The notes under the pieces: generated by a model | What the model was told of the DNA's origin: nothing | What the model saw: the letters and a program-made list of their open reading frames with translations, nothing else | Databases searched by the model: none | Assembly: GCA_964035015.1 (NCBI GenBank) | Contig: OZ035997.1 | Location: 21,274,795-21,338,794, forward strand | DNA length: 64,000 nt | Direction: 5' to 3' | From: Corallium rubrum | Taxonomy: Eukaryota; Cnidaria; Anthozoa; Scleralcyonacea; Coralliidae | In this document: piece by piece, positions 1 through 64,000 of the stretch | Numbering within the stretch: the first letter of the stretch is position 1 | Layout: every line of letters starts with the position of its first letter | Program-made: the position numbers and the translations under genes

Positions 1-1340
1 AATACAAGCAAAAATAAAGGAAACCACATACAGCATTCACAGACACAAGTCAGTTCAGTTAAATGTCAACCTCGATGAAGATGTACAACACAGCATGTTT
101 ACTTTAACTTGCAAATTGACTTTATCAACTTTCGTTGTTCTTTGATTTACAGCATTGAGCAACATTTTCAGGACAATTTAATTAATAACACATGTAATAA
201 GATCATGTAAACTGATCGAGAACACATTGATCGAGAATTTTCGTATAAAGTTTGATCGAGTACTACACATTTTCAGCGTTACGGTTATCGAGATCGCCGA
301 ACAACCCAGGTCTACTAAGTCTATTGTAAACATTGTGAGCGTGTTTATCATTAAAACACAAATTCACTTCGAACAACACAACCAAAGGCCGTCAGGAGAG
401 AAAAAACGCATGACTCCTGCACGCTCCTGCATGAAAATCCGCCCGTTCCGCCGTGATACGGCGTGGTTTCACAAAGCCTATCGGGATGATGCAATACTTG
501 CAATTTGTCGACACAAAAAAATAAATAAAAATAACAGAGCCGAAGCCTAGACTCGGCTACCACAGACAGCAGCCCGAGTAATAATTATGTACATTTATTG
601 TTCTTATATATATTTTGTAATTATAATCCGTCATGACCTATTTATTTATTGTGAAAATTTATCCTTGACCTTGTAATTAATAAGGGAGCTTAAGTTTATA
701 TAAGCCTTGTGGTTTCTTTTTAAGCTTCCTTGCCACTAACTTGTCATCATATATATTTTATGTCTATAAGTTGGTGGTAAATCAAATTATTAAACACAAT
801 ATTATTGTTATATTAAACACAGTGCTTTTATAAGGAAACTTTTTCGAGCGGTGGAAGAAAAAGTGAAGCGTTGCCGTTTTTAAACAACCAAATATACGAG
901 AAGTGGACTGACCAAAAGGGCACTGTAATGTCGTAAGTACACTTGACTTGAACATTTTCATGTATATTAGGGAGCAGTCATTTTTAATTTTTTAACCTGC
1001 TATGGGGGGGGGGGGGGGGGGCAAAAAATAAATATACAAAAATAAATAAACTTTTTAGTGGGGGCCATGAAAATTACATCAAAGAAAATGAGGGGCTATA
1101 AAAAATTTATAATCTGTGTTTTAAAATATCTTTCACCACACCCCGCACCATTAATAATGACGGCTCCCTAATATTAATAAGCTATTGAGAATAGCATGAT
1201 ATGGTTTTACATGCAATTTGGAAAAGCATACTCCATTTTGTGCATTCAAAACATTTTTGCCATTTTGATAATCTTCAGTTCAAAAACTCACTTGTTCATG
1301 TTTTTTTCCAAATTGCAGTCAAAAGCATCCTATGCTATAT
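1..1340. other. Intergenic DNA with no recognisable gene
   Basis: The open frames here are short, AT-rich and resemble no family I know. A run of about 18 G bases lies near 1003-1021. No RNA gene or transposon terminus was recognised. Confidence 0.5.
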
Positions 1341-1343
1341 TAC

Positions 1344-1411
1344 ATATATAACATGTATCAATCAGTTGATATTATTAATAATAATATCAACTGATTGATA
1401 CATGTTATATA
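1344..1411. repeat. Perfect AT-rich hairpin
   Basis: Two arms of about 33 bases (containing AACATGTATCAATCAGTTGA and its reverse complement) meet with almost no loop at about 1378. The size and symmetry suit a tiny MITE or a cruciform-forming palindrome. No target duplication was identified. Confidence 0.6.
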
Positions 1412-1797
1412 TACACCAAATTAAATTGTGTTTGTTTGAATAGAACAATTAATTTACAGAGAAAAATAACGATTTTCAAATTAGCAGTTTGGGCATCTGA
1501 CTTTAATGGTGAGTATCTGTCAAACCAGATCTGGGGCCACTTCTGATCATGTTCTGATTTAACCTGAAGAAAACCCCCAATTAAATTATTAAATAAAAAT
1601 AAACTTTGGTAGATGATTTTTATGTTTGGTTTGAGTGCAAATGGTACATTTATATTGGGACAGACATTATTTTGAAGTACATAAATTAATCAATGTGTCT
1701 CATAATAGGCATGCCGATAAATGAACACGAACCACATGATTTTATTTTTGATCAAGCCTCCATCCCAGGCATCTCTATTAATAGTTTAGAAAACAAG

Positions 1798-2145
1798 TCA
1801 ATTATAAGAGACTTTGGTGTTGGTCTGTTGGGTTATCTGTAGTGTCTGGAGCAGCTCACACGATACCACAGTGAATAACCCATTAATTTCAACGTCAAAA
1901 ATATGATTCTCCTCTGACATCTCTTCTATACAGCCTGTAAGCAGAGCCTTCTTTTCTTTTATATTTCTTTGCTGAAAGAGAGGAAGAAAAGAAGGCTCTA
2001 GTGTTGTATTCGTGTTTGGCTTTGTCCAAGATTTAGGATGAAGTAGTAACCTGTTTAAGACCCATTTAACCAGTTCTAATTGTTTTGTTTTCTGCTCTAA
2101 TTTGGACTGGGTTTGAGATTGTAACCAAGCAACTGACATGGAAAC
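1798..2145 (-). CDS. Unrecognised exon-like ORF, about 115 aa
   Basis: An open frame on the minus strand ends in a stop at 1798. The composition is protein-like: a Gln/Lys-rich start, then a helical segment with VKWVLNRLLLHPKSW, and an acidic Glu-rich middle. There is no convincing ATG, so it would be an internal or terminal exon. A weakly similar stretch (KKAL...EMSxEE) can be read on the plus strand at about 41534-41590. In both places the stretch lies close to a copy of a CACGGTGCAA repeat, so this may be part of a dispersed repeat rather than a host gene. No family was recognised. Confidence 0.25.
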   Translation of the reverse strand, partial: VSMSVAWLQSQTQSKLEQKTKQLELVKWVLNRLLLHPKSWTKPNTNTTLEPSFLPLFQQRNIKEKKALLTGCIEEMSEENHIFDVEINGLFTVVSCELLQTLQITQQTNTKVSYN

Positions 2146-2193
2146 AATGGAACACCACAATGCCGAAACCTATCGTGAATACAGCAGGGCCTT

Positions 2194-2545
2194 AATTAGG
2201 CCCTGTTGCACGGTGCAATTTTTCATGCAACTTGTCTCGCAATGATGACTCATGCAGCATTGCAGTTGCAAGACAGGGGGTGTTACACACTGCAACGCGT
2301 TTATGCTATTTTCCAATGATTTGGATTTCGATAAAAGGGGGTAGATTGGGGAGAGGCTCGATTGAGTGTCAAATCATAACAAAATATTGCGAGACAAGTT
2401 GCTGGAGGGGTGTTACGCGGTGCAACACTGAAACAAATTGCTGCAGTCATTGCAGAAAGTAGAACCTGATTCTACTTTGTGCAATGATTGCTGCAACTTA
2501 ATTGTCTCGCAACGATTTTGACCATTGTACATCATGTTACACGGT
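2194..2545. repeat. Degenerate MITE-like repeat with CACGGTGCAA motifs
   Basis: GGCCCTGTTGCACGGTGCAA, CATGCAACTTGTCTCGCAA and their partial reverse complements recur several times in this 350-bp stretch, including TTACACGGTGCAG at the far end. A compact copy built from the same words lies at 41459-41530. This looks like a decayed short inverted-repeat element. No clean target duplication is visible. Confidence 0.4.
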
Positions 2546-2581
2546 GCAGTTTTATATTTGTGAACTTTGATGTAATGATGT

Positions 2582-3640
2582 TTCAAGAACACAAGAATTT
2601 TCTGAAATAATTCTATTGGGAGATTTCAATGTTGACTTCCAACGTTAATCAACGGACAAATCACACATGCAAACATTTGTGTGTGCGCAATCATTCGAAC
2701 AACTTATCCCTTCGCCAACAAGAATTACAGAAAACAGTCAATCTACAATTGATGTAATATTGACTTAAACAACTCGCACCGGGTTGTTGCAAGTGGAGTC
2801 ATTCCGTTGTCTCTTAGTGACCACTCACTGATCTTTTGCGTCTTGAAAGCAGGTGTCCCTAAATCTGGGGGGAGTCAACGCAACATCGATTACCGCTGCT
2901 ATAAACATTATGACAAAAGTCAATTTAACGAAGATCTTGAAAAGGTAAATTGGTCCTTTGTAGATTCACCGTCTGATATTAATGAAATTATGGATATATG
3001 ATGTGATAATTTTTCGAAAGTTGCCGCGACACCGATGAAAACTAAAAGAGTTGAACTACTACAGTTAATGCGTAACCACGATTTTCATCAAAAGCAGGCG
3101 CACAAATCAAACTCGAACTACCGTTGGAAAAAATATCGTGAACTTAGATGCCACATAAACAAACAAGTGAAATTGAACAACTCTGACTATTATCGAAACG
3201 TGATCAACGTTAACAAAGATAATCCTGCGGGCCTTTGGAAAACGATAAATTAGATAACGTCACGGGACCAATCTAGATCCACTCTTTCGTGCATTATTTC
3301 CGAAGATACACCCGTTAACGTACGACAGCCAATCAATTGCAACGATGATGAACGATTAATTTACATCCAGAAGTTCAAAACTTGCAAATAAAATCAAAGA
3401 AAAACTCAAACCAACAACATCTCTCCCGGTATCTCCTTGTCGCTACAGTTTCGAGTTTAATGAAATTGACGAATCTCTAGTATTTCAAGAACTCAGAAAT
3501 CTCAAAACGAATAGAGCCATCTGACTTGATGGAATTGGTGCAAGATTACTAAAAGACTCTGCATGCACTATTATACATCGACATTAACAAAGATCTTCAA
3601 CATGTCGCTAGCATATAGTACTTCCAAAAGCGTTTGAACT
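2582..3640 (+). pseudogene. Decayed non-LTR retrotransposon (endonuclease to early RT)
   Basis: Broken frames begin with LLGDFNVDF, the typical GDFN motif of apurinic-type endonucleases of non-LTR retrotransposons. Next comes SDHSLIF (the SDH motif), then a basic linker (KKYRELRCHINKQVK, GLWKTIN) and a degenerate start of the reverse transcriptase near 3440-3560. Several stops and frameshifts break it, so it is a dead fragment. The order endonuclease, linker, RT and the plus-strand reading agree with the L2/CR1/Jockey group, but the clade cannot be fixed by eye. Confidence 0.75.
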
Positions 3641-4115
3641 TGCTTGATTTCACAGTCCTTATCGTCGTTTACAGGTTGTTTGCATATACATACATGCACG
3701 ATTTAGGCAAATTCTAAAGAACTCAATGACCTGAATAATGAGAATACACTAGCATATAATAGAATCAAACGCATTAGAATACATAATTATATTATTAGGC
3801 GACAGAGAGCATCGGCACAAATGACCAAAATTTCTGGTGATAACAAGATGAACAAAATTATATTATAATACAAATCAAGAGTTAAATAGTAAGTATAAGA
3901 GTAATTTAAATATTTACATGAGTATGTAAATTAGAAATAATTAGTGGGAAACATAAGTAGCGATTTTTCGTTGAAAACATGGAAGAGATTTACTCTCTCT
4001 TATGTTTGCTCATAGTCCCTAGAATTATATTGTCTGGAGACGCGGTGAACATCAAAGCGGTTAACAATCAGCTACAATTTAGGTTGAGGGTGGCAAATAA
4101 GGTGCACAATCTTTT
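3641..4115. other. Intergenic stretch with no recognised feature
   Basis: This AT-rich DNA lies between the retrotransposon remnant and the giant P-type insertion. I see no gene, RNA or repeat terminus in it. Confidence 0.4.
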
Positions 4116-4122
4116 GTTTTAC
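4116..4122. repeat. 7-bp target site duplication, left copy (GTTTTAC)
   Basis: GTTTTAC directly precedes the left terminus CATAGGAATCCC. The same seven bases follow the mirrored terminus at 40659-40665. This fixes the ends of the 36.5-kb insertion. The P superfamily usually makes 8-bp duplications, so 7 bp is close but not identical. Confidence 0.85.
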
Positions 4123-5909
4123 CATAGGAATCCCAATAAATAGTTTTGTAACAAATAAAAAGCGTAAATTTGCCTAATTTTCAATAAATTTGCATTGTAT
4201 TAACCTTCTTTGACTGCTTTCAATCTTGCGCTTTGAATTCTGTGACGTAAGCAAATCGCGTATACGAAGCATAAGCTATAGTATTTGAGAAGGAAGGAAA
4301 CTCTTTCAATATATCATCTACACATACCTACGAAATTCGCCGACAAAATTTCGTGTGAAAAAAACAACAAAACCTCAAATAAATTAGCACAAATGAAAAT
4401 TTGATACTCAAACAACATTATTTCAGAAAAAGAATTTTAAAAACCAGATAAAAATGTACAAAAAATGTACAAAACTTTTGCTTATTTGCCGAGAAATTTT
4501 GTGGGACGATGCGGGATGCGATTAGCGGTTTGAGGAGCGAATCTGATTGGTCGAAAAAATAAACAAACTGGCTTGAGATTTCTCAAAACCGGGGGGGAGA
4601 GTTGAAAGTTGTAAGATAAGCTTAAAAAGAGCGGGAAAACACGAAAGGACAAAAATTTTGAAAATATTATTTTAAAATATATGAAATACTTTTTTAAACG
4701 CAAGTGCACTAAGATGTAAAGAAGAAAAGTGCGAAGACTATCACTTTACAGGTGCGTATAAAATTTTGAGCGTTTTTCACACAATTAAATATTCATAAAA
4801 TACAAACTAGTAAATTTCATCTTGTATTTTATACTTGTTTATGTACAGTTGGTGGAAAAACTGCCCATAATATGCAAGACAAAAACACATTTCAAGCCAA
4901 CGTTAACTTGTTTCTTTGGTAAGTTGGCAAATTTGTTTTTCTTATACTGTATCATGAACTATATATTTTTGTAGCGCTCGTATGTAGCTATACAATCATG
5001 CACTTTAATAAAAGTGCTGGGAAAAAGATTTGCGATTTTTTGTTTGATATCAAACCACTCACAAAAACAAAGAGTCAGTATGGAGACAACAATAGCAGCC
5101 CTGTCGGTTTGAACAAAAAAAGTTTCTTAATGTTTTAATATAAACGAGCCTACCTTGCTATAAAAAGCAATGTTGTCCTTCGTACACACGGCTCCCGTCG
5201 GCTGTACACTTTAACGCACAATTTTAAAATATGTCCGTACCAGTGTCGCTCACAACGTCCTTTGGCTTTCGTAGTTTCCGTTAAAACATCCACAAATCAT
5301 AGATTGCAAGCGTTATTTGTACATGCATCTGTTCTTGCCGTATATTCCTACATTGTCATTGCTTGCGTATATTACATTACGTCCATGCCCGTGTGCCATG
5401 TTGCTTCATGCTAGCAGCAATGTCCAAATATGTCATGAAATGGCGATTTTCCCAATCCAGTACAAGACCAATCGTCCAAGTACAATTGAAAAGATGATTG
5501 CACATAAATTATTTTATCTTTTGATGCACCTAAAACACATTTAAGTAATATATTAAATATACCGAAAACACATACTATAATACTTGAAGAACAAATCGAA
5601 GCACGAAAATGAGCTCCGACAAATTTTAACACAAAAACAAATTTGAATCAGTTTCAAACCATTAAAAACTTGTCATGCTACGGTTACCTTTGTAAAATAC
5701 GTCTGACTACTTCAATCGTCTTTCAAAACCGGCCAAAAAGCCGGGTTTTTTGCCAAAAAAAACAGCTTGAAAAAAATCAGTTCTTTTTCAAACACGTTGC
5801 TTCCAGAATGTACAGCATGCGCATGCGTGAATTATTAATTAAAATGAGTGAATAAATTATAATCCATGAGCAAAGGCCGTGGTCGTTATGTGGAAATTAC
5901 AATTGTTTA
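4123..5909 (+). repeat. Left terminal inverted repeat of the P/Pif1 element
   Basis: It is the reverse complement of 38873-40658 along its whole length, and the match stops at AATTGTTTA (5909). It contains only short open frames and no recognised protein domain. A small internal inverted repeat (CCGGC...GCCGG) lies near 5731-5745. A promoter for the transposase may lie at its inner edge, but none can be pointed to. Confidence 0.9.
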
Positions 5910-6124
5910 TTTGATTCAGTAATACAAGAACTGCAATCGTGAAAATAACCTGTTGATATTTTAAATTACAGGGTACAATTTAAGTTCAATCTCATATAAT
6001 TTTTGTTTTTACCACAACTAACGAACCCCCTTTCCTGGTTTCATAATTTTACATGCTCACAAGTAAAAGTTTAATAATACTTTATTCTTGCGAGAATATA
6101 AATCTTTTGCATCTACCTCTTTAG

Positions 6125-7486
6125 GGTCGTTTCAAATTACGAATATGCTGAAAGTTCGAATTTGCCACTGCATATCATACAGGAAAATATCCGTCAAGCT
6201 GAGCTGGAAATGAGCACAAATTTGTTTGGAAAACTCATTAAGAGAATCTGGGGGGGAAAGGTGGTGTACGACAAGCGGACGTCTCGTAACGCAAACATGA
6301 AATTACGAGTTGGAAACCGTGAGAAAAGGTGTACACAAGTAAACGAGCTGGATGACGATGCCGTAAGCGAGATTCAATCTCTTTGTCGCGAACATGGATG
6401 GTTACTTGACAAATCGCAGATTGACAAAAACATTGTGACTTTGATAAAACTGGCTGCAGATCCAACCAGTGGTGAAGTTGTCGTAAATGGACAACGCCTC
6501 GCTTTTACAATTATCATTAGTATGGATCCCCATCCGATAATCAATTTGCGCTCATATGGACATATGGTACCTTTAGAAGAAATTAAAGGAAAGCACGAGT
6601 CAGCTAAGTGCTCAATTCAAGCTGTTGAAGAAGCCATGTTTCTTTGCGAATTTGCTCCAGCATGTATTGGTCGGGAAATACCTACCAACGAGTCAACACC
6701 CTACAAAGTCCCTGTTTGCGGGTCTAATGTCATTTCCGTGACTTCAAAAGAATGCGGACGGCACACTCGATTGGTTTCAAGCTCTTGCCTACTCGTAAAT
6801 CCCTTTGGAAAATCGTGCTCATCCTGCGTTTACATGATGGCTTTGTTCCGAAATAGAGATATAAAACGAAAGGCATCAAATGCAATCGATCAATCCAATC
6901 CATCAAATCCGCCGAAAAAGTGCAACATCAGATTTTTAGATAGAAGTGGACTGGAAGGGAAAATTGCGTCTCAAAGAAATGAACTGCGGAATGAAGGGAA
7001 AAAAGATACGCGGAGTACAAGTCATTCAGCAACGCTGGAGTTCATGGAGGACGATAGCTTGGATTTGGCAAGAATTGTTGAAGGAATCGACACAGATGAC
7101 GTTCCATCGAGCATGAAATTGATTTGGGAGATGCAGAAAAAACAACTCTTGGCAAAATCTTCACGTGGCCATCGTTGGGATCCACGGTATAATTTACATC
7201 AGATATTCAAAATTGAATGTCACTATTAATTAGCTTTTTTCCCATTTTTCTATTTTCATTTCTATAGTTTACGCGTTTGTATGGTAAAATATAAATAACT
7301 TTAATTCTATTACAGTATTGCTTCTCCAATATGATAGCAATTCAGCTTTGTAAATTAATGAATGTATTTTCCCATTTTTTGAAACTATAGGATTGTAAGA
7401 TTGGCGTTAGATATCTATTGTAAAAGTCCAAAAGCATTAGACACAATGAGGGAATTCATTATTCTTCCAAGCAACCGTCTTATTAG
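6125..7486 (+). CDS. P-superfamily transposase, 5' exons
   Basis: Exon 6125-7186 follows a TTTAG acceptor, and an internal TTG should not be taken as its start. A donor lies after WDPR, and a second exon spans 7391-7486. Joined across phase-2 junctions they read through IVRLALDIYCKSPKA and end in LPSNRLIR, matching the segment of P/THAP9-type transposases just before the catalytic core (a conserved W-R block, then YCKSPKAYD-like). Residues near the start contain Cys/His pairs, but I cannot recognise a THAP finger, and no upstream exon encoding one was found between the terminal repeat and 6125. The donor at 7487 is followed by an intron of about 25.2 kb that contains the 7507-32629 element. 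The 3' exons resume at 32728. All splice sites are inferred from sequence. Confidence 0.85.
7187..7390 (+). other. Intron in the P-type transposase gene
   Basis: The intron runs from GT at 7187 to AG at 7390. It splits the Arg codon that ends WDPR and restores the reading frame into IVRLALD. The frame without splicing stops soon after the donor, which supports the intron. Confidence 0.75.
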
Positions 7487-7514
7487 GTATGGGTTTTAGG
7501 TATATACACAGCAA

Positions 7515-8160
7515 AAAATGATTTTCTTATTAAGAATTTTTTTCTTATTTGAAGAAAATGTTTCTTAAAACAAGAAAATCATTTTCTCAGTAAGAAAAAA
7601 ATTCTTAAAATAAGAAAACCATTTTCTCAGTAAGAAAAAAATTCTTAAAATAAGAAAATCATTTTCTCAGTAAGAAAAACATTCTTAAAATAAGAAAATA
7701 ATTTTCTTAGTAAGAAAAAAAAATTCTTAAAATGAGAAAAAAAATTTCTTGTAAGGATCGAGATTTACTATTTTCTTAAAACAAGAAAATATTTTATAGG
7801 AATGAGAAAACCAGTTTCTCAAAATGAGAAATATTTTCTAGCACATGTTGAACATTTTTCATTTTCTCAAAACAAGAAAATATTTTCTTAAAATGAGAAA
7901 AAAAATTTCTGGTAAGGATCGAGATTTACTATTATCTTAAAACAAGAAAATATTTTATAGGAATGAGAAAACCAGTTTCTCGAAATGAGAAATATTTTCT
8001 AGCACATGTTGAACATTTTTCATTTTCTCAAAACAAGAAAATATTTTCTTAAAATGAGAAAACCAGTTTTTTACAATAACAAATTTTCTTAGAACATGCC
8101 GAACATTTTTCATTTTCTTAAAACAAGAAAACCAGTTTCTCTAAATAAGAATATTTTCTA
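7515..8160 (+). repeat. Left subterminal repeat array (TAAGAAAA words)
   Basis: Dozens of TTTTCTTA, AACAAGAAAA and AATGAGAAAA words occur in both orientations. They include a duplicated block of about 170 bp sharing GTAAGGATCGAGATTTACTA (near 7751 and 7913) and GCACATGTTGAACATTTTTC. Arrays like this serve as transposase binding sites in CACTA elements, which is an inference here. Confidence 0.75.
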
Positions 8161-8536
8161 GCACATGCATGCATGCACCGGTGCCACTAGAATATTCTAT
8201 AGAATATTCTATTCGATTTTTTATTCATCTCTAAGTTATAACATTGAGCTTCAAATGCTTTTCCAAGTTTACCATTTGTCATATTTTGTTTATAAGTGTT
8301 TCACCAATATTATATTTCCACCAAGCTTTAACTTCAAAATTCCTGTGCTAACAGATCTTTACTGCAGCATGCTACACACTATTTGATTAGACACAAAACA
8401 TGCCAAATGACCTAAATATACTAGCCCATAAAGTTGAATTAAAAAGTAGAAATATTAATTTGTAAAACTCGGCGAATTTACAAAACGTTTTGTGCTTCCT
8501 TAAGACCACGCGAGGCTAACGCGGGATTATTATCCC

Positions 8537-8701
8537 ATGATGACGCGGGAACCGGGTGACGCGTTCATTTTCGAATTGGAAGTTCGTTGGCGATATTTGC
8601 TTGTTTGCCTTTTGCTTTGTAATTTATTGCTTCTGGTTTATAAATGGCTCTTCGCTAGACCTACATGTATACAGACGATGGATGCGATCACATTATTGAA
8701 G
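8537..8701 (+). CDS. Unrecognised first-exon candidate with one membrane segment
   Basis: An ATG-started frame of 55 codons ends at a good donor (GAAG|GTAAGT at 8701/8702). It has a short acidic start, one hydrophobic stretch (LLVCLLLCNLLLLVYKWLF, about residues 18-36) and a tail ending DAITLLK. It could be a first exon of a gene of the 25-kb element whose later pieces lie at 15136-15320 and 30784-31104. The next exon cannot be fixed because a fold-back element is inserted right behind it. Confidence 0.3.
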
Positions 8702-9003
8702 GTAAGTCATAGATTCTTTAATCAGCAATTTTGTGTATAGACTGAAAGCCAGCCGCCGATCTCATCTCGTTCTCACTCGCTGAGAGAGGCGTCTGAATTC
8801 AATGGGCGATAATGCCGTCCAGTGACGTCACTACCAAGAAACTGGGTAGTGAAATCTGATTGGTTAACATGTTTCTAATTTGGGATAATTATAGAATTAT
8901 CATGGAATATAATAAACAATCTGAATTCCTTCCATCTTGTCAAATATACGGCGGCTGGTTTTCAGACTAAGAATACTCTCAACTTGGTCGCTATTTAATG
9001 CAG

Positions 9004-9078
9004 GGCTATGATATTTTGGTCCCGATGCCTGTGGACTTTCATGTTGACGGCTTTTGCATGGTTCCGAGGGGAGAAGTG
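9004..9078 (+). CDS. Exon-like 25-codon frame inside the fold-back arm
   Basis: An AG acceptor at 9002-9003, 25 open codons (PMPVDFHVDGFCMVPRGE is the core) and a GTGAGT donor at 9079 make a well-formed internal exon. The mirrored arm holds the same unit on the minus strand at 10310-10384, with a synonymous change in the Pro codon and a Val-to-Ala change at the end. It may be a captured gene fragment. The product is unknown. Confidence 0.35.
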
Positions 9079-10309
9079 GTGAGTAATATTAAGTGGCGTT
9101 GCATTTTAATTGCGCGCGGCATCTTGTCAGTTGTGGAACAAGATGGCTAGTAATTTCAGAACTACTCATTTTTAAAATATATTGTGTACGTATATTATCA
9201 GATGTTGAATAAGCTTTCATTCCATGTATACTTAAAGTTTCTCCGTTATGTGAAATTTGTTGAAATGTCAAAAATGTGCGAACCGTTGTTTGAAATAATA
9301 TTACAAATAAACAGGAAATTGACTCCTCACAAGTGTTAATACAGAATTTTAGATTTTTTTAAATACTTGACGCGCAACATTGCGAGATATATATCAAACA
9401 GAAGCTATTGAAAAATGCTATTTGGGGTAGAAATTTCTAGTTTCTAGCTAAACGGAAAATACTTTTAAAATGGGGAAACGTCTGTGATTTGATTCATTGC
9501 GTGAATGTATTGACTTCGAAGTATTACAGTGTAAACCTTCTGAATGCTAAAATCCACTTTTATTCTGTATTTTAGTATTTCACTCTGGCTATATTATTAA
9601 CGGCAAACCATTCTAGTCGTTAGGCCACTCTGACCGCTGAGGCGTTAATAATTTTTTTATACTCTGGCCTACACCAGGCGATTTTACGTGTCCCCCTGCC
9701 TGGGAGGCCAATAGCGTTGAAGGGGTTAAATAAAAGTTATAAATTCAAACGTGAAGTTCCTGAAATTTGTCTTTTTTGGCTAGAAAGTCGCAAACGTTTC
9801 AAAAGCTTCATAATGGTAAGATCATGATGCATTCGAAGTCAACAATATTACTGATTTGATATATTTATTAATTATATTAAAGTACACATTCATGCAGGGA
9901 AATGAATCAAGCCAATGTTAAAAATATTTTCCGTTTAGCTAGAAACTAGAAATTTCTACACCAAATAGCATTTTTCAATAGCTTGTGTTTGAAATGTATC
10001 TCGCGATGTTGTGCGTTAAGTATTTAAAAAGAAATCTAAAATTCTGTATTAACATTTGTGAGAAGTCAATTTCCTGTCTATTTGTAATATTATTTCAAAC
10101 AACGGTTCGCACATTTTTGACATTTCAACAAATTTCACATAACGGAGAAACTTGAACTATACATGGAATGAAAGCTTATTCAACATCTGCTAATATACGT
10201 ACACAATATATTTTAAAAATGAGTAGTTCTGAAATTACTAGCCATCTTGTTCCACAACTGACAAGATGCCGCGCGCAATTAAAATGCAACGCCACTTAAT
10301 ATTACTCAC

Positions 10310-10384
10310 CGCTTCTCCCCTTGGAACCATGCAAAAGCCGTCAACATGAAAGTCCACAGGCATCGGGACCAAAATATCATAGCC
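10310..10384 (-). CDS. Mirror copy of the exon-like frame
   Basis: This is the reverse-strand partner of the 9004-9078 unit, with intact acceptor and donor. The few differences are mostly harmless, a hint (not proof) that the sequence was under coding constraint or that the arms are still young. Confidence 0.3.
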
Positions 10385-10660
10385 CTGCATTAAATAGCGA
10401 CCAAGTTGAGAGTATTCTTAGTCTGAAAACCAGCCGCCGTATATTTGACAAGATGGAAGGAATTCAGATTGTTTATTATATTGCTTGATAATTCTATAAT
10501 TATCCCAAATTAGAAACATGTTAACCAATCAGATTTCACTACCCAGTTTCTTGGTAGTGACGTCACTGGACGGCATTATCGCCCCATTGAATTCAGACGC
10601 CTCTCTCAGCGAGGGAGAACGAGATGAGATCGGCGGCTGGCTTTCAGTCTATTTTGTGTA

Positions 10661-11297
10661 CTGATTTGTATGTATTCAATTTGAAATAGTCGGCAAGGTA
10701 TACTCGGGGTATTTTATATTTATTCGCCACAGAATATTCTTAATTTATTCGCTAGAAATGTTCTTAATTGTCGGAACACAAACGATTTGCGGTTTGATTC
10801 TTACAAAATATGTTTATTTTCGTAGTTTATAAATATTACAATTAAAGGATTTATGGTTTGTTTTGGGAATTGACAAATTGTTTTGTGTTCATCAACAACT
10901 GCGGCAATTTTGAATATATATAATAAATTATATACCCCCTGCATACTATAGGTAATTCATTTACAAAAAGTCGACCATTTGATTCCCTTTTTGATGTATA
11001 CAACTGTTATGTTTCAATATTTAATTTAAGAAAAGGCTTTACTGTGTCAACAACATTGCTTGAAAACTAGATATTCCTAGACAGCAATGTTCTCAGTGTT
11101 GGAGTCTGGGGCAAACTTATGCACGTATGCTATAAACCAGACTACAAAGAATATTAAACATTTTTCAACATTCTTAAACATGGACTGTACTGGCCCGGTT
11201 AACCGGTTGTGACAACCGGCAAACTGGGCTAGCTCGCTTGCCATGTAATTGAAATGTTGAAAAGACATATATACAACTTATATAGGACAGCTAAAAG
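10661..11297. other. No recognised feature
   Basis: AT-rich DNA of the 25-kb element lies between the fold-back element and a palindromic MITE. The short open frame at 11077-11268 resembles nothing I know. Confidence 0.35.
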
Positions 11298-11501
11298 CTT
11301 CTAGGACAGCGTCGGCCACGGTTGAAATCCAAATATTACCAGGGTTAAGTCACGTTGGCCTGAAAAACAGAGAAAAATCTTCTCGACGTTTCGAGCGAAG
11401 GCCCTTCGTCACTAATTTCTCCTGACGAAGGGCCTTCGCTCGAAACGTCGAGAAGATTTTTCTCTGTTTTTCAGGCCAACGTGACTTAACCCTGGTAATA
11501 T
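11298..11501. mobile_element. Palindromic MITE with the CGTTTCGAGCGAAGGCCCTT core, copy 1
   Basis: A near-perfect hairpin (11333-11501) has arms running from ATATTACCAGGGTTAAGTCA through CTTCTCGACGTTTCGAGCGA to a short CTAATTTCTCC loop. An extra 35 bp on the left (CTTCTAGGACAGCGTCGGCC and onward) is shared with the second copy at 31511-31718, so it belongs to the element. No clear duplication was seen. Confidence 0.75.
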
Positions 11502-12123
11502 ATAGGACAGCTAGCCTGGTCCATGTATCACCCCCTTAGTTTGCTGATGTTCAGAGTTAAACAAATGTTCAGTAGTTAATGCCGGCACATTTCTCGATAA
11601 AGAAGTTAATCACACTGTATTGATGAAACCACATTTTCATTAGAGGTGCTATTGCCAACACCACATTTTAGCCAAAATCTCTAGTGTTGAATTTATTAGA
11701 TCTTTATTCAAGAATTTTCACACCATAGAGCTTTTTCTTTAAAAAGTGAATCTAAAAAGGTTTCCATAATTAAAGTTATAATTATACCTGGACTTAAGTT
11801 AAGTATGTTTGTTGTATGGTAGACCGGAGTATCACTTTTATATGTTAGGGACCAATCATTTTGCTTATGGTAATATGTGATTATAACTGGGTCAGGTAGA
11901 ATTGAGCCCATGCTGGATTCTAAATTTGTGGGTGACTGTGTTGCCCACTTGCTTGATGAAGTCGAATCATTGCCATTCACCTTCCATTCCATACGACAAG
12001 TACAAGTGTGATGTGTGTAGTGCAAAAGGAAGTTACATGTATGTACATGTATTTTCCACCTAGCATGTTTCTCTGAAATTAATTATGAAATTATGTTTAC
12101 TCTCTGCACACCAGCATGGCCTG
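11502..12123. other. Unassigned stretch with one minus-strand open frame
   Basis: A minus-strand frame (11708-12025) has balanced composition and ends in a stop at 11708, but it matches no family I can name and has no supported start. Nothing else was recognised. Confidence 0.25.
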
Positions 12124-15037
12124 GTGGTGTAATTCTGTCCCCGGTGAAAATTCGTTCATGAATTGATGAACTTTCATGGGTCGTTCATGAATGTTCATGT
12201 CCGTTCATGAATAGTTCATGTTCAGTTCATCAAAAATGAAACATGTTGTTCATGAACAATTGTTCATGAACTATTCATGAATGTATTTCATGAACAGTTC
12301 ATGAAGTTTGATGAACAACAAATTAGTTCATGAACTTTATGTTCATTATGTTGTATCGTTCATGATTGTTCATGAATATTCATAGGAAATCTATTGATTA
12401 TTTCATGAACTTATTATTCATGAAAATTTCATGAACTTGTTCATGAATATTTAATGAAATTTTGATGCACAAAAGTCACAATTTTGACAAAATACAGTTA
12501 TTCATGAATCATGAAAGGTTCATGAAATTTGGTCATGAACATTTCATCGGTCATGAACAATACATTTCATGAAATGTACTAATTTGACTCCACTGCATGT
12601 AGCGCAGAAACTTTGCGCTGTGACACAAATCCGCATGTCTTTGTTGCCAGTTAAGGTTTTACTGCAAAATTGGTCTGAGGCTTCTTATTTTAGACATTTT
12701 ACACAGTGAGGCTAATGGCTAAATATAGACTAGCTAGATTCAAAAAGTCAAAACGTACCGTAATTCATTTTAGTCTAGGTTAAAGTGAAGAATGAGCCGT
12801 TTAGTCATAATGCTATATAGTTGTCTGAATGAGCGCATGCACTTTTACTTTGAATTTTTCTATTTTGACCCAATAATTGGCATGAAATAGCAAAGCCGAA
12901 GAGATAATTACTTAATCTCTTGCCAACATAATTATTATCGAATATAAAGGATGTTAATAGACTTGTAGCAGTAGCAGTTCTCGCATCTGCGATCTAGCTA
13001 ACACAATAATACCTATAAATCCTAAGACTCCTAAGACTAGACTAAATAAAATATACAATTGAGGCATTGAAGCTTTTTCCAATCCCGTCAGAGATGCGTG
13101 CTTGCGGCTATAATATGATAGTGCGTAATTCAATCCCGTTCAAGTGTCATTACCATTTTGGCGCCTGTCCTTGAACATTTGAATATTGTGCGTTAAAAGC
13201 CGTTGATACATGGAATGGATAATTCCACACAGTCTGGTGAACGTCCTAAAGAAAGGAGGAAAAATGCGCTGGTACTTACATTTAATGTTGCTATAGCTCT
13301 CAGTCTTCTGAAATTCTCTTCAACGTTTACAAAGAACCAAATTAACAATCGGTGCCATTCAGAGGTAAATCCATGTCAAATTGTTTCTTCTCTGTGTCAT
13401 GTAGTCCGGTTGCAATGCTTGGTTATAATCTGTATTACTGGGGGTTTTTTCGTAGTCCTATCAACATTCTGTCTAAGCGTTTAATTGAGTTTCTTCAAAT
13501 GCTTTGTCTGATTTTCTCACCACTTCTGTGGCTAATGGTTTTGTAAAGCGCGTGGCTTTAATATTTGTGAAGGATCTTAGAGCGATTTTTGATACGATAT
13601 TACCAACTTCTAATTTAGATGCATGTTATGTGAACGACAGTCCGCGGATTGTGCCGTGGTTTCACTAAACCAGAAGTTGGTGATATTTATCGCATCAAAA
13701 ATCGCAGGTGTTACTTGTTATAACTCGGCCGATGGGTAAACTATATAAGGTTTATATTACGGCCGTTTATACGAGAGCCGATAAGACGCGCCTTGATCTG
13801 ACCCATTTATATATTTATCTTTGTACCTTTTTATACAAGTGTTTCGCGTCTTGTGTAAGCCGCGTCCTGTGTATAAGTTGCGTTATTAGCTACAAACGGC
13901 CCTAATGAATCCAATTACGCATTCCTTATAATATAACGAATATGTTTTGTTACTGTTACAAGTGTTTCGCGTCTTGTGTAAGCCGCGTCCTGTGTAAGTT
14001 GCGTTAAGCTCGCCTACAAACGGCCCTAATGAATCCAATTACGCATTCCTTATAATATATAACGAATATGTTTTGTTACAAGTGTTTCGCGTCTTGTGTA
14101 TAAAGTCTATAAAGCCGCGTCCTGTGTAAGTCGCATTATTAGCTCTGGTATAAACTGCCCTAATGAATCCTTATAATATAACGAATATGTCGACATCACC
14201 ATTGAGTCATTTTAACGAACAACGTTCACGAACACTTCATGAAAGGATTATCAACGTTCACTAGAAAACTACAAGTTCATGAGGTATTCGGCGAACTGTG
14301 CAATTTTCATAAATCCGCGACTAAATGTTCACGAGTCATTTCATGAACGTTTCATCAAATGAATATTGAAACGTATACGAGTTCAATTCAATTTTCATGA
14401 ATATCGAGCGCTCATGAGTCATTTCATGAACACTGTTCATCAATATTGATTTACATACAAGTTCATGAACAATATATTCATGAACTCTAATTTTCATGAA
14501 TTCGGCCATTTAATGTTCACGAGTCTTCTAATGAACAGTTCATGAACAATATTCATGAACACTTCATGAACTCAAAACTTCATGAACGTGGTTGTTCATG
14601 AATTCCGATTTTCATGAATTCGGCCATTTAATGTTCATGAGTCTTTTCATGAACAGTTGATGAACAATATTCATGAACACTTCATGAACTCAAAACTTCA
14701 TGAACGTGGTTGTTCATGAATTATTCATGAACTCCAATTTTCATGAATTCGGCCATTTAATGTTCATGAGTCTTTTCATGAACAGCTCATGAACATTATT
14801 CATCAATTGTTCATCAAAAATTCGTGAACTTATCTTGAAATTTAGTTCTTGAACTGTTCATGAACACAAATGTTCATGAACTTATGGTTCATGAACTATC
14901 ACTTTCATGAACTGTGCCATTTAATGTTCATGCATGGGCATGAACTGTTCATGTACTTATCATGGATGTTCATGAACAAAATTCATGAACTATTCATGAA
15001 CAATTCATCAAATTTTCGCCGGGGGTCCCAACACCAC
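12124..15037. mobile_element. Element with TTCATGAA subterminal arrays
   Basis: Short inverted ends (GTGGTGT ... ACACCAC) are followed inward by CCGGTGAAAATT on the left and AATTTTCGCCGG on the right. Both sides then enter long arrays of GTTCATGAAC-type palindromic words (about 12152-12570 and 14225-15009). The middle holds a 120-bp tandem repeat and a short inverted pair (13579-13711) but no transposase, so it appears non-autonomous. The layout mirrors CACTA-like elements. No target duplication could be found, so the outermost bases are uncertain. Confidence 0.6.
13835..14195 (+). repeat. Three-copy tandem repeat, period about 120 bp
   Basis: Units starting ACAAGTGTTTCGCGTCTTGT begin at 13835, 13958 and 14078. 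Each runs through AAGCCGCGTCCTGTGTA and CGGCCCTAATGAATCC to AACGAATATGTTTTGTT. The third unit is the most divergent. Confidence 0.8.
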
Positions 15038-15135
15038 ACAAGAGTCTGGGGGTGAGACAGCATGCTGTATGTGCTCCACTAAGAAAATGTTTTTATTAAT
15101 ATATGGATTTGGTCACTTTATTTTGAAATTTACAG

Positions 15136-15320
15136 ATGGCAAAGTCATGTATGTAATGAAATACTTGCCAACAGTATTTGGAAGGCAGAAGACATCGAAA
15201 AAAACAGTTGAGCATTTACATGAATTGAAGGTGAGATACTTGAAATTTAAATATTTTCTTGTTATGTCTGCTAGGCACGTGCAGTTATGTTTAGATGTAA
15301 GAAAGCCCATACGAAAATGT
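15136..15320 (+). pseudogene. Unrecognised coding exons interrupted by a repeat element
   Basis: An exon at 15136-15230 (acceptor TTTACAG, donor GTGAGA) encodes GKVMYVMKYLPTVFG and a Lys/Thr-rich helix. A second begins at 15275 after TGCTAG (ARAVMFRCKKAHTK) and runs straight into the GAATATTC array. Related-looking coding resumes at 30784-31104. They look like parts of one gene of the 25-kb element broken by the 15311-30738 insertion. I do not recognise the protein. Confidence 0.35.
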
Positions 15321-15573
15321 TCTATAGAATATGTCATTGAATATTCAATGAATATTCCATTGAATATTCAATGGAATATTCTAAGACATATTGGGACTTA
15401 TTCCTTAGAATATTCAATAGAATATTCCTTAGAATATTCAATAGAATATTCCTAACATTCTTTAGAATATTCAATAGAATATTCCTAATATTCTTTAGAA
15501 TATTCAATAGAATATTCCTAATATTCTTTAGAATATTCCTAATATTCTTTAGAATATTCAATAGAATATTCTT

Positions 15574-15578
15574 TATGT

Positions 15579-15618
<40 letters not shown>
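15574..15618. repeat. (AT)n microsatellite
   Basis: A pure AT dinucleotide tract follows the left GAATATTC array. Confidence 0.9.
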
Positions 15619-15624
<6 letters not shown>

Positions 15625-15905
15625 TAATATTAAGATTACACTTTATAGAATATTATATAAAATGTTTCATAGAAAATTTTCAATTCAAATGAAAATAATA
15701 TATATTTAATGATTGATATGGAAAGAAATTGGATGGTCTATATCCCAATAATCATATTAAATAACAAAATATTAAAAACTACATAATATTAGACGATCTT
15801 AAGACATTTCTAAAATTTCTAATACAGGCAAATTCTAAGTTGTATTCAAACTACAAAAATATATATATATATATGTATAAAATATAATCACTATAAACAA
15901 GTTCA

Positions 15906-17763
15906 TTAACAATCATTTTTGACTTGAGTTAGTTTCTCCTTTGCCCTAATAACTTTAACAATATTGTTCATTTTCGTTTTCATGATTTGTTGTACATGAG
16001 CAACAGTGACCCCATATTTCTTTGACACAAATTCTATAAAAATAAATGTCTAATAAATATTGAGATGTTCCCAGTTATCTATATGTACGTATAGAACGTA
16101 CTACACAAAGTTATTGAAATAATTATTGTAAATCACATTGGCTGTACAACCCTTCGTTAAAACGTACTATATAATATTATAACATGCGATTTAGTGTAAA
16201 CCTCTAAAACAACTATAGTTATAAAGTAACGTCAATACCAGTCATAACAAAAGAAAAACTCACCACATATACTGTTGACTGTCTCAGGGTCAAGTTGGGG
16301 TTTAGCCTCTTTATCCTTGCATTTGATGCCTTCCCAGTAATTGTATGTGTATAAAGGACCTCACGGCTCCACAGCATTGACATCACACAACAAGTGAAGT
16401 CTTTAAGGTTTGTCTTTGATTTTAAAATCTTAATTTGTGCTTTGGAAAGGGTGACACTTGGGCACAAGGTAATCTGAAAACAAATAACAATACAACAGTA
16501 TTTTAGTTACAATTATTGAGAGTAATACTTGAATCTATTATTTTTATTTAACAATTAGATTACAAGATTTCTATGGAGTGGTAGTTGATGAGGGGAGGGC
16601 AAATTAGTAGAAATTTGTAGTTCACCCTCGGAAAGTTCAGACTTCAGAATACGTCACGAGATATGAAAGCCATTGTCTTAGGTGATTGTTTCGATCAACA
16701 TGCATCTACAGTATATATACTATAGACCATCGACAGATACATAACAAGTACCATAGCCTATCGGAATACAGCATTTGCAATAGTACTCGAATAAGTGTTT
16801 ACTAATACTTATTAAGGGCACTGATTTGGTAGAAAGTTACTCCAACAGGGGGAGGTGATTATTTGAGAGGGGCACTAAAATTATTGCAAACCCTGACACT
16901 ATTAACCCAGACCCCAATCCTAATATAAGATTTCAGTTTGTTCATACCAGGTATATAGAGAATTAAGAGCTGACAATTACAAATCGATGTGGCAAAATTA
17001 AACTAAAAATTACAGTAAGTGTAGTTGTAGCTATACTGAATACTCACTAAGTCAGACTCAGCAACTTCCAACTCTGATGCTGAAACACGTGGCGATGATG
17101 ACCGAGAGGACTGTGATGACGAGGGGGTTGATATATCAGACACAGTAACATGGTCAATTGATGTTGAGTTTGACGATAATCTCTCCACTTGTTTCCTCAA
17201 GTCTTTCACTACATCTTTTAGTGAAGGTATATCTAGAGGAAACAAAAATTATATTATTAAAACATGCCAGAATGGAATAATTATTTGTAAATACATATAG
17301 ATCTGCATGTATAAAAATACCACATGGGCAGCAATGGTCTTAATTACCATAAATGGTGACAAATAATTATTTAATTGTTCATTTGTAAACAAACTTAACT
17401 GACCCATAAAACCTGACCCATAAACTCTGACCCTAACTGGATTTACATGTAATTCCAATGACTGTCAGAGAATGAAGCAATTTAATTTAATGATTTTGAA
17501 GTCAATTTGACAAAAATTCAACCTGATTAATATGTAGTAGTTGTAAAAGTGTCCAGGTATTCTAAAGTAATACCTATACAACTCAACTATATAAAGAGTT
17601 GTAACATGGTCAATTGATGTTGAGTTTGACGATAATCTTCTGCCTGAAGATTCTTTTTTAGATGAAACAGCCTGTTGCAGACTTTTGAGGTAAGCGAAAA
17701 TCTATATTTTCTCTAACTATATGTTATCGAGCACTCTGCGTTTCGTAGACCAAAACCCACACG

Positions 17764-17794
<31 letters not shown>

Positions 17795-18769
17795 CACTGT
17801 GAAAGACGGTCTTTGTTATTCCTCTGGCTCTGATATAAATCTGCCACACAGTGATGCATTAATGAATAGGTTGTTCTTTGTGACACATTAATTTCTAATG
17901 TTGCTGACTATTTAGCAAATGTAGAATAAAATGGCACAGGATTTTGATAATTGGACACTGGTAAATTATACAATTAATTTCTAGTAAAACACTTGCATCT
18001 ATATTATAATAATTAGGTAAATTAAAACCTTACATTCAGCATTCTGAATAACACTATGCAGATGTTGAATTTCTTTCTCTTTTCTTTGAAGCTTTTGTTG
18101 GAGAAAAGCATTCTTTTGTTTCAGACGATCAATCTCATCATTCAAGTCTTCCTATAAAGAGTTAAAGAGGAGCCAGTTACTGTAAGGTGGCTAGGACATG
18201 TGCTGCAGAAAGATGATGATGACTGAGTATGGAAGTGTATGTCGCTTGAGGGTGCAAGAGGACGAGGGAGGCCAAGGATGACATGAAGTCAGGTGGCAGA
18301 AAGAGAATGTGGGCTGATGAGGGATGATGCACATGATCGTGCTGAGTGGACTGTGGAGTATACTAATTCGAGCATACTAAGGATAAGAATTAAACAACCA
18401 ATTTCCTTATACAGTCGTGGAAACAAAAGCGTTTCAAAAAATATTGAGCAGTTCATTTGCTAACTTTTAACCGATTCATGTGATGAGTTCCACAAACATT
18501 TTATGAAACTCCTTGAAAAACCCCTAACTAAACTTCCTCTGCTAAGTAATCATAAGGATGAAAGCAGGAAGTGAAACTAATTTGAAATATCCACTTGCCA
18601 ACAAACTTTGCCAAGTATTTGAGGAACTCATCAGGAATACATGAATTGGTAAATATGGATTGCTCAATATTTTTCGGGACACTTCTATTGCCATGACTGT
18701 TATACATACATATAATTTGGCATCTGTTTCATGACTTTCATCATCTTGCAATTCACTTGTGTTGGTGTC
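15906..18769 (-). CDS. CACTA accessory gene with BEN-like C-terminal domain
   Basis: A spliced minus-strand gene. Exons read about 18769-18715, 18151-18034, 17232-17048, 16473-16264 and 16033-15906 (stop TAA at 15906-15908). In order they encode an acidic stretch (ELQDDESHETDAK), a coiled coil (LNDEIDRLKQKNAFLQQKLQ), a Ser-rich linker, and a domain with LCPSVTLSKAQ, FTCCVMSMLWSREVL, THTITGKASNA and, in the last exon, YGVTVAHVQQIMKTKM. The last part resembles the DNA-binding BEN domain (SREVL...SVTGK...K..). A small frameshift lies near 16316 in exon 4, so this copy may be dead. It is divergent from the transposase gene, with about 560 bp between them. By analogy with plant TNPA it may bind subterminal repeats; that is inference. 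Confidence 0.6.
17601..17638 (+). repeat. 38-bp duplicate of an accessory-gene exon segment
   Basis: These bases (GTAACATGGTCAATTGATGT onward) are identical to 17145-17182 inside an exon of the BEN-like gene and lie in the upstream intron in the same orientation. This looks like a small local duplication. Confidence 0.75.
18168..18364 (+). pseudogene. Reverse transcriptase C-terminal tail fragment
   Basis: Translation gives RWLGHVLQKDDDD, a stop, then GARGRGRPRMT and RDDAHDRAEW. This is the well-known tail of many non-LTR reverse transcriptases (RWxGHV...RGRPxxTW). Two in-frame stops and the missing remainder show it is a dead fragment inside an intron of the BEN-like gene. Confidence 0.65.
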
Positions 18770-19325
18770 CTGTTCAAAATTTTTAAAAAGGGGACTTTAC
18801 TATTACCTGCACTCATTGTACTGTAGCAACATACAACTTGGGGAAAAAATGATGAAAAAATAATAAATACTACACTGTACACTTCTCAAAACTACATGGA
18901 GCTTTAGGATTACACACAAGTCACACTGACAAGGTTGAACTACCCAAAGAATGTGTGTAGTTTAAAATCTAATTCATAAAATGTTGACGTTAACATTTAC
19001 AAATAATTTCACATTACTGCTTTGGTTTGCGAAGTTGGATATGCATTCGGAAGTTTGTTTGATGCCAATGATGTGCTTTTATTGTAATAGTGACCACATA
19101 AAGGCATTTGAAAATAAGTGAGAAAATAAGCTGCAGCTTTGATAACCTTGTATATAAATAATTAATGCTTGAGGTTGCATGAATGGTCATGCGCAAAGTA
19201 GTAGCTAAAAGCTGGAACCGGTGTTTTGACATCATTAGGGGTTGTCATATAATGGCAGTTGTTTAAACCATAATAAATCTTTAATTTTTAAAACTTTTTG
19301 TGACAAGTGATTGGGTTTTTTGCAG

Positions 19326-22300
19326 GATTTAGAAGATGGTAATACTCCAATTTACCCTGGTGCAACAATGACCAAGAATCAAAGTCTTCTCTTAATATTG
19401 AGTTTTATGTTGAGACACAAATTGACAGATGTGGCTTTAACGGATCTACTCATGCTCTTAAACACATTCTTCCCTGACACTGTGCCATCTACAAAGTATC
19501 GGTTCTACAAGTCATTTAAGATGGAGAATTCTGAGGTACAGTATGTTTTAGAAGCATTTAATATTATTATTACATGTTTTGAATGTTTTGTTGATGTTGT
19601 AAAAGTTATCTATAATTATATCTATCTACCTGTATATCTATCTATCTGATATCTTGAAATTTGAATAAGAAGTTTGAAATAGGATACCAGATTTACAGAA
19701 TAGCTGCATTGCTTATGACCACAGTTAATAGATGAATATGGTTTGGATACTCAACAGAAGCACAATAGAACTCATTATCTATGTTATTGTCCCGTTTATT
19801 CAAAAGCGGTCGCTTTCGCATCATGTGATCCCATTGTATTTTTTGTATAGTGAGGCAATCCTCCAATAACAACCTTTAGATGTATTATTGTTTAAACAGC
19901 ATGCATGAGCGAGTAAACCAAAACATTTCTATTGGATGATTGCCTTATTATACAGAAAATACAATGGGATCACATGATGCGCAAGCGACAAGCGTTTGCA
20001 TAAACTATCCTCAACATAGATAATGAGTTCTATTGTGCTTCTGTTGAGTATCCAAACCATGTTCATCTATTAACTGTGCTTATGACCTAGTACTCAATAT
20101 ATGATGCATGTGAGATATAATATGTTAAATATTAAAGAATTATTGGATGAGGCTGAGCAGGATATCAGAATTATTCAGACCGAGGTCAGCGTTATCTGCC
20201 GAAGCGAAGCTGAGATAAATACGAGATTTACTTTGTCTGTGCCGAAATACGAATAATTATATGTAGGCTCTCAACCAATGAGAATACGAGAATATAGTAC
20301 AATGAATAATAAATATTTTTATTTGTAGATTCACTATTATTGCTCATCGTGCAAGTCGTATATGGGAAAAGACCAAAGCCCAAGGGAATGTGAATCTTGT
20401 AAAACTCCTTTTTCTGGTTCAGAGAGCATGAAAGATGGCAATTATTTTATTTATATACCAGTTAAACAGCAAATCAAAGCTATGCTATCTGACCCTAAGC
20501 TGTATGCACTGCTGACCAACCGGAATTTAGAAACGCTCATCAATACGGAAACTGTGAATGATGTCACTACATCAAGCCTCTATAAAGAACTTATAGAAAG
20601 CCATGGTTTAACTGGCAATGATATATCCTTGACGTGGAATACAGATGGTGTCCCTATTTTCAACTCATCGAAATTTTCGATATGGCCACTACAAGCTTTC
20701 TTAAACGAACTTCCCCCTCATCTACGAGGAAAAAACATTTTGCTAGTGGGTTTATGGTTTGGTGGGAAGCCTGTCATGAATACTTTCCTCAAACCATTTG
20801 TCGACGAATGTTCAAAATTGCAAGAAGATGGTTTCTTATTTTCCAATGAGCTTTCACCAAGGAAGGTTTTCCCTCTTTTTTTCTGTGGAGATGCACCAGC
20901 TAGAGCAATTGTAAGAAATTCCAAACAATTCAATGGGTGCTATGGGTGTGATTGGTGCGAGAGTCCTGGTGTAGCTGTGCAACAAAACAGGGGCCCACCA
21001 GTCCGTTACTATCCACACAGAACACCTGTTGTCGTGCGAAGTGCACTGAACCAAGCTCTGTATGCCATGGAGGCTTTACCAAACAAACCAGTGAAAGGAG
21101 TTAAGGGAATGACTGTAGTGGATGTTTTGCCCACTTTTGAGATGGTGAGAGGCATTGCTACAGATTATATGCACTGTGTGTGTCAAGGTGTGACAAAACA
21201 AATTGTGAATCTGTGGTTGGACAGTAAAAATCATGCTGAGGGTTTTTACATTGGTAGGAAATTGGCATTGGTAGACAAAAGGTTGTTGAGCATAAGCCCA
21301 CCAAGTGAAATGCATCGAGCACCCCGGAGTCTTTCTGAAAGATGCTTTTGGAAAGCATCAGAATGGCGAGCTTTTCTTTTTTATTGTCTGGTCATCTTAC
21401 ATGGAATTTTACCACCAAGATATTTAAATCATTTGTTTCTTTATGTGTATGGTGTTTATACTCTTTTGGGAGATTCCATTTCTCACGAATCTATCATTCT
21501 TTCTGAAGCTTGTTTAACAAAATTTGTTATTCAGATGGAAGAATTATATGGTCTTAAGTGTTGTACGTTCAATGTTCATTGTTTAACACATCTTGCTCAA
21601 TGTGTTAAAGATTGTGGCCCATTGTGGGCTACGTCTGCTTTCACTTTTGAGGCAAATAATCATGTCCTCATAAATATGTTCAGTGGAACACAATATGTTC
21701 CTCATCAGATTGTAAATACATTTCTACTCCAGAACAAGGTGGCAGTGCTTGCAAGGTCATGCATTGATGGAAGATCCAGTTCTACAGTCGCAAATGCTGT
21801 TCACAAGTTGACTGACAACCGCAAATATCAATGTAGTGTTGGTGATGGTCTAGCTACGCTAGGTTCAGAGAGATTTACTGTGGTTGATGCTCGCAAGGCT
21901 CTTGCTGTGCAAAATCTCTTGGGTGAAGATGTTGTAAGTAGATCAGCAGTATTGTATGACCGATTTATTTATGATCATAACTTGTATTCGAGTAACAATT
22001 ATACCAGGGCAAAGCGACACAGTAACTGTAGTGTGTCATTTGTTCATCCTAACTATGTATATGGTGTGATACTAGGGCTATTGGTAATCAGGCCCTCGTG
22101 TCAATGTGATGTTGGAAGTATTCAGTACTGTAAATGTGTAGAATACAAATTAGTAATGATACAACCTATGATTGTTTCTGATAGAACATTAGTTAGAGAT
22201 CCAGATTTTAATGTTACTAGTAAATTTATTCCTGAAGTGCTAGCTACAGATGATATAGTGGCTATATTCCCATCACACATTAAACGGAAATGTATTTGTG

Positions 22301-22359
22301 TATCGATAGAAAACAAAACATTTATTTGCTCTTTACCATATCGAATATATGGTGACTAG
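19326..22359 (+). CDS. Tnp2/CACTA-type transposase
   Basis: Two exons (19326-19535 and 20329-22359) join in phase 0, giving MENSE followed by a zinc-binding CxxC pair (YYCSSCKSY ... CESCKTPF). Upstream exons with the start codon were not found. In the main exon, counting from the internal Met at 20362, NTDG lies at about 93-96, GDAPARA at about 176-182, a CxxCxxC knuckle (YGCDWC) at 194-199, DYMH at 268-271 and FTFEANN at about 428-433. These are the conserved blocks of the transposase_21/Tnp2 family, and D95, D177 and E430 are the likely catalytic acids. The long exon is uninterrupted, so this protein could be active. An 8-bp-TSD MITE sits in its intron. The enzyme would cut CAC-ended transposon termini in the nucleus. 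Confidence 0.85.
19720..20078. mobile_element. MITE with 8-bp target duplication (hAT- or P-like)
   Basis: Inverted ends CACAGTTAATAGATGAA run for about 140 bp each and flank a short middle. CTTATGAC directly repeats on both sides (19712-19719 and 20079-20086). An 8-bp duplication fits hAT or P. The element lies inside the transposase intron. A related segment (ATTGGTTGATTGCTTCATTA) lies at about 40699. Confidence 0.8.
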
Positions 22360-22756
22360 CTGTATTAAAGTGTCTATGATGTAAAATAACTGTTTTACTA
22401 TATATACATTTAATTTTAAAGTCTCTATGATGTGACATATAAAGTACTATGTTGCTCGACAGATACAGTAGGACAAGTAAGAAATTATTTTACTCGAGAA
22501 AAAAAGTAGCAATGTATACAAGCCTACAAGGTTGCATGTTCATGCCAACTAAAACAAATTTAACAAAAAAAACAGTTTTTCATTGCTTTGTGGACACTTT
22601 CAATACATTTCATAAACTGTATGTAATTGTATAAATATAGTATCACAGCTAGTAATAATGTTATTCTGATTATGTAGATAAAATAGTTTTCAATATGGAT
22701 AATTTATGATATATATATATATGGGTCACCAACACCATTAAATTAAGTATCTTTTC

Positions 22757-22937
22757 CAGGCGCGGATTTAGACTTAGTTGCATAAATTATAGACAGTTCA
22801 TGAACAACCCTATTGGTTGTGCTTTTCTTAAGAATAATTCAGAACAAAAACCTATCCAATAGGATTGTTATTCACTGGTATTTTGAATTTCAAATTCTAA
22901 ATCTAATTTATGCGACTAACTTCTAAATCCGCACCTG
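22757..22937. mobile_element. Short hAT-like MITE
   Basis: Inverted ends CAGGCGCGGATTTAGA and, mirrored, CAGGTGCGGATTTAGA enclose 180 bp. TTTTC lies on both flanks (22752-22756 and 22938-22942). CAGGNGCGGAT ends are common in hAT elements, but the 5-bp flank is shorter than the usual 8-bp duplication. Confidence 0.55.
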
Positions 22938-22942
22938 TTTTC

Positions 22943-24148
22943 ATAATTAATTAAACTGTCTTGTAAATAGTCAACATTTTTTTTGAGTAAATCTACTGAA
23001 TAATATAGTCTCATTTTTCACATATTGAAAATATCATCATTTATGCATTCAAATGTCATGTTTGATTCTCATTGGTCTGCTGATTTCCTGTGTATGCTGT
23101 CGATATTCCAACATCTTAAATGTAATCGCCATGATTTATATTATCACCATACAGTAGGAACATGGAACTTACATTTGTATATGGCATCTTGAATGCATAA
23201 TATGAACAATTATTGCTTAAATTCAGATAATGTAAAATTTTATCTAGACCTGAAACCACTGTCAATGCTATATAAATCAGTCTTTGACTGTCAACATTGA
23301 CATGCTATAATGTCTAAATAATTATTTACATCATCTCAGTAAATAATACAGTAGTTTGTATATATATTAGTTAACTGATACTTATAATAATTTACTTAAT
23401 AAAGTTCGTAACTGGTTGCATGATCAAGTTGTAATGTTATGCAAAATACATTTTTGTCAATAATAATTAATTGTCTTCAGATATCTTCTCTTGTGTTTAG
23501 TAAAATAATTCTGAAATTTAAAGTGATAAACTACCAATCGTATTATTATGTTTGCTAATGGCATGGTAGTAATACAATTGGCAGTTTAACCACATGATAT
23601 TTTTCTTCTCGTATTTTGGGTTAAATTTATTAAAGAACACTTTTGATTAAAAAATTGGTGGTCACTGGACGAGTTGGCTATATAAACACACTTAATTAAA
23701 CTGTATTTTAATTGTGGCCATTTTGCAACGTCACTATGCTGCGCACTATTACTGAATTGGTTTAATTCACATTATGTTTCCTATGGAATTACTTTTAGGT
23801 TCTGATTAAGTGTTCAAAGAAGCTTAGCTCCTTAATTACCGTAATTACACAAAATGATTAAAAATCCCATAATTAAAATATTTCGTAGTGTAATGCAGAT
23901 TAAATATTATAATTAATTAATGTGGTCAATCTAATTGTCTATTACATAAAGATGGCCGGGTGATGAATGGGAAGATTTAAAAAATCTGTATATTTTTTCT
24001 CTCATTTATAAAACACCTACAGCTTTTCGTCATATAGAGAAAGTAAATCTACAGAATTTCCTAGAAATACCATATTCAAAACTTTTATAAAGGAATATAT
24101 TTCCAAATTATATATAAATTATATTCTATATTTATAATAAATTTGAAA
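22943..24148. other. No recognised feature
   Basis: AT-rich sequence downstream of the Tnp2-type transposase. No coding stretch, RNA gene or repeat terminus was recognised. Confidence 0.4.
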
Positions 24149-24275
24149 CCCTATAGAATATTCCAGTATCATTATGGAATATTCTATGGAATATTCTAAA
24201 TCATATAGAATATTCTACATAAGTAGATAACCCCCCCCATCCAGCGTACAAAGGGATGCCGCCTCATTAAATATT

Positions 24276-24401
24276 CGGTGTGACGCCCGGTGTGACGCCC
24301 CCGTGTGACGCCCGGTGTGACGCCCCCGTGTGACGCCCGGTGTGACGCCCCCGTGTGACGCCCGGTGTGACGCCCCCGTGTGACGCCCGGTGTGACGCCC
24401 G
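24276..24401 (+). repeat. GC-rich tandem repeat GTGTGACGCCC, left end
   Basis: Alternating 12- and 13-bp units (GTGTGACGCCCG, GTGTGACGCCCCC) form a 25-bp period lying just inside the terminus of the palindromic element. The mirror array at 30267-30346 has two fewer 25-bp units. The GC content contrasts sharply with the AT-rich surroundings. Confidence 0.9.
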
Positions 24402-24743
24402 AAGTGTCTGAATTGGCAGAGCTCGTATAGACTTAGATTAATAGCATATAATGAATATTATATTAGGTTTAGAACCTAAATATTCATTCACCCTAGAATC
24501 ATTGCTAGCTAAACCCTTGTTTATAAGTGAAGAAATCGAAAGAAGATAGAATGAGGAGTCAATTCTAAAAGCCATAAGAACGTTTTTAAGTGTCGATATA
24601 TAAACGAAATATTATTTGGCTGCGGGACGGCTGAGTATCGACTTGAATTAATAGCATACATGAATATTATATTAGTTAGAACTTAAATGACCATCTTTAC
24701 CCATTTACTTGGAGATATGTGCCGAATTGTCGCTTATTAGGCT

Positions 24744-24941
24744 TTAGTTTATAAAGTAAACGATGCCTTGAATGAAGAAACCGTTCGGCAAGCTGTTGAA
24801 AAGACATTGAAACACTTTCTTCAGATAAACGGCTGACTCGGCTATTTTATTAACGTCGTCAAGCATCTTGTTAATGTTGCTACGGCAGATATTTGCATAT
24901 TTATCCTCAGTGCACGTGCAGGAGACAAAAGAAAAACTCAT
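24744..24941 (-). CDS. Small 65-aa ORF, left-arm copy
   Basis: ATG-started frame identical to the one at 29729-29926, with Cys near the start (SCTC) and a helical middle (MLDDVNKIAESAVYLKKVF). It is downstream of the ATPase gene on the same strand. The function is unknown, and both arms keeping it open may simply reflect arm identity. Confidence 0.3.
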   Translation of the reverse strand: MSFSFVSCTCTEDKYANICRSNINKMLDDVNKIAESAVYLKKVFQCLFNSLPNGFFIQGIVYFIN

Positions 24942-25048
24942 TAGGGGTCATTAAGAGGATTAAGCGCTTGGGCAAGTTTGGACGACAAGAATAACAGGAG
25001 ACACTGCGTTTAAAAAGATTTATTTCACTTTACAAATATGTCATTTAT

Positions 25049-26481
25049 TTAAAACATTTTTCTAGGACTGTGATGCCGACTCCTTGTTATAGGATAAGGT
25101 CTGCTCCTAAAATCATATCTAGGTACTCTCACTTTATAAGCAATATGAGGTTCATTCCTGGGAACCATTGAGATGCGAGGGTCTTCATCTTGACTATTAT
25201 TGACTGTTGTTTCATGTGAATCTTCATCAGAAGAATTTTGATATTTATCATTTTCTTGACGACCATAGTCATCTGAGTCGGCTTCCGAAACTTCTTCGTC
25301 CGAGTCGTTTTCTCCTGAATCACTTTCATCTCCAGTTATCCATTTTTGCAAAGGTTTCGGCTTTAGGTATTCAACAGTCGGAGGAGGAGATAGAAAATAT
25401 GGTTTAGGTACGCTAAGTCCAGACGGAGGATTTAACAGGCTATGTTCAGGTTGTTCAGGTTTTTCGGGGTCTCTGTCAAATTTTGTATAACTTTTAGTAA
25501 CTGTGTTTGAAGATTAGTTTGAACTTGATTCTGCTGGTTCTGCAGCTGCTGTTGGAATGTCAGAAAACGCTCGAGTTGATTAGAGTATAGGATGTTCTTT
25601 TCATCGGGTGTTAATTGTGGTGTTTGTACAATATCTTGCATTAGCTGTTCTGTATTGTACATAGCGTTGACGATCGGAGGTTGCTGATACGATTTCTTTT
25701 GAATATATCTGCTTATGTTCTGCTGCAGAACGGAGCTATTTTCTTCAGGTAAAACATTGGTCTTGAGGCGATGATCGTCATCCGTAGTCGGTTTCAGATC
25801 AAGCATTAAATAACCATGAGGGCGACTTGTGGCTTCCTCGTAGCTCTTCATAAACTCTTGAACATGTCCAGGATTCACTTGTCGTGCCAAAATGGAAATT
25901 TGCTGCTTATCCCTTGGAGACTTGAAGAGTATGATATAGTGTGCGTTGAGGCTGATGTTTCTGGTTTCCTTTCCTTGATGAAATATATTCTGAACAATAT
26001 AGATCACGGAGAGATTCCTGTGATGACTGCCCCTTGTAAATAAACTAGCAATACGTTTATCTCCCCCTGATTGATCCATAAGATCATCTAGGACAATAAG
26101 GTTTCGCCTCGAAACATCAAGAAAATCTTCCGAGTCGATGTCAGTAGGTATTCCTTCATTCAGTTCAATGCCCGGTATAGTTTTGATCATCTCGAGATAC
26201 ATGGGTTGCCATTGGCCATAACACCAAATGATACGTTCAGGAGGAGGATTAATCGTAGTTTTGGCGTTTTCCAGAAGAGTTTTTACCCATACGGTTTTAC
26301 CACTCTGAGTACACCCTGCAACAATGCACGTAAATGGATGCTGCAGGACTGTGGAACCATTGACGAGAGGAAATACTTGTCGTATTTGTTTTGTCGATGA
26401 TCTATGAACCATCTTCATGTGACGGAGGAGATTACTTGAATTAGCGAAAGATTTTCCACAAACTTCACAAACGTAGGACAT
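25049..26481 (-). pseudogene. C2H2-ATPase gene, left-arm copy, frameshifted
   Basis: This is the mirror copy of the intact gene at 28188-29621. A run of five T (plus strand, about 25460-25464) replaces the six A of the intact copy, which shifts the frame after LTETPK and ends the protein early (stop at 25432). The remaining coding sequence, including the acidic tail and basic C-terminus, stays open in another frame (25049-25351). The C2H2 and ATPase parts (residues 1 to about 335) are unaffected, so a truncated ATPase could still be made. No other difference was noticed. Confidence 0.85.
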
Positions 26482-26567
26482 GTTTCAGGTATGACGGTCA
26501 GATAAGTAATGAATAATTTTCTATTAGCCAACCTTGTTTATAGTGATTTAACACAAAAGTCCTAAGA

Positions 26568-28108
26568 CTATATAGTCCTAAGTCCTAAGACTATAGTCCT
26601 AAGTCCTAAGACTATAGTCCTAAATCCTAAGACTATAGTCCTAAGTCCTAAGACCATAGTCCTAAGTCCTAAGACTATAATCCTAAATCCTAAGACTATA
26701 GTCCTAAATCCTAAGACTATAGTCCTAAGACTATAGTCCTAAATCCTAAGACTATAGTCCTAAATCCTAAGACTATAGTCCTAAATCCTAAGACTATAGT
26801 CCTAAGTCCTAAGACTATAGTCCTAAGTCCTAAGTCCTAAGACTATAGTCCTAAATCCTAAGACTATAGTCCTAAGACTATAGTCCTAAATCCTAAGACT
26901 ATATAGTCCTAAGACTATAGTCCTAAGTTCTAAGACTATAGTCCTAAATCCTAAGACTATATAGTCCTAAGTCCTAAGACTATAGTCCTAAGTTCTAAGA
27001 CTATAGTCCTAAATCATAAGACTATAGTCCTAAGTCCTAAGACTATAGTCCTAAGTCCTAAGTCCTAAGACTATAGTCCTAAATCCTAAGACTATATAGT
27101 CCTAAGTCCTAAGACTATAGTCCTAAGTTCTAAGACTATAGTCCTAAATCCTAAGACTATAGTCCTAAATCCTAAGACTATAGTCCTAAATCCTAAGACT
27201 ATAGTCCTAAATCCTAAGACTATAGTCCTAAATCCTAAGACTATAGTCCTAAGTCCTAAGACTATAGTCCTAAGTCCTAAGTCCTAAGACTATAGTCTTA
27301 GGACCATAGTCTTAGGATTTAGGACTATAGTCTTAGGATTTAGGACTATAGTCTTAGGATTTAGGACTATAGTCTTAGGATTTAGGACTATAGTCTTAGG
27401 ATTTAGGACTATAGTCTTAGGATTTAGGACTATAGTCTTAGGATTTAGGACTATAGTCTTAGAACTTAGGACTATAGTCTTAGGACTTAGGACTATATAG
27501 TCTTAGGATTTAGGACTATAGTCTTAGGATTTAGGACTATAGTCTTAGGACTATAGTCTTAGGATTTAGGACTATAGTCTTAGGACTTAGGACTTAGGAC
27601 TATAGTCTTAGGACTTAGGACTATAGTCTTAGGATTTAGGACTATAGTCTTAGAACTTAGGACTATAGTCTTAGGACTTAGGACTATATAGTCTTAGGAT
27701 TTAGGACTATAGTCTTAGAACTTAGGACTATAGTCTTAGGACTATATAGTCTTAGGATTTAGGACTATAGTCTTAGGATTTAGGACTATAGTCTTAGGAC
27801 TATAGTCTTAGGATTTAGGACTATAGTCTTAGGACTTAGGACTTAGGACTATAGTCTTAGGACTTAGGACTATAGTCTTAGGATTTAGGACTATAGTCTT
27901 AGGATTTAGGACTATAGTCTTAGGATTTAGGACTATAGTCTTAGGACTATAGTCTTAGGATTTAGGACTATAGTCTTAGGATTTAGGATTATAGTCTTAG
28001 GACTTAGGACTATAGTCTTAGGACTTAGGACTATAGTCTTAGGATTTAGGACTATAGTCTTAGGACTTAGGACTATAGTCTTAGGACTTAGGACTATATA
28101 GTCTTAGG
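26568..28108. repeat. Central palindromic minisatellite of CCTAAGACTATAGT units
   Basis: About 1.5 kb built from CCTAAGT, CCTAAAT and CCTAAGACTATAGT words. It runs in one orientation to about 27293 and then in the exact reverse complement to 28108. The switch point is CCTAAGACTATAGTCTTAGG. The right half is about 90 bp longer. The heptamers resemble degenerate telomere-type TTAGG repeats, but no true telomere array is present. Confidence 0.9.
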
Positions 28109-28187
28109 ACTTTTGTGTTAAATCACTATAAACAAGGTTGGCTAATAGAAAATTATTCATTACTTATCTGACCGTCATACCTGAAAC

Positions 28188-29621
28188 ATGTCCTACGTTT
28201 GTGAAGTTTGTGGAAAATCTTTCGCTAATTCAAGTAATCTCCTCCGTCACATGAAGATGGTTCATAGATCATCGACAAAACAAATACGACAAGTATTTCC
28301 TCTCGTCAATGGTTCCACAGTCCTGCAGCATCCATTTACGTGCATTGTTGCAGGGTGTACTCAGAGTGGTAAAACCGTATGGGTAAAAACTCTTCTGGAA
28401 AACGCCAAAACTACGATTAATCCTCCTCCTGAACGTATCATTTGGTGTTATGGCCAATGGCAACCCATGTATCTCGAGATGATCAAAACTATACCGGGCA
28501 TTGAACTGAATGAAGGAATACCTACTGACATCGACTCGGAAGATTTTCTTGATGTTTCGAGGCGAAACCTTATTGTCCTAGATGATCTTATGGATCAATC
28601 AGGGGGAGATAAACGTATTGCTAGTTTATTTACAAGGGGCAGTCATCACAGGAATCTCTCCGTGATCTATATTGTTCAGAATATATTTCATCAAGGAAAG
28701 GAAACCAGAAACATCAGCCTCAACGCACACTATATCATACTCTTCAAGTCTCCAAGGGATAAGCAGCAAATTTCCATTTTGGCACGACAAGTGAATCCTG
28801 GACATGTTCAAGAGTTTATGAAGAGCTACGAGGAAGCCACAAGTCGCCCTCATGGTTATTTAATGCTTGATCTGAAACCGACTACGGATGACGATCATCG
28901 CCTCAAGACCAATGTTTTACCTGAAGAAAATAGCTCCGTTCTGCAGCAGAACATAAGCAGATATATTCAAAAGAAATCGTATCAGCAACCTCCGATCGTC
29001 AACGCTATGTACAATACAGAACAGCTAATGCAAGATATTGTACAAACACCACAATTAACACCCGATGAAAAGAACATCCTATACTCTAATCAACTCGAGC
29101 GTTTTCTGACATTCCAACAGCAGCTGCAGAACCAGCAGAATCAAGTTCAAACTAATCTTCAAACACAGTTACTAAAAGTTATACAAAATTTGACAGAGAC
29201 CCCGAAAAAACCTGAACAACCTGAACATAGCCTGTTAAATCCTCCGTCTGGACTTAGCGTACCTAAACCATATTTTCTATCTCCTCCTCCGACTGTTGAA
29301 TACCTAAAGCCGAAACCTTTGCAAAAATGGATAACTGGAGATGAAAGTGATTCAGGAGAAAACGACTCGGACGAAGAAGTTTCGGAAGCCGACTCAGATG
29401 ACTATGGTCGTCAAGAAAATGATAAATATCAAAATTCTTCTGATGAAGATTCACATGAAACAACAGTCAATAATAGTCAAGATGAAGACCCTCGCATCTC
29501 AATGGTTCCCAGGAATGAACCTCATATTGCTTATAAAGTGAGAGTACCTAGATATGATTTTAGGAGCAGACCTTATCCTATAACAAGGAGTCGGCATCAC
29601 AGTCCTAGAAAAATGTTTTAA
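28188..29621 (+). CDS. C2H2 zinc-finger fused to packaging-type P-loop ATPase
   Basis: 477 aa from a clear ATG. Residues 5-26 form a C2H2 finger (CEVCGKSFANSSNLLRH). Walker A is GCTQSGKT at 56-63 and Walker B is LIVLDD at 128-133. A polar YIVQN at 161-165 sits in the sensor-1 position. This order and spacing match the HerA/FtsK-like (A32-type) DNA-packaging ATPases of Mavericks/Polintons and relatives. The C-terminal third has a Gln-rich coiled coil (about 325-345), a highly acidic Asp/Glu/Ser segment and a basic Arg-rich tail. A polyadenylation-like AATAAA lies at about 29646. The finger fused to the ATPase suggests DNA recognition. The role in packaging is inferred from family knowledge. 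Confidence 0.75.
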   Translation: MSYVCEVCGKSFANSSNLLRHMKMVHRSSTKQIRQVFPLVNGSTVLQHPFTCIVAGCTQSGKTVWVKTLLENAKTTINPPPERIIWCYGQWQPMYLEMIKTIPGIELNEGIPTDIDSEDFLDVSRRNLIVLDDLMDQSGGDKRIASLFTRGSHHRNLSVIYIVQNIFHQGKETRNISLNAHYIILFKSPRDKQQISILARQVNPGHVQEFMKSYEEATSRPHGYLMLDLKPTTDDDHRLKTNVLPEENSSVLQQNISRYIQKKSYQQPPIVNAMYNTEQLMQDIVQTPQLTPDEKNILYSNQLERFLTFQQQLQNQQNQVQTNLQTQLLKVIQNLTETPKKPEQPEHSLLNPPSGLSVPKPYFLSPPPTVEYLKPKPLQKWITGDESDSGENDSDEEVSEADSDDYGRQENDKYQNSSDEDSHETTVNNSQDEDPRISMVPRNEPHIAYKVRVPRYDFRSRPYPITRSRHHSPRKMF

Positions 29622-29728
29622 ATAAATGACATATTTGTAAAGTGAAATAAATCTTTTTAAACGCAGTGTCTCCTGTTATTCTTGTCGTCCAAACTTGCCC
29701 AAGCGCTTAATCCTCTTAATGACCCCTA

Positions 29729-29926
29729 ATGAGTTTTTCTTTTGTCTCCTGCACGTGCACTGAGGATAAATATGCAAATATCTGCCGTAGCAACATTAAC
29801 AAGATGCTTGACGACGTTAATAAAATAGCCGAGTCAGCCGTTTATCTGAAGAAAGTGTTTCAATGTCTTTTCAACAGCTTGCCGAACGGTTTCTTCATTC
29901 AAGGCATCGTTTACTTTATAAACTAA
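29729..29926 (+). CDS. Small 65-aa ORF, right-arm copy
   Basis: Identical to the left-arm frame at 24744-24941. It lies about 108 bp after the ATPase stop codon on the same strand, with a Cys-rich start and a helical body. No known family. It may be a small accessory protein or a chance frame. Confidence 0.3.
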   Translation: MSFSFVSCTCTEDKYANICRSNINKMLDDVNKIAESAVYLKKVFQCLFNSLPNGFFIQGIVYFIN

Positions 29927-30266
29927 AGCCTAATAAGCGACAATTCGGCACATATCTCCAAGTAAATGGGTAAAGATGGTCATTTAAGTTCTAACTAATA
30001 TAATATTCATGTATGCTATTAATTCAAGTCGATACTCAGCCGTCCCGCAGCCAAATAATATTTCGTTTATATATCGACACTTAAAAACGTTCTTATGGCT
30101 TTTAGAATTGACTCCTCATTCTATCTTCTTTCGATTTCTTCACTTATAAACAAGGGTTTAGCTAGCAATGATTCTAGGGTGAATGAATATTTAGGTTCTA
30201 AACCTAATATAATATTCATTATATGCTATTAATCTAAGTCTATACGAGCTCTGCCAATTCAGACAC

Positions 30267-30346
30267 TTCGGGCGTCACACCGGGCGTCACACGGGGGCGT
30301 CACACCGGGCGTCACACGGGGGCGTCACACCGGGCGTCACACCGAA
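30267..30346 (-). repeat. GC-rich tandem repeat, right end
   Basis: This is the mirror of the left array: GGGCGTCACAC units alternate in 25-bp periods, two fewer than on the left. A run of 12 G (30382-30393, 8 C on the left) separates it from the terminus. Confidence 0.9.
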
Positions 30347-30408
30347 TATTTAATGAGGCGGCATCCCTTTGTACGCTGGATGGGGGGGGGGGGTTATCTA
30401 CTTACATA

Positions 30409-30716
30409 CATGTTAAATTCTATAGAATATTCCATTCTCATTATGGAATATTCTATAGAATATTCTAAATCATATAGAATATTCTACATGCATGTTAAAT
30501 TCTATAGAATATTCTATTCTCATTATGGAATATTCTATAGAATATTCTAAATCATATAGAATATTCTACATACATGTTAAATTCTATAGAATATTCCATT
30601 CTCATTATGGAATATTCTATAGAATATTCTAAACATATAGAATATTCTATGGAATTTTAAAATTCCATAGAATATTCTATAGAATATTCCATATTCAATA
30701 GAATATTCTATAGAAT
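30409..30716. repeat. GAATATTC array, right side
   Basis: Three units of about 75 bp (ACATGTTAAATTCTATAGAA, then TCATTATGGAATATTC, then CATATAGAATATTCT) are followed by a palindromic run. The array continues 24149-24215 and was split by the Maverick-like insertion. Confidence 0.8.
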
Positions 30717-30783
30717 CCTAAGGAATATTTTCGTAAGGGAGAGTTTCTTGATCCTTGTTTGCTAAGGCTATATTAATTTTCAG

Positions 30784-31104
30784 GAAAACAAAGACCCAGA
30801 TGTTTGGATTAAAAAGCATGTAGGAAATATGCCAATGATGGTAGTGGAAAAATAAAATATTTATGTTGTATGGGTAAACGCATATTATACTGGATGGATG
30901 CCAAGAAAATGGATGAAGCTGTGGTTGGGTTTTCGGCATGTTTTTATCTGCTGGACTACGACTAATAATCCAAAGCAACATGAAGTAGGCATGAACATCT
31001 TACAATACTATGTTTTTGAGGACAAAACAATTCCTGAGGATATTGCAGCTTTGTTTAATAGCCAATTTTCTCAGTATAAATGCTACAAAGCTGAATCTGT
31101 GTAG
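30784..31104 (+). pseudogene. Unrecognised coding remnants
   Basis: After a TTTTCAG acceptor, 23 open codons (KDPDVWIKKHVGNMPMMVVEK) end at 30855. Further on, ILYWMDAKKMDEAVVGF and then YVFEDKTIPEDI (stop at 31104) read in two frames with an apparent shift near 30955. They probably continue the gene whose exons lie at 15136-15320. No family was recognised. Confidence 0.3.
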
Positions 31105-31174
31105 TTTATAACATTTTCCCTTAATTTTATTATTATATATTCATTAAAAAGATATGGAAAAAGTAAATGTGGTC

Positions 31175-31319
31175 AACTGTTACTGTTTTAAAAAAGGTTT
31201 AATGAGTTTAGCTTTTTGTCGTACTACGACATCATCAGAACTTTCTGAGTTAAGATGATGATGTTGTAGTACAACGAAAGCTAAACTCATTAAACCTTTT
31301 TTAAAACAGTAACATGTTG
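31175..31319. mobile_element. Hairpin MITE
   Basis: Arms GTTACTGTTTTAAAAAAGGT through AATGAGTTTAGCTTT mirror each other around a short TCTGAGTTAAGATG loop. No target duplication is evident. A TA-rich insertion site is likely. Confidence 0.65.
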
Positions 31320-31469
31320 GCTGCTTTTATCTATATGTTACTGAAGGATATAAGTTTATTGGACTTAAAAATTATATATTGGTGTTTAATTGAAAGGTAT
31401 ATTTTTACCACTTTTCAGCTTATTAACATTATTATTAATTAAAATTAGACATGCATGCATATAGAATTG

Positions 31470-31508
<39 letters not shown>

Positions 31509-31510
31509 AA

Positions 31511-31718
31511 GGCTTCTAGGACAGCGTCGGCCACGGTTGAAATCCAAATATTACCAGGGTTAAGTCACGTTGGCCTGAAAAACAGAGAAAAAAATCTTCT
31601 CGACGTTTCGAGCGAAGGCCCTTCGTGTAATTTCTCCTGACGAAGGGCCTTCGCTCGAAACGTCGAGAAGATTTTTTTCTCTGTTTTTCAGGCCAACGTG
31701 ACTTAACCCTGGTAATAT
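31511..31718. mobile_element. Palindromic MITE with the CGTTTCGAGCGAAGGCCCTT core, copy 2
   Basis: A second copy of the 11298-11501 element with the same left extension and arms, a slightly longer A-run and a shorter loop. It lies beside an (AT)n tract (31479-31504). Confidence 0.75.
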
Positions 31719-31879
31719 TTATGTATATATATATATTTTTGGAAAAGCTATTCTAGTAAGAAAATCCTTTTAAATTATTATTAGATTCTAATAGAATAGA
31801 ATATACTGTAATCTAGATAATTATTCATTTAATTCTTTATACACTGTATAATAATTTATTGCATGCATGTGATTTCTTT

Positions 31880-32620
31880 CAAGAGTTTCTCTATAAGAAA
31901 ATATATTCTTATTACAAGAACAAAATTCTTAAGAAACTTTTCTTTAAAAGAGTTTCTCTATAAGAAAATATATTCGTATTTTAAGAAAATATTTTCTTAT
32001 TACAAGAAAAAAATTCTTAAGAAAATTTTCATAAGAAATGTTTTCTTGTTATTCTCCCAAGAAAATTATTCTTGTTTTAAGAAAAAAATTCTTAAAATAA
32101 GTATTTTTTTTCTTAAAACAAGAAAATATATTCTTATATTAAGAATTTTTTTCTTATTATAAGAAAAATTTTCTTAAGAAAAATTTTCTTGTTATTCTCC
32201 CAAGAAAATTATTCTTGTTTTAAGAAAAAAATTCTTAAAATAAGAATTTTTTTTCTTAAAACAAGAAAATATATTCTTATATTAAGAATTTATTTTCTTA
32301 TTATAAGAAAAATTTTCTTAAGAAAATTTTCTTAAGAAAAATTTTCTTGTTATTCTCCCTAGAAAATTATTCTTGTTTTAAGAAAAAAATTCTTAAAATA
32401 AGTATTTTTTTTCTTAAAACAAGAAAATATATTCTTATATTAAGAATTTATTTTCTTATTATAAGAAAAATTTTCTTAAGAAAAATTTTCTTAAGAAAAT
32501 TTTCTTAAGAAAAATTTTCTTAAGAAAAATTTTCTTGTTATTCTCCCTAGAAAATTTTTCTTGTTTTAAGAAAAAAATTCTTAAAACAAGTTTTTTTTTC
32601 TTAAAATAAGAAAATGATTT
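31880..32620 (+). repeat. Right subterminal repeat array (TAAGAAAA words)
   Basis: Dense TTTTCTTA/TAAGAAAA words include repeated blocks of about 170 bp sharing GTTATTCTCCCAAGAAAATT and ACAAGAAAATATATTCTTAT. It mirrors the left array of the 25-kb element. Confidence 0.75.
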
Positions 32621-32727
32621 TTTGCTGTGTATATATTAAATACACTTTGTATCGATGTATAATGATTAACTGAATAAGTAAAATTAATATACACGCCAGT
32701 ATGGGCAACGTCTACTTCACATTTTAG

Positions 32728-34838
32728 ATATTACAAAAACTCTGTGTATCAAGAAAGTGGTTGGAATGAACAAGTGATAGAATGGTGTGCGAAGGAGGCT
32801 AGTCGCCAAGAATTGAAACCGCACGAGTATTGGGGAGGCTTGCTAATAGATGAGATGAAGCTACAGGTTAGGTGGCTGTGTGTAAGTTCATCACATGTAA
32901 AACAGTGCTATAGAACTGCTAATCATTCTAATTTTTTTTTAATAATGCAGGAAGATTTGCAGATGACAGTCAAAGGTGGACGTCATCAACTATCAGGTGT
33001 CGTTTCACTTGGGGGATACTATGATGATGTGTGCAAAATAAAAGCTGCAGGTATAGTATTGCACCAATGTATATATAAATAAGACTTTAATAGGGAAATT
33101 AAATTGAATAAATGCACGTACAATGGTTAAATTCAATTGATACTTTGACATCGTGTCTATTAACCGACCATCAATTTTAGGAAATGAGTCAAGTGTTCAA
33201 GTCGCATCACATCTGCTCCAATTTCAATTTTTGAGCGACGGAGGATTTCGATTCCCTCTGGCGCATTTTCCAACCGTAGAGTGTCCACCGTCAGTATTGT
33301 ACATTCAATTTTGGGAAGGTGTCTTGCAGTTGCGTAGGAAAGGATTCAGGTTGAGTATGCAGCATGTTTAACTTCAGAATTATTAAGCAACATGACCGAA
33401 TTTTGGTAATTAGTTGGTAACGAAATTTTGAGACAATTTTATACATCTGCGAATAAAATTTCAATTATATTAGTCCAAAGTTTCGGAAAACCATTGCCCG
33501 GAATGACTTGATTCACCCCCCCCCCCCCCCCCAGCCGGTACGCATATGGGTTCATTTCACCTCCAGACGCGTTCAGTTTAAATTACTTTTCCACTTTTCC
33601 AATGCGGCAATAGATATAATTAGTAATTTCCCTTTTCTCTTTAGAATCTATTTTCTGTTATGTGATGGGGGAGAATCGAACAGACAATTCATTAAGATTA
33701 ACTTCGAGGGATGCAATCCTGCTGATTTGTATTTCATTGGCTACAGTATGCTCTCCGAAGATCCGATGGTGTTCATTATGGATTGCAAGGTGAAAAAGAC
33801 CAGTTCAGTTTTCTGCGATTCAATTTTTTACCGCTCAAATTTATTTTTATTTATTTTACTATTATATTTTGTTACAGCACAATGTAAAGAAAATCCGAAA
33901 CAATGTCGAAAAAAGTTCCACAAGTGGGACAACAAGAAAATTGACAGTGGGTGGCCAAAACATTTTTTGGTCGCATTGGAAGGATGCCTACGCATGGGAT
34001 CAACGAAATAATTCTTGTCCAGTACACGAAAAGTTGACGGAAGACCACTTCCAACTTAACCCTAATTCGCGAATGCGGAACAGTTTGGCTGAAGATGTCT
34101 TAGACAGGAAAATGTTGATACTTATGAAGGTACAGTAGAACTAGCGTATATATAGAATACTCAGTGTCCGTATGCATTGTTCTGTATGCCATTAATGCCC
34201 GCGATTATATAAATTGCAACGACTTATTCATTAGTTAATATGTATTAATTGTGATTCAGGCGTATCAAAACCACCTCGCTTCAATTAACAAAGAGGCAGC
34301 AGACAGATTAAGCGCCACAATTGATTTCTTGGGACACACCAGTTTCATTGTCGAGCTATTCACGGATAAACACGTCATTTATGATGTTGGCGACCGTAGA
34401 TTGTCAAAGTTACTTGGTGTTCTTCGATATTTCTCAAACTGGAAAGAGAGCGTGTTAGCCGAATCTGAGTTCATCTCGTATAAACTCTGGTTTGACATCC
34501 AATCAATGGTTCTTGGCTTCACGTCACTCGTAAAGACTAAACTCGCACGATTTCCAGGATCGTTTATCAAGCCAGCAATTGTAAACCAAGATGTTTTAGA
34601 GAATCACTTCTGTCAATTACGGGGCGCTAACGGGCAAAACGACAATCCCTCTTATCGACTTGTTCAGGCAACACAGAATTCGGTGATATTTGGTCAAGCA
34701 ACGGTAAGCCGAAAATGCAACACAGGACACACGAAGAACACTTCCTTCACTAATTTGCCCAAAGATCATACTTTTGGGAGAAAATGCACGGAAACCAAGG
34801 CTAAAAGACCTGGACTGTTACTTACACTAAAAAAGTAA
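32728..34838 (+). CDS. P-superfamily transposase, 3' exons
   Basis: Exons 32728-32876, 32951-33050, 33181-33349, 33645-33789, 33878-34129 and 34260-34838 follow the 25-kb intron. The first joins the LPSNRLIR exon in frame. Diagnostic blocks are GGLLIDEMKLQ (first catalytic Asp), LLCDGGESNRQF (second Asp), and QDVLENHFCQLRG followed by NDNPS (the Glu-containing motif of P/THAP9 transposases, LENxFxxxR...NDxPT). Every junction keeps the frame and every intron obeys GT-AG, so this half looks intact. The stop at 34838 is 233 bp from the stop of the convergent helicase gene. The enzyme would cut and join the CATAGG termini. P enzymes use GTP as cofactor, which cannot be judged here. Confidence 0.88.
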
Positions 34839-35071
34839 TTATGTAAATTAATCAAATTGTAAATTAATCAAATTAATTGTAAAGAACGTAAGATTGTTTT
34901 TTCTTTGCAAGTTACACGAAAGATTGCGGAACACGGATTGTGGAACACGTATTGAAGACGACCATGGCACAAATCTGTGTCTTTTATTATATATATATGA
35001 AATATACAGATCTTTTTTGATATATTAATTAAATGTATATCCTTATTTTTAACTTATGTACATGTTCAAAC

Positions 35072-38000
35072 TCAAAGTCGTCGAACTTTCAAAATTGGAA
35101 TTTTGTCCGTACTTTGACAATCGCCAACAATTTTAACAGAATAAAATGATGTTTCTTCATGACGTGGCATGTGTTCGTGTTGACTGATTTCTGCGACTAG
35201 TGCAGACGCCAACCTCTTCTTGTCCCATTTTGAAAGGAATGCAACTGCATAGCCTTTGCACAATAGCTGTAGTTCCTTCTTCTTGTACAATGAGACAAAT
35301 CCGTCTTCTTTGACTTCCTGAGCAAGGGATAACAGTTTTGTATGCGAGACCTTCTTTCCGGGACTTCGGTCACGACTAATGACTGCTAAATGAACTTTCA
35401 TTTGCTTCTTGCGTAATTTCTCCTTTCTTACCAGCAGCGACTTTCTGTGGGCAAGAGACTTCTGTAGATGGTAGTCCCTCCTGAAGTCACGCAGAAACTG
35501 ACCAGCACCCATTTTTATAAAGCGTGTCACTACCTCCTTGTATATTTCCAAGATCAGTTTCTATAGTGAAGGGATGGAGAAAATAAGCTTGAAATAATTA
35601 AGGCAAGTAGTCATTTCTAGGCTATATGCACGTGCTACAAAAGGCCAGAAGGGGATAGCATTCCGGTAGCATGAAGTGGATAGTAGTTTGAAAGCATTTT
35701 TAAGATTGTGTAATACACATGTTTCAAACAATAGGTTCTGGCCCGTTCCGCAGCTAATTAACAATTAGTATAACATATAGGTGGTTCGTTTTCGCGTTAT
35801 AATCATGTCAAGCGCTGACACCAATCACAAATATAATTATGCTTTTACCAATTAAATTTGTTGCTCACCGAATCATCATCCGCGGCATCAAACAATTTAA
35901 TAAACATCTGTTGAAGAACTTTGTGTTGCAATATTTCCACAAGTGCTTCGTCAACGAGATCTGTTTTGTGCGAACGTAGTTTCTCCATGTTAATTTGGTT
36001 AACTCTTTCTTGTTCCAAGGCCAGAAAGAAATTAAAGGCAGAATCGCTGATATGAAGGAGACCTCTTTCTCGAAATTGTAATGACTCTGTGACTACCGTG
36101 GCATCTAGGGTTGAGGAGGTCCGTTCCAGGTGTTCATAAGGGACCACGATGTTATCCTGTAGGATTTCAACTTTCGTCAATTCGTTTTTCAGCGTCCTCC
36201 TTACATGCGAGCTTTGAGATAATTTGTTGTCTAACAAATACCTGAAAAAAGAATATATTGTATATGAGATATCCGTATGTTAGATAAGTAGCGAGTTCGA
36301 AGTGATATTCCATTTTCATTCCAATGTTACTATAGCATACAGAATTTTTCTGTATTGGTATGCACATAAAAAAATAATTACCTTCGCGATCTTTGGATAA
36401 CTTTTCGTATGGCCCATCCGCCAATATAACGTATCTTTCCCCTTCCATCAGGACCCATGCTGCTGACATCGAACGATATTGGTTGAGACTCCTTATTGCG
36501 TACCATGTTGCCCAACTCGTTTGTAAATAGCTGGAATAATTGAAAGACCAACTGGGCACCCAAAGTTCTTTGCCCATCGCTTAATTCGGACCAGGAAATG
36601 ACCGAAAAGGCACTGATCATGTCACTTCGATATTCGTTAGATAAGAAAAGCTGATGCATCTTGGCCGTTGCGTAGGTAAAGTTACTGTTCGTCATGTGAA
36701 CTGATTCCCCGTTTTCGGAAACGTAGGACTCGAATAGGGTGAACAACCGGCACCAAATAATACGAGCCAGCAGGTCGAAGAGCTCTAGATGATCAATGCC
36801 ATACCTTGCTGCGGATTTAATCGATGCGCTATATGGATCATCATTCGTGTCGTTGGTTACACTTTCCAAAAACTCTCGAACTGAGAAACGCGTTGGTAAA
36901 AATGACAATTGCGTCTTAAATTCTGCACACATGTACAAGAAAACATCTTCGAGATTGACTTGAACACCAGTATTCGACTCGTAAAACTCGCTAGCAATGA
37001 CTTCACAATCACTTCCCACAACATCTTCGTCGCTACCTTCTACCTCGTTGCTTTCTCTTTCACATCTTAGCATTTCCTCACCCAATTCTTTCTTCCTGCA
37101 GCACAAAAACTCTTGATCGAACACCGCATCACTTTCATTTGCCATCACTGTTTTCAATTTCTCCGGAGGTGGAATTAGAAACATTCGCTTGAAATTTAAG
37201 ACTTGAAGTGATGCTTCCTTCCTGACCCGCGACAAGGCTACGTACGTCTGGTCTGGAACAAACTCTTGAGCGCAATGAACGACTGCTGTATCGAGGGTTA
37301 AGCCTTGTGCCTTGTGCACTGTCATTGCATAACAGGCTCTTAGTGGGAACTGTGTCCAAGTTCCAATCACAGTACCGTTGGAATCGTATCTGCTCCATGT
37401 CTTCCGCTCGATCTTAACAGTTCCACTCTTCGGGAAGGTGACAAGAAGTTGATCTTCACCATTGGCTGCGTCGGGATCCGTGCCGAGAAATACTCCTTGG
37501 TTCCCATTCTTTAAGTGCTTGTTAATGTTGAACAGTAACATAATTTTGCATCCAGCTTTCAGAGATAACACTTTATCGATAGAATTTTCGAGCAACTGGG
37601 TAGGTCCACTATCTCTGCTTTCGAATGTTAACAGTGGACCAGGTAAGCACGACAGAACGTCTTGGTTGTGAATATCGACTGGGAGCTTCCTGAAGTAGAG
37701 GTGCAATGGCTCTTCTTGATCCTTATCCGTCACTAAGTTCCTACTTAATGAATTAAAATATCGTTCCGTGTCATCATCACACTCTCTTGCTCGTAAATTG
37801 TCTAACGCAGTTCGTAACTCGCACTCCGAACTATCTTGCCTAAGAATCTTTGGCAGTTCTATTTTGTGAGGGAACACGGCGTCAAAGAGTTTAGATTCGT
37901 AGATTGGATCTCCTTTGTCTAACAGATTTCTTACCGGTTTCAACTGCCGAAAATCGCCGACCAATATGACTTGAATTCCTCCGAACGGATAAGAATTTTC

Positions 38001-38408
38001 CAATAAACGATTGTGCAATGCGTTAACTAACTCAAAAAGTCGTTGACTTGACATAGAAACTTCATCCCAGATGAGCACATTCACACCACTTATTTGCGCA
38101 ACAATATTATTTCGACCAAGTGATCGTTCTATGAGTAAATCGACGGGCAATTCCGCAGTTTGCAATCCATAATAGGAATGAACAGTTGACGCAGCACCGC
38201 CATAGGCATCACAGGAAACACCACTTGGACAAACTATTTGACAATTAATACCTTTTGAAGAAAGTACTTTCTTTATTCTTTGAACCACTGTGGTTTTTCC
38301 AACTCCGGCACGACCAAATATACATAAATTGTGGCCACTTAAAGCTGCGTCGACGGTTTTTTGCTGATCCCCTGTGAGTTTAATTGAATCCGCTGATCCG
38401 CTATTCAT
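35072..38408 (-). CDS. Pif1-like DNA helicase with long unknown C-terminus
   Basis: A clear ATG at 38408; exons 38408-36382, 36241-35869 and 35560-35072 join in frame, about 960 aa in all. Residues 1-410 form a superfamily 1B helicase: GRAGVGKT (32-39), IWDEVSM (113-119), GDFRQLKPV (151-159), GCKIMLLFN (286-294), MTVHKAQGLTLD (362-373) and YVALSRV (389-395). All key residues of the Pif1/RecD2 group are present. The rest has an acidic stretch (about 450-480), then a helical region I cannot assign, and a Lys/Arg-rich final exon. It would unwind DNA, perhaps during replication-coupled transposition. The gene sits just inside the right terminal repeat and runs toward the transposase. It is not a Helitron: no Rep/HUH motif is seen. 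Confidence 0.88.
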
Positions 38409-38872
38409 TTACGAGTCTTAGTTGTCGTCCGCGTAATCAAAACATAAACCGGAATACAGCAATAAGCAAAGAGTGTTTAACATAATTAGCATAATCATTA
38501 ATTATGGACCACGAGGCAGAAAGCAAGATCGCCGATAAAGCATGTAACTGTAAATGTAATATAATGTAAATGTAATATAAGTTCTGTTAGAGATTATTTA
38601 AGAAATTCAAACCCAAGTGTCGTAGACAACATTATAGGGCGGAATAGCTATCATTAATTTAATAGACTTAAATCAAAGGATTTTTTACTATATGTTCTGA
38701 CTCAATATACTTGTATGGATATAAACTGTTAATAATCAAAATCAGAACGAAATTGTATTTACCAATGCTCGTTCACTATTCTGCCCCCTCTCCCCCATTC
38801 AATGTTCAATCTATTATGCACACATAATAGCTATGTCACACCAAGATTGTTTAGGGGAAACCAGGAAAGGGG
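38409..38872. other. Upstream region of the helicase gene
   Basis: A 460-bp gap between the helicase ATG and the right terminal repeat. It presumably holds the promoter. No specific site was recognised. Confidence 0.35.
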
Positions 38873-40658
38873 TAAACAATTGTAATTTCCACATAACGAC
38901 CACGGCCTTTGCTCATGGATTATAATTTATTCACTCATTTTAATTAATAATTCACGCATGCGCATGCTGTACATTCTGGAAGCAACGTGTTTGAAAAAGA
39001 ACTGATTTTTTTCAAGCTGTTTTTTTTGGCAAAAAACCCGGCTTTTTGGCCGGTTTTGAAAGACGATTGAAGTAGTCAGACGTATTTTACAAAGGTAACC
39101 GTAGCATGACAAGTTTTTAATGGTTTGAAACTGATTCAAATTTGTTTTTGTGTTAAAATTTGTCGGAGCTCATTTTCGTGCTTCGATTTGTTCTTCAAGT
39201 ATTATAGTATGTGTTTTCGGTATATTTAATATATTACTTAAATGTGTTTTAGGTGCATCAAAAGATAAAATAATTTATGTGCAATCATCTTTTCAATTGT
39301 ACTTGGACGATTGGTCTTGTACTGGATTGGGAAAATCGCCATTTCATGACATATTTGGACATTGCTGCTAGCATGAAGCAACATGGCACACGGGCATGGA
39401 CGTAATGTAATATACGCAAGCAATGACAATGTAGGAATATACGGCAAGAACAGATGCATGTACAAATAACGCTTGCAATCTATGATTTGTGGATGTTTTA
39501 ACGGAAACTACGAAAGCCAAAGGACGTTGTGAGCGACACTGGTACGGACATATTTTAAAATTGTGCGTTAAAGTGTACAGCCGACGGGAGCCGTGTGTAC
39601 GAAGGACAACATTGCTTTTTATAGCAAGGTAGGCTCGTTTATATTAAAACATTAAGAAACTTTTTTTGTTCAAACCGACAGGGCTGCTATTGTTGTCTCC
39701 ATACTGACTCTTTGTTTTTGTGAGTGGTTTGATATCAAACAAAAAATCGCAAATCTTTTTCCCAGCACTTTTATTAAAGTGCATGATTGTATAGCTACAT
39801 ACGAGCGCTACAAAAATATATAGTTCATGATACAGTATAAGAAAAACAAATTTGCCAACTTACCAAAGAAACAAGTTAACGTTGGCTTGAAATGTGTTTT
39901 TGTCTTGCATATTATGGGCAGTTTTTCCACCAACTGTACATAAACAAGTATAAAATACAAGATGAAATTTACTAGTTTGTATTTTATGAATATTTAATTG
40001 TGTGAAAAACGCTCAAAATTTTATACGCACCTGTAAAGTGATAGTCTTCGCACTTTTCTTCTTTACATCTTAGTGCACTTGCGTTTAAAAAAGTATTTCA
40101 TATATTTTAAAATAATATTTTCAAAATTTTTGTCCTTTCGTGTTTTCCCGCTCTTTTTAAGCTTATCTTACAACTTTCAACTCTCCCCCCGGTTTTGAGA
40201 AATCTCAAGCCAGTTTGTTTATTTTTTCGACCAATCAGATTCGCTCCTCAAACCGCTAATCGCATCCCGCATCGTCCCACAAAATTTCTCGGCAAATAAG
40301 CAAAAGTTTTGTACATTTTTTGTACATTTTTATCTGGTTTTTAAAATTCTTTTTCTGAAATAATGTTGTTTGAGTATCAAATTTTCATTTGTGCTAATTT
40401 ATTTGAGGTTTTGTTGTTTTTTTCACACGAAATTTTGTCGGCGAATTTCGTAGGTATGTGTAGATGATATATTGAAAGAGTTTCCTTCCTTCTCAAATAC
40501 TATAGCTTATGCTTCGTATACGCGATTTGCTTACGTCACAGAATTCAAAGCGCAAGATTGAAAGCAGTCAAAGAAGGTTAATACAATGCAAATTTATTGA
40601 AAATTAGGCAAATTTACGCTTTTTATTTGTTACAAAACTATTTATTGGGATTCCTATG
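38873..40658 (-). repeat. Right terminal inverted repeat of the P/Pif1 element
   Basis: Reverse complement of 4123-5909, ending CCTATG directly before the GTTTTAC duplication (40659-40665). Only a one-base difference in a homopolymer run was noticed between the two repeats. Confidence 0.9.
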
Positions 40659-40822
40659 GTTTTACGTTCATTAATATTTATAAAGCAACGATGCTATTGG
40701 TTGATTGCTTCATTATACCAAAAATACAATGTGTTCAGCAAGCGTTAAGGTGAAATAAGGTGCACAAACGTGAACAAAAACCTAGAACAAAGACTTTGGC
40801 CGCGTTTCCAGACAATTTATTT

Positions 40823-41140
40823 CTAGGGACTATGGTTTGCTGGTAGGGAGTTCCATACGGAGGCTCCGTCGAACATAAGACTTTTTTTCATACTGTTTGT
40901 GCATGGTTGTGGCAAACAAACTGTAGTAGAGCTGTCGCGAAGATTGTGATTCAAAACTTCTTTTTTGAAAGTCAAGAGGTCATTGAGACACTTTGGTCCC
41001 ATGTCGTTTAATATTTTGAACATTATTTTAGCCTTAGCTTTTTTCTCTGTTTTCAACAACTTAGATCGACAGACTATGTGCACACGGTAACGTTTCCGAG
41101 TGTTTTCGTATTTTTTCTGTTTCAGGGGAATCGGGAACAA
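40823..41140 (-). pseudogene. Non-LTR retrotransposon RT C-terminal fragment
   Basis: The minus-strand frame contains AKIMFKILNDMGPKCLNDLL, LRDSSTTVCLPQPCT and SLMFDGASVWNSLP. This is the typical tail after the reverse transcriptase of L2/CR1/Jockey-like elements (K.....LNNL.P.YL.DL ... LR.S......P ... G...WN.LP). It is a 5'-truncated copy. Confidence 0.75.
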
Positions 41141-41458
41141 TCAGCACATTGCTTGAAACAATACGAAAACGCTCGGAAACGTTGCCGTGTGCACATATGT
41201 CTAATATCACTTAAAAGACTACTAACATGACACAAATCTGTCAATGACTGACTAATTGACCACAACTAACTGATTGACCAACTAACGAACGAACGAACGA
41301 ACCGACTAACCCGCCGTCAATTTATTATATTATTTAAATTTAGTTGAAATTTGTTATATAAGTTATGTTATTGTTGTATTGTATGTAACAGGACGGGACC
41401 CCACTGAAAGTCACTTCTGTGAGATGGGTATCCTGTAGAAATATCATTAAATCAATGG

Positions 41459-41530
41459 TTCATGCAACTTGTCTCACAACGGCGTTGCGAGTTAAGTTGC
41501 ATGAAAAATTGCACCGTGTAACAGGGCCTT
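41459..41530. repeat. Compact inverted repeat with CACGGTGCAA-type ends
   Basis: CATGCAACTTGTCTCACAAC and its mirror GTTGCGAGTTAAGTTGCATG form a hairpin followed by AAATTGCACCGTGTAACAGGGCC. The same words occur at 2194-2545. Confidence 0.5.
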
Positions 41531-42071
41531 TACAAGGAAAAGAAGGCTCTGTTCGCAGAGTACTCTTCTATAGAGATGTCTACGGAGGAGGCTATTAATT
41601 TTTAGTCCAAAGCGTGGTGTCATGTGTATCTAAAGAATCAGATGATTGGTTCGCGTTAAGTTGCTTGGCAGCCATAATTTCGTTGTGTCCAAAACGAATT
41701 CTTAGGCTTTCATGAAGTGCCCACAGTGGATTATTTTGGACATAATCTGGCCGAATATCTTTTCACCTAGGCCTAGCGTTGGGCCACTTCTGAAGAAAAT
41801 TTTAAGAAGAACAGAGTAGTAAATGTAATGAGTCTAATAAAAGAAAAAGTCAATTTAAAAGTTAAAAATTGTCTGAAGAACGCCACAACACTTCCTACGG
41901 TTACTGATCTTGAAAGTAGACCAATGCAAATTTCCAGCTTGAAAACAGTCTGCATGGATAGAATAACGTTCTATAAATCAAACACTGTTAACAGATAAAG
42001 TGTTTCATGTCTTTAATGTTAACCATAGGCAGCCCAAGTACTATCACGTACTGTCTGTCGTAATATATAAT

Positions 42072-42211
42072 AATCGGAATATAGTAAGGTTAGATATACT
42101 GCCAAAACAGAGAACGGAGTCACGTAGGAGTCTAACGTTTCGAGCGAAGGCCCTTTGTCAAAGCTACGTTCTCTGTTTTGGCAGTATATATAACATTACT
42201 ATATTTCGATT
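42072..42211. mobile_element. Hairpin MITE related in its core to the CGTTTCGAGCGAAGG family
   Basis: The arms read AATCGGAATATAGTAAGGTT then ACTGCCAAAACAGAGAACG, and mirror. The centre contains AACGTTTCGAGCGAAGGCCC, shared with the MITEs at 11298 and 31511. Confidence 0.6.
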
Positions 42212-42889
42212 GTTGTCTCTATACTGCCTACGCAGCACGCTACTTTTATTGTAGTATATACTGATTATACTTATAAGTATACTGCATATAAGTATACTAT
42301 AAGGTTTTAAATCACATGCTTTAGGCGTCAGAAAGGGAAGAAAGTAGAAGTAAGTTTTGATCTCCAAAATTTCCCTCGAAATTTTTTGAATTCAGTTTTT
42401 GTTTTGAATAAATTTTCAATGTAGGCTATTCGATTGCAATGTTGGTGATACAAAAAACAAAAATATCCTCTTTACCAATTCGCGAACACATCATAAGGGA
42501 CTTTAAGATCTATACTACGTCAGCCTCAACGACGACGTCCTTTAAACAAAAGAATTATTTTGAAAAACAAAGAGAATGAATCTTTTTTTGTCCCAAGAGT
42601 AATCTCAACACCGTCCTCGTTCTCTACACAACGCCACTTAGAGCATTTTCACGTCTTCAGGACGACGTCAATGGTCAAAAGATGAGAACTGTTGCTTGAG
42701 ATTGACTTCAATACGGACACTACAATCATTTTAGCAATACTGGGGCGTTTTGGAAATCATTAAACTAGCTTCAAATATCAACTATAATAGTCAGTTAACC
42801 GTGACTTCTTTAAATTGTAAAACTTAACTTGCCGTTTTAACCGCCGTCGCGTCCTAGCATCTTAAAGTCATAGAGTTATGGCTATAACA

Positions 42890-43320
42890 GGAGAAAGTCA
42901 CGGTATTATTGTTGGTCGTGGCTGGGGTCACTCCGAAGAAGTACAGTATCAAATACTGTACGGCATCTCATGAAGCGAGGGCATTTGCTTCCTTTTAAAT
43001 CTGGGGGACAGAAAAAAAGAGTCGTAGACACTCCTGCCGTTGTCGAAACTATCGAATTCCAAAATAAGCACTCACCTTCATCTTTGCGACCACATGAAAG
43101 ACTAATACATCTTTGTATACTATACAAAATGAAGTTATAGTAAGAATGTTTTTTTACATACGGTACGGCACCTTTAACTTTCTTCAGAAATTCTTGACAG
43201 CTATATAAGAACTGGTCTCTCTGAGGAAAAGCAGCCATACCTTTGTTTTTAGGAATGATATTACAACTTGGAACATAATGTGGCCCAGACGTAATTTTAT
43301 TCAACGCGAGCACTAATTCA
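42890..43320 (-). repeat. Dispersed repeat fragment shared with 60830-61045 and the non-LTR 5' region
   Basis: The 42950-43085 part (GCGAGGGCATTTGCTTCCTT and neighbours) recurs at 60905-61020. The 43230-43320 part (ACAACTTGGAACATAATGTG) recurs beside the endonuclease fragments at 51746 and 56760. The open frame across it joins two repeat families and is not a convincing gene. Confidence 0.55.
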
Positions 43321-43337
43321 TGCAGCAGCTCCCACGC

Positions 43338-43544
43338 CAGTCTCGTTTCCAGAGCCCACGTTCCCCACCCGGGAAACGAGAGACTCTGAGATAATCCGTT
43401 TCACACAGATATTTCATTGGCTGATGAACATGATTACTATTCTTCCGGATAACAAGAATGGCGTGAACGGATACCGATTATCCAAGAGCCTCTCGTTTCC
43501 CGCCCGCTGGGTAAGGGGAACGTGGGCTCTGGGAACGAGATTGC
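43338..43544. mobile_element. hAT-like MITE with CAGTCTCGTTTCC ends
   Basis: Arms CTCGTTTCCAGAGCCCACGT and CGTGGGCTCTGGGAACGAGA are inverted. Flanks TCCCACGC (43330-43337) and TTCCACGC (43545-43552) form an 8-bp duplication with one mismatch. Related uninterrupted sequence (GCTCCCACGCTTAAGATA) exists at about 56818, supporting the insertion point. Confidence 0.7.
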
Positions 43545-43595
43545 TTCCACGCTCAAGATACCAATTGGGATGGGCAATTAGCCAATGAATAATAT

Positions 43596-43738
43596 ACACT
43601 TAATGTCTGCTCCCGAGGGAAACACTTAGTTTTGTTTTCCCGAGGGTCTTGATATTTCCCGAGACGAAGTCGAGGGAAACATCGAGACTCGAGGGAAAAC
43701 AAAACTAACTGTTTCCTGAGGGAGCAGACATTAAGTGT
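43596..43738. mobile_element. Hairpin MITE with GAGGGAAAAC arms
   Basis: ACACTTAATGTCTGCTCCCG and its mirror bound a 140-bp hairpin with nested CCCGAGGGAAA words. No duplication was determined. Confidence 0.6.
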
Positions 43739-43747
43739 TTTGTTATA

Positions 43748-44063
43748 CAGGGTGTATCAAAAAAAAGGCTACCCTTAGAAAATATAATTAACATTCTTTT
43801 CAAATAACCTATTGTATATTGACAGCCCTGGACACCTCTGAAGTCACGGATGCGTAAAAAACAAATGGTCGTATACACCTGGGAAATTACTTTAACTTCT
43901 AAACGTATGAAGGAGCATAACTGAAATAAAAATGTTAATTATATTCATATCAGTTCGATTAAAAATGGTTCAACTGACCACAGGGCTGTCAATATACAAT
44001 AAGTTATTTGAAAAGAATGTTAATTATATTTTCTAAGGGTAGCCTTTTTTTTGATACACCCTG
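43748..44063. mobile_element. Mariner-type MITE
   Basis: Inverted ends CAGGGTGTATCAAAAAAAAG continue through GGCTACCCTTAGAAAATATA for about 85 bp per side. TA (or TATA) flanks both ends (43744-43747 and 44064-44067). TA target duplication and a CAGGGTG end fit Tc1/mariner derivatives. No ORF. Confidence 0.8.
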
Positions 44064-45022
44064 TATAGCTTGAGTTTCGCTGAATAATTTCGACGTTTAT
44101 CAAGGGAAAGTACACAAAAGACAAACGCTATTAAGACTTACCAAAACATTTCGCCTGGCTCCGTAATTTCACTTCAACCAAACAAATATATGTCTCAGAA
44201 CAAAAGAACAGCAATACATTTCTCCAGTTAATCTTCACACATGCGTTGAAGACCTATAAATATTCTTTTTTTCGTACCAAACAAACTTTTATTTATATGA
44301 TGCCGTGAAGAGTTCAAAGTTCTAGCGGGCAACAATTGAAAACTTATTGACCGAGCAGGCAATAAGTTCTCAATTATGGCCCGCTCGGTAGACATTGAAA
44401 TTTAGCTAAGGTCATGTGACCACAAACCAACCAATGACAGTCATCGTTGCATCCAGTGAAACTCTAGCTATATAACAAAAAAACAATTGATGCGCAATCT
44501 GGGGAAACGAACATCCTGTTTCGATGTAAAGAACAGATGCACAACCTATATCTGAAGGCATTGTGATTAGATGCGCTCAACCACATCCTGACATAGAACT
44601 TCTTACGTAATTATTTTCATTTTTATCTGAAACGCTCATTGACTAGGTTTGAGCAGTGTTATTCTGAAGGACATTCTCCTTTGACAGGTTGAATTGATGA
44701 AATTATTAACTTTGAGAACACTTGCGAGAAATCTAGCACGTACAAAAAAAGAGATCCAGCAAAGAAATGTTATCAGGGCCTACCCCCAGGCTTTACAAAA
44801 TAATATTTGAGTAATGTATAATGTTTGGTAAAACAAAGACTACCTATGTAGTCCTCACTTAGAACGGTAAGTGCATGCCACTAAAGTTTCTTTGGATTCT
44901 TAAATAAGCTTGAATCTTGTCGGCAGTAAACATAATTTAAAGCTAGTGTTTGAAGCCAGCCGTACTTTGCAGGTTCAACATTTGTACTGTATATTTGTAG
45001 TTAACAAATATATTTTATTTTG

Positions 45023-45171
45023 CCGTTGTCTGTTCAGTTATACATAATAGATGCAAAGCTAGAGGACGTCACAACGTGGTAAGAACGAAATGGTGGACCA
45101 CGAACCGAGTGTTTTTACCACGTTGTAAACTTTTGACTTTCTCTGTGCGTCTATAACCGAACAGACAACGG
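45023..45171. mobile_element. CCGTTGTCTGTTC MITE, copy 1
   Basis: Inverted ends CCGTTGTCTGTTCAGTTATA with internal arms around CACAACGTGGTAA. Further copies lie at 57127-57272, 58608-58752 and 61192-61341, with a half copy at 51385-51439. Confidence 0.75.
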
Positions 45172-45515
45172 TAAAATGAAATCTATATACTGTATTATGC
45201 TTTATACAGTAAAAACTTAGATAAACTACATTTCAAAAGATTTACAGAATTTTCTTTGGGCAAATCAAGGAACGTCTTGGTTCGTAATAATATTACAGTG
45301 AGACCCGTGATTGGTTTACAGAAATCAGACCACGTTAGTGACGTAATGGTAGACAAACATGCATCTTTGTATTAAATACTTTGATTTTACTTGAAAAGAC
45401 GTATACAAGTCAAGATCTGTTATTAACTAATAAGTAAGTGATCAACACTATGCGGTGTTCGATTGTCTTAGGGCAATTTCAAGCCGGACAACGAAAACTC
45501 AACAACAAGTTTTCG

Positions 45516-45588
45516 ATGGACAACATAGTGTACTATTTGCCATTGGGAATTTTATTTTGTATTTCAGTTTCAGCTGCAGAAACATCAG
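45516..45588 (+). CDS. Signal-peptide-like first exon (in repeat R1)
   Basis: ATG plus 24 codons encode a short hydrophilic start, a hydrophobic core (LPLGILFCISVSAA) and a likely cleavage zone, ending exactly at a GTATAT donor. The same exon with two substitutions lies at 62345-62417, and a broken one starts at 57959. Downstream exons are not recognised. It could be the first exon of a secreted-protein gene family carried in duplicated segments, or a chance frame. Confidence 0.35.
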
Positions 45589-45739
45589 GTATATGTTAGA
45601 AGTTATTAATTCTTGAACTTTACATGATAGAAACTGCATCTTGATTTCAGGAATGATTTCATTAAGGGTAGGGTTCCCTCAAACGGGTGATTCTCACCAA
45701 GTGCATGTGTGACAATTCACAAACAACGGCACACACACA

Positions 45740-45761
45740 TATACGTACACACACACATACA

Positions 45762-45798
<37 letters not shown>

Positions 45799-45961
45799 GA
45801 AATATAGTGAGATAGGCCTATTGTGCCATCTAAGGCCAATTTATCCAAGTGCTAGCTTGAGAAATAGGAAAACTGATTTCAAATTCCTAGATTCAGGACA
45901 GACCGTTTTAAGAAATCCTTTATAATTTACTACACTCAGAGATAATTTTTACGCTTACTAT

Positions 45962-46028
<67 letters not shown>
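45740..46028. repeat. (AC)n and (AT)n microsatellites
   Basis: An AC tract lies at about 45762-45797 and an AT tract of about 60 bp at 45968-46028. Confidence 0.9.
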
Positions 46029-46032
<4 letters not shown>

Positions 46033-46496
46033 TGTCAACCTTATTTTTAACTCCTTGTGTTGTAAGCCAATTTATTTGTGCTAATATATAAATTAAAGTT
46101 AATGAGACAACGTTCACACAAGCTGTGCCAAAACCCTGAACAGGAAGTTTGGCCAAGGTGTTACTCCCACCTATCAACAACCGATATATATGCCAGATAG
46201 TTCTAAAGGTCGTTTTTAGTGCAAGTTTCACAGAAACTTTGCAGTATTGTGATGAGTGGCGAAAATTCACACGATACATAGATACATAGATACATAGATA
46301 CATAGATAGTGTAAACTTTCCGCGGGGTAAACTTGTCAGGTTTAACGACATACATACTTGATACTTGTCGTAGTTGAAAGGCTAAAACCAGTGAAAATGT
46401 GAAACACCAGTATCAGTCTTTCATAGACGACAAATATTTATGTCGCTTAAAGCTCGTAAGCCCTATAAACAGTAACAGACAGGTTTGTACCTTATC

Positions 46497-47157
46497 TATA
46501 TGGGGTGCCATGGCCGCCAAAATTATATAAACAAGCAATTGTTCATTGTTTTGGGCATTATGTAGCTATTTTGGTAATATCAGCCAGCTTATTTTTTTAT
46601 TATTCAGCATACTTTTTATCATTAGCCAGCTTATTTTTTATTATTCAGCATACTTTTTATCATTAGCCAGCTTATTTTTTTATTATTCAGCATACTTTTT
46701 ATCATTAGCCAGCTTATTTTTTATTATTCAGCATAGTTTTTATCATTAGCCAGCTTTTTTTTTATTATTCAGCATACTTTTTATCATTAGCCAGCTTATT
46801 TTTTATTATTCAGCACACTTTTTATCATTAGCCAGCTTATTTTTATTATTCAGCATACTTATTATCATTAGCCAGCTTATTTTTTATTATTCAGCATACT
46901 TTTTACATTGGCCAGCGTTTTTTATTGTTATTCAGCTAATTTATCATTAGCCAGAGGTCTGGCACTAGCACGAACTTGAAGAGGCTTATTTCTCAGTATT
47001 TTGACTGAATAATAAAAAATAAGCTGGCTAATGATAAAAAGTATGCTGAATAATAAAAAATAAGCTGGCTAATATTACCAAAATAGCTACATAATGCCCA
47101 AAACAATGAACAATTGCGTGTTTATATCATTTTGGCGGACATGGCACCCCATATAAT
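46497..47157. mobile_element. Fold-back element with internal 46-bp tandem array
   Basis: TATGGGGTGCCATGGCCGCC at the left and its mirror at the right continue inward through CAATTGTTCATTGTTTTGGG and GGTAATAT. The loop holds about eight 45-47-bp units of AGCCAGCTTATTTTTTATTA (46578-46945). The right arm keeps two inverted units. No protein is encoded. TATCTA occurs beside both ends, but the match is not clean. Confidence 0.65.
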
Positions 47158-47159
47158 AT

Positions 47160-49740
47160 CTATGGACCAAGAATGAAAGAAGTTTCCCCCCGGAATATAT
47201 TAGAATACCACTGCGCACGAGTGGTTTTGTTTGCGACTGGCGAATACAACAATGGCGGAGAAACGCAAAGGAGTGATCGATTTTTTCTTCTCGAAACAAC
47301 GAATTTCTAGGCTTTAGTGCATGGCTAATTAAATATGGTCTGGGCGAAAGGATTTACTGTCTGCCTAGCGAAAGGTCAAAGGTGCGAATAAATATTAAAA
47401 GCTTTATATTTAACTTTAATATGGTGTGGCATGTTGACGATGTTGTGAAGTCGGTTTGTAGAGTGTTGTTGGTTCATGTCTGTTATATTTTCAGCTCAGT
47501 AACGAATTCTGTATACTGGAGATCGTAGACTGTCTTCGCATTTTGATTTGGCGTTCAATAAGCAACTGTACGAAGAACCCTGGCCATATAGTAAACATGA
47601 ATGTTTAGTTCTACATGTATCTGTACCTGCGTAAACTTAGCGCGTGATTGGGCAGACGATTCGCAAGGCTATGAAGCTAGCAACGTAATCATCAGGCGTA
47701 ATAATTTGTGAAGGCAACAAAAACTTACTTATCTTGACATCCACTTGACAAATATTAGTCAATTTTGATCTGGATTGACCGGACGTCACACGATACGTGT
47801 TAGTATCGGAATTGTTGTGATGCGCCAAGCTTTTTATGCAAAAATTTCGAGGAGTTTAAAAATATCTTGATGTTATGAAACAGACCGGAAAACAATAGTG
47901 AAGGGCACGAAAGACGTCAGTATTCATGTTTGTCGGAGTTTATAATTTTTTTTGCGTTCTTGAAGAGAAAATGACTCTAAGAATCCCTCGAGATTCTATT
48001 TTGGGTTGTTTGTCTGAGTTTTCGCTTGTATTAAATTAACTTGGGCTTTGCTCAAGAAAATGGGCTGGCAGGTTGCGGGGCTGGCAGCTCTGTCCATACA
48101 CGTGGCAAAAATTGTTATTACTAGAAACTTTGTACTATCCTTGGGATCTAGTCTTCCAGCTTGCCAGTGCAAGTGAAAAACAAGTGATATGGCACTTGCT
48201 AACCAATTAGAACATTACTTCTCTCTTCGGCGGGAAAACTAACCAATTACAATTCGCGCAAGAGTCACATATAAGCTCAAACGCGCCAAAATGAATCACT
48301 TTATCCAAGAGCTCTACACTGAAAGCTGCTTGTAAGCTCTACACAGGAATTTTTGTATTCTGGTTTTCGTAACTGCGCCTTCGAATGCCAAAGACATATG
48401 AGCACGCTCTGCCAGTTGTTGCTCTCGAGCGTGTACAAATACGAACACAAGAATCCATGACGGCTCTTCAAAGACCGCGCCAGACGAACTCGAACTAGAA
48501 TACGACCACAAGAATCCCCATGACGGCTCTTCGATGACTACGCCAAACGATCCAGAGAAACGGAATCTATATATCGAGAATTCAAGCCTTCGAGTACAGG
48601 AGCTAGAACACCGCGTCACCATGATGGTGAACGGGAAACCAAAAGGGAGCCATTCGTCACACAGTGTTAATCTCCGATACTCACGCTCGTCATGGATACA
48701 CTGCAAAGATCGACAATTGTAGCACTGAACGTGTTTTTCAAAGCTAGACGCATCTTTCCAACTTGGCTGGCCCTTCCATGACAGAACAGACAATCTTTGG
48801 AACAACTGCGTGCCGACGACAAGAACTGCGGAAACATCACGTCAGCCTCCAGCCAACCATCAGATTTCAAGTCTTCGATAGCTTTGGTTGGTCGTGTGTT
48901 CTTTCTGGTAAATATGCAAAGCGATAACTTAACAGAGGTGGGCAATAGCGCAGTTCCTGCGATAAGAAAAATCATGCGAAAAGGGCTCTTAACATGTTTC
49001 GCGGTCATGTGCTAAGTTAATTTCAATATTCGCAACTCGATAATGTATCCCGGATTGACGTGAGCGTCGATTGTATGATTGGTGAGGTAAAGGAACTTAG
49101 ATACATTATTGTAGCTTGAATGGTTATAGCAACCATTCTTTGGGTAATAAATTCGGAAAGACAGGACGGAAGTTACAATTAAGCGAAGGCTAATAAAAAT
49201 CGAAACAAAACACCGCTTAACACGTCTTCCGGCATATAATGCAATAAATTTAATTTCAATTTTCCTAACTCGAACCCTATGGAGAACGTAAAACGAAAAC
49301 CTCACGAAATGAAATTCTTATGGTAATGTAGATATTTTGTTGAAGAAAATCGGAAAAATAGAACCGAAGTTATGATTATTTAAGTCATGGATAATATAAA
49401 TCTGGGGAAAACGCCACAAAACACGTCTTGAATTAATTTTCAATATTCACAACTGGAAACCTACCGCCAACGCAAAAAGAAAACCATAAGGAACGAAATG
49501 TATATATGTACTATCACGGTAAGGTAGATACTTTCTACAAAAACAGAAGTTACGATTACCAGGTAATCAGGTATTTAAACGATTGGTAACAACAATGCAA
49601 GAAGAAAGGCATGCACTCTTAACAGATCTGGCGGTGGTGCGCTAAGTTTAATTTTAATATTTCTAACTGAAAAGCTATCCAGAACGCAAATCGAGAAACC
49701 TTAAGAAATGAAAGGTTTATAAATGCTAATAATGTTGATA
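47160..49740. other. No firmly recognised gene
   Basis: A short ATG frame at about 47252 reads MAEKRKGVIDFFF and stops after 19 codons; such starts occur in some hAT-type proteins, but this is too short to call. Around 48425-48545 a 60-70-bp unit (CACAAGAATCC, ATGACGGCTCTTC) is repeated twice. The open frame at 48314-48805 crosses this repeat and is not convincing. Confidence 0.4.
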
Positions 49741-49744
49741 CAAA

Positions 49745-50745
49745 ACAGGCTTACAGCGCAGGTAAAAAACGCTTTCTTGTCTTCGTTAATGTGTACAAGC
49801 GTAATAAATAAACCAATCGAACACTGTCTGCCTGCCACCGAAGCGCTCTTGACAGAATTCGTTGCGTACTTAGCCAAAACAATCAAATATTCATCCATTA
49901 AATGTATATAGCAGCCGTTCGTCACTATCACATTCGCCACGGATTTCAATTGAACTTTCAAAAAATGTTACGCTTGCAACTAGTCTTTTCTCATGGAGGA
50001 GACCAAATTCGAGTGCGCTTACCGATTACAACAAGTCCATCATTTACAACTTTTCCAAATGATGCTCGCTATTCCAACCAAAACTATAGTTAGTTTGATT
50101 TATATATTTTAGTTTGACTGTTATGACTTGGGCAGCTATGATTTGGGCAGCATATGACTTTAGCATTTTTCGATTTTCTTCGTCTCAGAGAGCTAACATG
50201 CAATTCCAAATTCAACCCAGATATACATCTTACACCAGATAGCATCACATTTTTACCAGGGATAGGAACTGGAAATCCAGCGTTCATGACTGTTTCTATT
50301 AAAGAGTCCAAGACTGACCCCTTTTCACATGGGTCATACGGTAACGCTGGGAGCCAATGATTCCCCTCTTTGTCCAGTTTTGGCCATGAAACAATATATT
50401 CCCCGGCGAATGCCCACAAGAGGTCCTCTCTTCATTCATGCTTCAGGAACTGACATCTGACGAAACAGACTTTAACCTCGGAGACGCGGAAATACTTACT
50501 CAGGCCGTTTTCAACGCTTCACAATATACTGTTCATAGCTACCGCATTGGTGCTGCTACAACTGCAGCTTCAGAAAAATTGCCTTCTTGGCTCGTTAAGA
50601 CATTAGAACGTTGGCCATCGGGTTGTTACGAACGCTATATAAAGACCCCTACATCCACTCTATCAAGTGTATCAGCCACGCTGGCCGACGTTCTAGCTAC
50701 ATGTCCAAAAATCGCTATATTGCCATTGTGCATTTCGGGGGCAGG
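49745..50745 (+). pseudogene. Decayed tyrosine recombinase
   Basis: Broken frames give, in order, KKRFLVFVNVYK and LPATEALLTEFVAYLAKTIK (SAM-like core-binding region), AAVRHYHIRHG, then FFDFLRLRELT and SIKESKTDPF (N-terminal catalytic part). VHSYRIGAATTAA follows (the HxxR box), then LERWPSGCYERYIKTP with the Tyr nucleophile region. Frameshifts occur near 49900, 50345 and 50440, so no enzyme can be made. This family is carried by DIRS-like or Crypton-like elements. No reverse transcriptase lies beside it, so the parent element type is open. Confidence 0.7.
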
Positions 50746-50873
50746 GATACTTCGTCTATGGGGAATACACATTCTGTGTATTTTTGGGGATGAAGTGCTC
50801 CCAATGGTCACCTTCAAGCCCATAGACTCAGGTTATTTTATGTAAATATAATGATCAGTCGAATCGTAAGAAC

Positions 50874-51012
50874 TGTCCAAGGGGATTATGACCCCTTGGT
50901 TCAGGTCGATGTCTTAGGGGGTCGCTACCCCTTTGGCAGGATATGTCCTACTCGGGTATTATTACCCCTAGGGCATTAGCAGAGTCCTAATGGGGATTAT
51001 ATACCCCAGGAC
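50874..51012. repeat. Cluster of four short GGGG/CCCC hairpins
   Basis: CCAAGGGG-ATTATGA-CCCCTTGG is followed by AGGGGGT-CGCT-ACCCCT, GGGTA-TTAT-TACCC and TGGGG-ATTATATA-CCCCA within 140 bp. They lie just after the recombinase remnant and may be recognition or terminal structure of its element. Confidence 0.65.
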
Positions 51013-51384
51013 AACAATCTAAGGCCATGAAATAATGAGTCGTTGGGATGATGTTTGACCACAATTTTAGACAATCGGAGTACTTCACCCCAAACCCCTT
51101 CTCCCACAAAACTTTGTGTGTGTGTCGTTCATTAGTATTTGCTTGATTGTTCGGCCTTTCCTTTTAAAGAACCGCTTGAATCATTAACATAGTGAAATTC
51201 AGTTTATGACTGCAAAGTTGGTATAAACGATTTATCTATCGATTTATCTATCTACCGTTAGTGATAAAAACCGCACTCGGTAGTTTTAGAGAGATACTAT
51301 CCAATGTAATGAGCTGGGTTCTACCAATAAAGTTTATATATATTAGAGTGAACCCCCGAAAAAAAATTTGCATTTTATGTTATT

Positions 51385-51439
51385 ACCACGTTGTCAACTT
51401 TTGACTTTTTTTGTGCGTCTATAACCGAACAGACAACCG
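51385..51439. mobile_element. CCGTTGTCTGTTC MITE, half copy
   Basis: Only the right half (ACCACGTTGTCAACTTTTGA to GAACAGACAACCG) is present, mirrored to 57127-57185. Confidence 0.6.
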
Positions 51440-51745
51440 TAAAATGAAATCTATGTCTTATGCTTTATACAGTAAAAACCTAGAGAAACTATACATTTCA
51501 AAAGTTTTACAGAATTTTCTTTGGGCAAATTAAGGAACGTCTTGGTCTGTAATAATGTTGCAGTGAGATCCGTGATTGGTTTACAGAAATCAGACCACGT
51601 TAGTGACGTAATTTGTGCATCTTTTCTTTACATCCAAACCGGATGTTCGTTTCCACGGATTGCGCATCAATTGTTTTATATTCATTGGCTAATTGCCGAT
51701 CACAAGTTGGTATCTTATTAAGCGTGGGAGCTGCTGCATGAATTA

Positions 51746-52945
51746 GTGCTCGCGTTGAATAAGATTATACGTCTGGGCTACATTATGTTCCAAGTTATAA
51801 TCTCGTTCTTAAAAACAAAGCACAAATTGGCACATTTAAATGCTCGTAGCCTTTCTGTTCCTGATAAATTTACTGTAATTTCAGCTTTGGTTTTACTTCA
51901 AAAATTCGATATTTTTGCTGAGACTTGGCTTAATGTGAGTATGTCAAGCGATCAGCTGATTATTCCTGGCTACAACAGCCGGTGGCGGCGTTGCTCTTTG
52001 TATTACGAATTATATACCTTTCAAAAGAAAACCAGAATATGAATGTGTTGATATTGAAATGTTGTGGGCGGAAACTATTTTGAATAAGTTCAAATTTCTA
52101 TGTGGGGTTTGTTATACACCCCCTAGTTCTAAAGCTACCGAAATAGACAATTTTTTTCGATCATTGCAATATAGCCTCAATCAAATTCGTATAAAAAATT
52201 ATACTTCTATTATCCTTATTGGCGATTTTAATGCCCATTATAACTTTGCTGATTCGTCGTCGGTCAGCACTTATGATGGTGGTAAACTTTTTCATTTTCT
52301 TGAATGTAATAATCTGTCCCAACTTATTAATGAACCAACTAGAATAACTCAGTCAGGTGATTCTATTTTGGATCTTAATATTTCTGACTCTCCAAGTCTG
52401 TTTGTTTCAACAGGCACGTTAAGTCCACCATCAAATTGCGATCGTAATGTTATTTTTGGTAAGTTATCCATTCCTAAAAAAAACCTAAATGTTATAAAAG
52501 GAAAGTGTGGAATTTCAGTGCTGTTGACGACAATGAATTGAATACTGCATTGGCAGGGGCTGATTGGAATGCCAATTTTTATTGACAATTTACTCAATAT
52601 CATTATTGATAATTCTTTATGACAAATGGTTTCTTTGTTTTTGAGCATAGTTGAACGCTTTATTTCCAGTAAAATAGTTATTATTCACACCAGGGATAAA
52701 CCGTGGATGAACGGAGTCATTCGTTGGGCTATGAATAAACGTAATCGACTTTTAAATAATTTTTGTAAGAATAAATCCTTGTTTAATTGGGAGAAATATC
52801 GTGTGCAAAGAAATCTTGTTGTCAGTCTTATTATCCGTAAAGCAAAATTAGATTACGATTATAAAACCAATGAAATGTTGTCTAATCCAAATACATCACC
52901 AAAAAAGTGGTGGAATCTTAAATATATACATGAGACAAACTAAAA
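51746..52945 (+). pseudogene. Non-LTR retrotransposon endonuclease fragment, plus strand
   Basis: Frames give LAHLNARSL (start of the endonuclease), FDIFAETWLN, CGVCYTPPSS, IILIGDFNAHYN (the GDFN motif), LINEPTRITQSGDSILDL (domain end) and then a linker with KPWMNGVIRWAMNKRNRLL and KKWWNLKYI leading toward an RT that is absent. A deletion near 51985 and stops near 52540-52620 break the frame. The 5' part is an inverted copy of 55990-56760. Confidence 0.8.
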
Positions 52946-53117
52946 TTTAAGAGAGTGGCAAGGGCCGTATATAAATAGATTAAGAGGGAAAACAAGATAA
53001 AAAAAAAAGAATAGTTTAGATCAATTTAGAACAAAAGAAAAATTTAAAAAAGAACGATGAAAATCCGCAGTAGCTTAATCCGCACAACCAGCAACGGAAG
53101 TGACTTCATAGGGGTGT

Positions 53118-53232
53118 GCGCACAGGTGTGCGCACAGGTGTGCGCACAGGCTGACGTCACAGGGGTGTGCGCACAGGCTGACGTCACAGGGGTGTGCGCA
53201 CAGGCTGACGTCATTAGGGGTGTGCGCACACC
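53118..53232 (+). repeat. GC-rich tandem repeat with TGACGTCA, left end
   Basis: GTGTGCGCACAG units alternate with GCTGACGTCAC. The mirror array at about 55837-55925 is shorter. TGACGTCA is the consensus CREB/ATF site, so it could act as a promoter element (inference). Confidence 0.85.
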
Positions 53233-53814
53233 TTTACGTAAATCCTTAAAAAATTAATAAAGTAGGTCAAAAGGGCGAAAAATTGGGTATGGCAAACGCG
53301 AAATCGTACTGATTTTAGAGCAAAATATGCTTGGAGTAGGTAATCCCCTGGAAGGAATTTATCGAAGCAGTTCGTGTCATGAAGCTAGATTACCATGGAC
53401 AAGCGGCGGAACATTTTAATGATTTTGGAAAAGATCATGAGGCAACTCTTAACTTTCTGATGGATTTGAGACAGAGTTCAGGTTTTTCTGATTACCAAGC
53501 CATTTTAAACTATCTTTCTTTTTGGATTAATGATCACAATGACAATGTGCATTAGACACTTTTATAACTTTATGTACACTGAATTACTTACACCGATGTT
53601 TTATAAGTTTATGTACACTGAATTACTTTGACTGATGTTTTATAAGTCTACGTGAGAATTTTCTACCATAACTAAACACTTAATAAGTATACTGTTAAGG
53701 TTTTTACGTTGTTTGTTTATGTAAATGGTTACACGAGAAAGAAACGTCATGTGGTTATTTTCAATGCGTACCTGAACCAGCAAAGTCGTCCCGCGTTGAA
53801 GAGCCGTTCATTTT

Positions 53815-54005
53815 TGTGAGATGAGAAGATGAGCACATGCTCATAACTGCTCTGAGCACTTGCTCATTTGCTCATAACTGCTCTGAGCACTTGCTCATTT
53901 GCTCATAACTGCTCATGAGCACTTGCTCATTTGCTCATAACTGCTCATGAGCACTTGCTCATTTGCTCATAACTGCTCATGAGCACTTGCTCATTTGCTC
54001 ATATG
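53815..54005 (+). repeat. GAGCACTTGCTCATTTGCTC tandem repeat
   Basis: Units of 33-34 bp (GCTCATAACTGCTC then GAGCACTTGCTCATTT) occur about five times. The mirror copy lies at about 55098-55240. It sits between the arm and the coding centre. Confidence 0.85.
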
Positions 54006-54145
54006 GCCCGATGGCCCGATAGAAGGTACGGCTTAATTCTGGTGTACATTTTTTTTTTCTTCAAGGACTTCTTATTGCTTAAAAAATGAAACAAGACACA
54101 ATACAATTTTGATAAATTTTTATTTCACATAAGCATTACATCGAT

Positions 54146-54706
54146 TCACTGATCATCATCACTATCTGAAACACGTCCTTGATCTTCTAAAAGCTGTTTC
54201 AAAAGAAACTTTCTTTTGTCAACCGCTGCAGATAAAGCTTCATCAGGATCAAACGAGTCTTCGTTCACAAGTGTCGGCTTTGTTTCCATGATCTTTCCAT
54301 GCACAGGATCCTTTTTAAGTGCTTTCATCCAACGTAAATTATCCACGTAAACGTCAGCGAATTGTTTCTGAAGTTCAGGGAGAATTTTTTCAAAGGCTTT
54401 CTGCTTAGCTACACTTTCTTCTTGCCCTTCCATTTGCAACGTTTTTAATAGTTCATCATATTCTGGCCGAACCGTCACTTTTGCATCGTCAATCATGGTT
54501 GCCCAAGGATCAATCTCTTCCTTTATTTCACCATCATCTTCGGAACTCTGACTGTTTTCATCATACGACGAGCTTGACATTTCTTCATCAGATTCCATAT
54601 CAGGTTCCTCAGTGTCAGTATATTCCCTTGACGGACAATAATTGTTTTCGTGCCGTCTTAGATTATAGCCTTTACTAAACATTTTCCCACAATATTGGCA
54701 GTTCAT
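54146..54706 (-). CDS. C2H2-finger acidic protein, 186 aa
   Basis: A clear ATG. Residues 3-24 are a finger-like motif (CQYCGKMFSKGYNLRRH, then a Cys in place of the last His). A long Asp/Glu/Ser region (about 28-70) follows, then a mixed helical domain (WATMIDDAKV, QKAFEKILPELQKQF, DNLRWMKALKKDP) and an acidic end. The finger matches the style of the ATPase of the other element (CxxCGKxF....NLxRH). I do not know this family. The length and acidity could suit a small regulatory or virion-associated protein. It lies 77 bp downstream of the 69-aa gene on the same strand, so co-transcription is possible. Confidence 0.7.
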   Translation of the reverse strand: MNCQYCGKMFSKGYNLRRHENNYCPSREYTDTEEPDMESDEEMSSSSYDENSQSSEDDGEIKEEIDPWATMIDDAKVTVRPEYDELLKTLQMEGQEESVAKQKAFEKILPELQKQFADVYVDNLRWMKALKKDPVHGKIMETKPTLVNEDSFDPDEALSAAVDKRKFLLKQLLEDQGRVSDSDDDQ

Positions 54707-54783
54707 TCTTTCAGCTCAGACAACCTGTAAATGACGAGTAGGGACGGAAAGTCCTTATTAATAAACACCACTTGATTTTTGGA

Positions 54784-54993
54784 CTAGGAATTTCTTTCGT
54801 CCATGCTTTCTATAGTTATTTCAACTTTAGCAACCGGTTTTTGTCGATCATTCTCTAACGCATTTAATCTTGCTTGAGTAAGATATGGCTGCCTTTTCTC
54901 GCGAGAAAGTTGATGAACATCAGCCAAATGGTTGGATAGCTTTACCAAACTTTGTTTCCCACATAAGGGACAATCTTTACGTCTTCGTGGCAT
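54784..54993 (-). CDS. Small zinc-finger protein, 69 aa
   Basis: A clear ATG. It is basic at the start (MPRRRKD), then has one C2H2-type knuckle, CPLCGKQSLVKLSNHLADVH at residues 8-27, followed by LSREKRQPYLTQARL. This looks like a compact nucleic-acid-binding protein. It is the first gene of the pair in the unique centre of the mini-element. I recall similar tiny finger proteins near Maverick-like genes in marine invertebrates but cannot verify that here. Confidence 0.65.
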   Translation of the reverse strand: MPRRRKDCPLCGKQSLVKLSNHLADVHQLSREKRQPYLTQARLNALENDRQKPVAKVEITIESMDERNS

Positions 54994-55989
54994 GTTTCGA
55001 AATGAAGTTCTCTGATTCGCAAGCGCGTGTAATATAACTCATAAAATGACATTTAGACGTCTAGTCAGCAATCGGGCTATCGGGCCTCATCGGGCCATAT
55101 GAGCAAATGAGCAAGTGCTCATGAGCAGTTATGAGCAAATGAGCAAGTGCTCATGAGCAGTTATGAGCAAATGAGCAAGTGCTCATGTGCAGTTATGAGC
55201 AAATGAGCAAGTGCTCAGAGCAGTTATGAGCATGTGCTCATCTTCTCATCTCACAAAAATGAACGGCTCTTCAACGCGGGACGACTTTGCTGGTTCAGGT
55301 ACCCATTGAAAATAACCACATGACGTTTCTTTCTCGTGTAACCATTTACATAAACAAACAACGTAAAAACCTGAACAGTATACTTATTAAGTGTTTAGTT
55401 ATGGTAGAAAATTCTCACGTAGACTGATAAAACATCAGTCTAAGTAATTCAGTGTACATAAACTTATAAAACATCGGTGTAAGTAATTCAGTGTACATAA
55501 ACTTATAAAAGTGTCTAATGCACATTGTCATTGTGATCATTAATCCAAAAAGAAAGATAATTTAAAATGGCTTGGTAATCAGAAAAACCTGAACTCTGTC
55601 TCAAATCCATCAGAAAGTTAAGAGTTGCCTCATGATCTTTTCCAAAATCATTAAAATGTTCCGCCGCTTGTCCATGGTAATCTAGCTTCATGACACGAAC
55701 TGCTTCGATAAATTCCTTCCAGGGGATTACCTACTCCAAGCATATTTTGCTCTAAAATCAGTACGATTTCGCGTTCGCCATACCCCATTTTTCGCCCTTT
55801 TGACCTACTTTATTAATTTTTTAAGGATTTACGTAAAGGTGTGCGCACACTCCTAATGACGTCAGCCTGTGCGCACACCCGTGACGTCAGCCTGTGCGCA
55901 CACCTGTGCGCACACCCCTATGACGTCATTTCCGTTGCTGGTTGTGCGGATTAAGCTACTATCCGCACTAGTAAAAGCTGTTAAGTACA

Positions 55990-56760
55990 ACAGCGAAGGT
56001 CACCAAGTAAACTCCGGGCAACAGCTGTTGTCGTCAACAGCACTGAAATTCCACGCTTTCCTTTTATAACATTTAGGTTTATATATAGGAATGGATAACG
56101 TACCAAAAATAACGTTATGATCGCAATTTGATAGTAGACTTAAAGTGGCTGTTGAAACAGACAGACTCGGAGAGTCAGAAATAATAAGATCCAAAATAGA
56201 ATCACCTGGCTGAATTATTCAGTTGGTTCATCATAAGTGATGACCGACGACGAATCAGCAAAGTTATGATAGGCATTAAAATCACCAATAAGGATAATAG
56301 AAGTATTTAATTTTTTATGCGAATTTTATCGAGGCAATATTGCAATGATCGAGAAAAATTGTCTATTTCGGTAGCTTTAGAACTAGGGGGTGTATAACAA
56401 ACCCCACATAGAAGTTTGAACTTATTCAAAATAATTTCCGCCCACAACATTTCAATATCAACACATTCATATTCTGGTTTTGTTTTGAAAGGTATATAAT
56501 TCGCAATATAAAGAGCAACGCCGCCACCTCTACCGACTAGTCGGTCATTCCTCAGGGGACTGTTGTAGCCAGGAATAATCAGCTGATCGCTTGACATATT
56601 CACATTTAGCCAAGTCTGCGACACAGCAAAAATATCGAATTTTTGAGTAAAACCAAAGCTGAAATTACAGTAAATTATATCAGGAACAGAAAGGCTACGA
56701 GCATTTAAATGTGCCATCCCAATTTGTGCTTTGTTTTTTTTAATTATATTACAACTTGGA
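55990..56760 (-). pseudogene. Non-LTR retrotransposon endonuclease fragment, minus strand
   Basis: The minus-strand reading gives AHLNARSLSVPD, FAVSQTWLNVN, GRGGGVALYI (intact here, deleted in the plus-strand copy), CGVCYTPPSS, then DLIISDSPSLSVST and SAVDDN. It is inverted relative to 51746-52540. Frameshifts near 56210-56310 make it non-functional. Confidence 0.8.
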
Positions 56761-56999
56761 ACATATAATGTAGCCCAGACGTAATTTTATTCAACGCGAG
56801 CACTAATTCATGCAGCAGCTCCCACGCTTAAGATATCAACTTGTGATGGAATACAAAACAATTGATGCGCAATCCGTGGAAACGAACATCCGGTTTGAAT
56901 GTAAAGAACAGATGCACAAATCACTAAGGTGGTCTGATTTCTGTAAACCAATCATGGGTCTCACTGCAATATTATTACGAACCAAGACGTTCCTTGATT

Positions 57000-57063
57000 T
57001 GCCCAAAGAAAATTCTGTAAATCTTTTGAAATGTAGTTTATCTAGGTTTTTACTGTATAAAAC

Positions 57064-57126
<63 letters not shown>

Positions 57127-58089
57127 CCGTTGTCTGTTCGGTTATATTGACGCACACAGAAAGTCAAAAGTTTGCAACATGGTAAAAACACTCAATTCGT
57201 GGGCCACTATTTCGTTCTTACCACGTTGTGACGTCCTCTTTGCATCTATTATACATAACTGAACAGACAACGGGAAAATAAAATATATTTGTTAACTACA
57301 AATATACAGTACAAATGTTGAACCTGCAAGGTACCGCTGGCTTCAAACACTAGCTTCAAACTATGTTTACTGCCGACAGATTCAAGCTTATTTAAGAATC
57401 CGAAGAAACTTTAGTGGCATGCACTTACCGTTCTAAGTGAGGACTACATAGGTAGTCTTTGTTTTACCAAACATCATATATTACTCAAATATTTCGAAAA
57501 GTGTGGGGGTGGGATGCGACACTTCTACCCCTCGTTTGGTTTAGGCCCTTGCTGCATCTCTTTTTTTGTACGTGCAAGATATTTCTCGCACTTGTTCTCA
57601 AAGTTAATAATTTCATCAATTCAACCTGTCAAAGGGGAATGTCCTTCAGAATAACACTGCTCAAACCTAGTCAATGAGTGTTTCAGATAAAAATGAAAAT
57701 AATTATTTAAGAAGTTATATGTCATGATGTGGTTGAACGCATCTAATCACAATACCTTCAGATAGGAACGAGGAATTAACTGAAGTGGGAAATTAGTGGT
57801 AGACGAACATCTTTGTATTAAATACTTTTGTTTTACTTGAAAAGACGTATACAAGTCAAGATCTCTTATTAACTAATAAGTAAGCGATCAACACTATGCG
57901 GTGCTCGATTGTCTAAGGGCAATTTCAAGAACGCTGAAAACTCAACAAAAAGTTTTCGATGGACAACATAGTGTACTATTTACCATTGGGAATCTTTGAT
58001 TGATTTCAGGAATTATTTCATTAACGATAGGGTTCCCTTAAACTTAACGTATGATTCTCACTAAGTGCATGTGAGACAATTCACAAACA

Positions 58090-58153
<64 letters not shown>

Positions 58154-58330
58154 CGTACGCACGCACGCACGCACGCACGCAGGCACGCACACATATTGTG
58201 CCGCCAATTTATCGGCCAAGTACTTGCGAAATATAGGAAAACATTTGAAATTCCAAGATTCAGGACAGACCGTTTTAAGAAATCCTTTGTAAGTTACTAC
58301 GCTCAGAGATAATTTTTACGCTTACTATAT
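57000..58330. repeat. Dispersed repeat R1, copy b
   Basis: It contains the CCGTTGTCTGTTC MITE (57127-57272), an (AT)n tract (57063-57124), ACTGCCGACAGATTCAAGCT, GAAAAGACGTATACAAGTCA, a truncated signal-peptide exon (57959 onward) and an (AC)n tract (58092-58150). Confidence 0.7.
57127..57272. mobile_element. CCGTTGTCTGTTC MITE, copy 2
   Basis: Ends CCGTTGTCTGTTCGGTTATA and mirrored GAACAGACAACGG. The inner arms include CACGTTGTGACGTCC. Confidence 0.75.
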
Positions 58331-58607
58331 ACATGTATATATATATATTCATGTTAACCTTATTTTTAACTCCTTGTATTGTACATAGTGTAATTCGTCA
58401 TCACTCGGTAGCCGTTTAGAGAGATACTATATCTATGTAATGAGCTGGGTTCTACCACGAAAGTTTATATTAGAGCGAACCCCCGAAAAACAATTGCATT
58501 TTATGTTATTTGGTGTTGGCATTTGTCTGTATTTGCTAAAAATACGTGTATTCTAATTCAAACTTTTTATTACGCGCCAAAATAATTAACAAATAGATTC
58601 CATTTTG

Positions 58608-58752
58608 CCGTTGTCTGTTCAGTTATAGATGCACAGATGACGTCACAACGTGGTAAGAACAAAAAAGTGGCCCACGAGACGCAGTCGAGTGGGTCACTGA
58701 TGTTCTTACCAAGTTGTGACGTCTTCTGTGCATCTATAACTGAACGGACAAC
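58608..58752. mobile_element. CCGTTGTCTGTTC MITE, copy 3
   Basis: The cleanest hairpin of the family: ATAGATGCACAGATGACGTC ... CACAACGTGGTAAGAAC mirrors GTTCTTACCAAGTTGTGACG. It stands alone, outside the R1 repeats, which shows that the MITE is separate from R1. Confidence 0.8.
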
Positions 58753-59461
58753 AAAAAAATGGAATCTATTTGTTTTATACAATAAAAATTGAAAAGGTTT
58801 TTGTCGAAACTCTTGCCGGATTTTTGGCATGAAAAAGGAAAAAAAAACAAGTCAGTTGACGTGATCTGACGTGATCCATGTGTCTGTGCTCTAATAGATC
58901 ATGGCCAACAACCAATGAAAACACACATAGCAACCAGGGTTTTGTATAAATACACTATATGATATGATATGTAATTTGAGAGAAAACATTAGTATTTTAC
59001 TTGTCGTCAATTGTTACAGTTTCATTCATTTATAAAGAGCGAAAATATAATCACACAGTTTTGTCTCAAAAGCTGTTAGTTATTATATAAACTTATAGTT
59101 ATACATCAATTAGGATCACTGGAATAAAAACATTTGAATGCAGTGAGTATAAGTAAAGAAACAACGTACTGGCAATTACAAATTTTCTTTTTTTTCTTTC
59201 GATTTCTCGCTCTTGGTGTTGTATAGCAAACCACACTTGCAACTTACCAGTTTGAGTAAAGTTTTGTCCACAAAGACCAAATTTGGTCTTTAGAATAATA
59301 TAGGTATATGCATATTTATTGCGCTAGACGTTTACTGAAATTAACGTAAAAAGGTTTTTGGAAAAACAAGATGGTGGTCACATGACGTTCGTTAATAGAA
59401 ACCATGGTAACGTCAGTCAAATAACTCTGCACGGACAGAAGGAATGAGTTTTAAAAAGAGA

Positions 59462-59828
59462 AAACAATGTTTATTGATCTTTATTTATTTTTATTTATTT
59501 ATTTATTAACATTTGTACCTACTGATACCGGAGAAACGACAATAGGACTCGAGGTCCCTTACAAGGTTGTTCTACTAAGATCGAATTGTTGATTTTATGG
59601 AGGGAGGAAAACCGGAGAACCCGGAGAAAAACCCTCGAAGCACAGGAGAGATCAACTAGGCCAATAACTCTACTCACACGAGTTCCAAGCTCAAGCCGTG
59701 ACAATGTTTGTCCCATGCGGCCACCCATCCAAGTACTAACCCCATCCAGTCGGGCTTAACTTTGGATGGCAGCCGTGAGAGGCAACTCGTCGCCACCACC
59801 TAGAATGCGGGCTCCTATCTCCTGTCAG
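59462..59828 (-). mobile_element. 5S rRNA-derived SINE (SINE3-like)
   Basis: Read on the minus strand, the head contains AAGTTAAGCCCG, GGGTTAGTACTTGGATGGGT and GGCCGCATGGG, which correspond to the internal promoter (box A to box C) of 5S rRNA. The body holds TTCGAGGGTTTTTCTCCGGG and TTCTCCGGTTTTCCTCCC, a sequence I recall as common in marine invertebrate repeats. The 3' end runs into an AAATA-rich tail (59473-59510 on the plus strand). It would be transcribed by RNA polymerase III and mobilised by a partner LINE. Confidence 0.75.
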
Positions 59829-59829
59829 T

Positions 59830-61060
59830 CAAATAATTGTCGCCACAAAATGGCGGATTTATAAGGGCAAAAGGAACTCGCCCTAGGACTTTTTAACAGT
59901 TTTTTTACACGGCCGCGGTTGGTAACTGGTGTGGAGTGGACGATGGATATATTTTAGCGCTGAATTTCTTTGTTTTTTACGCCGGGAAATTTACTGGATT
60001 AGTGAATTTAAAGATAAAGGCATGTGAAGTGCAATATCCTTCGCCAAAACATTTCGAACATCAAACTCTGGATGTAGAAATGGCGACGATAGCGGCCTTT
60101 TAATACGAATGGTTTTAGTGTTTTTACTGTTTTACATTATACTTGAATGGCTCCCACTTGCCAATCTGTATGTGCTTTATACTGAATGTGGAGGATTAAT
60201 CAAGGAGACAGCAAGTGTTTTGTTCTTTTTTATCCAATCTAATAGGGATTTCTACCTTGTGATTTTTGAAATATAAAATATGTTTATGCACCTGTCATAC
60301 TTTTTATACATCATTCTTTTCGACATCTATTTATATTGACATTTTAAATCCGTGTTTTTCTTAAGATTTTCCCCTAGTTTCCATTACGTATTTGATTCTT
60401 TTCTTTTCTTTTAAACGGGCTTTGATGCAGACAATTTCTGAGTTTCAAGTTTAGCATGAGCCTATCGATTTGTTGCTTTTTGTAATTGTGGTGACTTGAT
60501 CGAAATATAATTTTGAACTTATAGTTTTTAGTACGTTTAATAAAGCAAGTGTCTTGCAAATTGTTTTATTTTATGCTAATGATGTGGCTGATTTGTTGTC
60601 ATGCATGTATCCAATTTATCCCTATGAAACGTCCTCCAATTCTTTATTTTGAGAGGCGATCATTGTTGTATATATACCCCACCCCCTTGCAAAATTCAAA
60701 ATGGCGGATCTATAAGGGCAAAATAAAATTTAATTTGGACACCTGTCACGTGACAGACCACACCCGTGCTTCCCTTACACAAATTGCTCCAACTTGTAGA
60801 CGATATACGGACGTTAGAGTGCTGAAAAAGAAGACGGTTTTCTACTACTGTATTATTGCTGGTCGTGTTGGGCTCACTCCAAAGACATGCAGTGTCAAAT
60901 ACTATATGGCATCTTATGAAGCGAGGGCATTTGCTTCTTTTTAAACCTGGGGGGAAGAAGACACTCCTGCCGTCGTCGAAACAATCGAATTCCAAAATAT
61001 TAATGAGCACTCACCTTTGTCTTTGCGACCACATGAAAGATTTCTGTATTTCTGATTTCT
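59830..61060. other. No recognised gene
   Basis: The 18-bp words AAAATGGCGGATTTATAAGG (59854) and AAAATGGCGGATCTATAAGG (60699) repeat directly about 845 bp apart. The segment 60830-61045 repeats 42950-43085. The overlapping open frames here look like translations of these repeats. Confidence 0.4.
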
Positions 61061-61191
61061 GTATCTGACTGCAATATTATTAGGAGCCAAGACGACCTTG
61101 CTTAGTTTGCCCCAAGAAAATCAGTAAATGCCTTGAAATGTATAGTTTCTCTAATTTTACTGTGTAAAACAAATCAATAGATTTAGTTTTG

Positions 61192-61341
61192 CCGTTGTCT
61201 GTTCAATTCTACGGTACACGCACAGAGAAACTCACAAGTTCACAACATGGTAAATACACTTGGTTCACGGGCCATTATTTCGTTCAGTTACCACGTTGTG
61301 ACGTCCTCTCTGCCTCTATTATAGTAACTGAACAGACAACG
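61192..61341. mobile_element. CCGTTGTCTGTTC MITE, copy 4
   Basis: Ends CCGTTGTCTGTTCAATTCTA and mirrored GAACAGACAACGG, with the CCACGTTGTGACGTC inner motif. Confidence 0.75.
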
Positions 61342-62344
61342 GCAGAATCGAATAAAATGTATTTGTTAACTACAAATATACAAATGTTGATCCTGCAAGG
61401 TACCGCTGGCTTCAAACACTAGCTTCAAATTATGTTTACTGTCGACCAGAAGAGATGAGAAATCCACCTCTATGCAGTATATTGTGATTCAAGGTTATTT
61501 AAGAATCCGAAAAACTTTAGTGGCATACATTCAAAAATGTCGAAAGGTCAAAAATGTTTGAAAAGGACTTTGAGAAAGTCTAACACTTACCGCGCTAAGT
61601 GAGGACTAGGTGCTCTTTGTCTTGCCAAACAACTAAATTTTAGCAATGTATTTGATTCGAAATTATATATTACTCAAATATTATTTTGGAAAGCGTGGGG
61701 GTGGGATGCGACACTTCTCCATCTCGTTTGGTTTAAGCCCTGATAACATTTTTTGCTGGATCTCTTTTCTTGTACGTGCTAGATTTCTCGCAATTGTGCT
61801 CAAAGTTAATAATTTGATCAATTGACAAAGAAATCCTTTGTCTTCCTCTAAATTTCCCGCTTGCATATATTTTCACTCATCAACATGCACAGAAAATTAG
61901 ATGCAATTTCTCTGATCAACCGTGTAAATTTCTTGTCTGTAAGATTCTCAACGTTTTCCTCGGTGATCATAATATTACAAACTAATAAACATGACTTTTC
62001 GGGAAATTAGCGATTAAGTTTCCCTTTTGCCTTGGGAAGATTTGTAAAAGTCCTCGGCGGCGGGGAAATTTAATCGCTAATTTCCCTCAAGTCATGTTAT
62101 TGCTACGTCATGATGTGGTTGAGCGCATCTAATCACAATGCCTTCAGATGGGAACGAGAAATTAGCTGAAGTGGGAAATTAGTGGTAGACAAAAATCTTT
62201 GTATTAAATACTTTGATTTTACTTGAAAAGACGTATACAAGTCAAGATCTGTTATTAACTAATAAGTAAGTGTTCAACACTATGCGGTACTCGATTGTCT
62301 AAGGGCAATTTCAAGAACGACGAAAACTCAACAACAAGCTTTCG

Positions 62345-62417
62345 ATGGACAACATAGTGTACTATTTACCATTAGGAATCTTATTTTGTATTTCAGTTTC
62401 AGCTGCAGGAACACCAG
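62345..62417 (+). CDS. Signal-peptide-like first exon, second intact copy
   Basis: Same 73-nt exon as 45516-45588, with Glu-to-Gly and Ser-to-Pro changes just before the donor (GTATAT). The hydrophobic core is unchanged. No downstream exon was recognised before the window ends. Confidence 0.35.
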
Positions 62418-62570
62418 GTATATATTTAAAGTTATTAATTCTTGAACTTTACATGATAGAAATTGCATTTTGATTTCAGGAATTATTTCATTAACGATAG
62501 GGTTCCCTTAAACGTGCGATTCTCACTAAGCGCGCATATGAGACAATTCACAAACAACAACAGCACACAC

Positions 62571-64000
62571 ACACATATATACACACACACAGTGGAGACA
62601 AACGCTATTACATGAAGAAATTCAAACACGAAGAACAAAGAACTTACAAATCTTTAGTTCGTCTGGGAACGAACATTTAGTTTTGTTCATTTTTTGTTGC
62701 CGATAAAGGTTATTAGATAGTTTGTTTGTGTTTATAACCCCATCTTAGTCAACTAAAATGTTGCTGTTCGAAATATCATTTCGAACTCGTATCGGTCGAA
62801 TTTGATCTACACGCAGATTAACATTTGATGCGTAGGAAGTCAAAGACAAATATGTTATATAATATATATTAGCCATGCAGGGAATATTCTGACGTAAGAT
62901 ATACATGCATGTGAAAACGCTGGGTTTTGTTTTTAGAGATTTAATATCCAATGAGAGACTCAAACTGTATATCTGACGTTTTATATTGTTCACAAACCTT
63001 TAATTATAAACATTTATTGCCATGAAAATCTTCAAAGAATTTTCAGTTAGACTGCCTTCAGTTGATCTAGTTAGAATTTCTGCATTTCTGGCAACAAATG
63101 TCGATTGTTGTTAGCTCGAATCTATGTTTTTTTGAATGGATTTTATATGTGGGTTACAAACTGTGATCTTCATTAGACAAATTTAAAGAATGATATTTTT
63201 TACAAAGCTACATATAGCCAGTACTATACAAGCGTGCTCCAATGAATATTTTTTACAAAGCTACACATAGCCAGTACTAGCCTATACAAGCGTGTTCACT
63301 GAAGACATTTTGTGCTGCGATAGAATAAAATATCTGTTTCGTTGCCTGTTTTATTGCTGTTACTAATAACTCAGTTGTATGTCGTAGTTCTCAATTTTTT
63401 TTTATCTGGAATGCGTAGAAAATAAACGTTTTTCTCCAGTCATTTCAACCAAAAAAATAGCCTAGTGCAAACACAAGGCAAAGCCGAGTGTTTTCACACA
63501 TTTTTTCCAGTTGAAATTGAGTCATTCGTGTTTCTATCACAGTATAGAGTCACAAAAGCCATTTTCTGTTTGTTTTATAAAATAACTAACCATTTTACGA
63601 GGTAAAAAAACAAGGGGAAGCCACCAAGACCCAAGAAGTGACCGAGACTCAGCTGACGAATGATGGCGTAATACGCCAGTGATTACGTGGATTTAACGAA
63701 ACACAGCATGCGTTGTACAATATAAAATGTACCACTGACAGAGACACGTTTGACGTCATTTACAAGGTCAGTGGTCAGTGCTCTGAGTGAAAATGGCTCT
63801 CGTCCAATCAGAGCGTGCGTAGGACACCTGTTATTTTATAAAAGCACATACAGTAAAAACTCTAATAAAAGAAATTAAGCATCTAATATATAAGAAACAG
63901 TTCAGCCTGACAAATATATAAAGCAGTTTCTTATGCGAAAGGTCACTAAAGCTTGGAACACAGGTATATAGAGCATACTTTGAGGGTTCTTGGAAAAAGT
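62571..64000. other. Intergenic end of window with a short tandem duplication
   Basis: TTTTTTACAAAGCTACATATAG and the following bases are duplicated in tandem at 63197-63297 (about 50 bp per unit). No gene, RNA or transposon terminus was recognised in the rest. Confidence 0.45.

Follow-up and report, generated by a model that had tools for sequence, protein, structure and literature searches.

Two small elements of probable Maverick type with divided gene content in the genome of Corallium rubrum

MITEs and other non-autonomous DNA transposons have ends in common with a larger element, reach high copy numbers, and carry target-site duplications. Duplications of 6 bp are not unique to Mavericks (Polintons), as IS3EU and Dada elements also have them. 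Published intact Mavericks are large elements that encode a polymerase, an integrase, and capsid proteins of their own; those of vertebrates, in the passages cited, span 12.7–24.6 kb and have TIRs of 46–1,447 bp, integrase and capsid genes, an AGT-based end repeat that serves as a Maverick motif, and the gene order atp, pm, pz (PMC8097293). Finger-type regulator genes have been reported for some adintoviruses in part of a preprint (PMC11071296), and Vesanto virus, a bidna-like virus with PolB-type DNA, is described in the cited passages as having maybe up to twelve segments whose inverted termini are alike (PMC8363768). Our search of the open-licence literature (titles and the beginnings of abstracts) found no description of non-autonomous, mini, or defective Polinton/Maverick elements.

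Here we analyzed a window of 64,000 nucleotides (the whole stretch of DNA under study) on C. rubrum contig OZ035997.1, which contains two small elements, E1 and E2, without a detected integrase or major capsid gene. Features are given by window position, with the strand where one was assigned. E1 comprises:

24216..24221, left target-site duplication TACATA, 6 bp (sequence)
24222..30402, element E1, palindromic mini-Maverick, 6,181 bp (AGTAG/CTACT ends, arm alignment, genome-wide terminus matches)
24278..24400, + strand, left subterminal GC-rich tandem array, 25-bp unit (repeat search)
25432..26481, − strand, left-arm second copy of the ATPase gene with an open frame of 349 aa; the frame is broken, and the rest of the gene is matched at 25052–25501
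26557..28112, central array of 21-bp units that forms an inverted repeat, separating the two ATPase copies
28188..29621, + strand, intact A32/FtsK-type ATPase, 477 aa, with N-terminal C2H2 finger (Pfam PF04665, 3.8e-06; PF00096, 7.1e-08)
30270..30344, − strand, right subterminal GC-rich tandem array (repeat search)
30403..30408, right target-site duplication TACATA, 6 bp (sequence)

E2 comprises:

53063..53068, left target-site duplication ATCCGC, 6 bp
53069..55960, element E2, mini-Maverick, 2,892 bp (ends; terminus in common with a Maverick on contig C18)
53069..53971, + strand, left inverted arm, with subterminal array at 53101–53230
53379..53555, + strand, 58-aa open frame in the left arm, with an identical protein at 55515–55691 (− strand)
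53838..54003, + strand, 32-bp tandem array on the inner side of the left arm, with a mirror-image array at 55098–55232
54146..54706, − strand, 186-aa protein, N-terminal C2H2-like finger followed by helices (low-pTM model)
54784..54993, − strand, 69-aa Cys/His protein
55098..55960, − strand, right inverted arm, with subterminal array at 55840–55916
55961..55966, right target-site duplication ATCCGC, 6 bp

Both elements have inverted AGTAG ends, beginning AG/AGT, and 6-bp duplications, the features by which Mavericks/Polintons are recognized. They differ from MITEs in retaining open viral-type genes, with the ATPase at low dN/dS. E1, E2, and the further copies described below resemble vertebrate Mavericks, as far as the cited passages describe them, in the 6-bp duplications, the AGT end motif, the inverted termini, PolB, and a packaging-type ATPase with its neighbor genes in order, whereas E1 and E2 measure only 6.2 and 2.9 kb, have one to two main genes, and devote up to half of the element to their arms (PMC8097293).

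An initial annotation, made from the window alone, had described the ends, exact duplications, strong inverted arms, and GC-rich subterminal repeats of both elements, and all of these held. Pairs of AGTAG and CTACT with identical 6-bp flanks occurred in the window only at 24222–30402 (TACATA) and 53069–55960 (ATCCGC). Letter-shuffled windows contained a mean of 0.56 and a maximum of 4 such pairs (200 shuffles, spacing of 500–25,000 bp), so that the 5 + 6 bp match is weak evidence by itself; the weight of the case for E1 and E2 as elements lies on the inverted arms and the other genomic copies. E1 is a near-complete palindrome, with 0 substitutions and one 1-bp gap over 2,156 aligned arm columns (arrays excluded), and is inserted in an 82-bp satellite that continues across the joined flanks (93.7–100% identity). 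The arms of E2 were 94% identical over 904 columns, with 8 mismatches in 607 when arrays were excluded. The subterminal arrays consist of 25-bp units of GTGTGACGCC-type in E1 and 27-bp units of TGACGTCA/GTGTGCGCAC-type in E2.

Further copies with such termini and duplications, which the annotation had proposed to seek, were abundant. The 16-base E1-type terminus had 144 + 151 exact matches in the 474-Mb genome (reversed control, 0 + 0), and among 100 listed of these 295 places, 30 inward-facing pairs were spaced 4.3–8.2, 11.1–13.8, or 20.1 kb apart. Two end motifs were present in 9 of 16 E1-terminus loci, picked because in most of them both-strand matches lay close together; eight of the nine had exact 6-bp duplications and one had inverted flanks. 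The duplication was also exact in 6 of the 7 E2 copies for which the ends were retrieved and matched in 5 of 6 bp in the remaining one. These results support the assignment of Maverick-type ends and duplications. The 20.1-kb pair is located at C1:16133682.

We next consider the genes. The CxxCGKxF..NLxRH finger that had been attributed to the encoded proteins was confirmed in the E1 ATPase (zf-C2H2, 7e-08) and found more weakly, below the cut-off, in the 186-aa protein (5e-04); the Cys/His motif of the 69-aa protein is of another kind. Adintovirus fingers, a likeness by description in the cited passages, belong to complete viral genomes, unlike those of E1 and E2 (PMC11071296, preprint). The ATPase match to PF04665 was above the cut-off, and the search returned 661 homologues (120 among the matches listed). 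Compared with seven intact copies, the only ones measured, the intact right-arm ATPase had a dN/dS of 0.22–0.26 at dS of up to 1.0; by these ratios, the intact ATPase copies show purifying selection. The small-element ATPases did not group as one clade. AlphaFold modeled the ATPase poorly (mean pLDDT, 56), and the model gave no Foldseek match below 1e-3; therefore no structural claim is based on it. Scans of viral contigs with the ATPase, the ATPase and 186-aa alignments, and PolB found no relative, and a PHROGs search returned nothing below 0.28. The 186-aa protein (190 homologues, 120 among the matches listed) was modeled as helical with a pTM of 0.38. For the E2 genes, dN/dS among intact copies, which were too alike to reveal selection, ranged from 0.39 to 1.15 (186-aa) and from 0.13 to 0.53 (69-aa).

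Relatives of E1 in the genome carry the ATPase together with two further genes, p105 and p223, and E1 is thus one arrangement among several of its kind. A scan of prokaryote genomes yielded two contigs associated with the tubeworm Escarpia, taken as an outside comparison. One of them, L002, carries a Maverick, which we take to be adinto-like, with the order ATPase–103 aa–273 aa–integrase. Its ATPase is 45% identical to that of E1, the two genes 3' of it are homologues of p105 and p223, and a PolB homologue precedes it, with a frame that likewise opens with a finger. Unlike the coral elements, it holds a single contiguous set including integrase, penton-like, presumed capsid, and protease genes.

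Neither E1 nor E2 contained PolB, E2 had no ATPase, and integrase was found in neither element nor in the other small-element slices examined. Capsid, penton-like, and protease queries (capsid and penton labels assigned by eye) had no match in E1 or E2, and the small-element slices examined contained no major-capsid or protease match. We consider that E1 and E2 are Maverick-type elements with divided gene content that probably depend on PolB for copying and on an integrase for insertion, both supplied in trans (probability roughly 0.8). The divided gene content postulated at the outset is supported, and the initial interpretation fares best for E2. This reading draws on ends held in common with larger Maverick-type elements, whose polymerase and integrase would accordingly be likely to copy and insert E1 and E2, perhaps as satellites. 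The ends are built on AGT like the jumping-back repeats of published Mavericks, in keeping with protein-primed copying, which PolB may perform on E1 and E2. The palindromes may have arisen by copy-back synthesis that doubled one arm, and doubled arms were found for ATPase/ATPase in E1, p105–p223 at C21, PolB/PolB at C20, and the mirrored penton-like fragment at C37. Integration would then occur in trans, and the finger proteins may bind the subterminal arrays.

If the enzymes of larger elements do serve E1 and E2, these would belong to, or parasitize, a virus-like system with genes spread over separate DNA pieces, and DNA mobile elements would gain a counterpart to segmented viruses. Two questions become testable: whether a protein-primed transposon can function when its genes are divided among elements, and whether integrase acts in trans. 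AGTAG ends with a 6-bp duplication also provide a search rule for unannotated repeats.

The two elements differ in the larger elements to which they are linked. A 15,211-bp element on C18 (1028983–1044193), known from its ends and from the PolB and integrase matches between them, has the same terminus as E2, including the tandem repeats (terminus score, 212.5; shuffle maximum, 53.5). Its left end was predicted and then found; the right end with the same 6 bp was a 15-mer with one match in 474 Mb on one strand (reversed control, also 1). E2 thus shares ends with an autonomous element of the same genome, as expected of a non-autonomous derivative, whereas for E1 such sharing extends to PolB palindromes only, and the suggestion of a full-length Maverick behind either terminus was borne out for E2 alone. 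E2-terminus matches approximately 20 kb apart on C39 and C156 were considered as full-length elements and rejected, since in their first 10-kb slices a normal E2 copy gave way to different sequence. The ends of a canonical Maverick at C141 were sought and not found.

The ends that E2 has in common with the C18 Maverick suit the view that E1 and E2 are plain internal-deletion or copy-back satellites, leftovers of full-length Mavericks with genes as mere passengers, and so do shortened E2-type copies of 1,283 and 1,590 bp and the broken frames of many copies, E1's left ATPase included. In the related palindrome at C37, a 43-residue penton-like (capsid-gene) fragment lies on each side of the center in both orientations, a pattern that suggests copy-back from a more complete element and makes descent from fuller Mavericks likely. 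Against mere passengers stand the low dN/dS of the intact ATPase copies and of the PolB copies (0.11–0.16, intact copies only), which look constrained, and the presence of PolB itself in elements with E1's ends. Moreover, the 186-aa gene had 150 matches listed in its own genome, many spanning all 186 residues without stops, of which none lay inside the C18 Maverick and one lay within 15 kb of an integrase match. Internal deletion of the C18 element, the only full-length Maverick located, therefore fails to explain E2's genes. Overall, we regard the passenger explanation as rather unlikely.

Equally doubtful is a multipartite Maverick, in which one virus-like system would distribute PolB, ATPase–p105–p223, a second ATPase with p190, and the finger genes over separate small palindromic elements. 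The E1 terminus is shared with palindromic elements of 11–13 kb carrying PolB, hereafter type i, in both arms (score, 133; shuffle maximum, 51.5). PolB and ATPase elements have complementary gene sets and common termini, and the intact copies of both genes have low dN/dS. The C20 palindrome, located by a duplication-guided scan, has a 78-aa gene related to the 69-aa gene of E2 (61.7% over 47 residues). Ends predicted for three further PolB palindromes had AGTAG in all three, with the exact duplication at the motif in two and 3 bp further out in one. A segmented relative is in print, although Vesanto virus is exogenous and bidnavirus-related, and the cited passages do not mention integrated palindromes or 6-bp duplications (PMC8363768).

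Against a multipartite system, neither an integrase nor a major-capsid segment bounded by E1's ends turned up with a one-clade integrase query and the 100 listed of 295 E1-type termini. Within 15 kb of these listed termini, on the same contigs, lay 7 of 9 type i PolB matches, 0 of 41 integrase matches, and 0 of 16 other PolB matches. An integrase match occurred within 15 kb of 0 of 23 type i PolB loci and 40 of 53 other PolB loci (Fisher p = 1.4e-10; 130 of 1,766 one-clade candidates scored), the 23 loci including both arms of four palindromes and hence representing fewer independent elements; they yielded no integrase donor bearing the ends of E1 itself. The termini of E2 are also unlike those of E1: E2 scored 37.0 against the PolB palindromes (shuffle maximum, 47.0) and E1 scored 56.5 against the C18 Maverick (shuffle maximum, 50.5). 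As each barely resembles the partner of the other beyond AGTAG, a single machinery for both would be conjectural. We tentatively entertain, as a possibility short of an even chance, an integrated multipartite Maverick with often fully palindromic segments, replicated by its PolB segment, inserted by the integrase of another Maverick, and gaining new segments by arm copy-back.

Another superfamily with 6-bp duplications (IS3EU or Dada) that captured Maverick genes would accommodate the lack of an encoded integrase in E1 and E2 and is very improbable, because PolB and PolB-plus-integrase elements are delimited by these very ends and the cited passages give the AGT end repeat as a motif of Mavericks (PMC8097293). 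An assembly artefact, with palindromes made by fold-back reads, is just as hard to credit: the palindrome at C25:493k takes in inverted host flanks as such a read would, and inverted matches reach the slice edge at C23:246k and C15:12.9M, but the inverted sequence of E1 and E2, of the eight loci with duplications, and of the PolB palindromes ends at AGTAG followed by direct 6-bp repeats, and one satellite runs continuously through E1's flanks.

The AGTAG/CTACT ends, exact 6-bp duplications (TACATA; ATCCGC) and strong palindromy described in the initial annotation were borne out for both small Maverick-type elements:

24222-30402, 6,181 bp: E1, AGTAG at the start, CTACT at the end, TACATA on both flanks
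53069-55960, 2,892 bp: E2, AGTAG at the start, CTACT at the end, ATCCGC on both flanks

No other AGTAG...CTACT pair in the whole window had identical 6-bp flanks. Because a shuffled control yielded 0.56 such pairs per window, the motif was unconvincing by itself, and the persuasive evidence for E1 and E2 as elements is their inverted arms rather than the short end motif. With arrays excluded, the E1 arms showed no substitutions and one 1-bp gap over 2,156 columns, and the E2 arms were mismatched at 8/607 positions. The E1 flanks, joined through a single copy of the duplication, formed an uninterrupted 82-bp satellite.

E1 contained a single gene in two copies, encoding an A32-type ATPase with an N-terminal C2H2 finger (frame broken in the left-arm copy), in agreement with the earlier claim that E1 carries only a packaging-type ATPase with a finger. 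This ATPase had 661 homologues in the protein database, and the coral Oculina patagonica was the named source of four among the 120 matches listed. The E2 genes encoded a 186-aa protein (190 database matches, 120 listed) and a 69-aa Cys/His protein (18 matches, including the window's own protein), and a 58-aa frame was present once per arm. Elsewhere, the window contained a 41-bp tandem array followed by its inverted copy (46582-47095), similar frames flanking E2 in opposite orientation that appeared retroelement endonuclease-like by eye (52059-52541 and 56307-56717), a 665-aa frame with a weak, below-cut-off match to Transposase family tnp2 (20362-22359; PF02992, 3e-05), and a 676-aa PIF1-like helicase frame, possibly a Helitron's or a host gene (36378-38408; PF05970, 2e-22).

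Further copies of both elements were found in the 474-Mb genome assembly (312 contigs). The first 501 bases gave 61 matches for E1 and 74 for E2, with the best 40 candidates scored for each. The 16-base E1-type terminus occurred 144 times forward and 151 times in reverse across the genome, and its reversed control was absent. Its first 100 listed places formed 30 inward pairs closer than 25 kb, 40 singles, and two outward-oriented neighbour pairs; 22 inward pairs measured 4.3-8.2 kb, seven 11.1-13.8 kb, and one, the sole listed pair of its size, 20.1 kb (contig C1, 16133682-16153778). The 16 E1-terminus loci read, a subset of those matched, had both end motifs in nine cases, one end in six, and neither in one. 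Exact 6-bp duplications, every one different, flanked 8/9 two-ended loci. The ninth (C25:493728-506453; slices L012, L013) had inverted flanks instead of a direct duplication; this palindrome takes in host flanks and represents either an inverted duplication of the chromosome or an assembly product of fold-back reads. Among seven E2 copies with ends fetched, six had an exact 6-bp duplication and one a five-of-six match.

The genome held several kinds of family B polymerase (PolB), which we sorted by match position on the Pfam profile. Type i PolB (match start 7, end 197-200) occurred as inverted pairs in four places. The palindrome on contig C20 (2810809-2822245, 11,437 bp, duplication TATATT) had 5.6-kb arms of 98.6% identity, each with PolB (interrupted in the left) and a 78-aa relative of the E2 69-aa protein, and a shortened ATPase at the centre; the first ~60 bases matched E1 at 81-88%. 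Ends of the other three pairs were predicted from C20 and 501 bases were read per end; all had E1-type ends, with duplications GACCTC, GATGTT, and GACACT. The last duplication lay 3 bp past the right motif, at an end with the sequence AGTAGTAG; end repeats of this kind are required for jumping-back in protein-primed replication, as described in PMC8097293.

A partner with E2's ends was a PolB-plus-integrase element on contig C18, whose predicted left end was found as ACCGTC followed by the E2 terminus, including the tandem repeats. A 15-mer that joins an E2-type right end to ACCGTC had a single genome match (C18:1044185-1044199), as did its reversed control, and one chance match of that control is to be allowed for 15 bases. 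On this match we set the element at 1028983-1044193 (15,211 bp; first 1.6 kb read as sequence), with PolB matching at 1032599 and integrase at 1036757 (36% to query). Just within its end lay a 107-aa frame (L076:481-804) whose Cys/His pattern looked RING-like by eye. Past the first bases, the E1 end showed little or no resemblance to the large partner of E2, and the E2 end little or none to those of E1. A full-length Maverick with a shared terminus was located for E2, and PolB palindromes only for E1.

Among the matches listed, 76 PolB loci were compared with 115 integrase places, entered from 135 rows after leaving out 20 repeats or continuations of listed loci. An integrase lay within 15 kb of 0/23 type i loci, counting both arms of the four palindromes, versus 40/53 other PolB loci (Fisher p 1.4e-10); the latter include a borderline match (C8:51502117, profile 7-198) with no nearby integrase. 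On the same contigs as the listed E1-type termini, 7/9 type i PolB lay within 15 kb of one, compared with 0/41 integrase rows and 0/16 other PolB places. The 186-aa gene gave 150 rows, a few being two pieces of one copy; an integrase lay within 15 kb of one row and an entered PolB within that distance of none. The sole place with integrase and 186-aa-gene matches close together (2.2 kb) was C1:85565553-85568319. Seven opposite-strand pairs of this gene lay less than 3 kb apart, and therefore E2-type elements with doubled genes also exist. One E2 copy had another virus-like region beside it (L051:3893-9908, contig C156), which matched PolB weakly and contained a frame resembling Bro-N by eye.

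Gene content of E1-type loci, typed by tblastn, was similarly divided. The ATPase lay on one side and the small-element proteins p105 and p223 on the other at six loci; p105-p223 occupied both arms around the ATPase at three (ATPase broken in one). Doubled genes were p105-p223 without ATPase on C21, the ATPase in E1, a second ATPase with p190 on C37 and at C25:307k, and the second ATPase, whole or partial, on C46 and C19. The complex C25:493k palindrome combined both gene sets, and C15:6.4M matched none of these proteins. Integrase, major capsid, and protease queries had no match in any E1-type small-element locus read; the capsid and penton names are our presumption by eye, with no Pfam match for the major-capsid query and one below cut-off for the protease query. 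The C37 palindrome, which has AGTAG ends, carried centrally and in both orientations a 43-residue stretch (L027:5517-5815) 49% identical to the start of a penton-like protein of L002, a tubeworm (Escarpia)-associated Maverick contig. The turning point of the palindrome therefore falls within or beside a penton-like gene, a position that agrees with copy-back starting from a more complete Maverick.

Most likely, linear DNA would be synthesised from the AGT-repeat ends by PolB of related elements and inserted in trans by a Maverick integrase, generating the 6-bp duplication; synthesis folding back on its own strand would double one arm into a palindrome. The substitution-free E1 arms fit a recent turn-back event, and gene conversion would also account for their likeness. 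The earlier proposal of satellites moved by a full-length Maverick's integrase has its strongest support in E2, through the C18 partner; among the termini and candidates listed, no integrase with E1's ends was found. At one extreme of this trans-copying reading stand purely passive satellites, at the other a true multipartite element, and the present data are compatible with either.

Among intact copies, dN/dS was 0.22-0.26 (dS 0.85-1.02) for the E1 ATPase against seven family copies, four of them mutually near-identical, 0.11-0.16 for three PolB copies, 0.32 for p223, and 0.39 for p105; the E2 genes, whose copies are too similar for a verdict on constraint, gave 0.39-1.15 (186-aa) and 0.13-0.53 (69-aa). 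The low values suggest that gene products of integrase-less elements matter, and could partly stem from descent from larger elements. The small-element ATPases did not form a single clade.

The gene order of L002 was PolB, ATPase, 103-aa protein, 273-aa protein, integrase, and virion-type genes. The 103-aa and 273-aa proteins matched p105 (E 9e-4) and p223 (E 2e-7), so that genes contiguous with PolB and integrase in this Maverick have homologues in the small elements. Since PMC8097293 describes a single vertebrate Maverick module of ppolb, atp, pm, and pz, p105 and p223 probably occupy the pm and pz positions. L002 and a second contig with Maverick genes, L001, lie inside a GTDB genome of an Escarpia endosymbiont, where they are probably host contamination.
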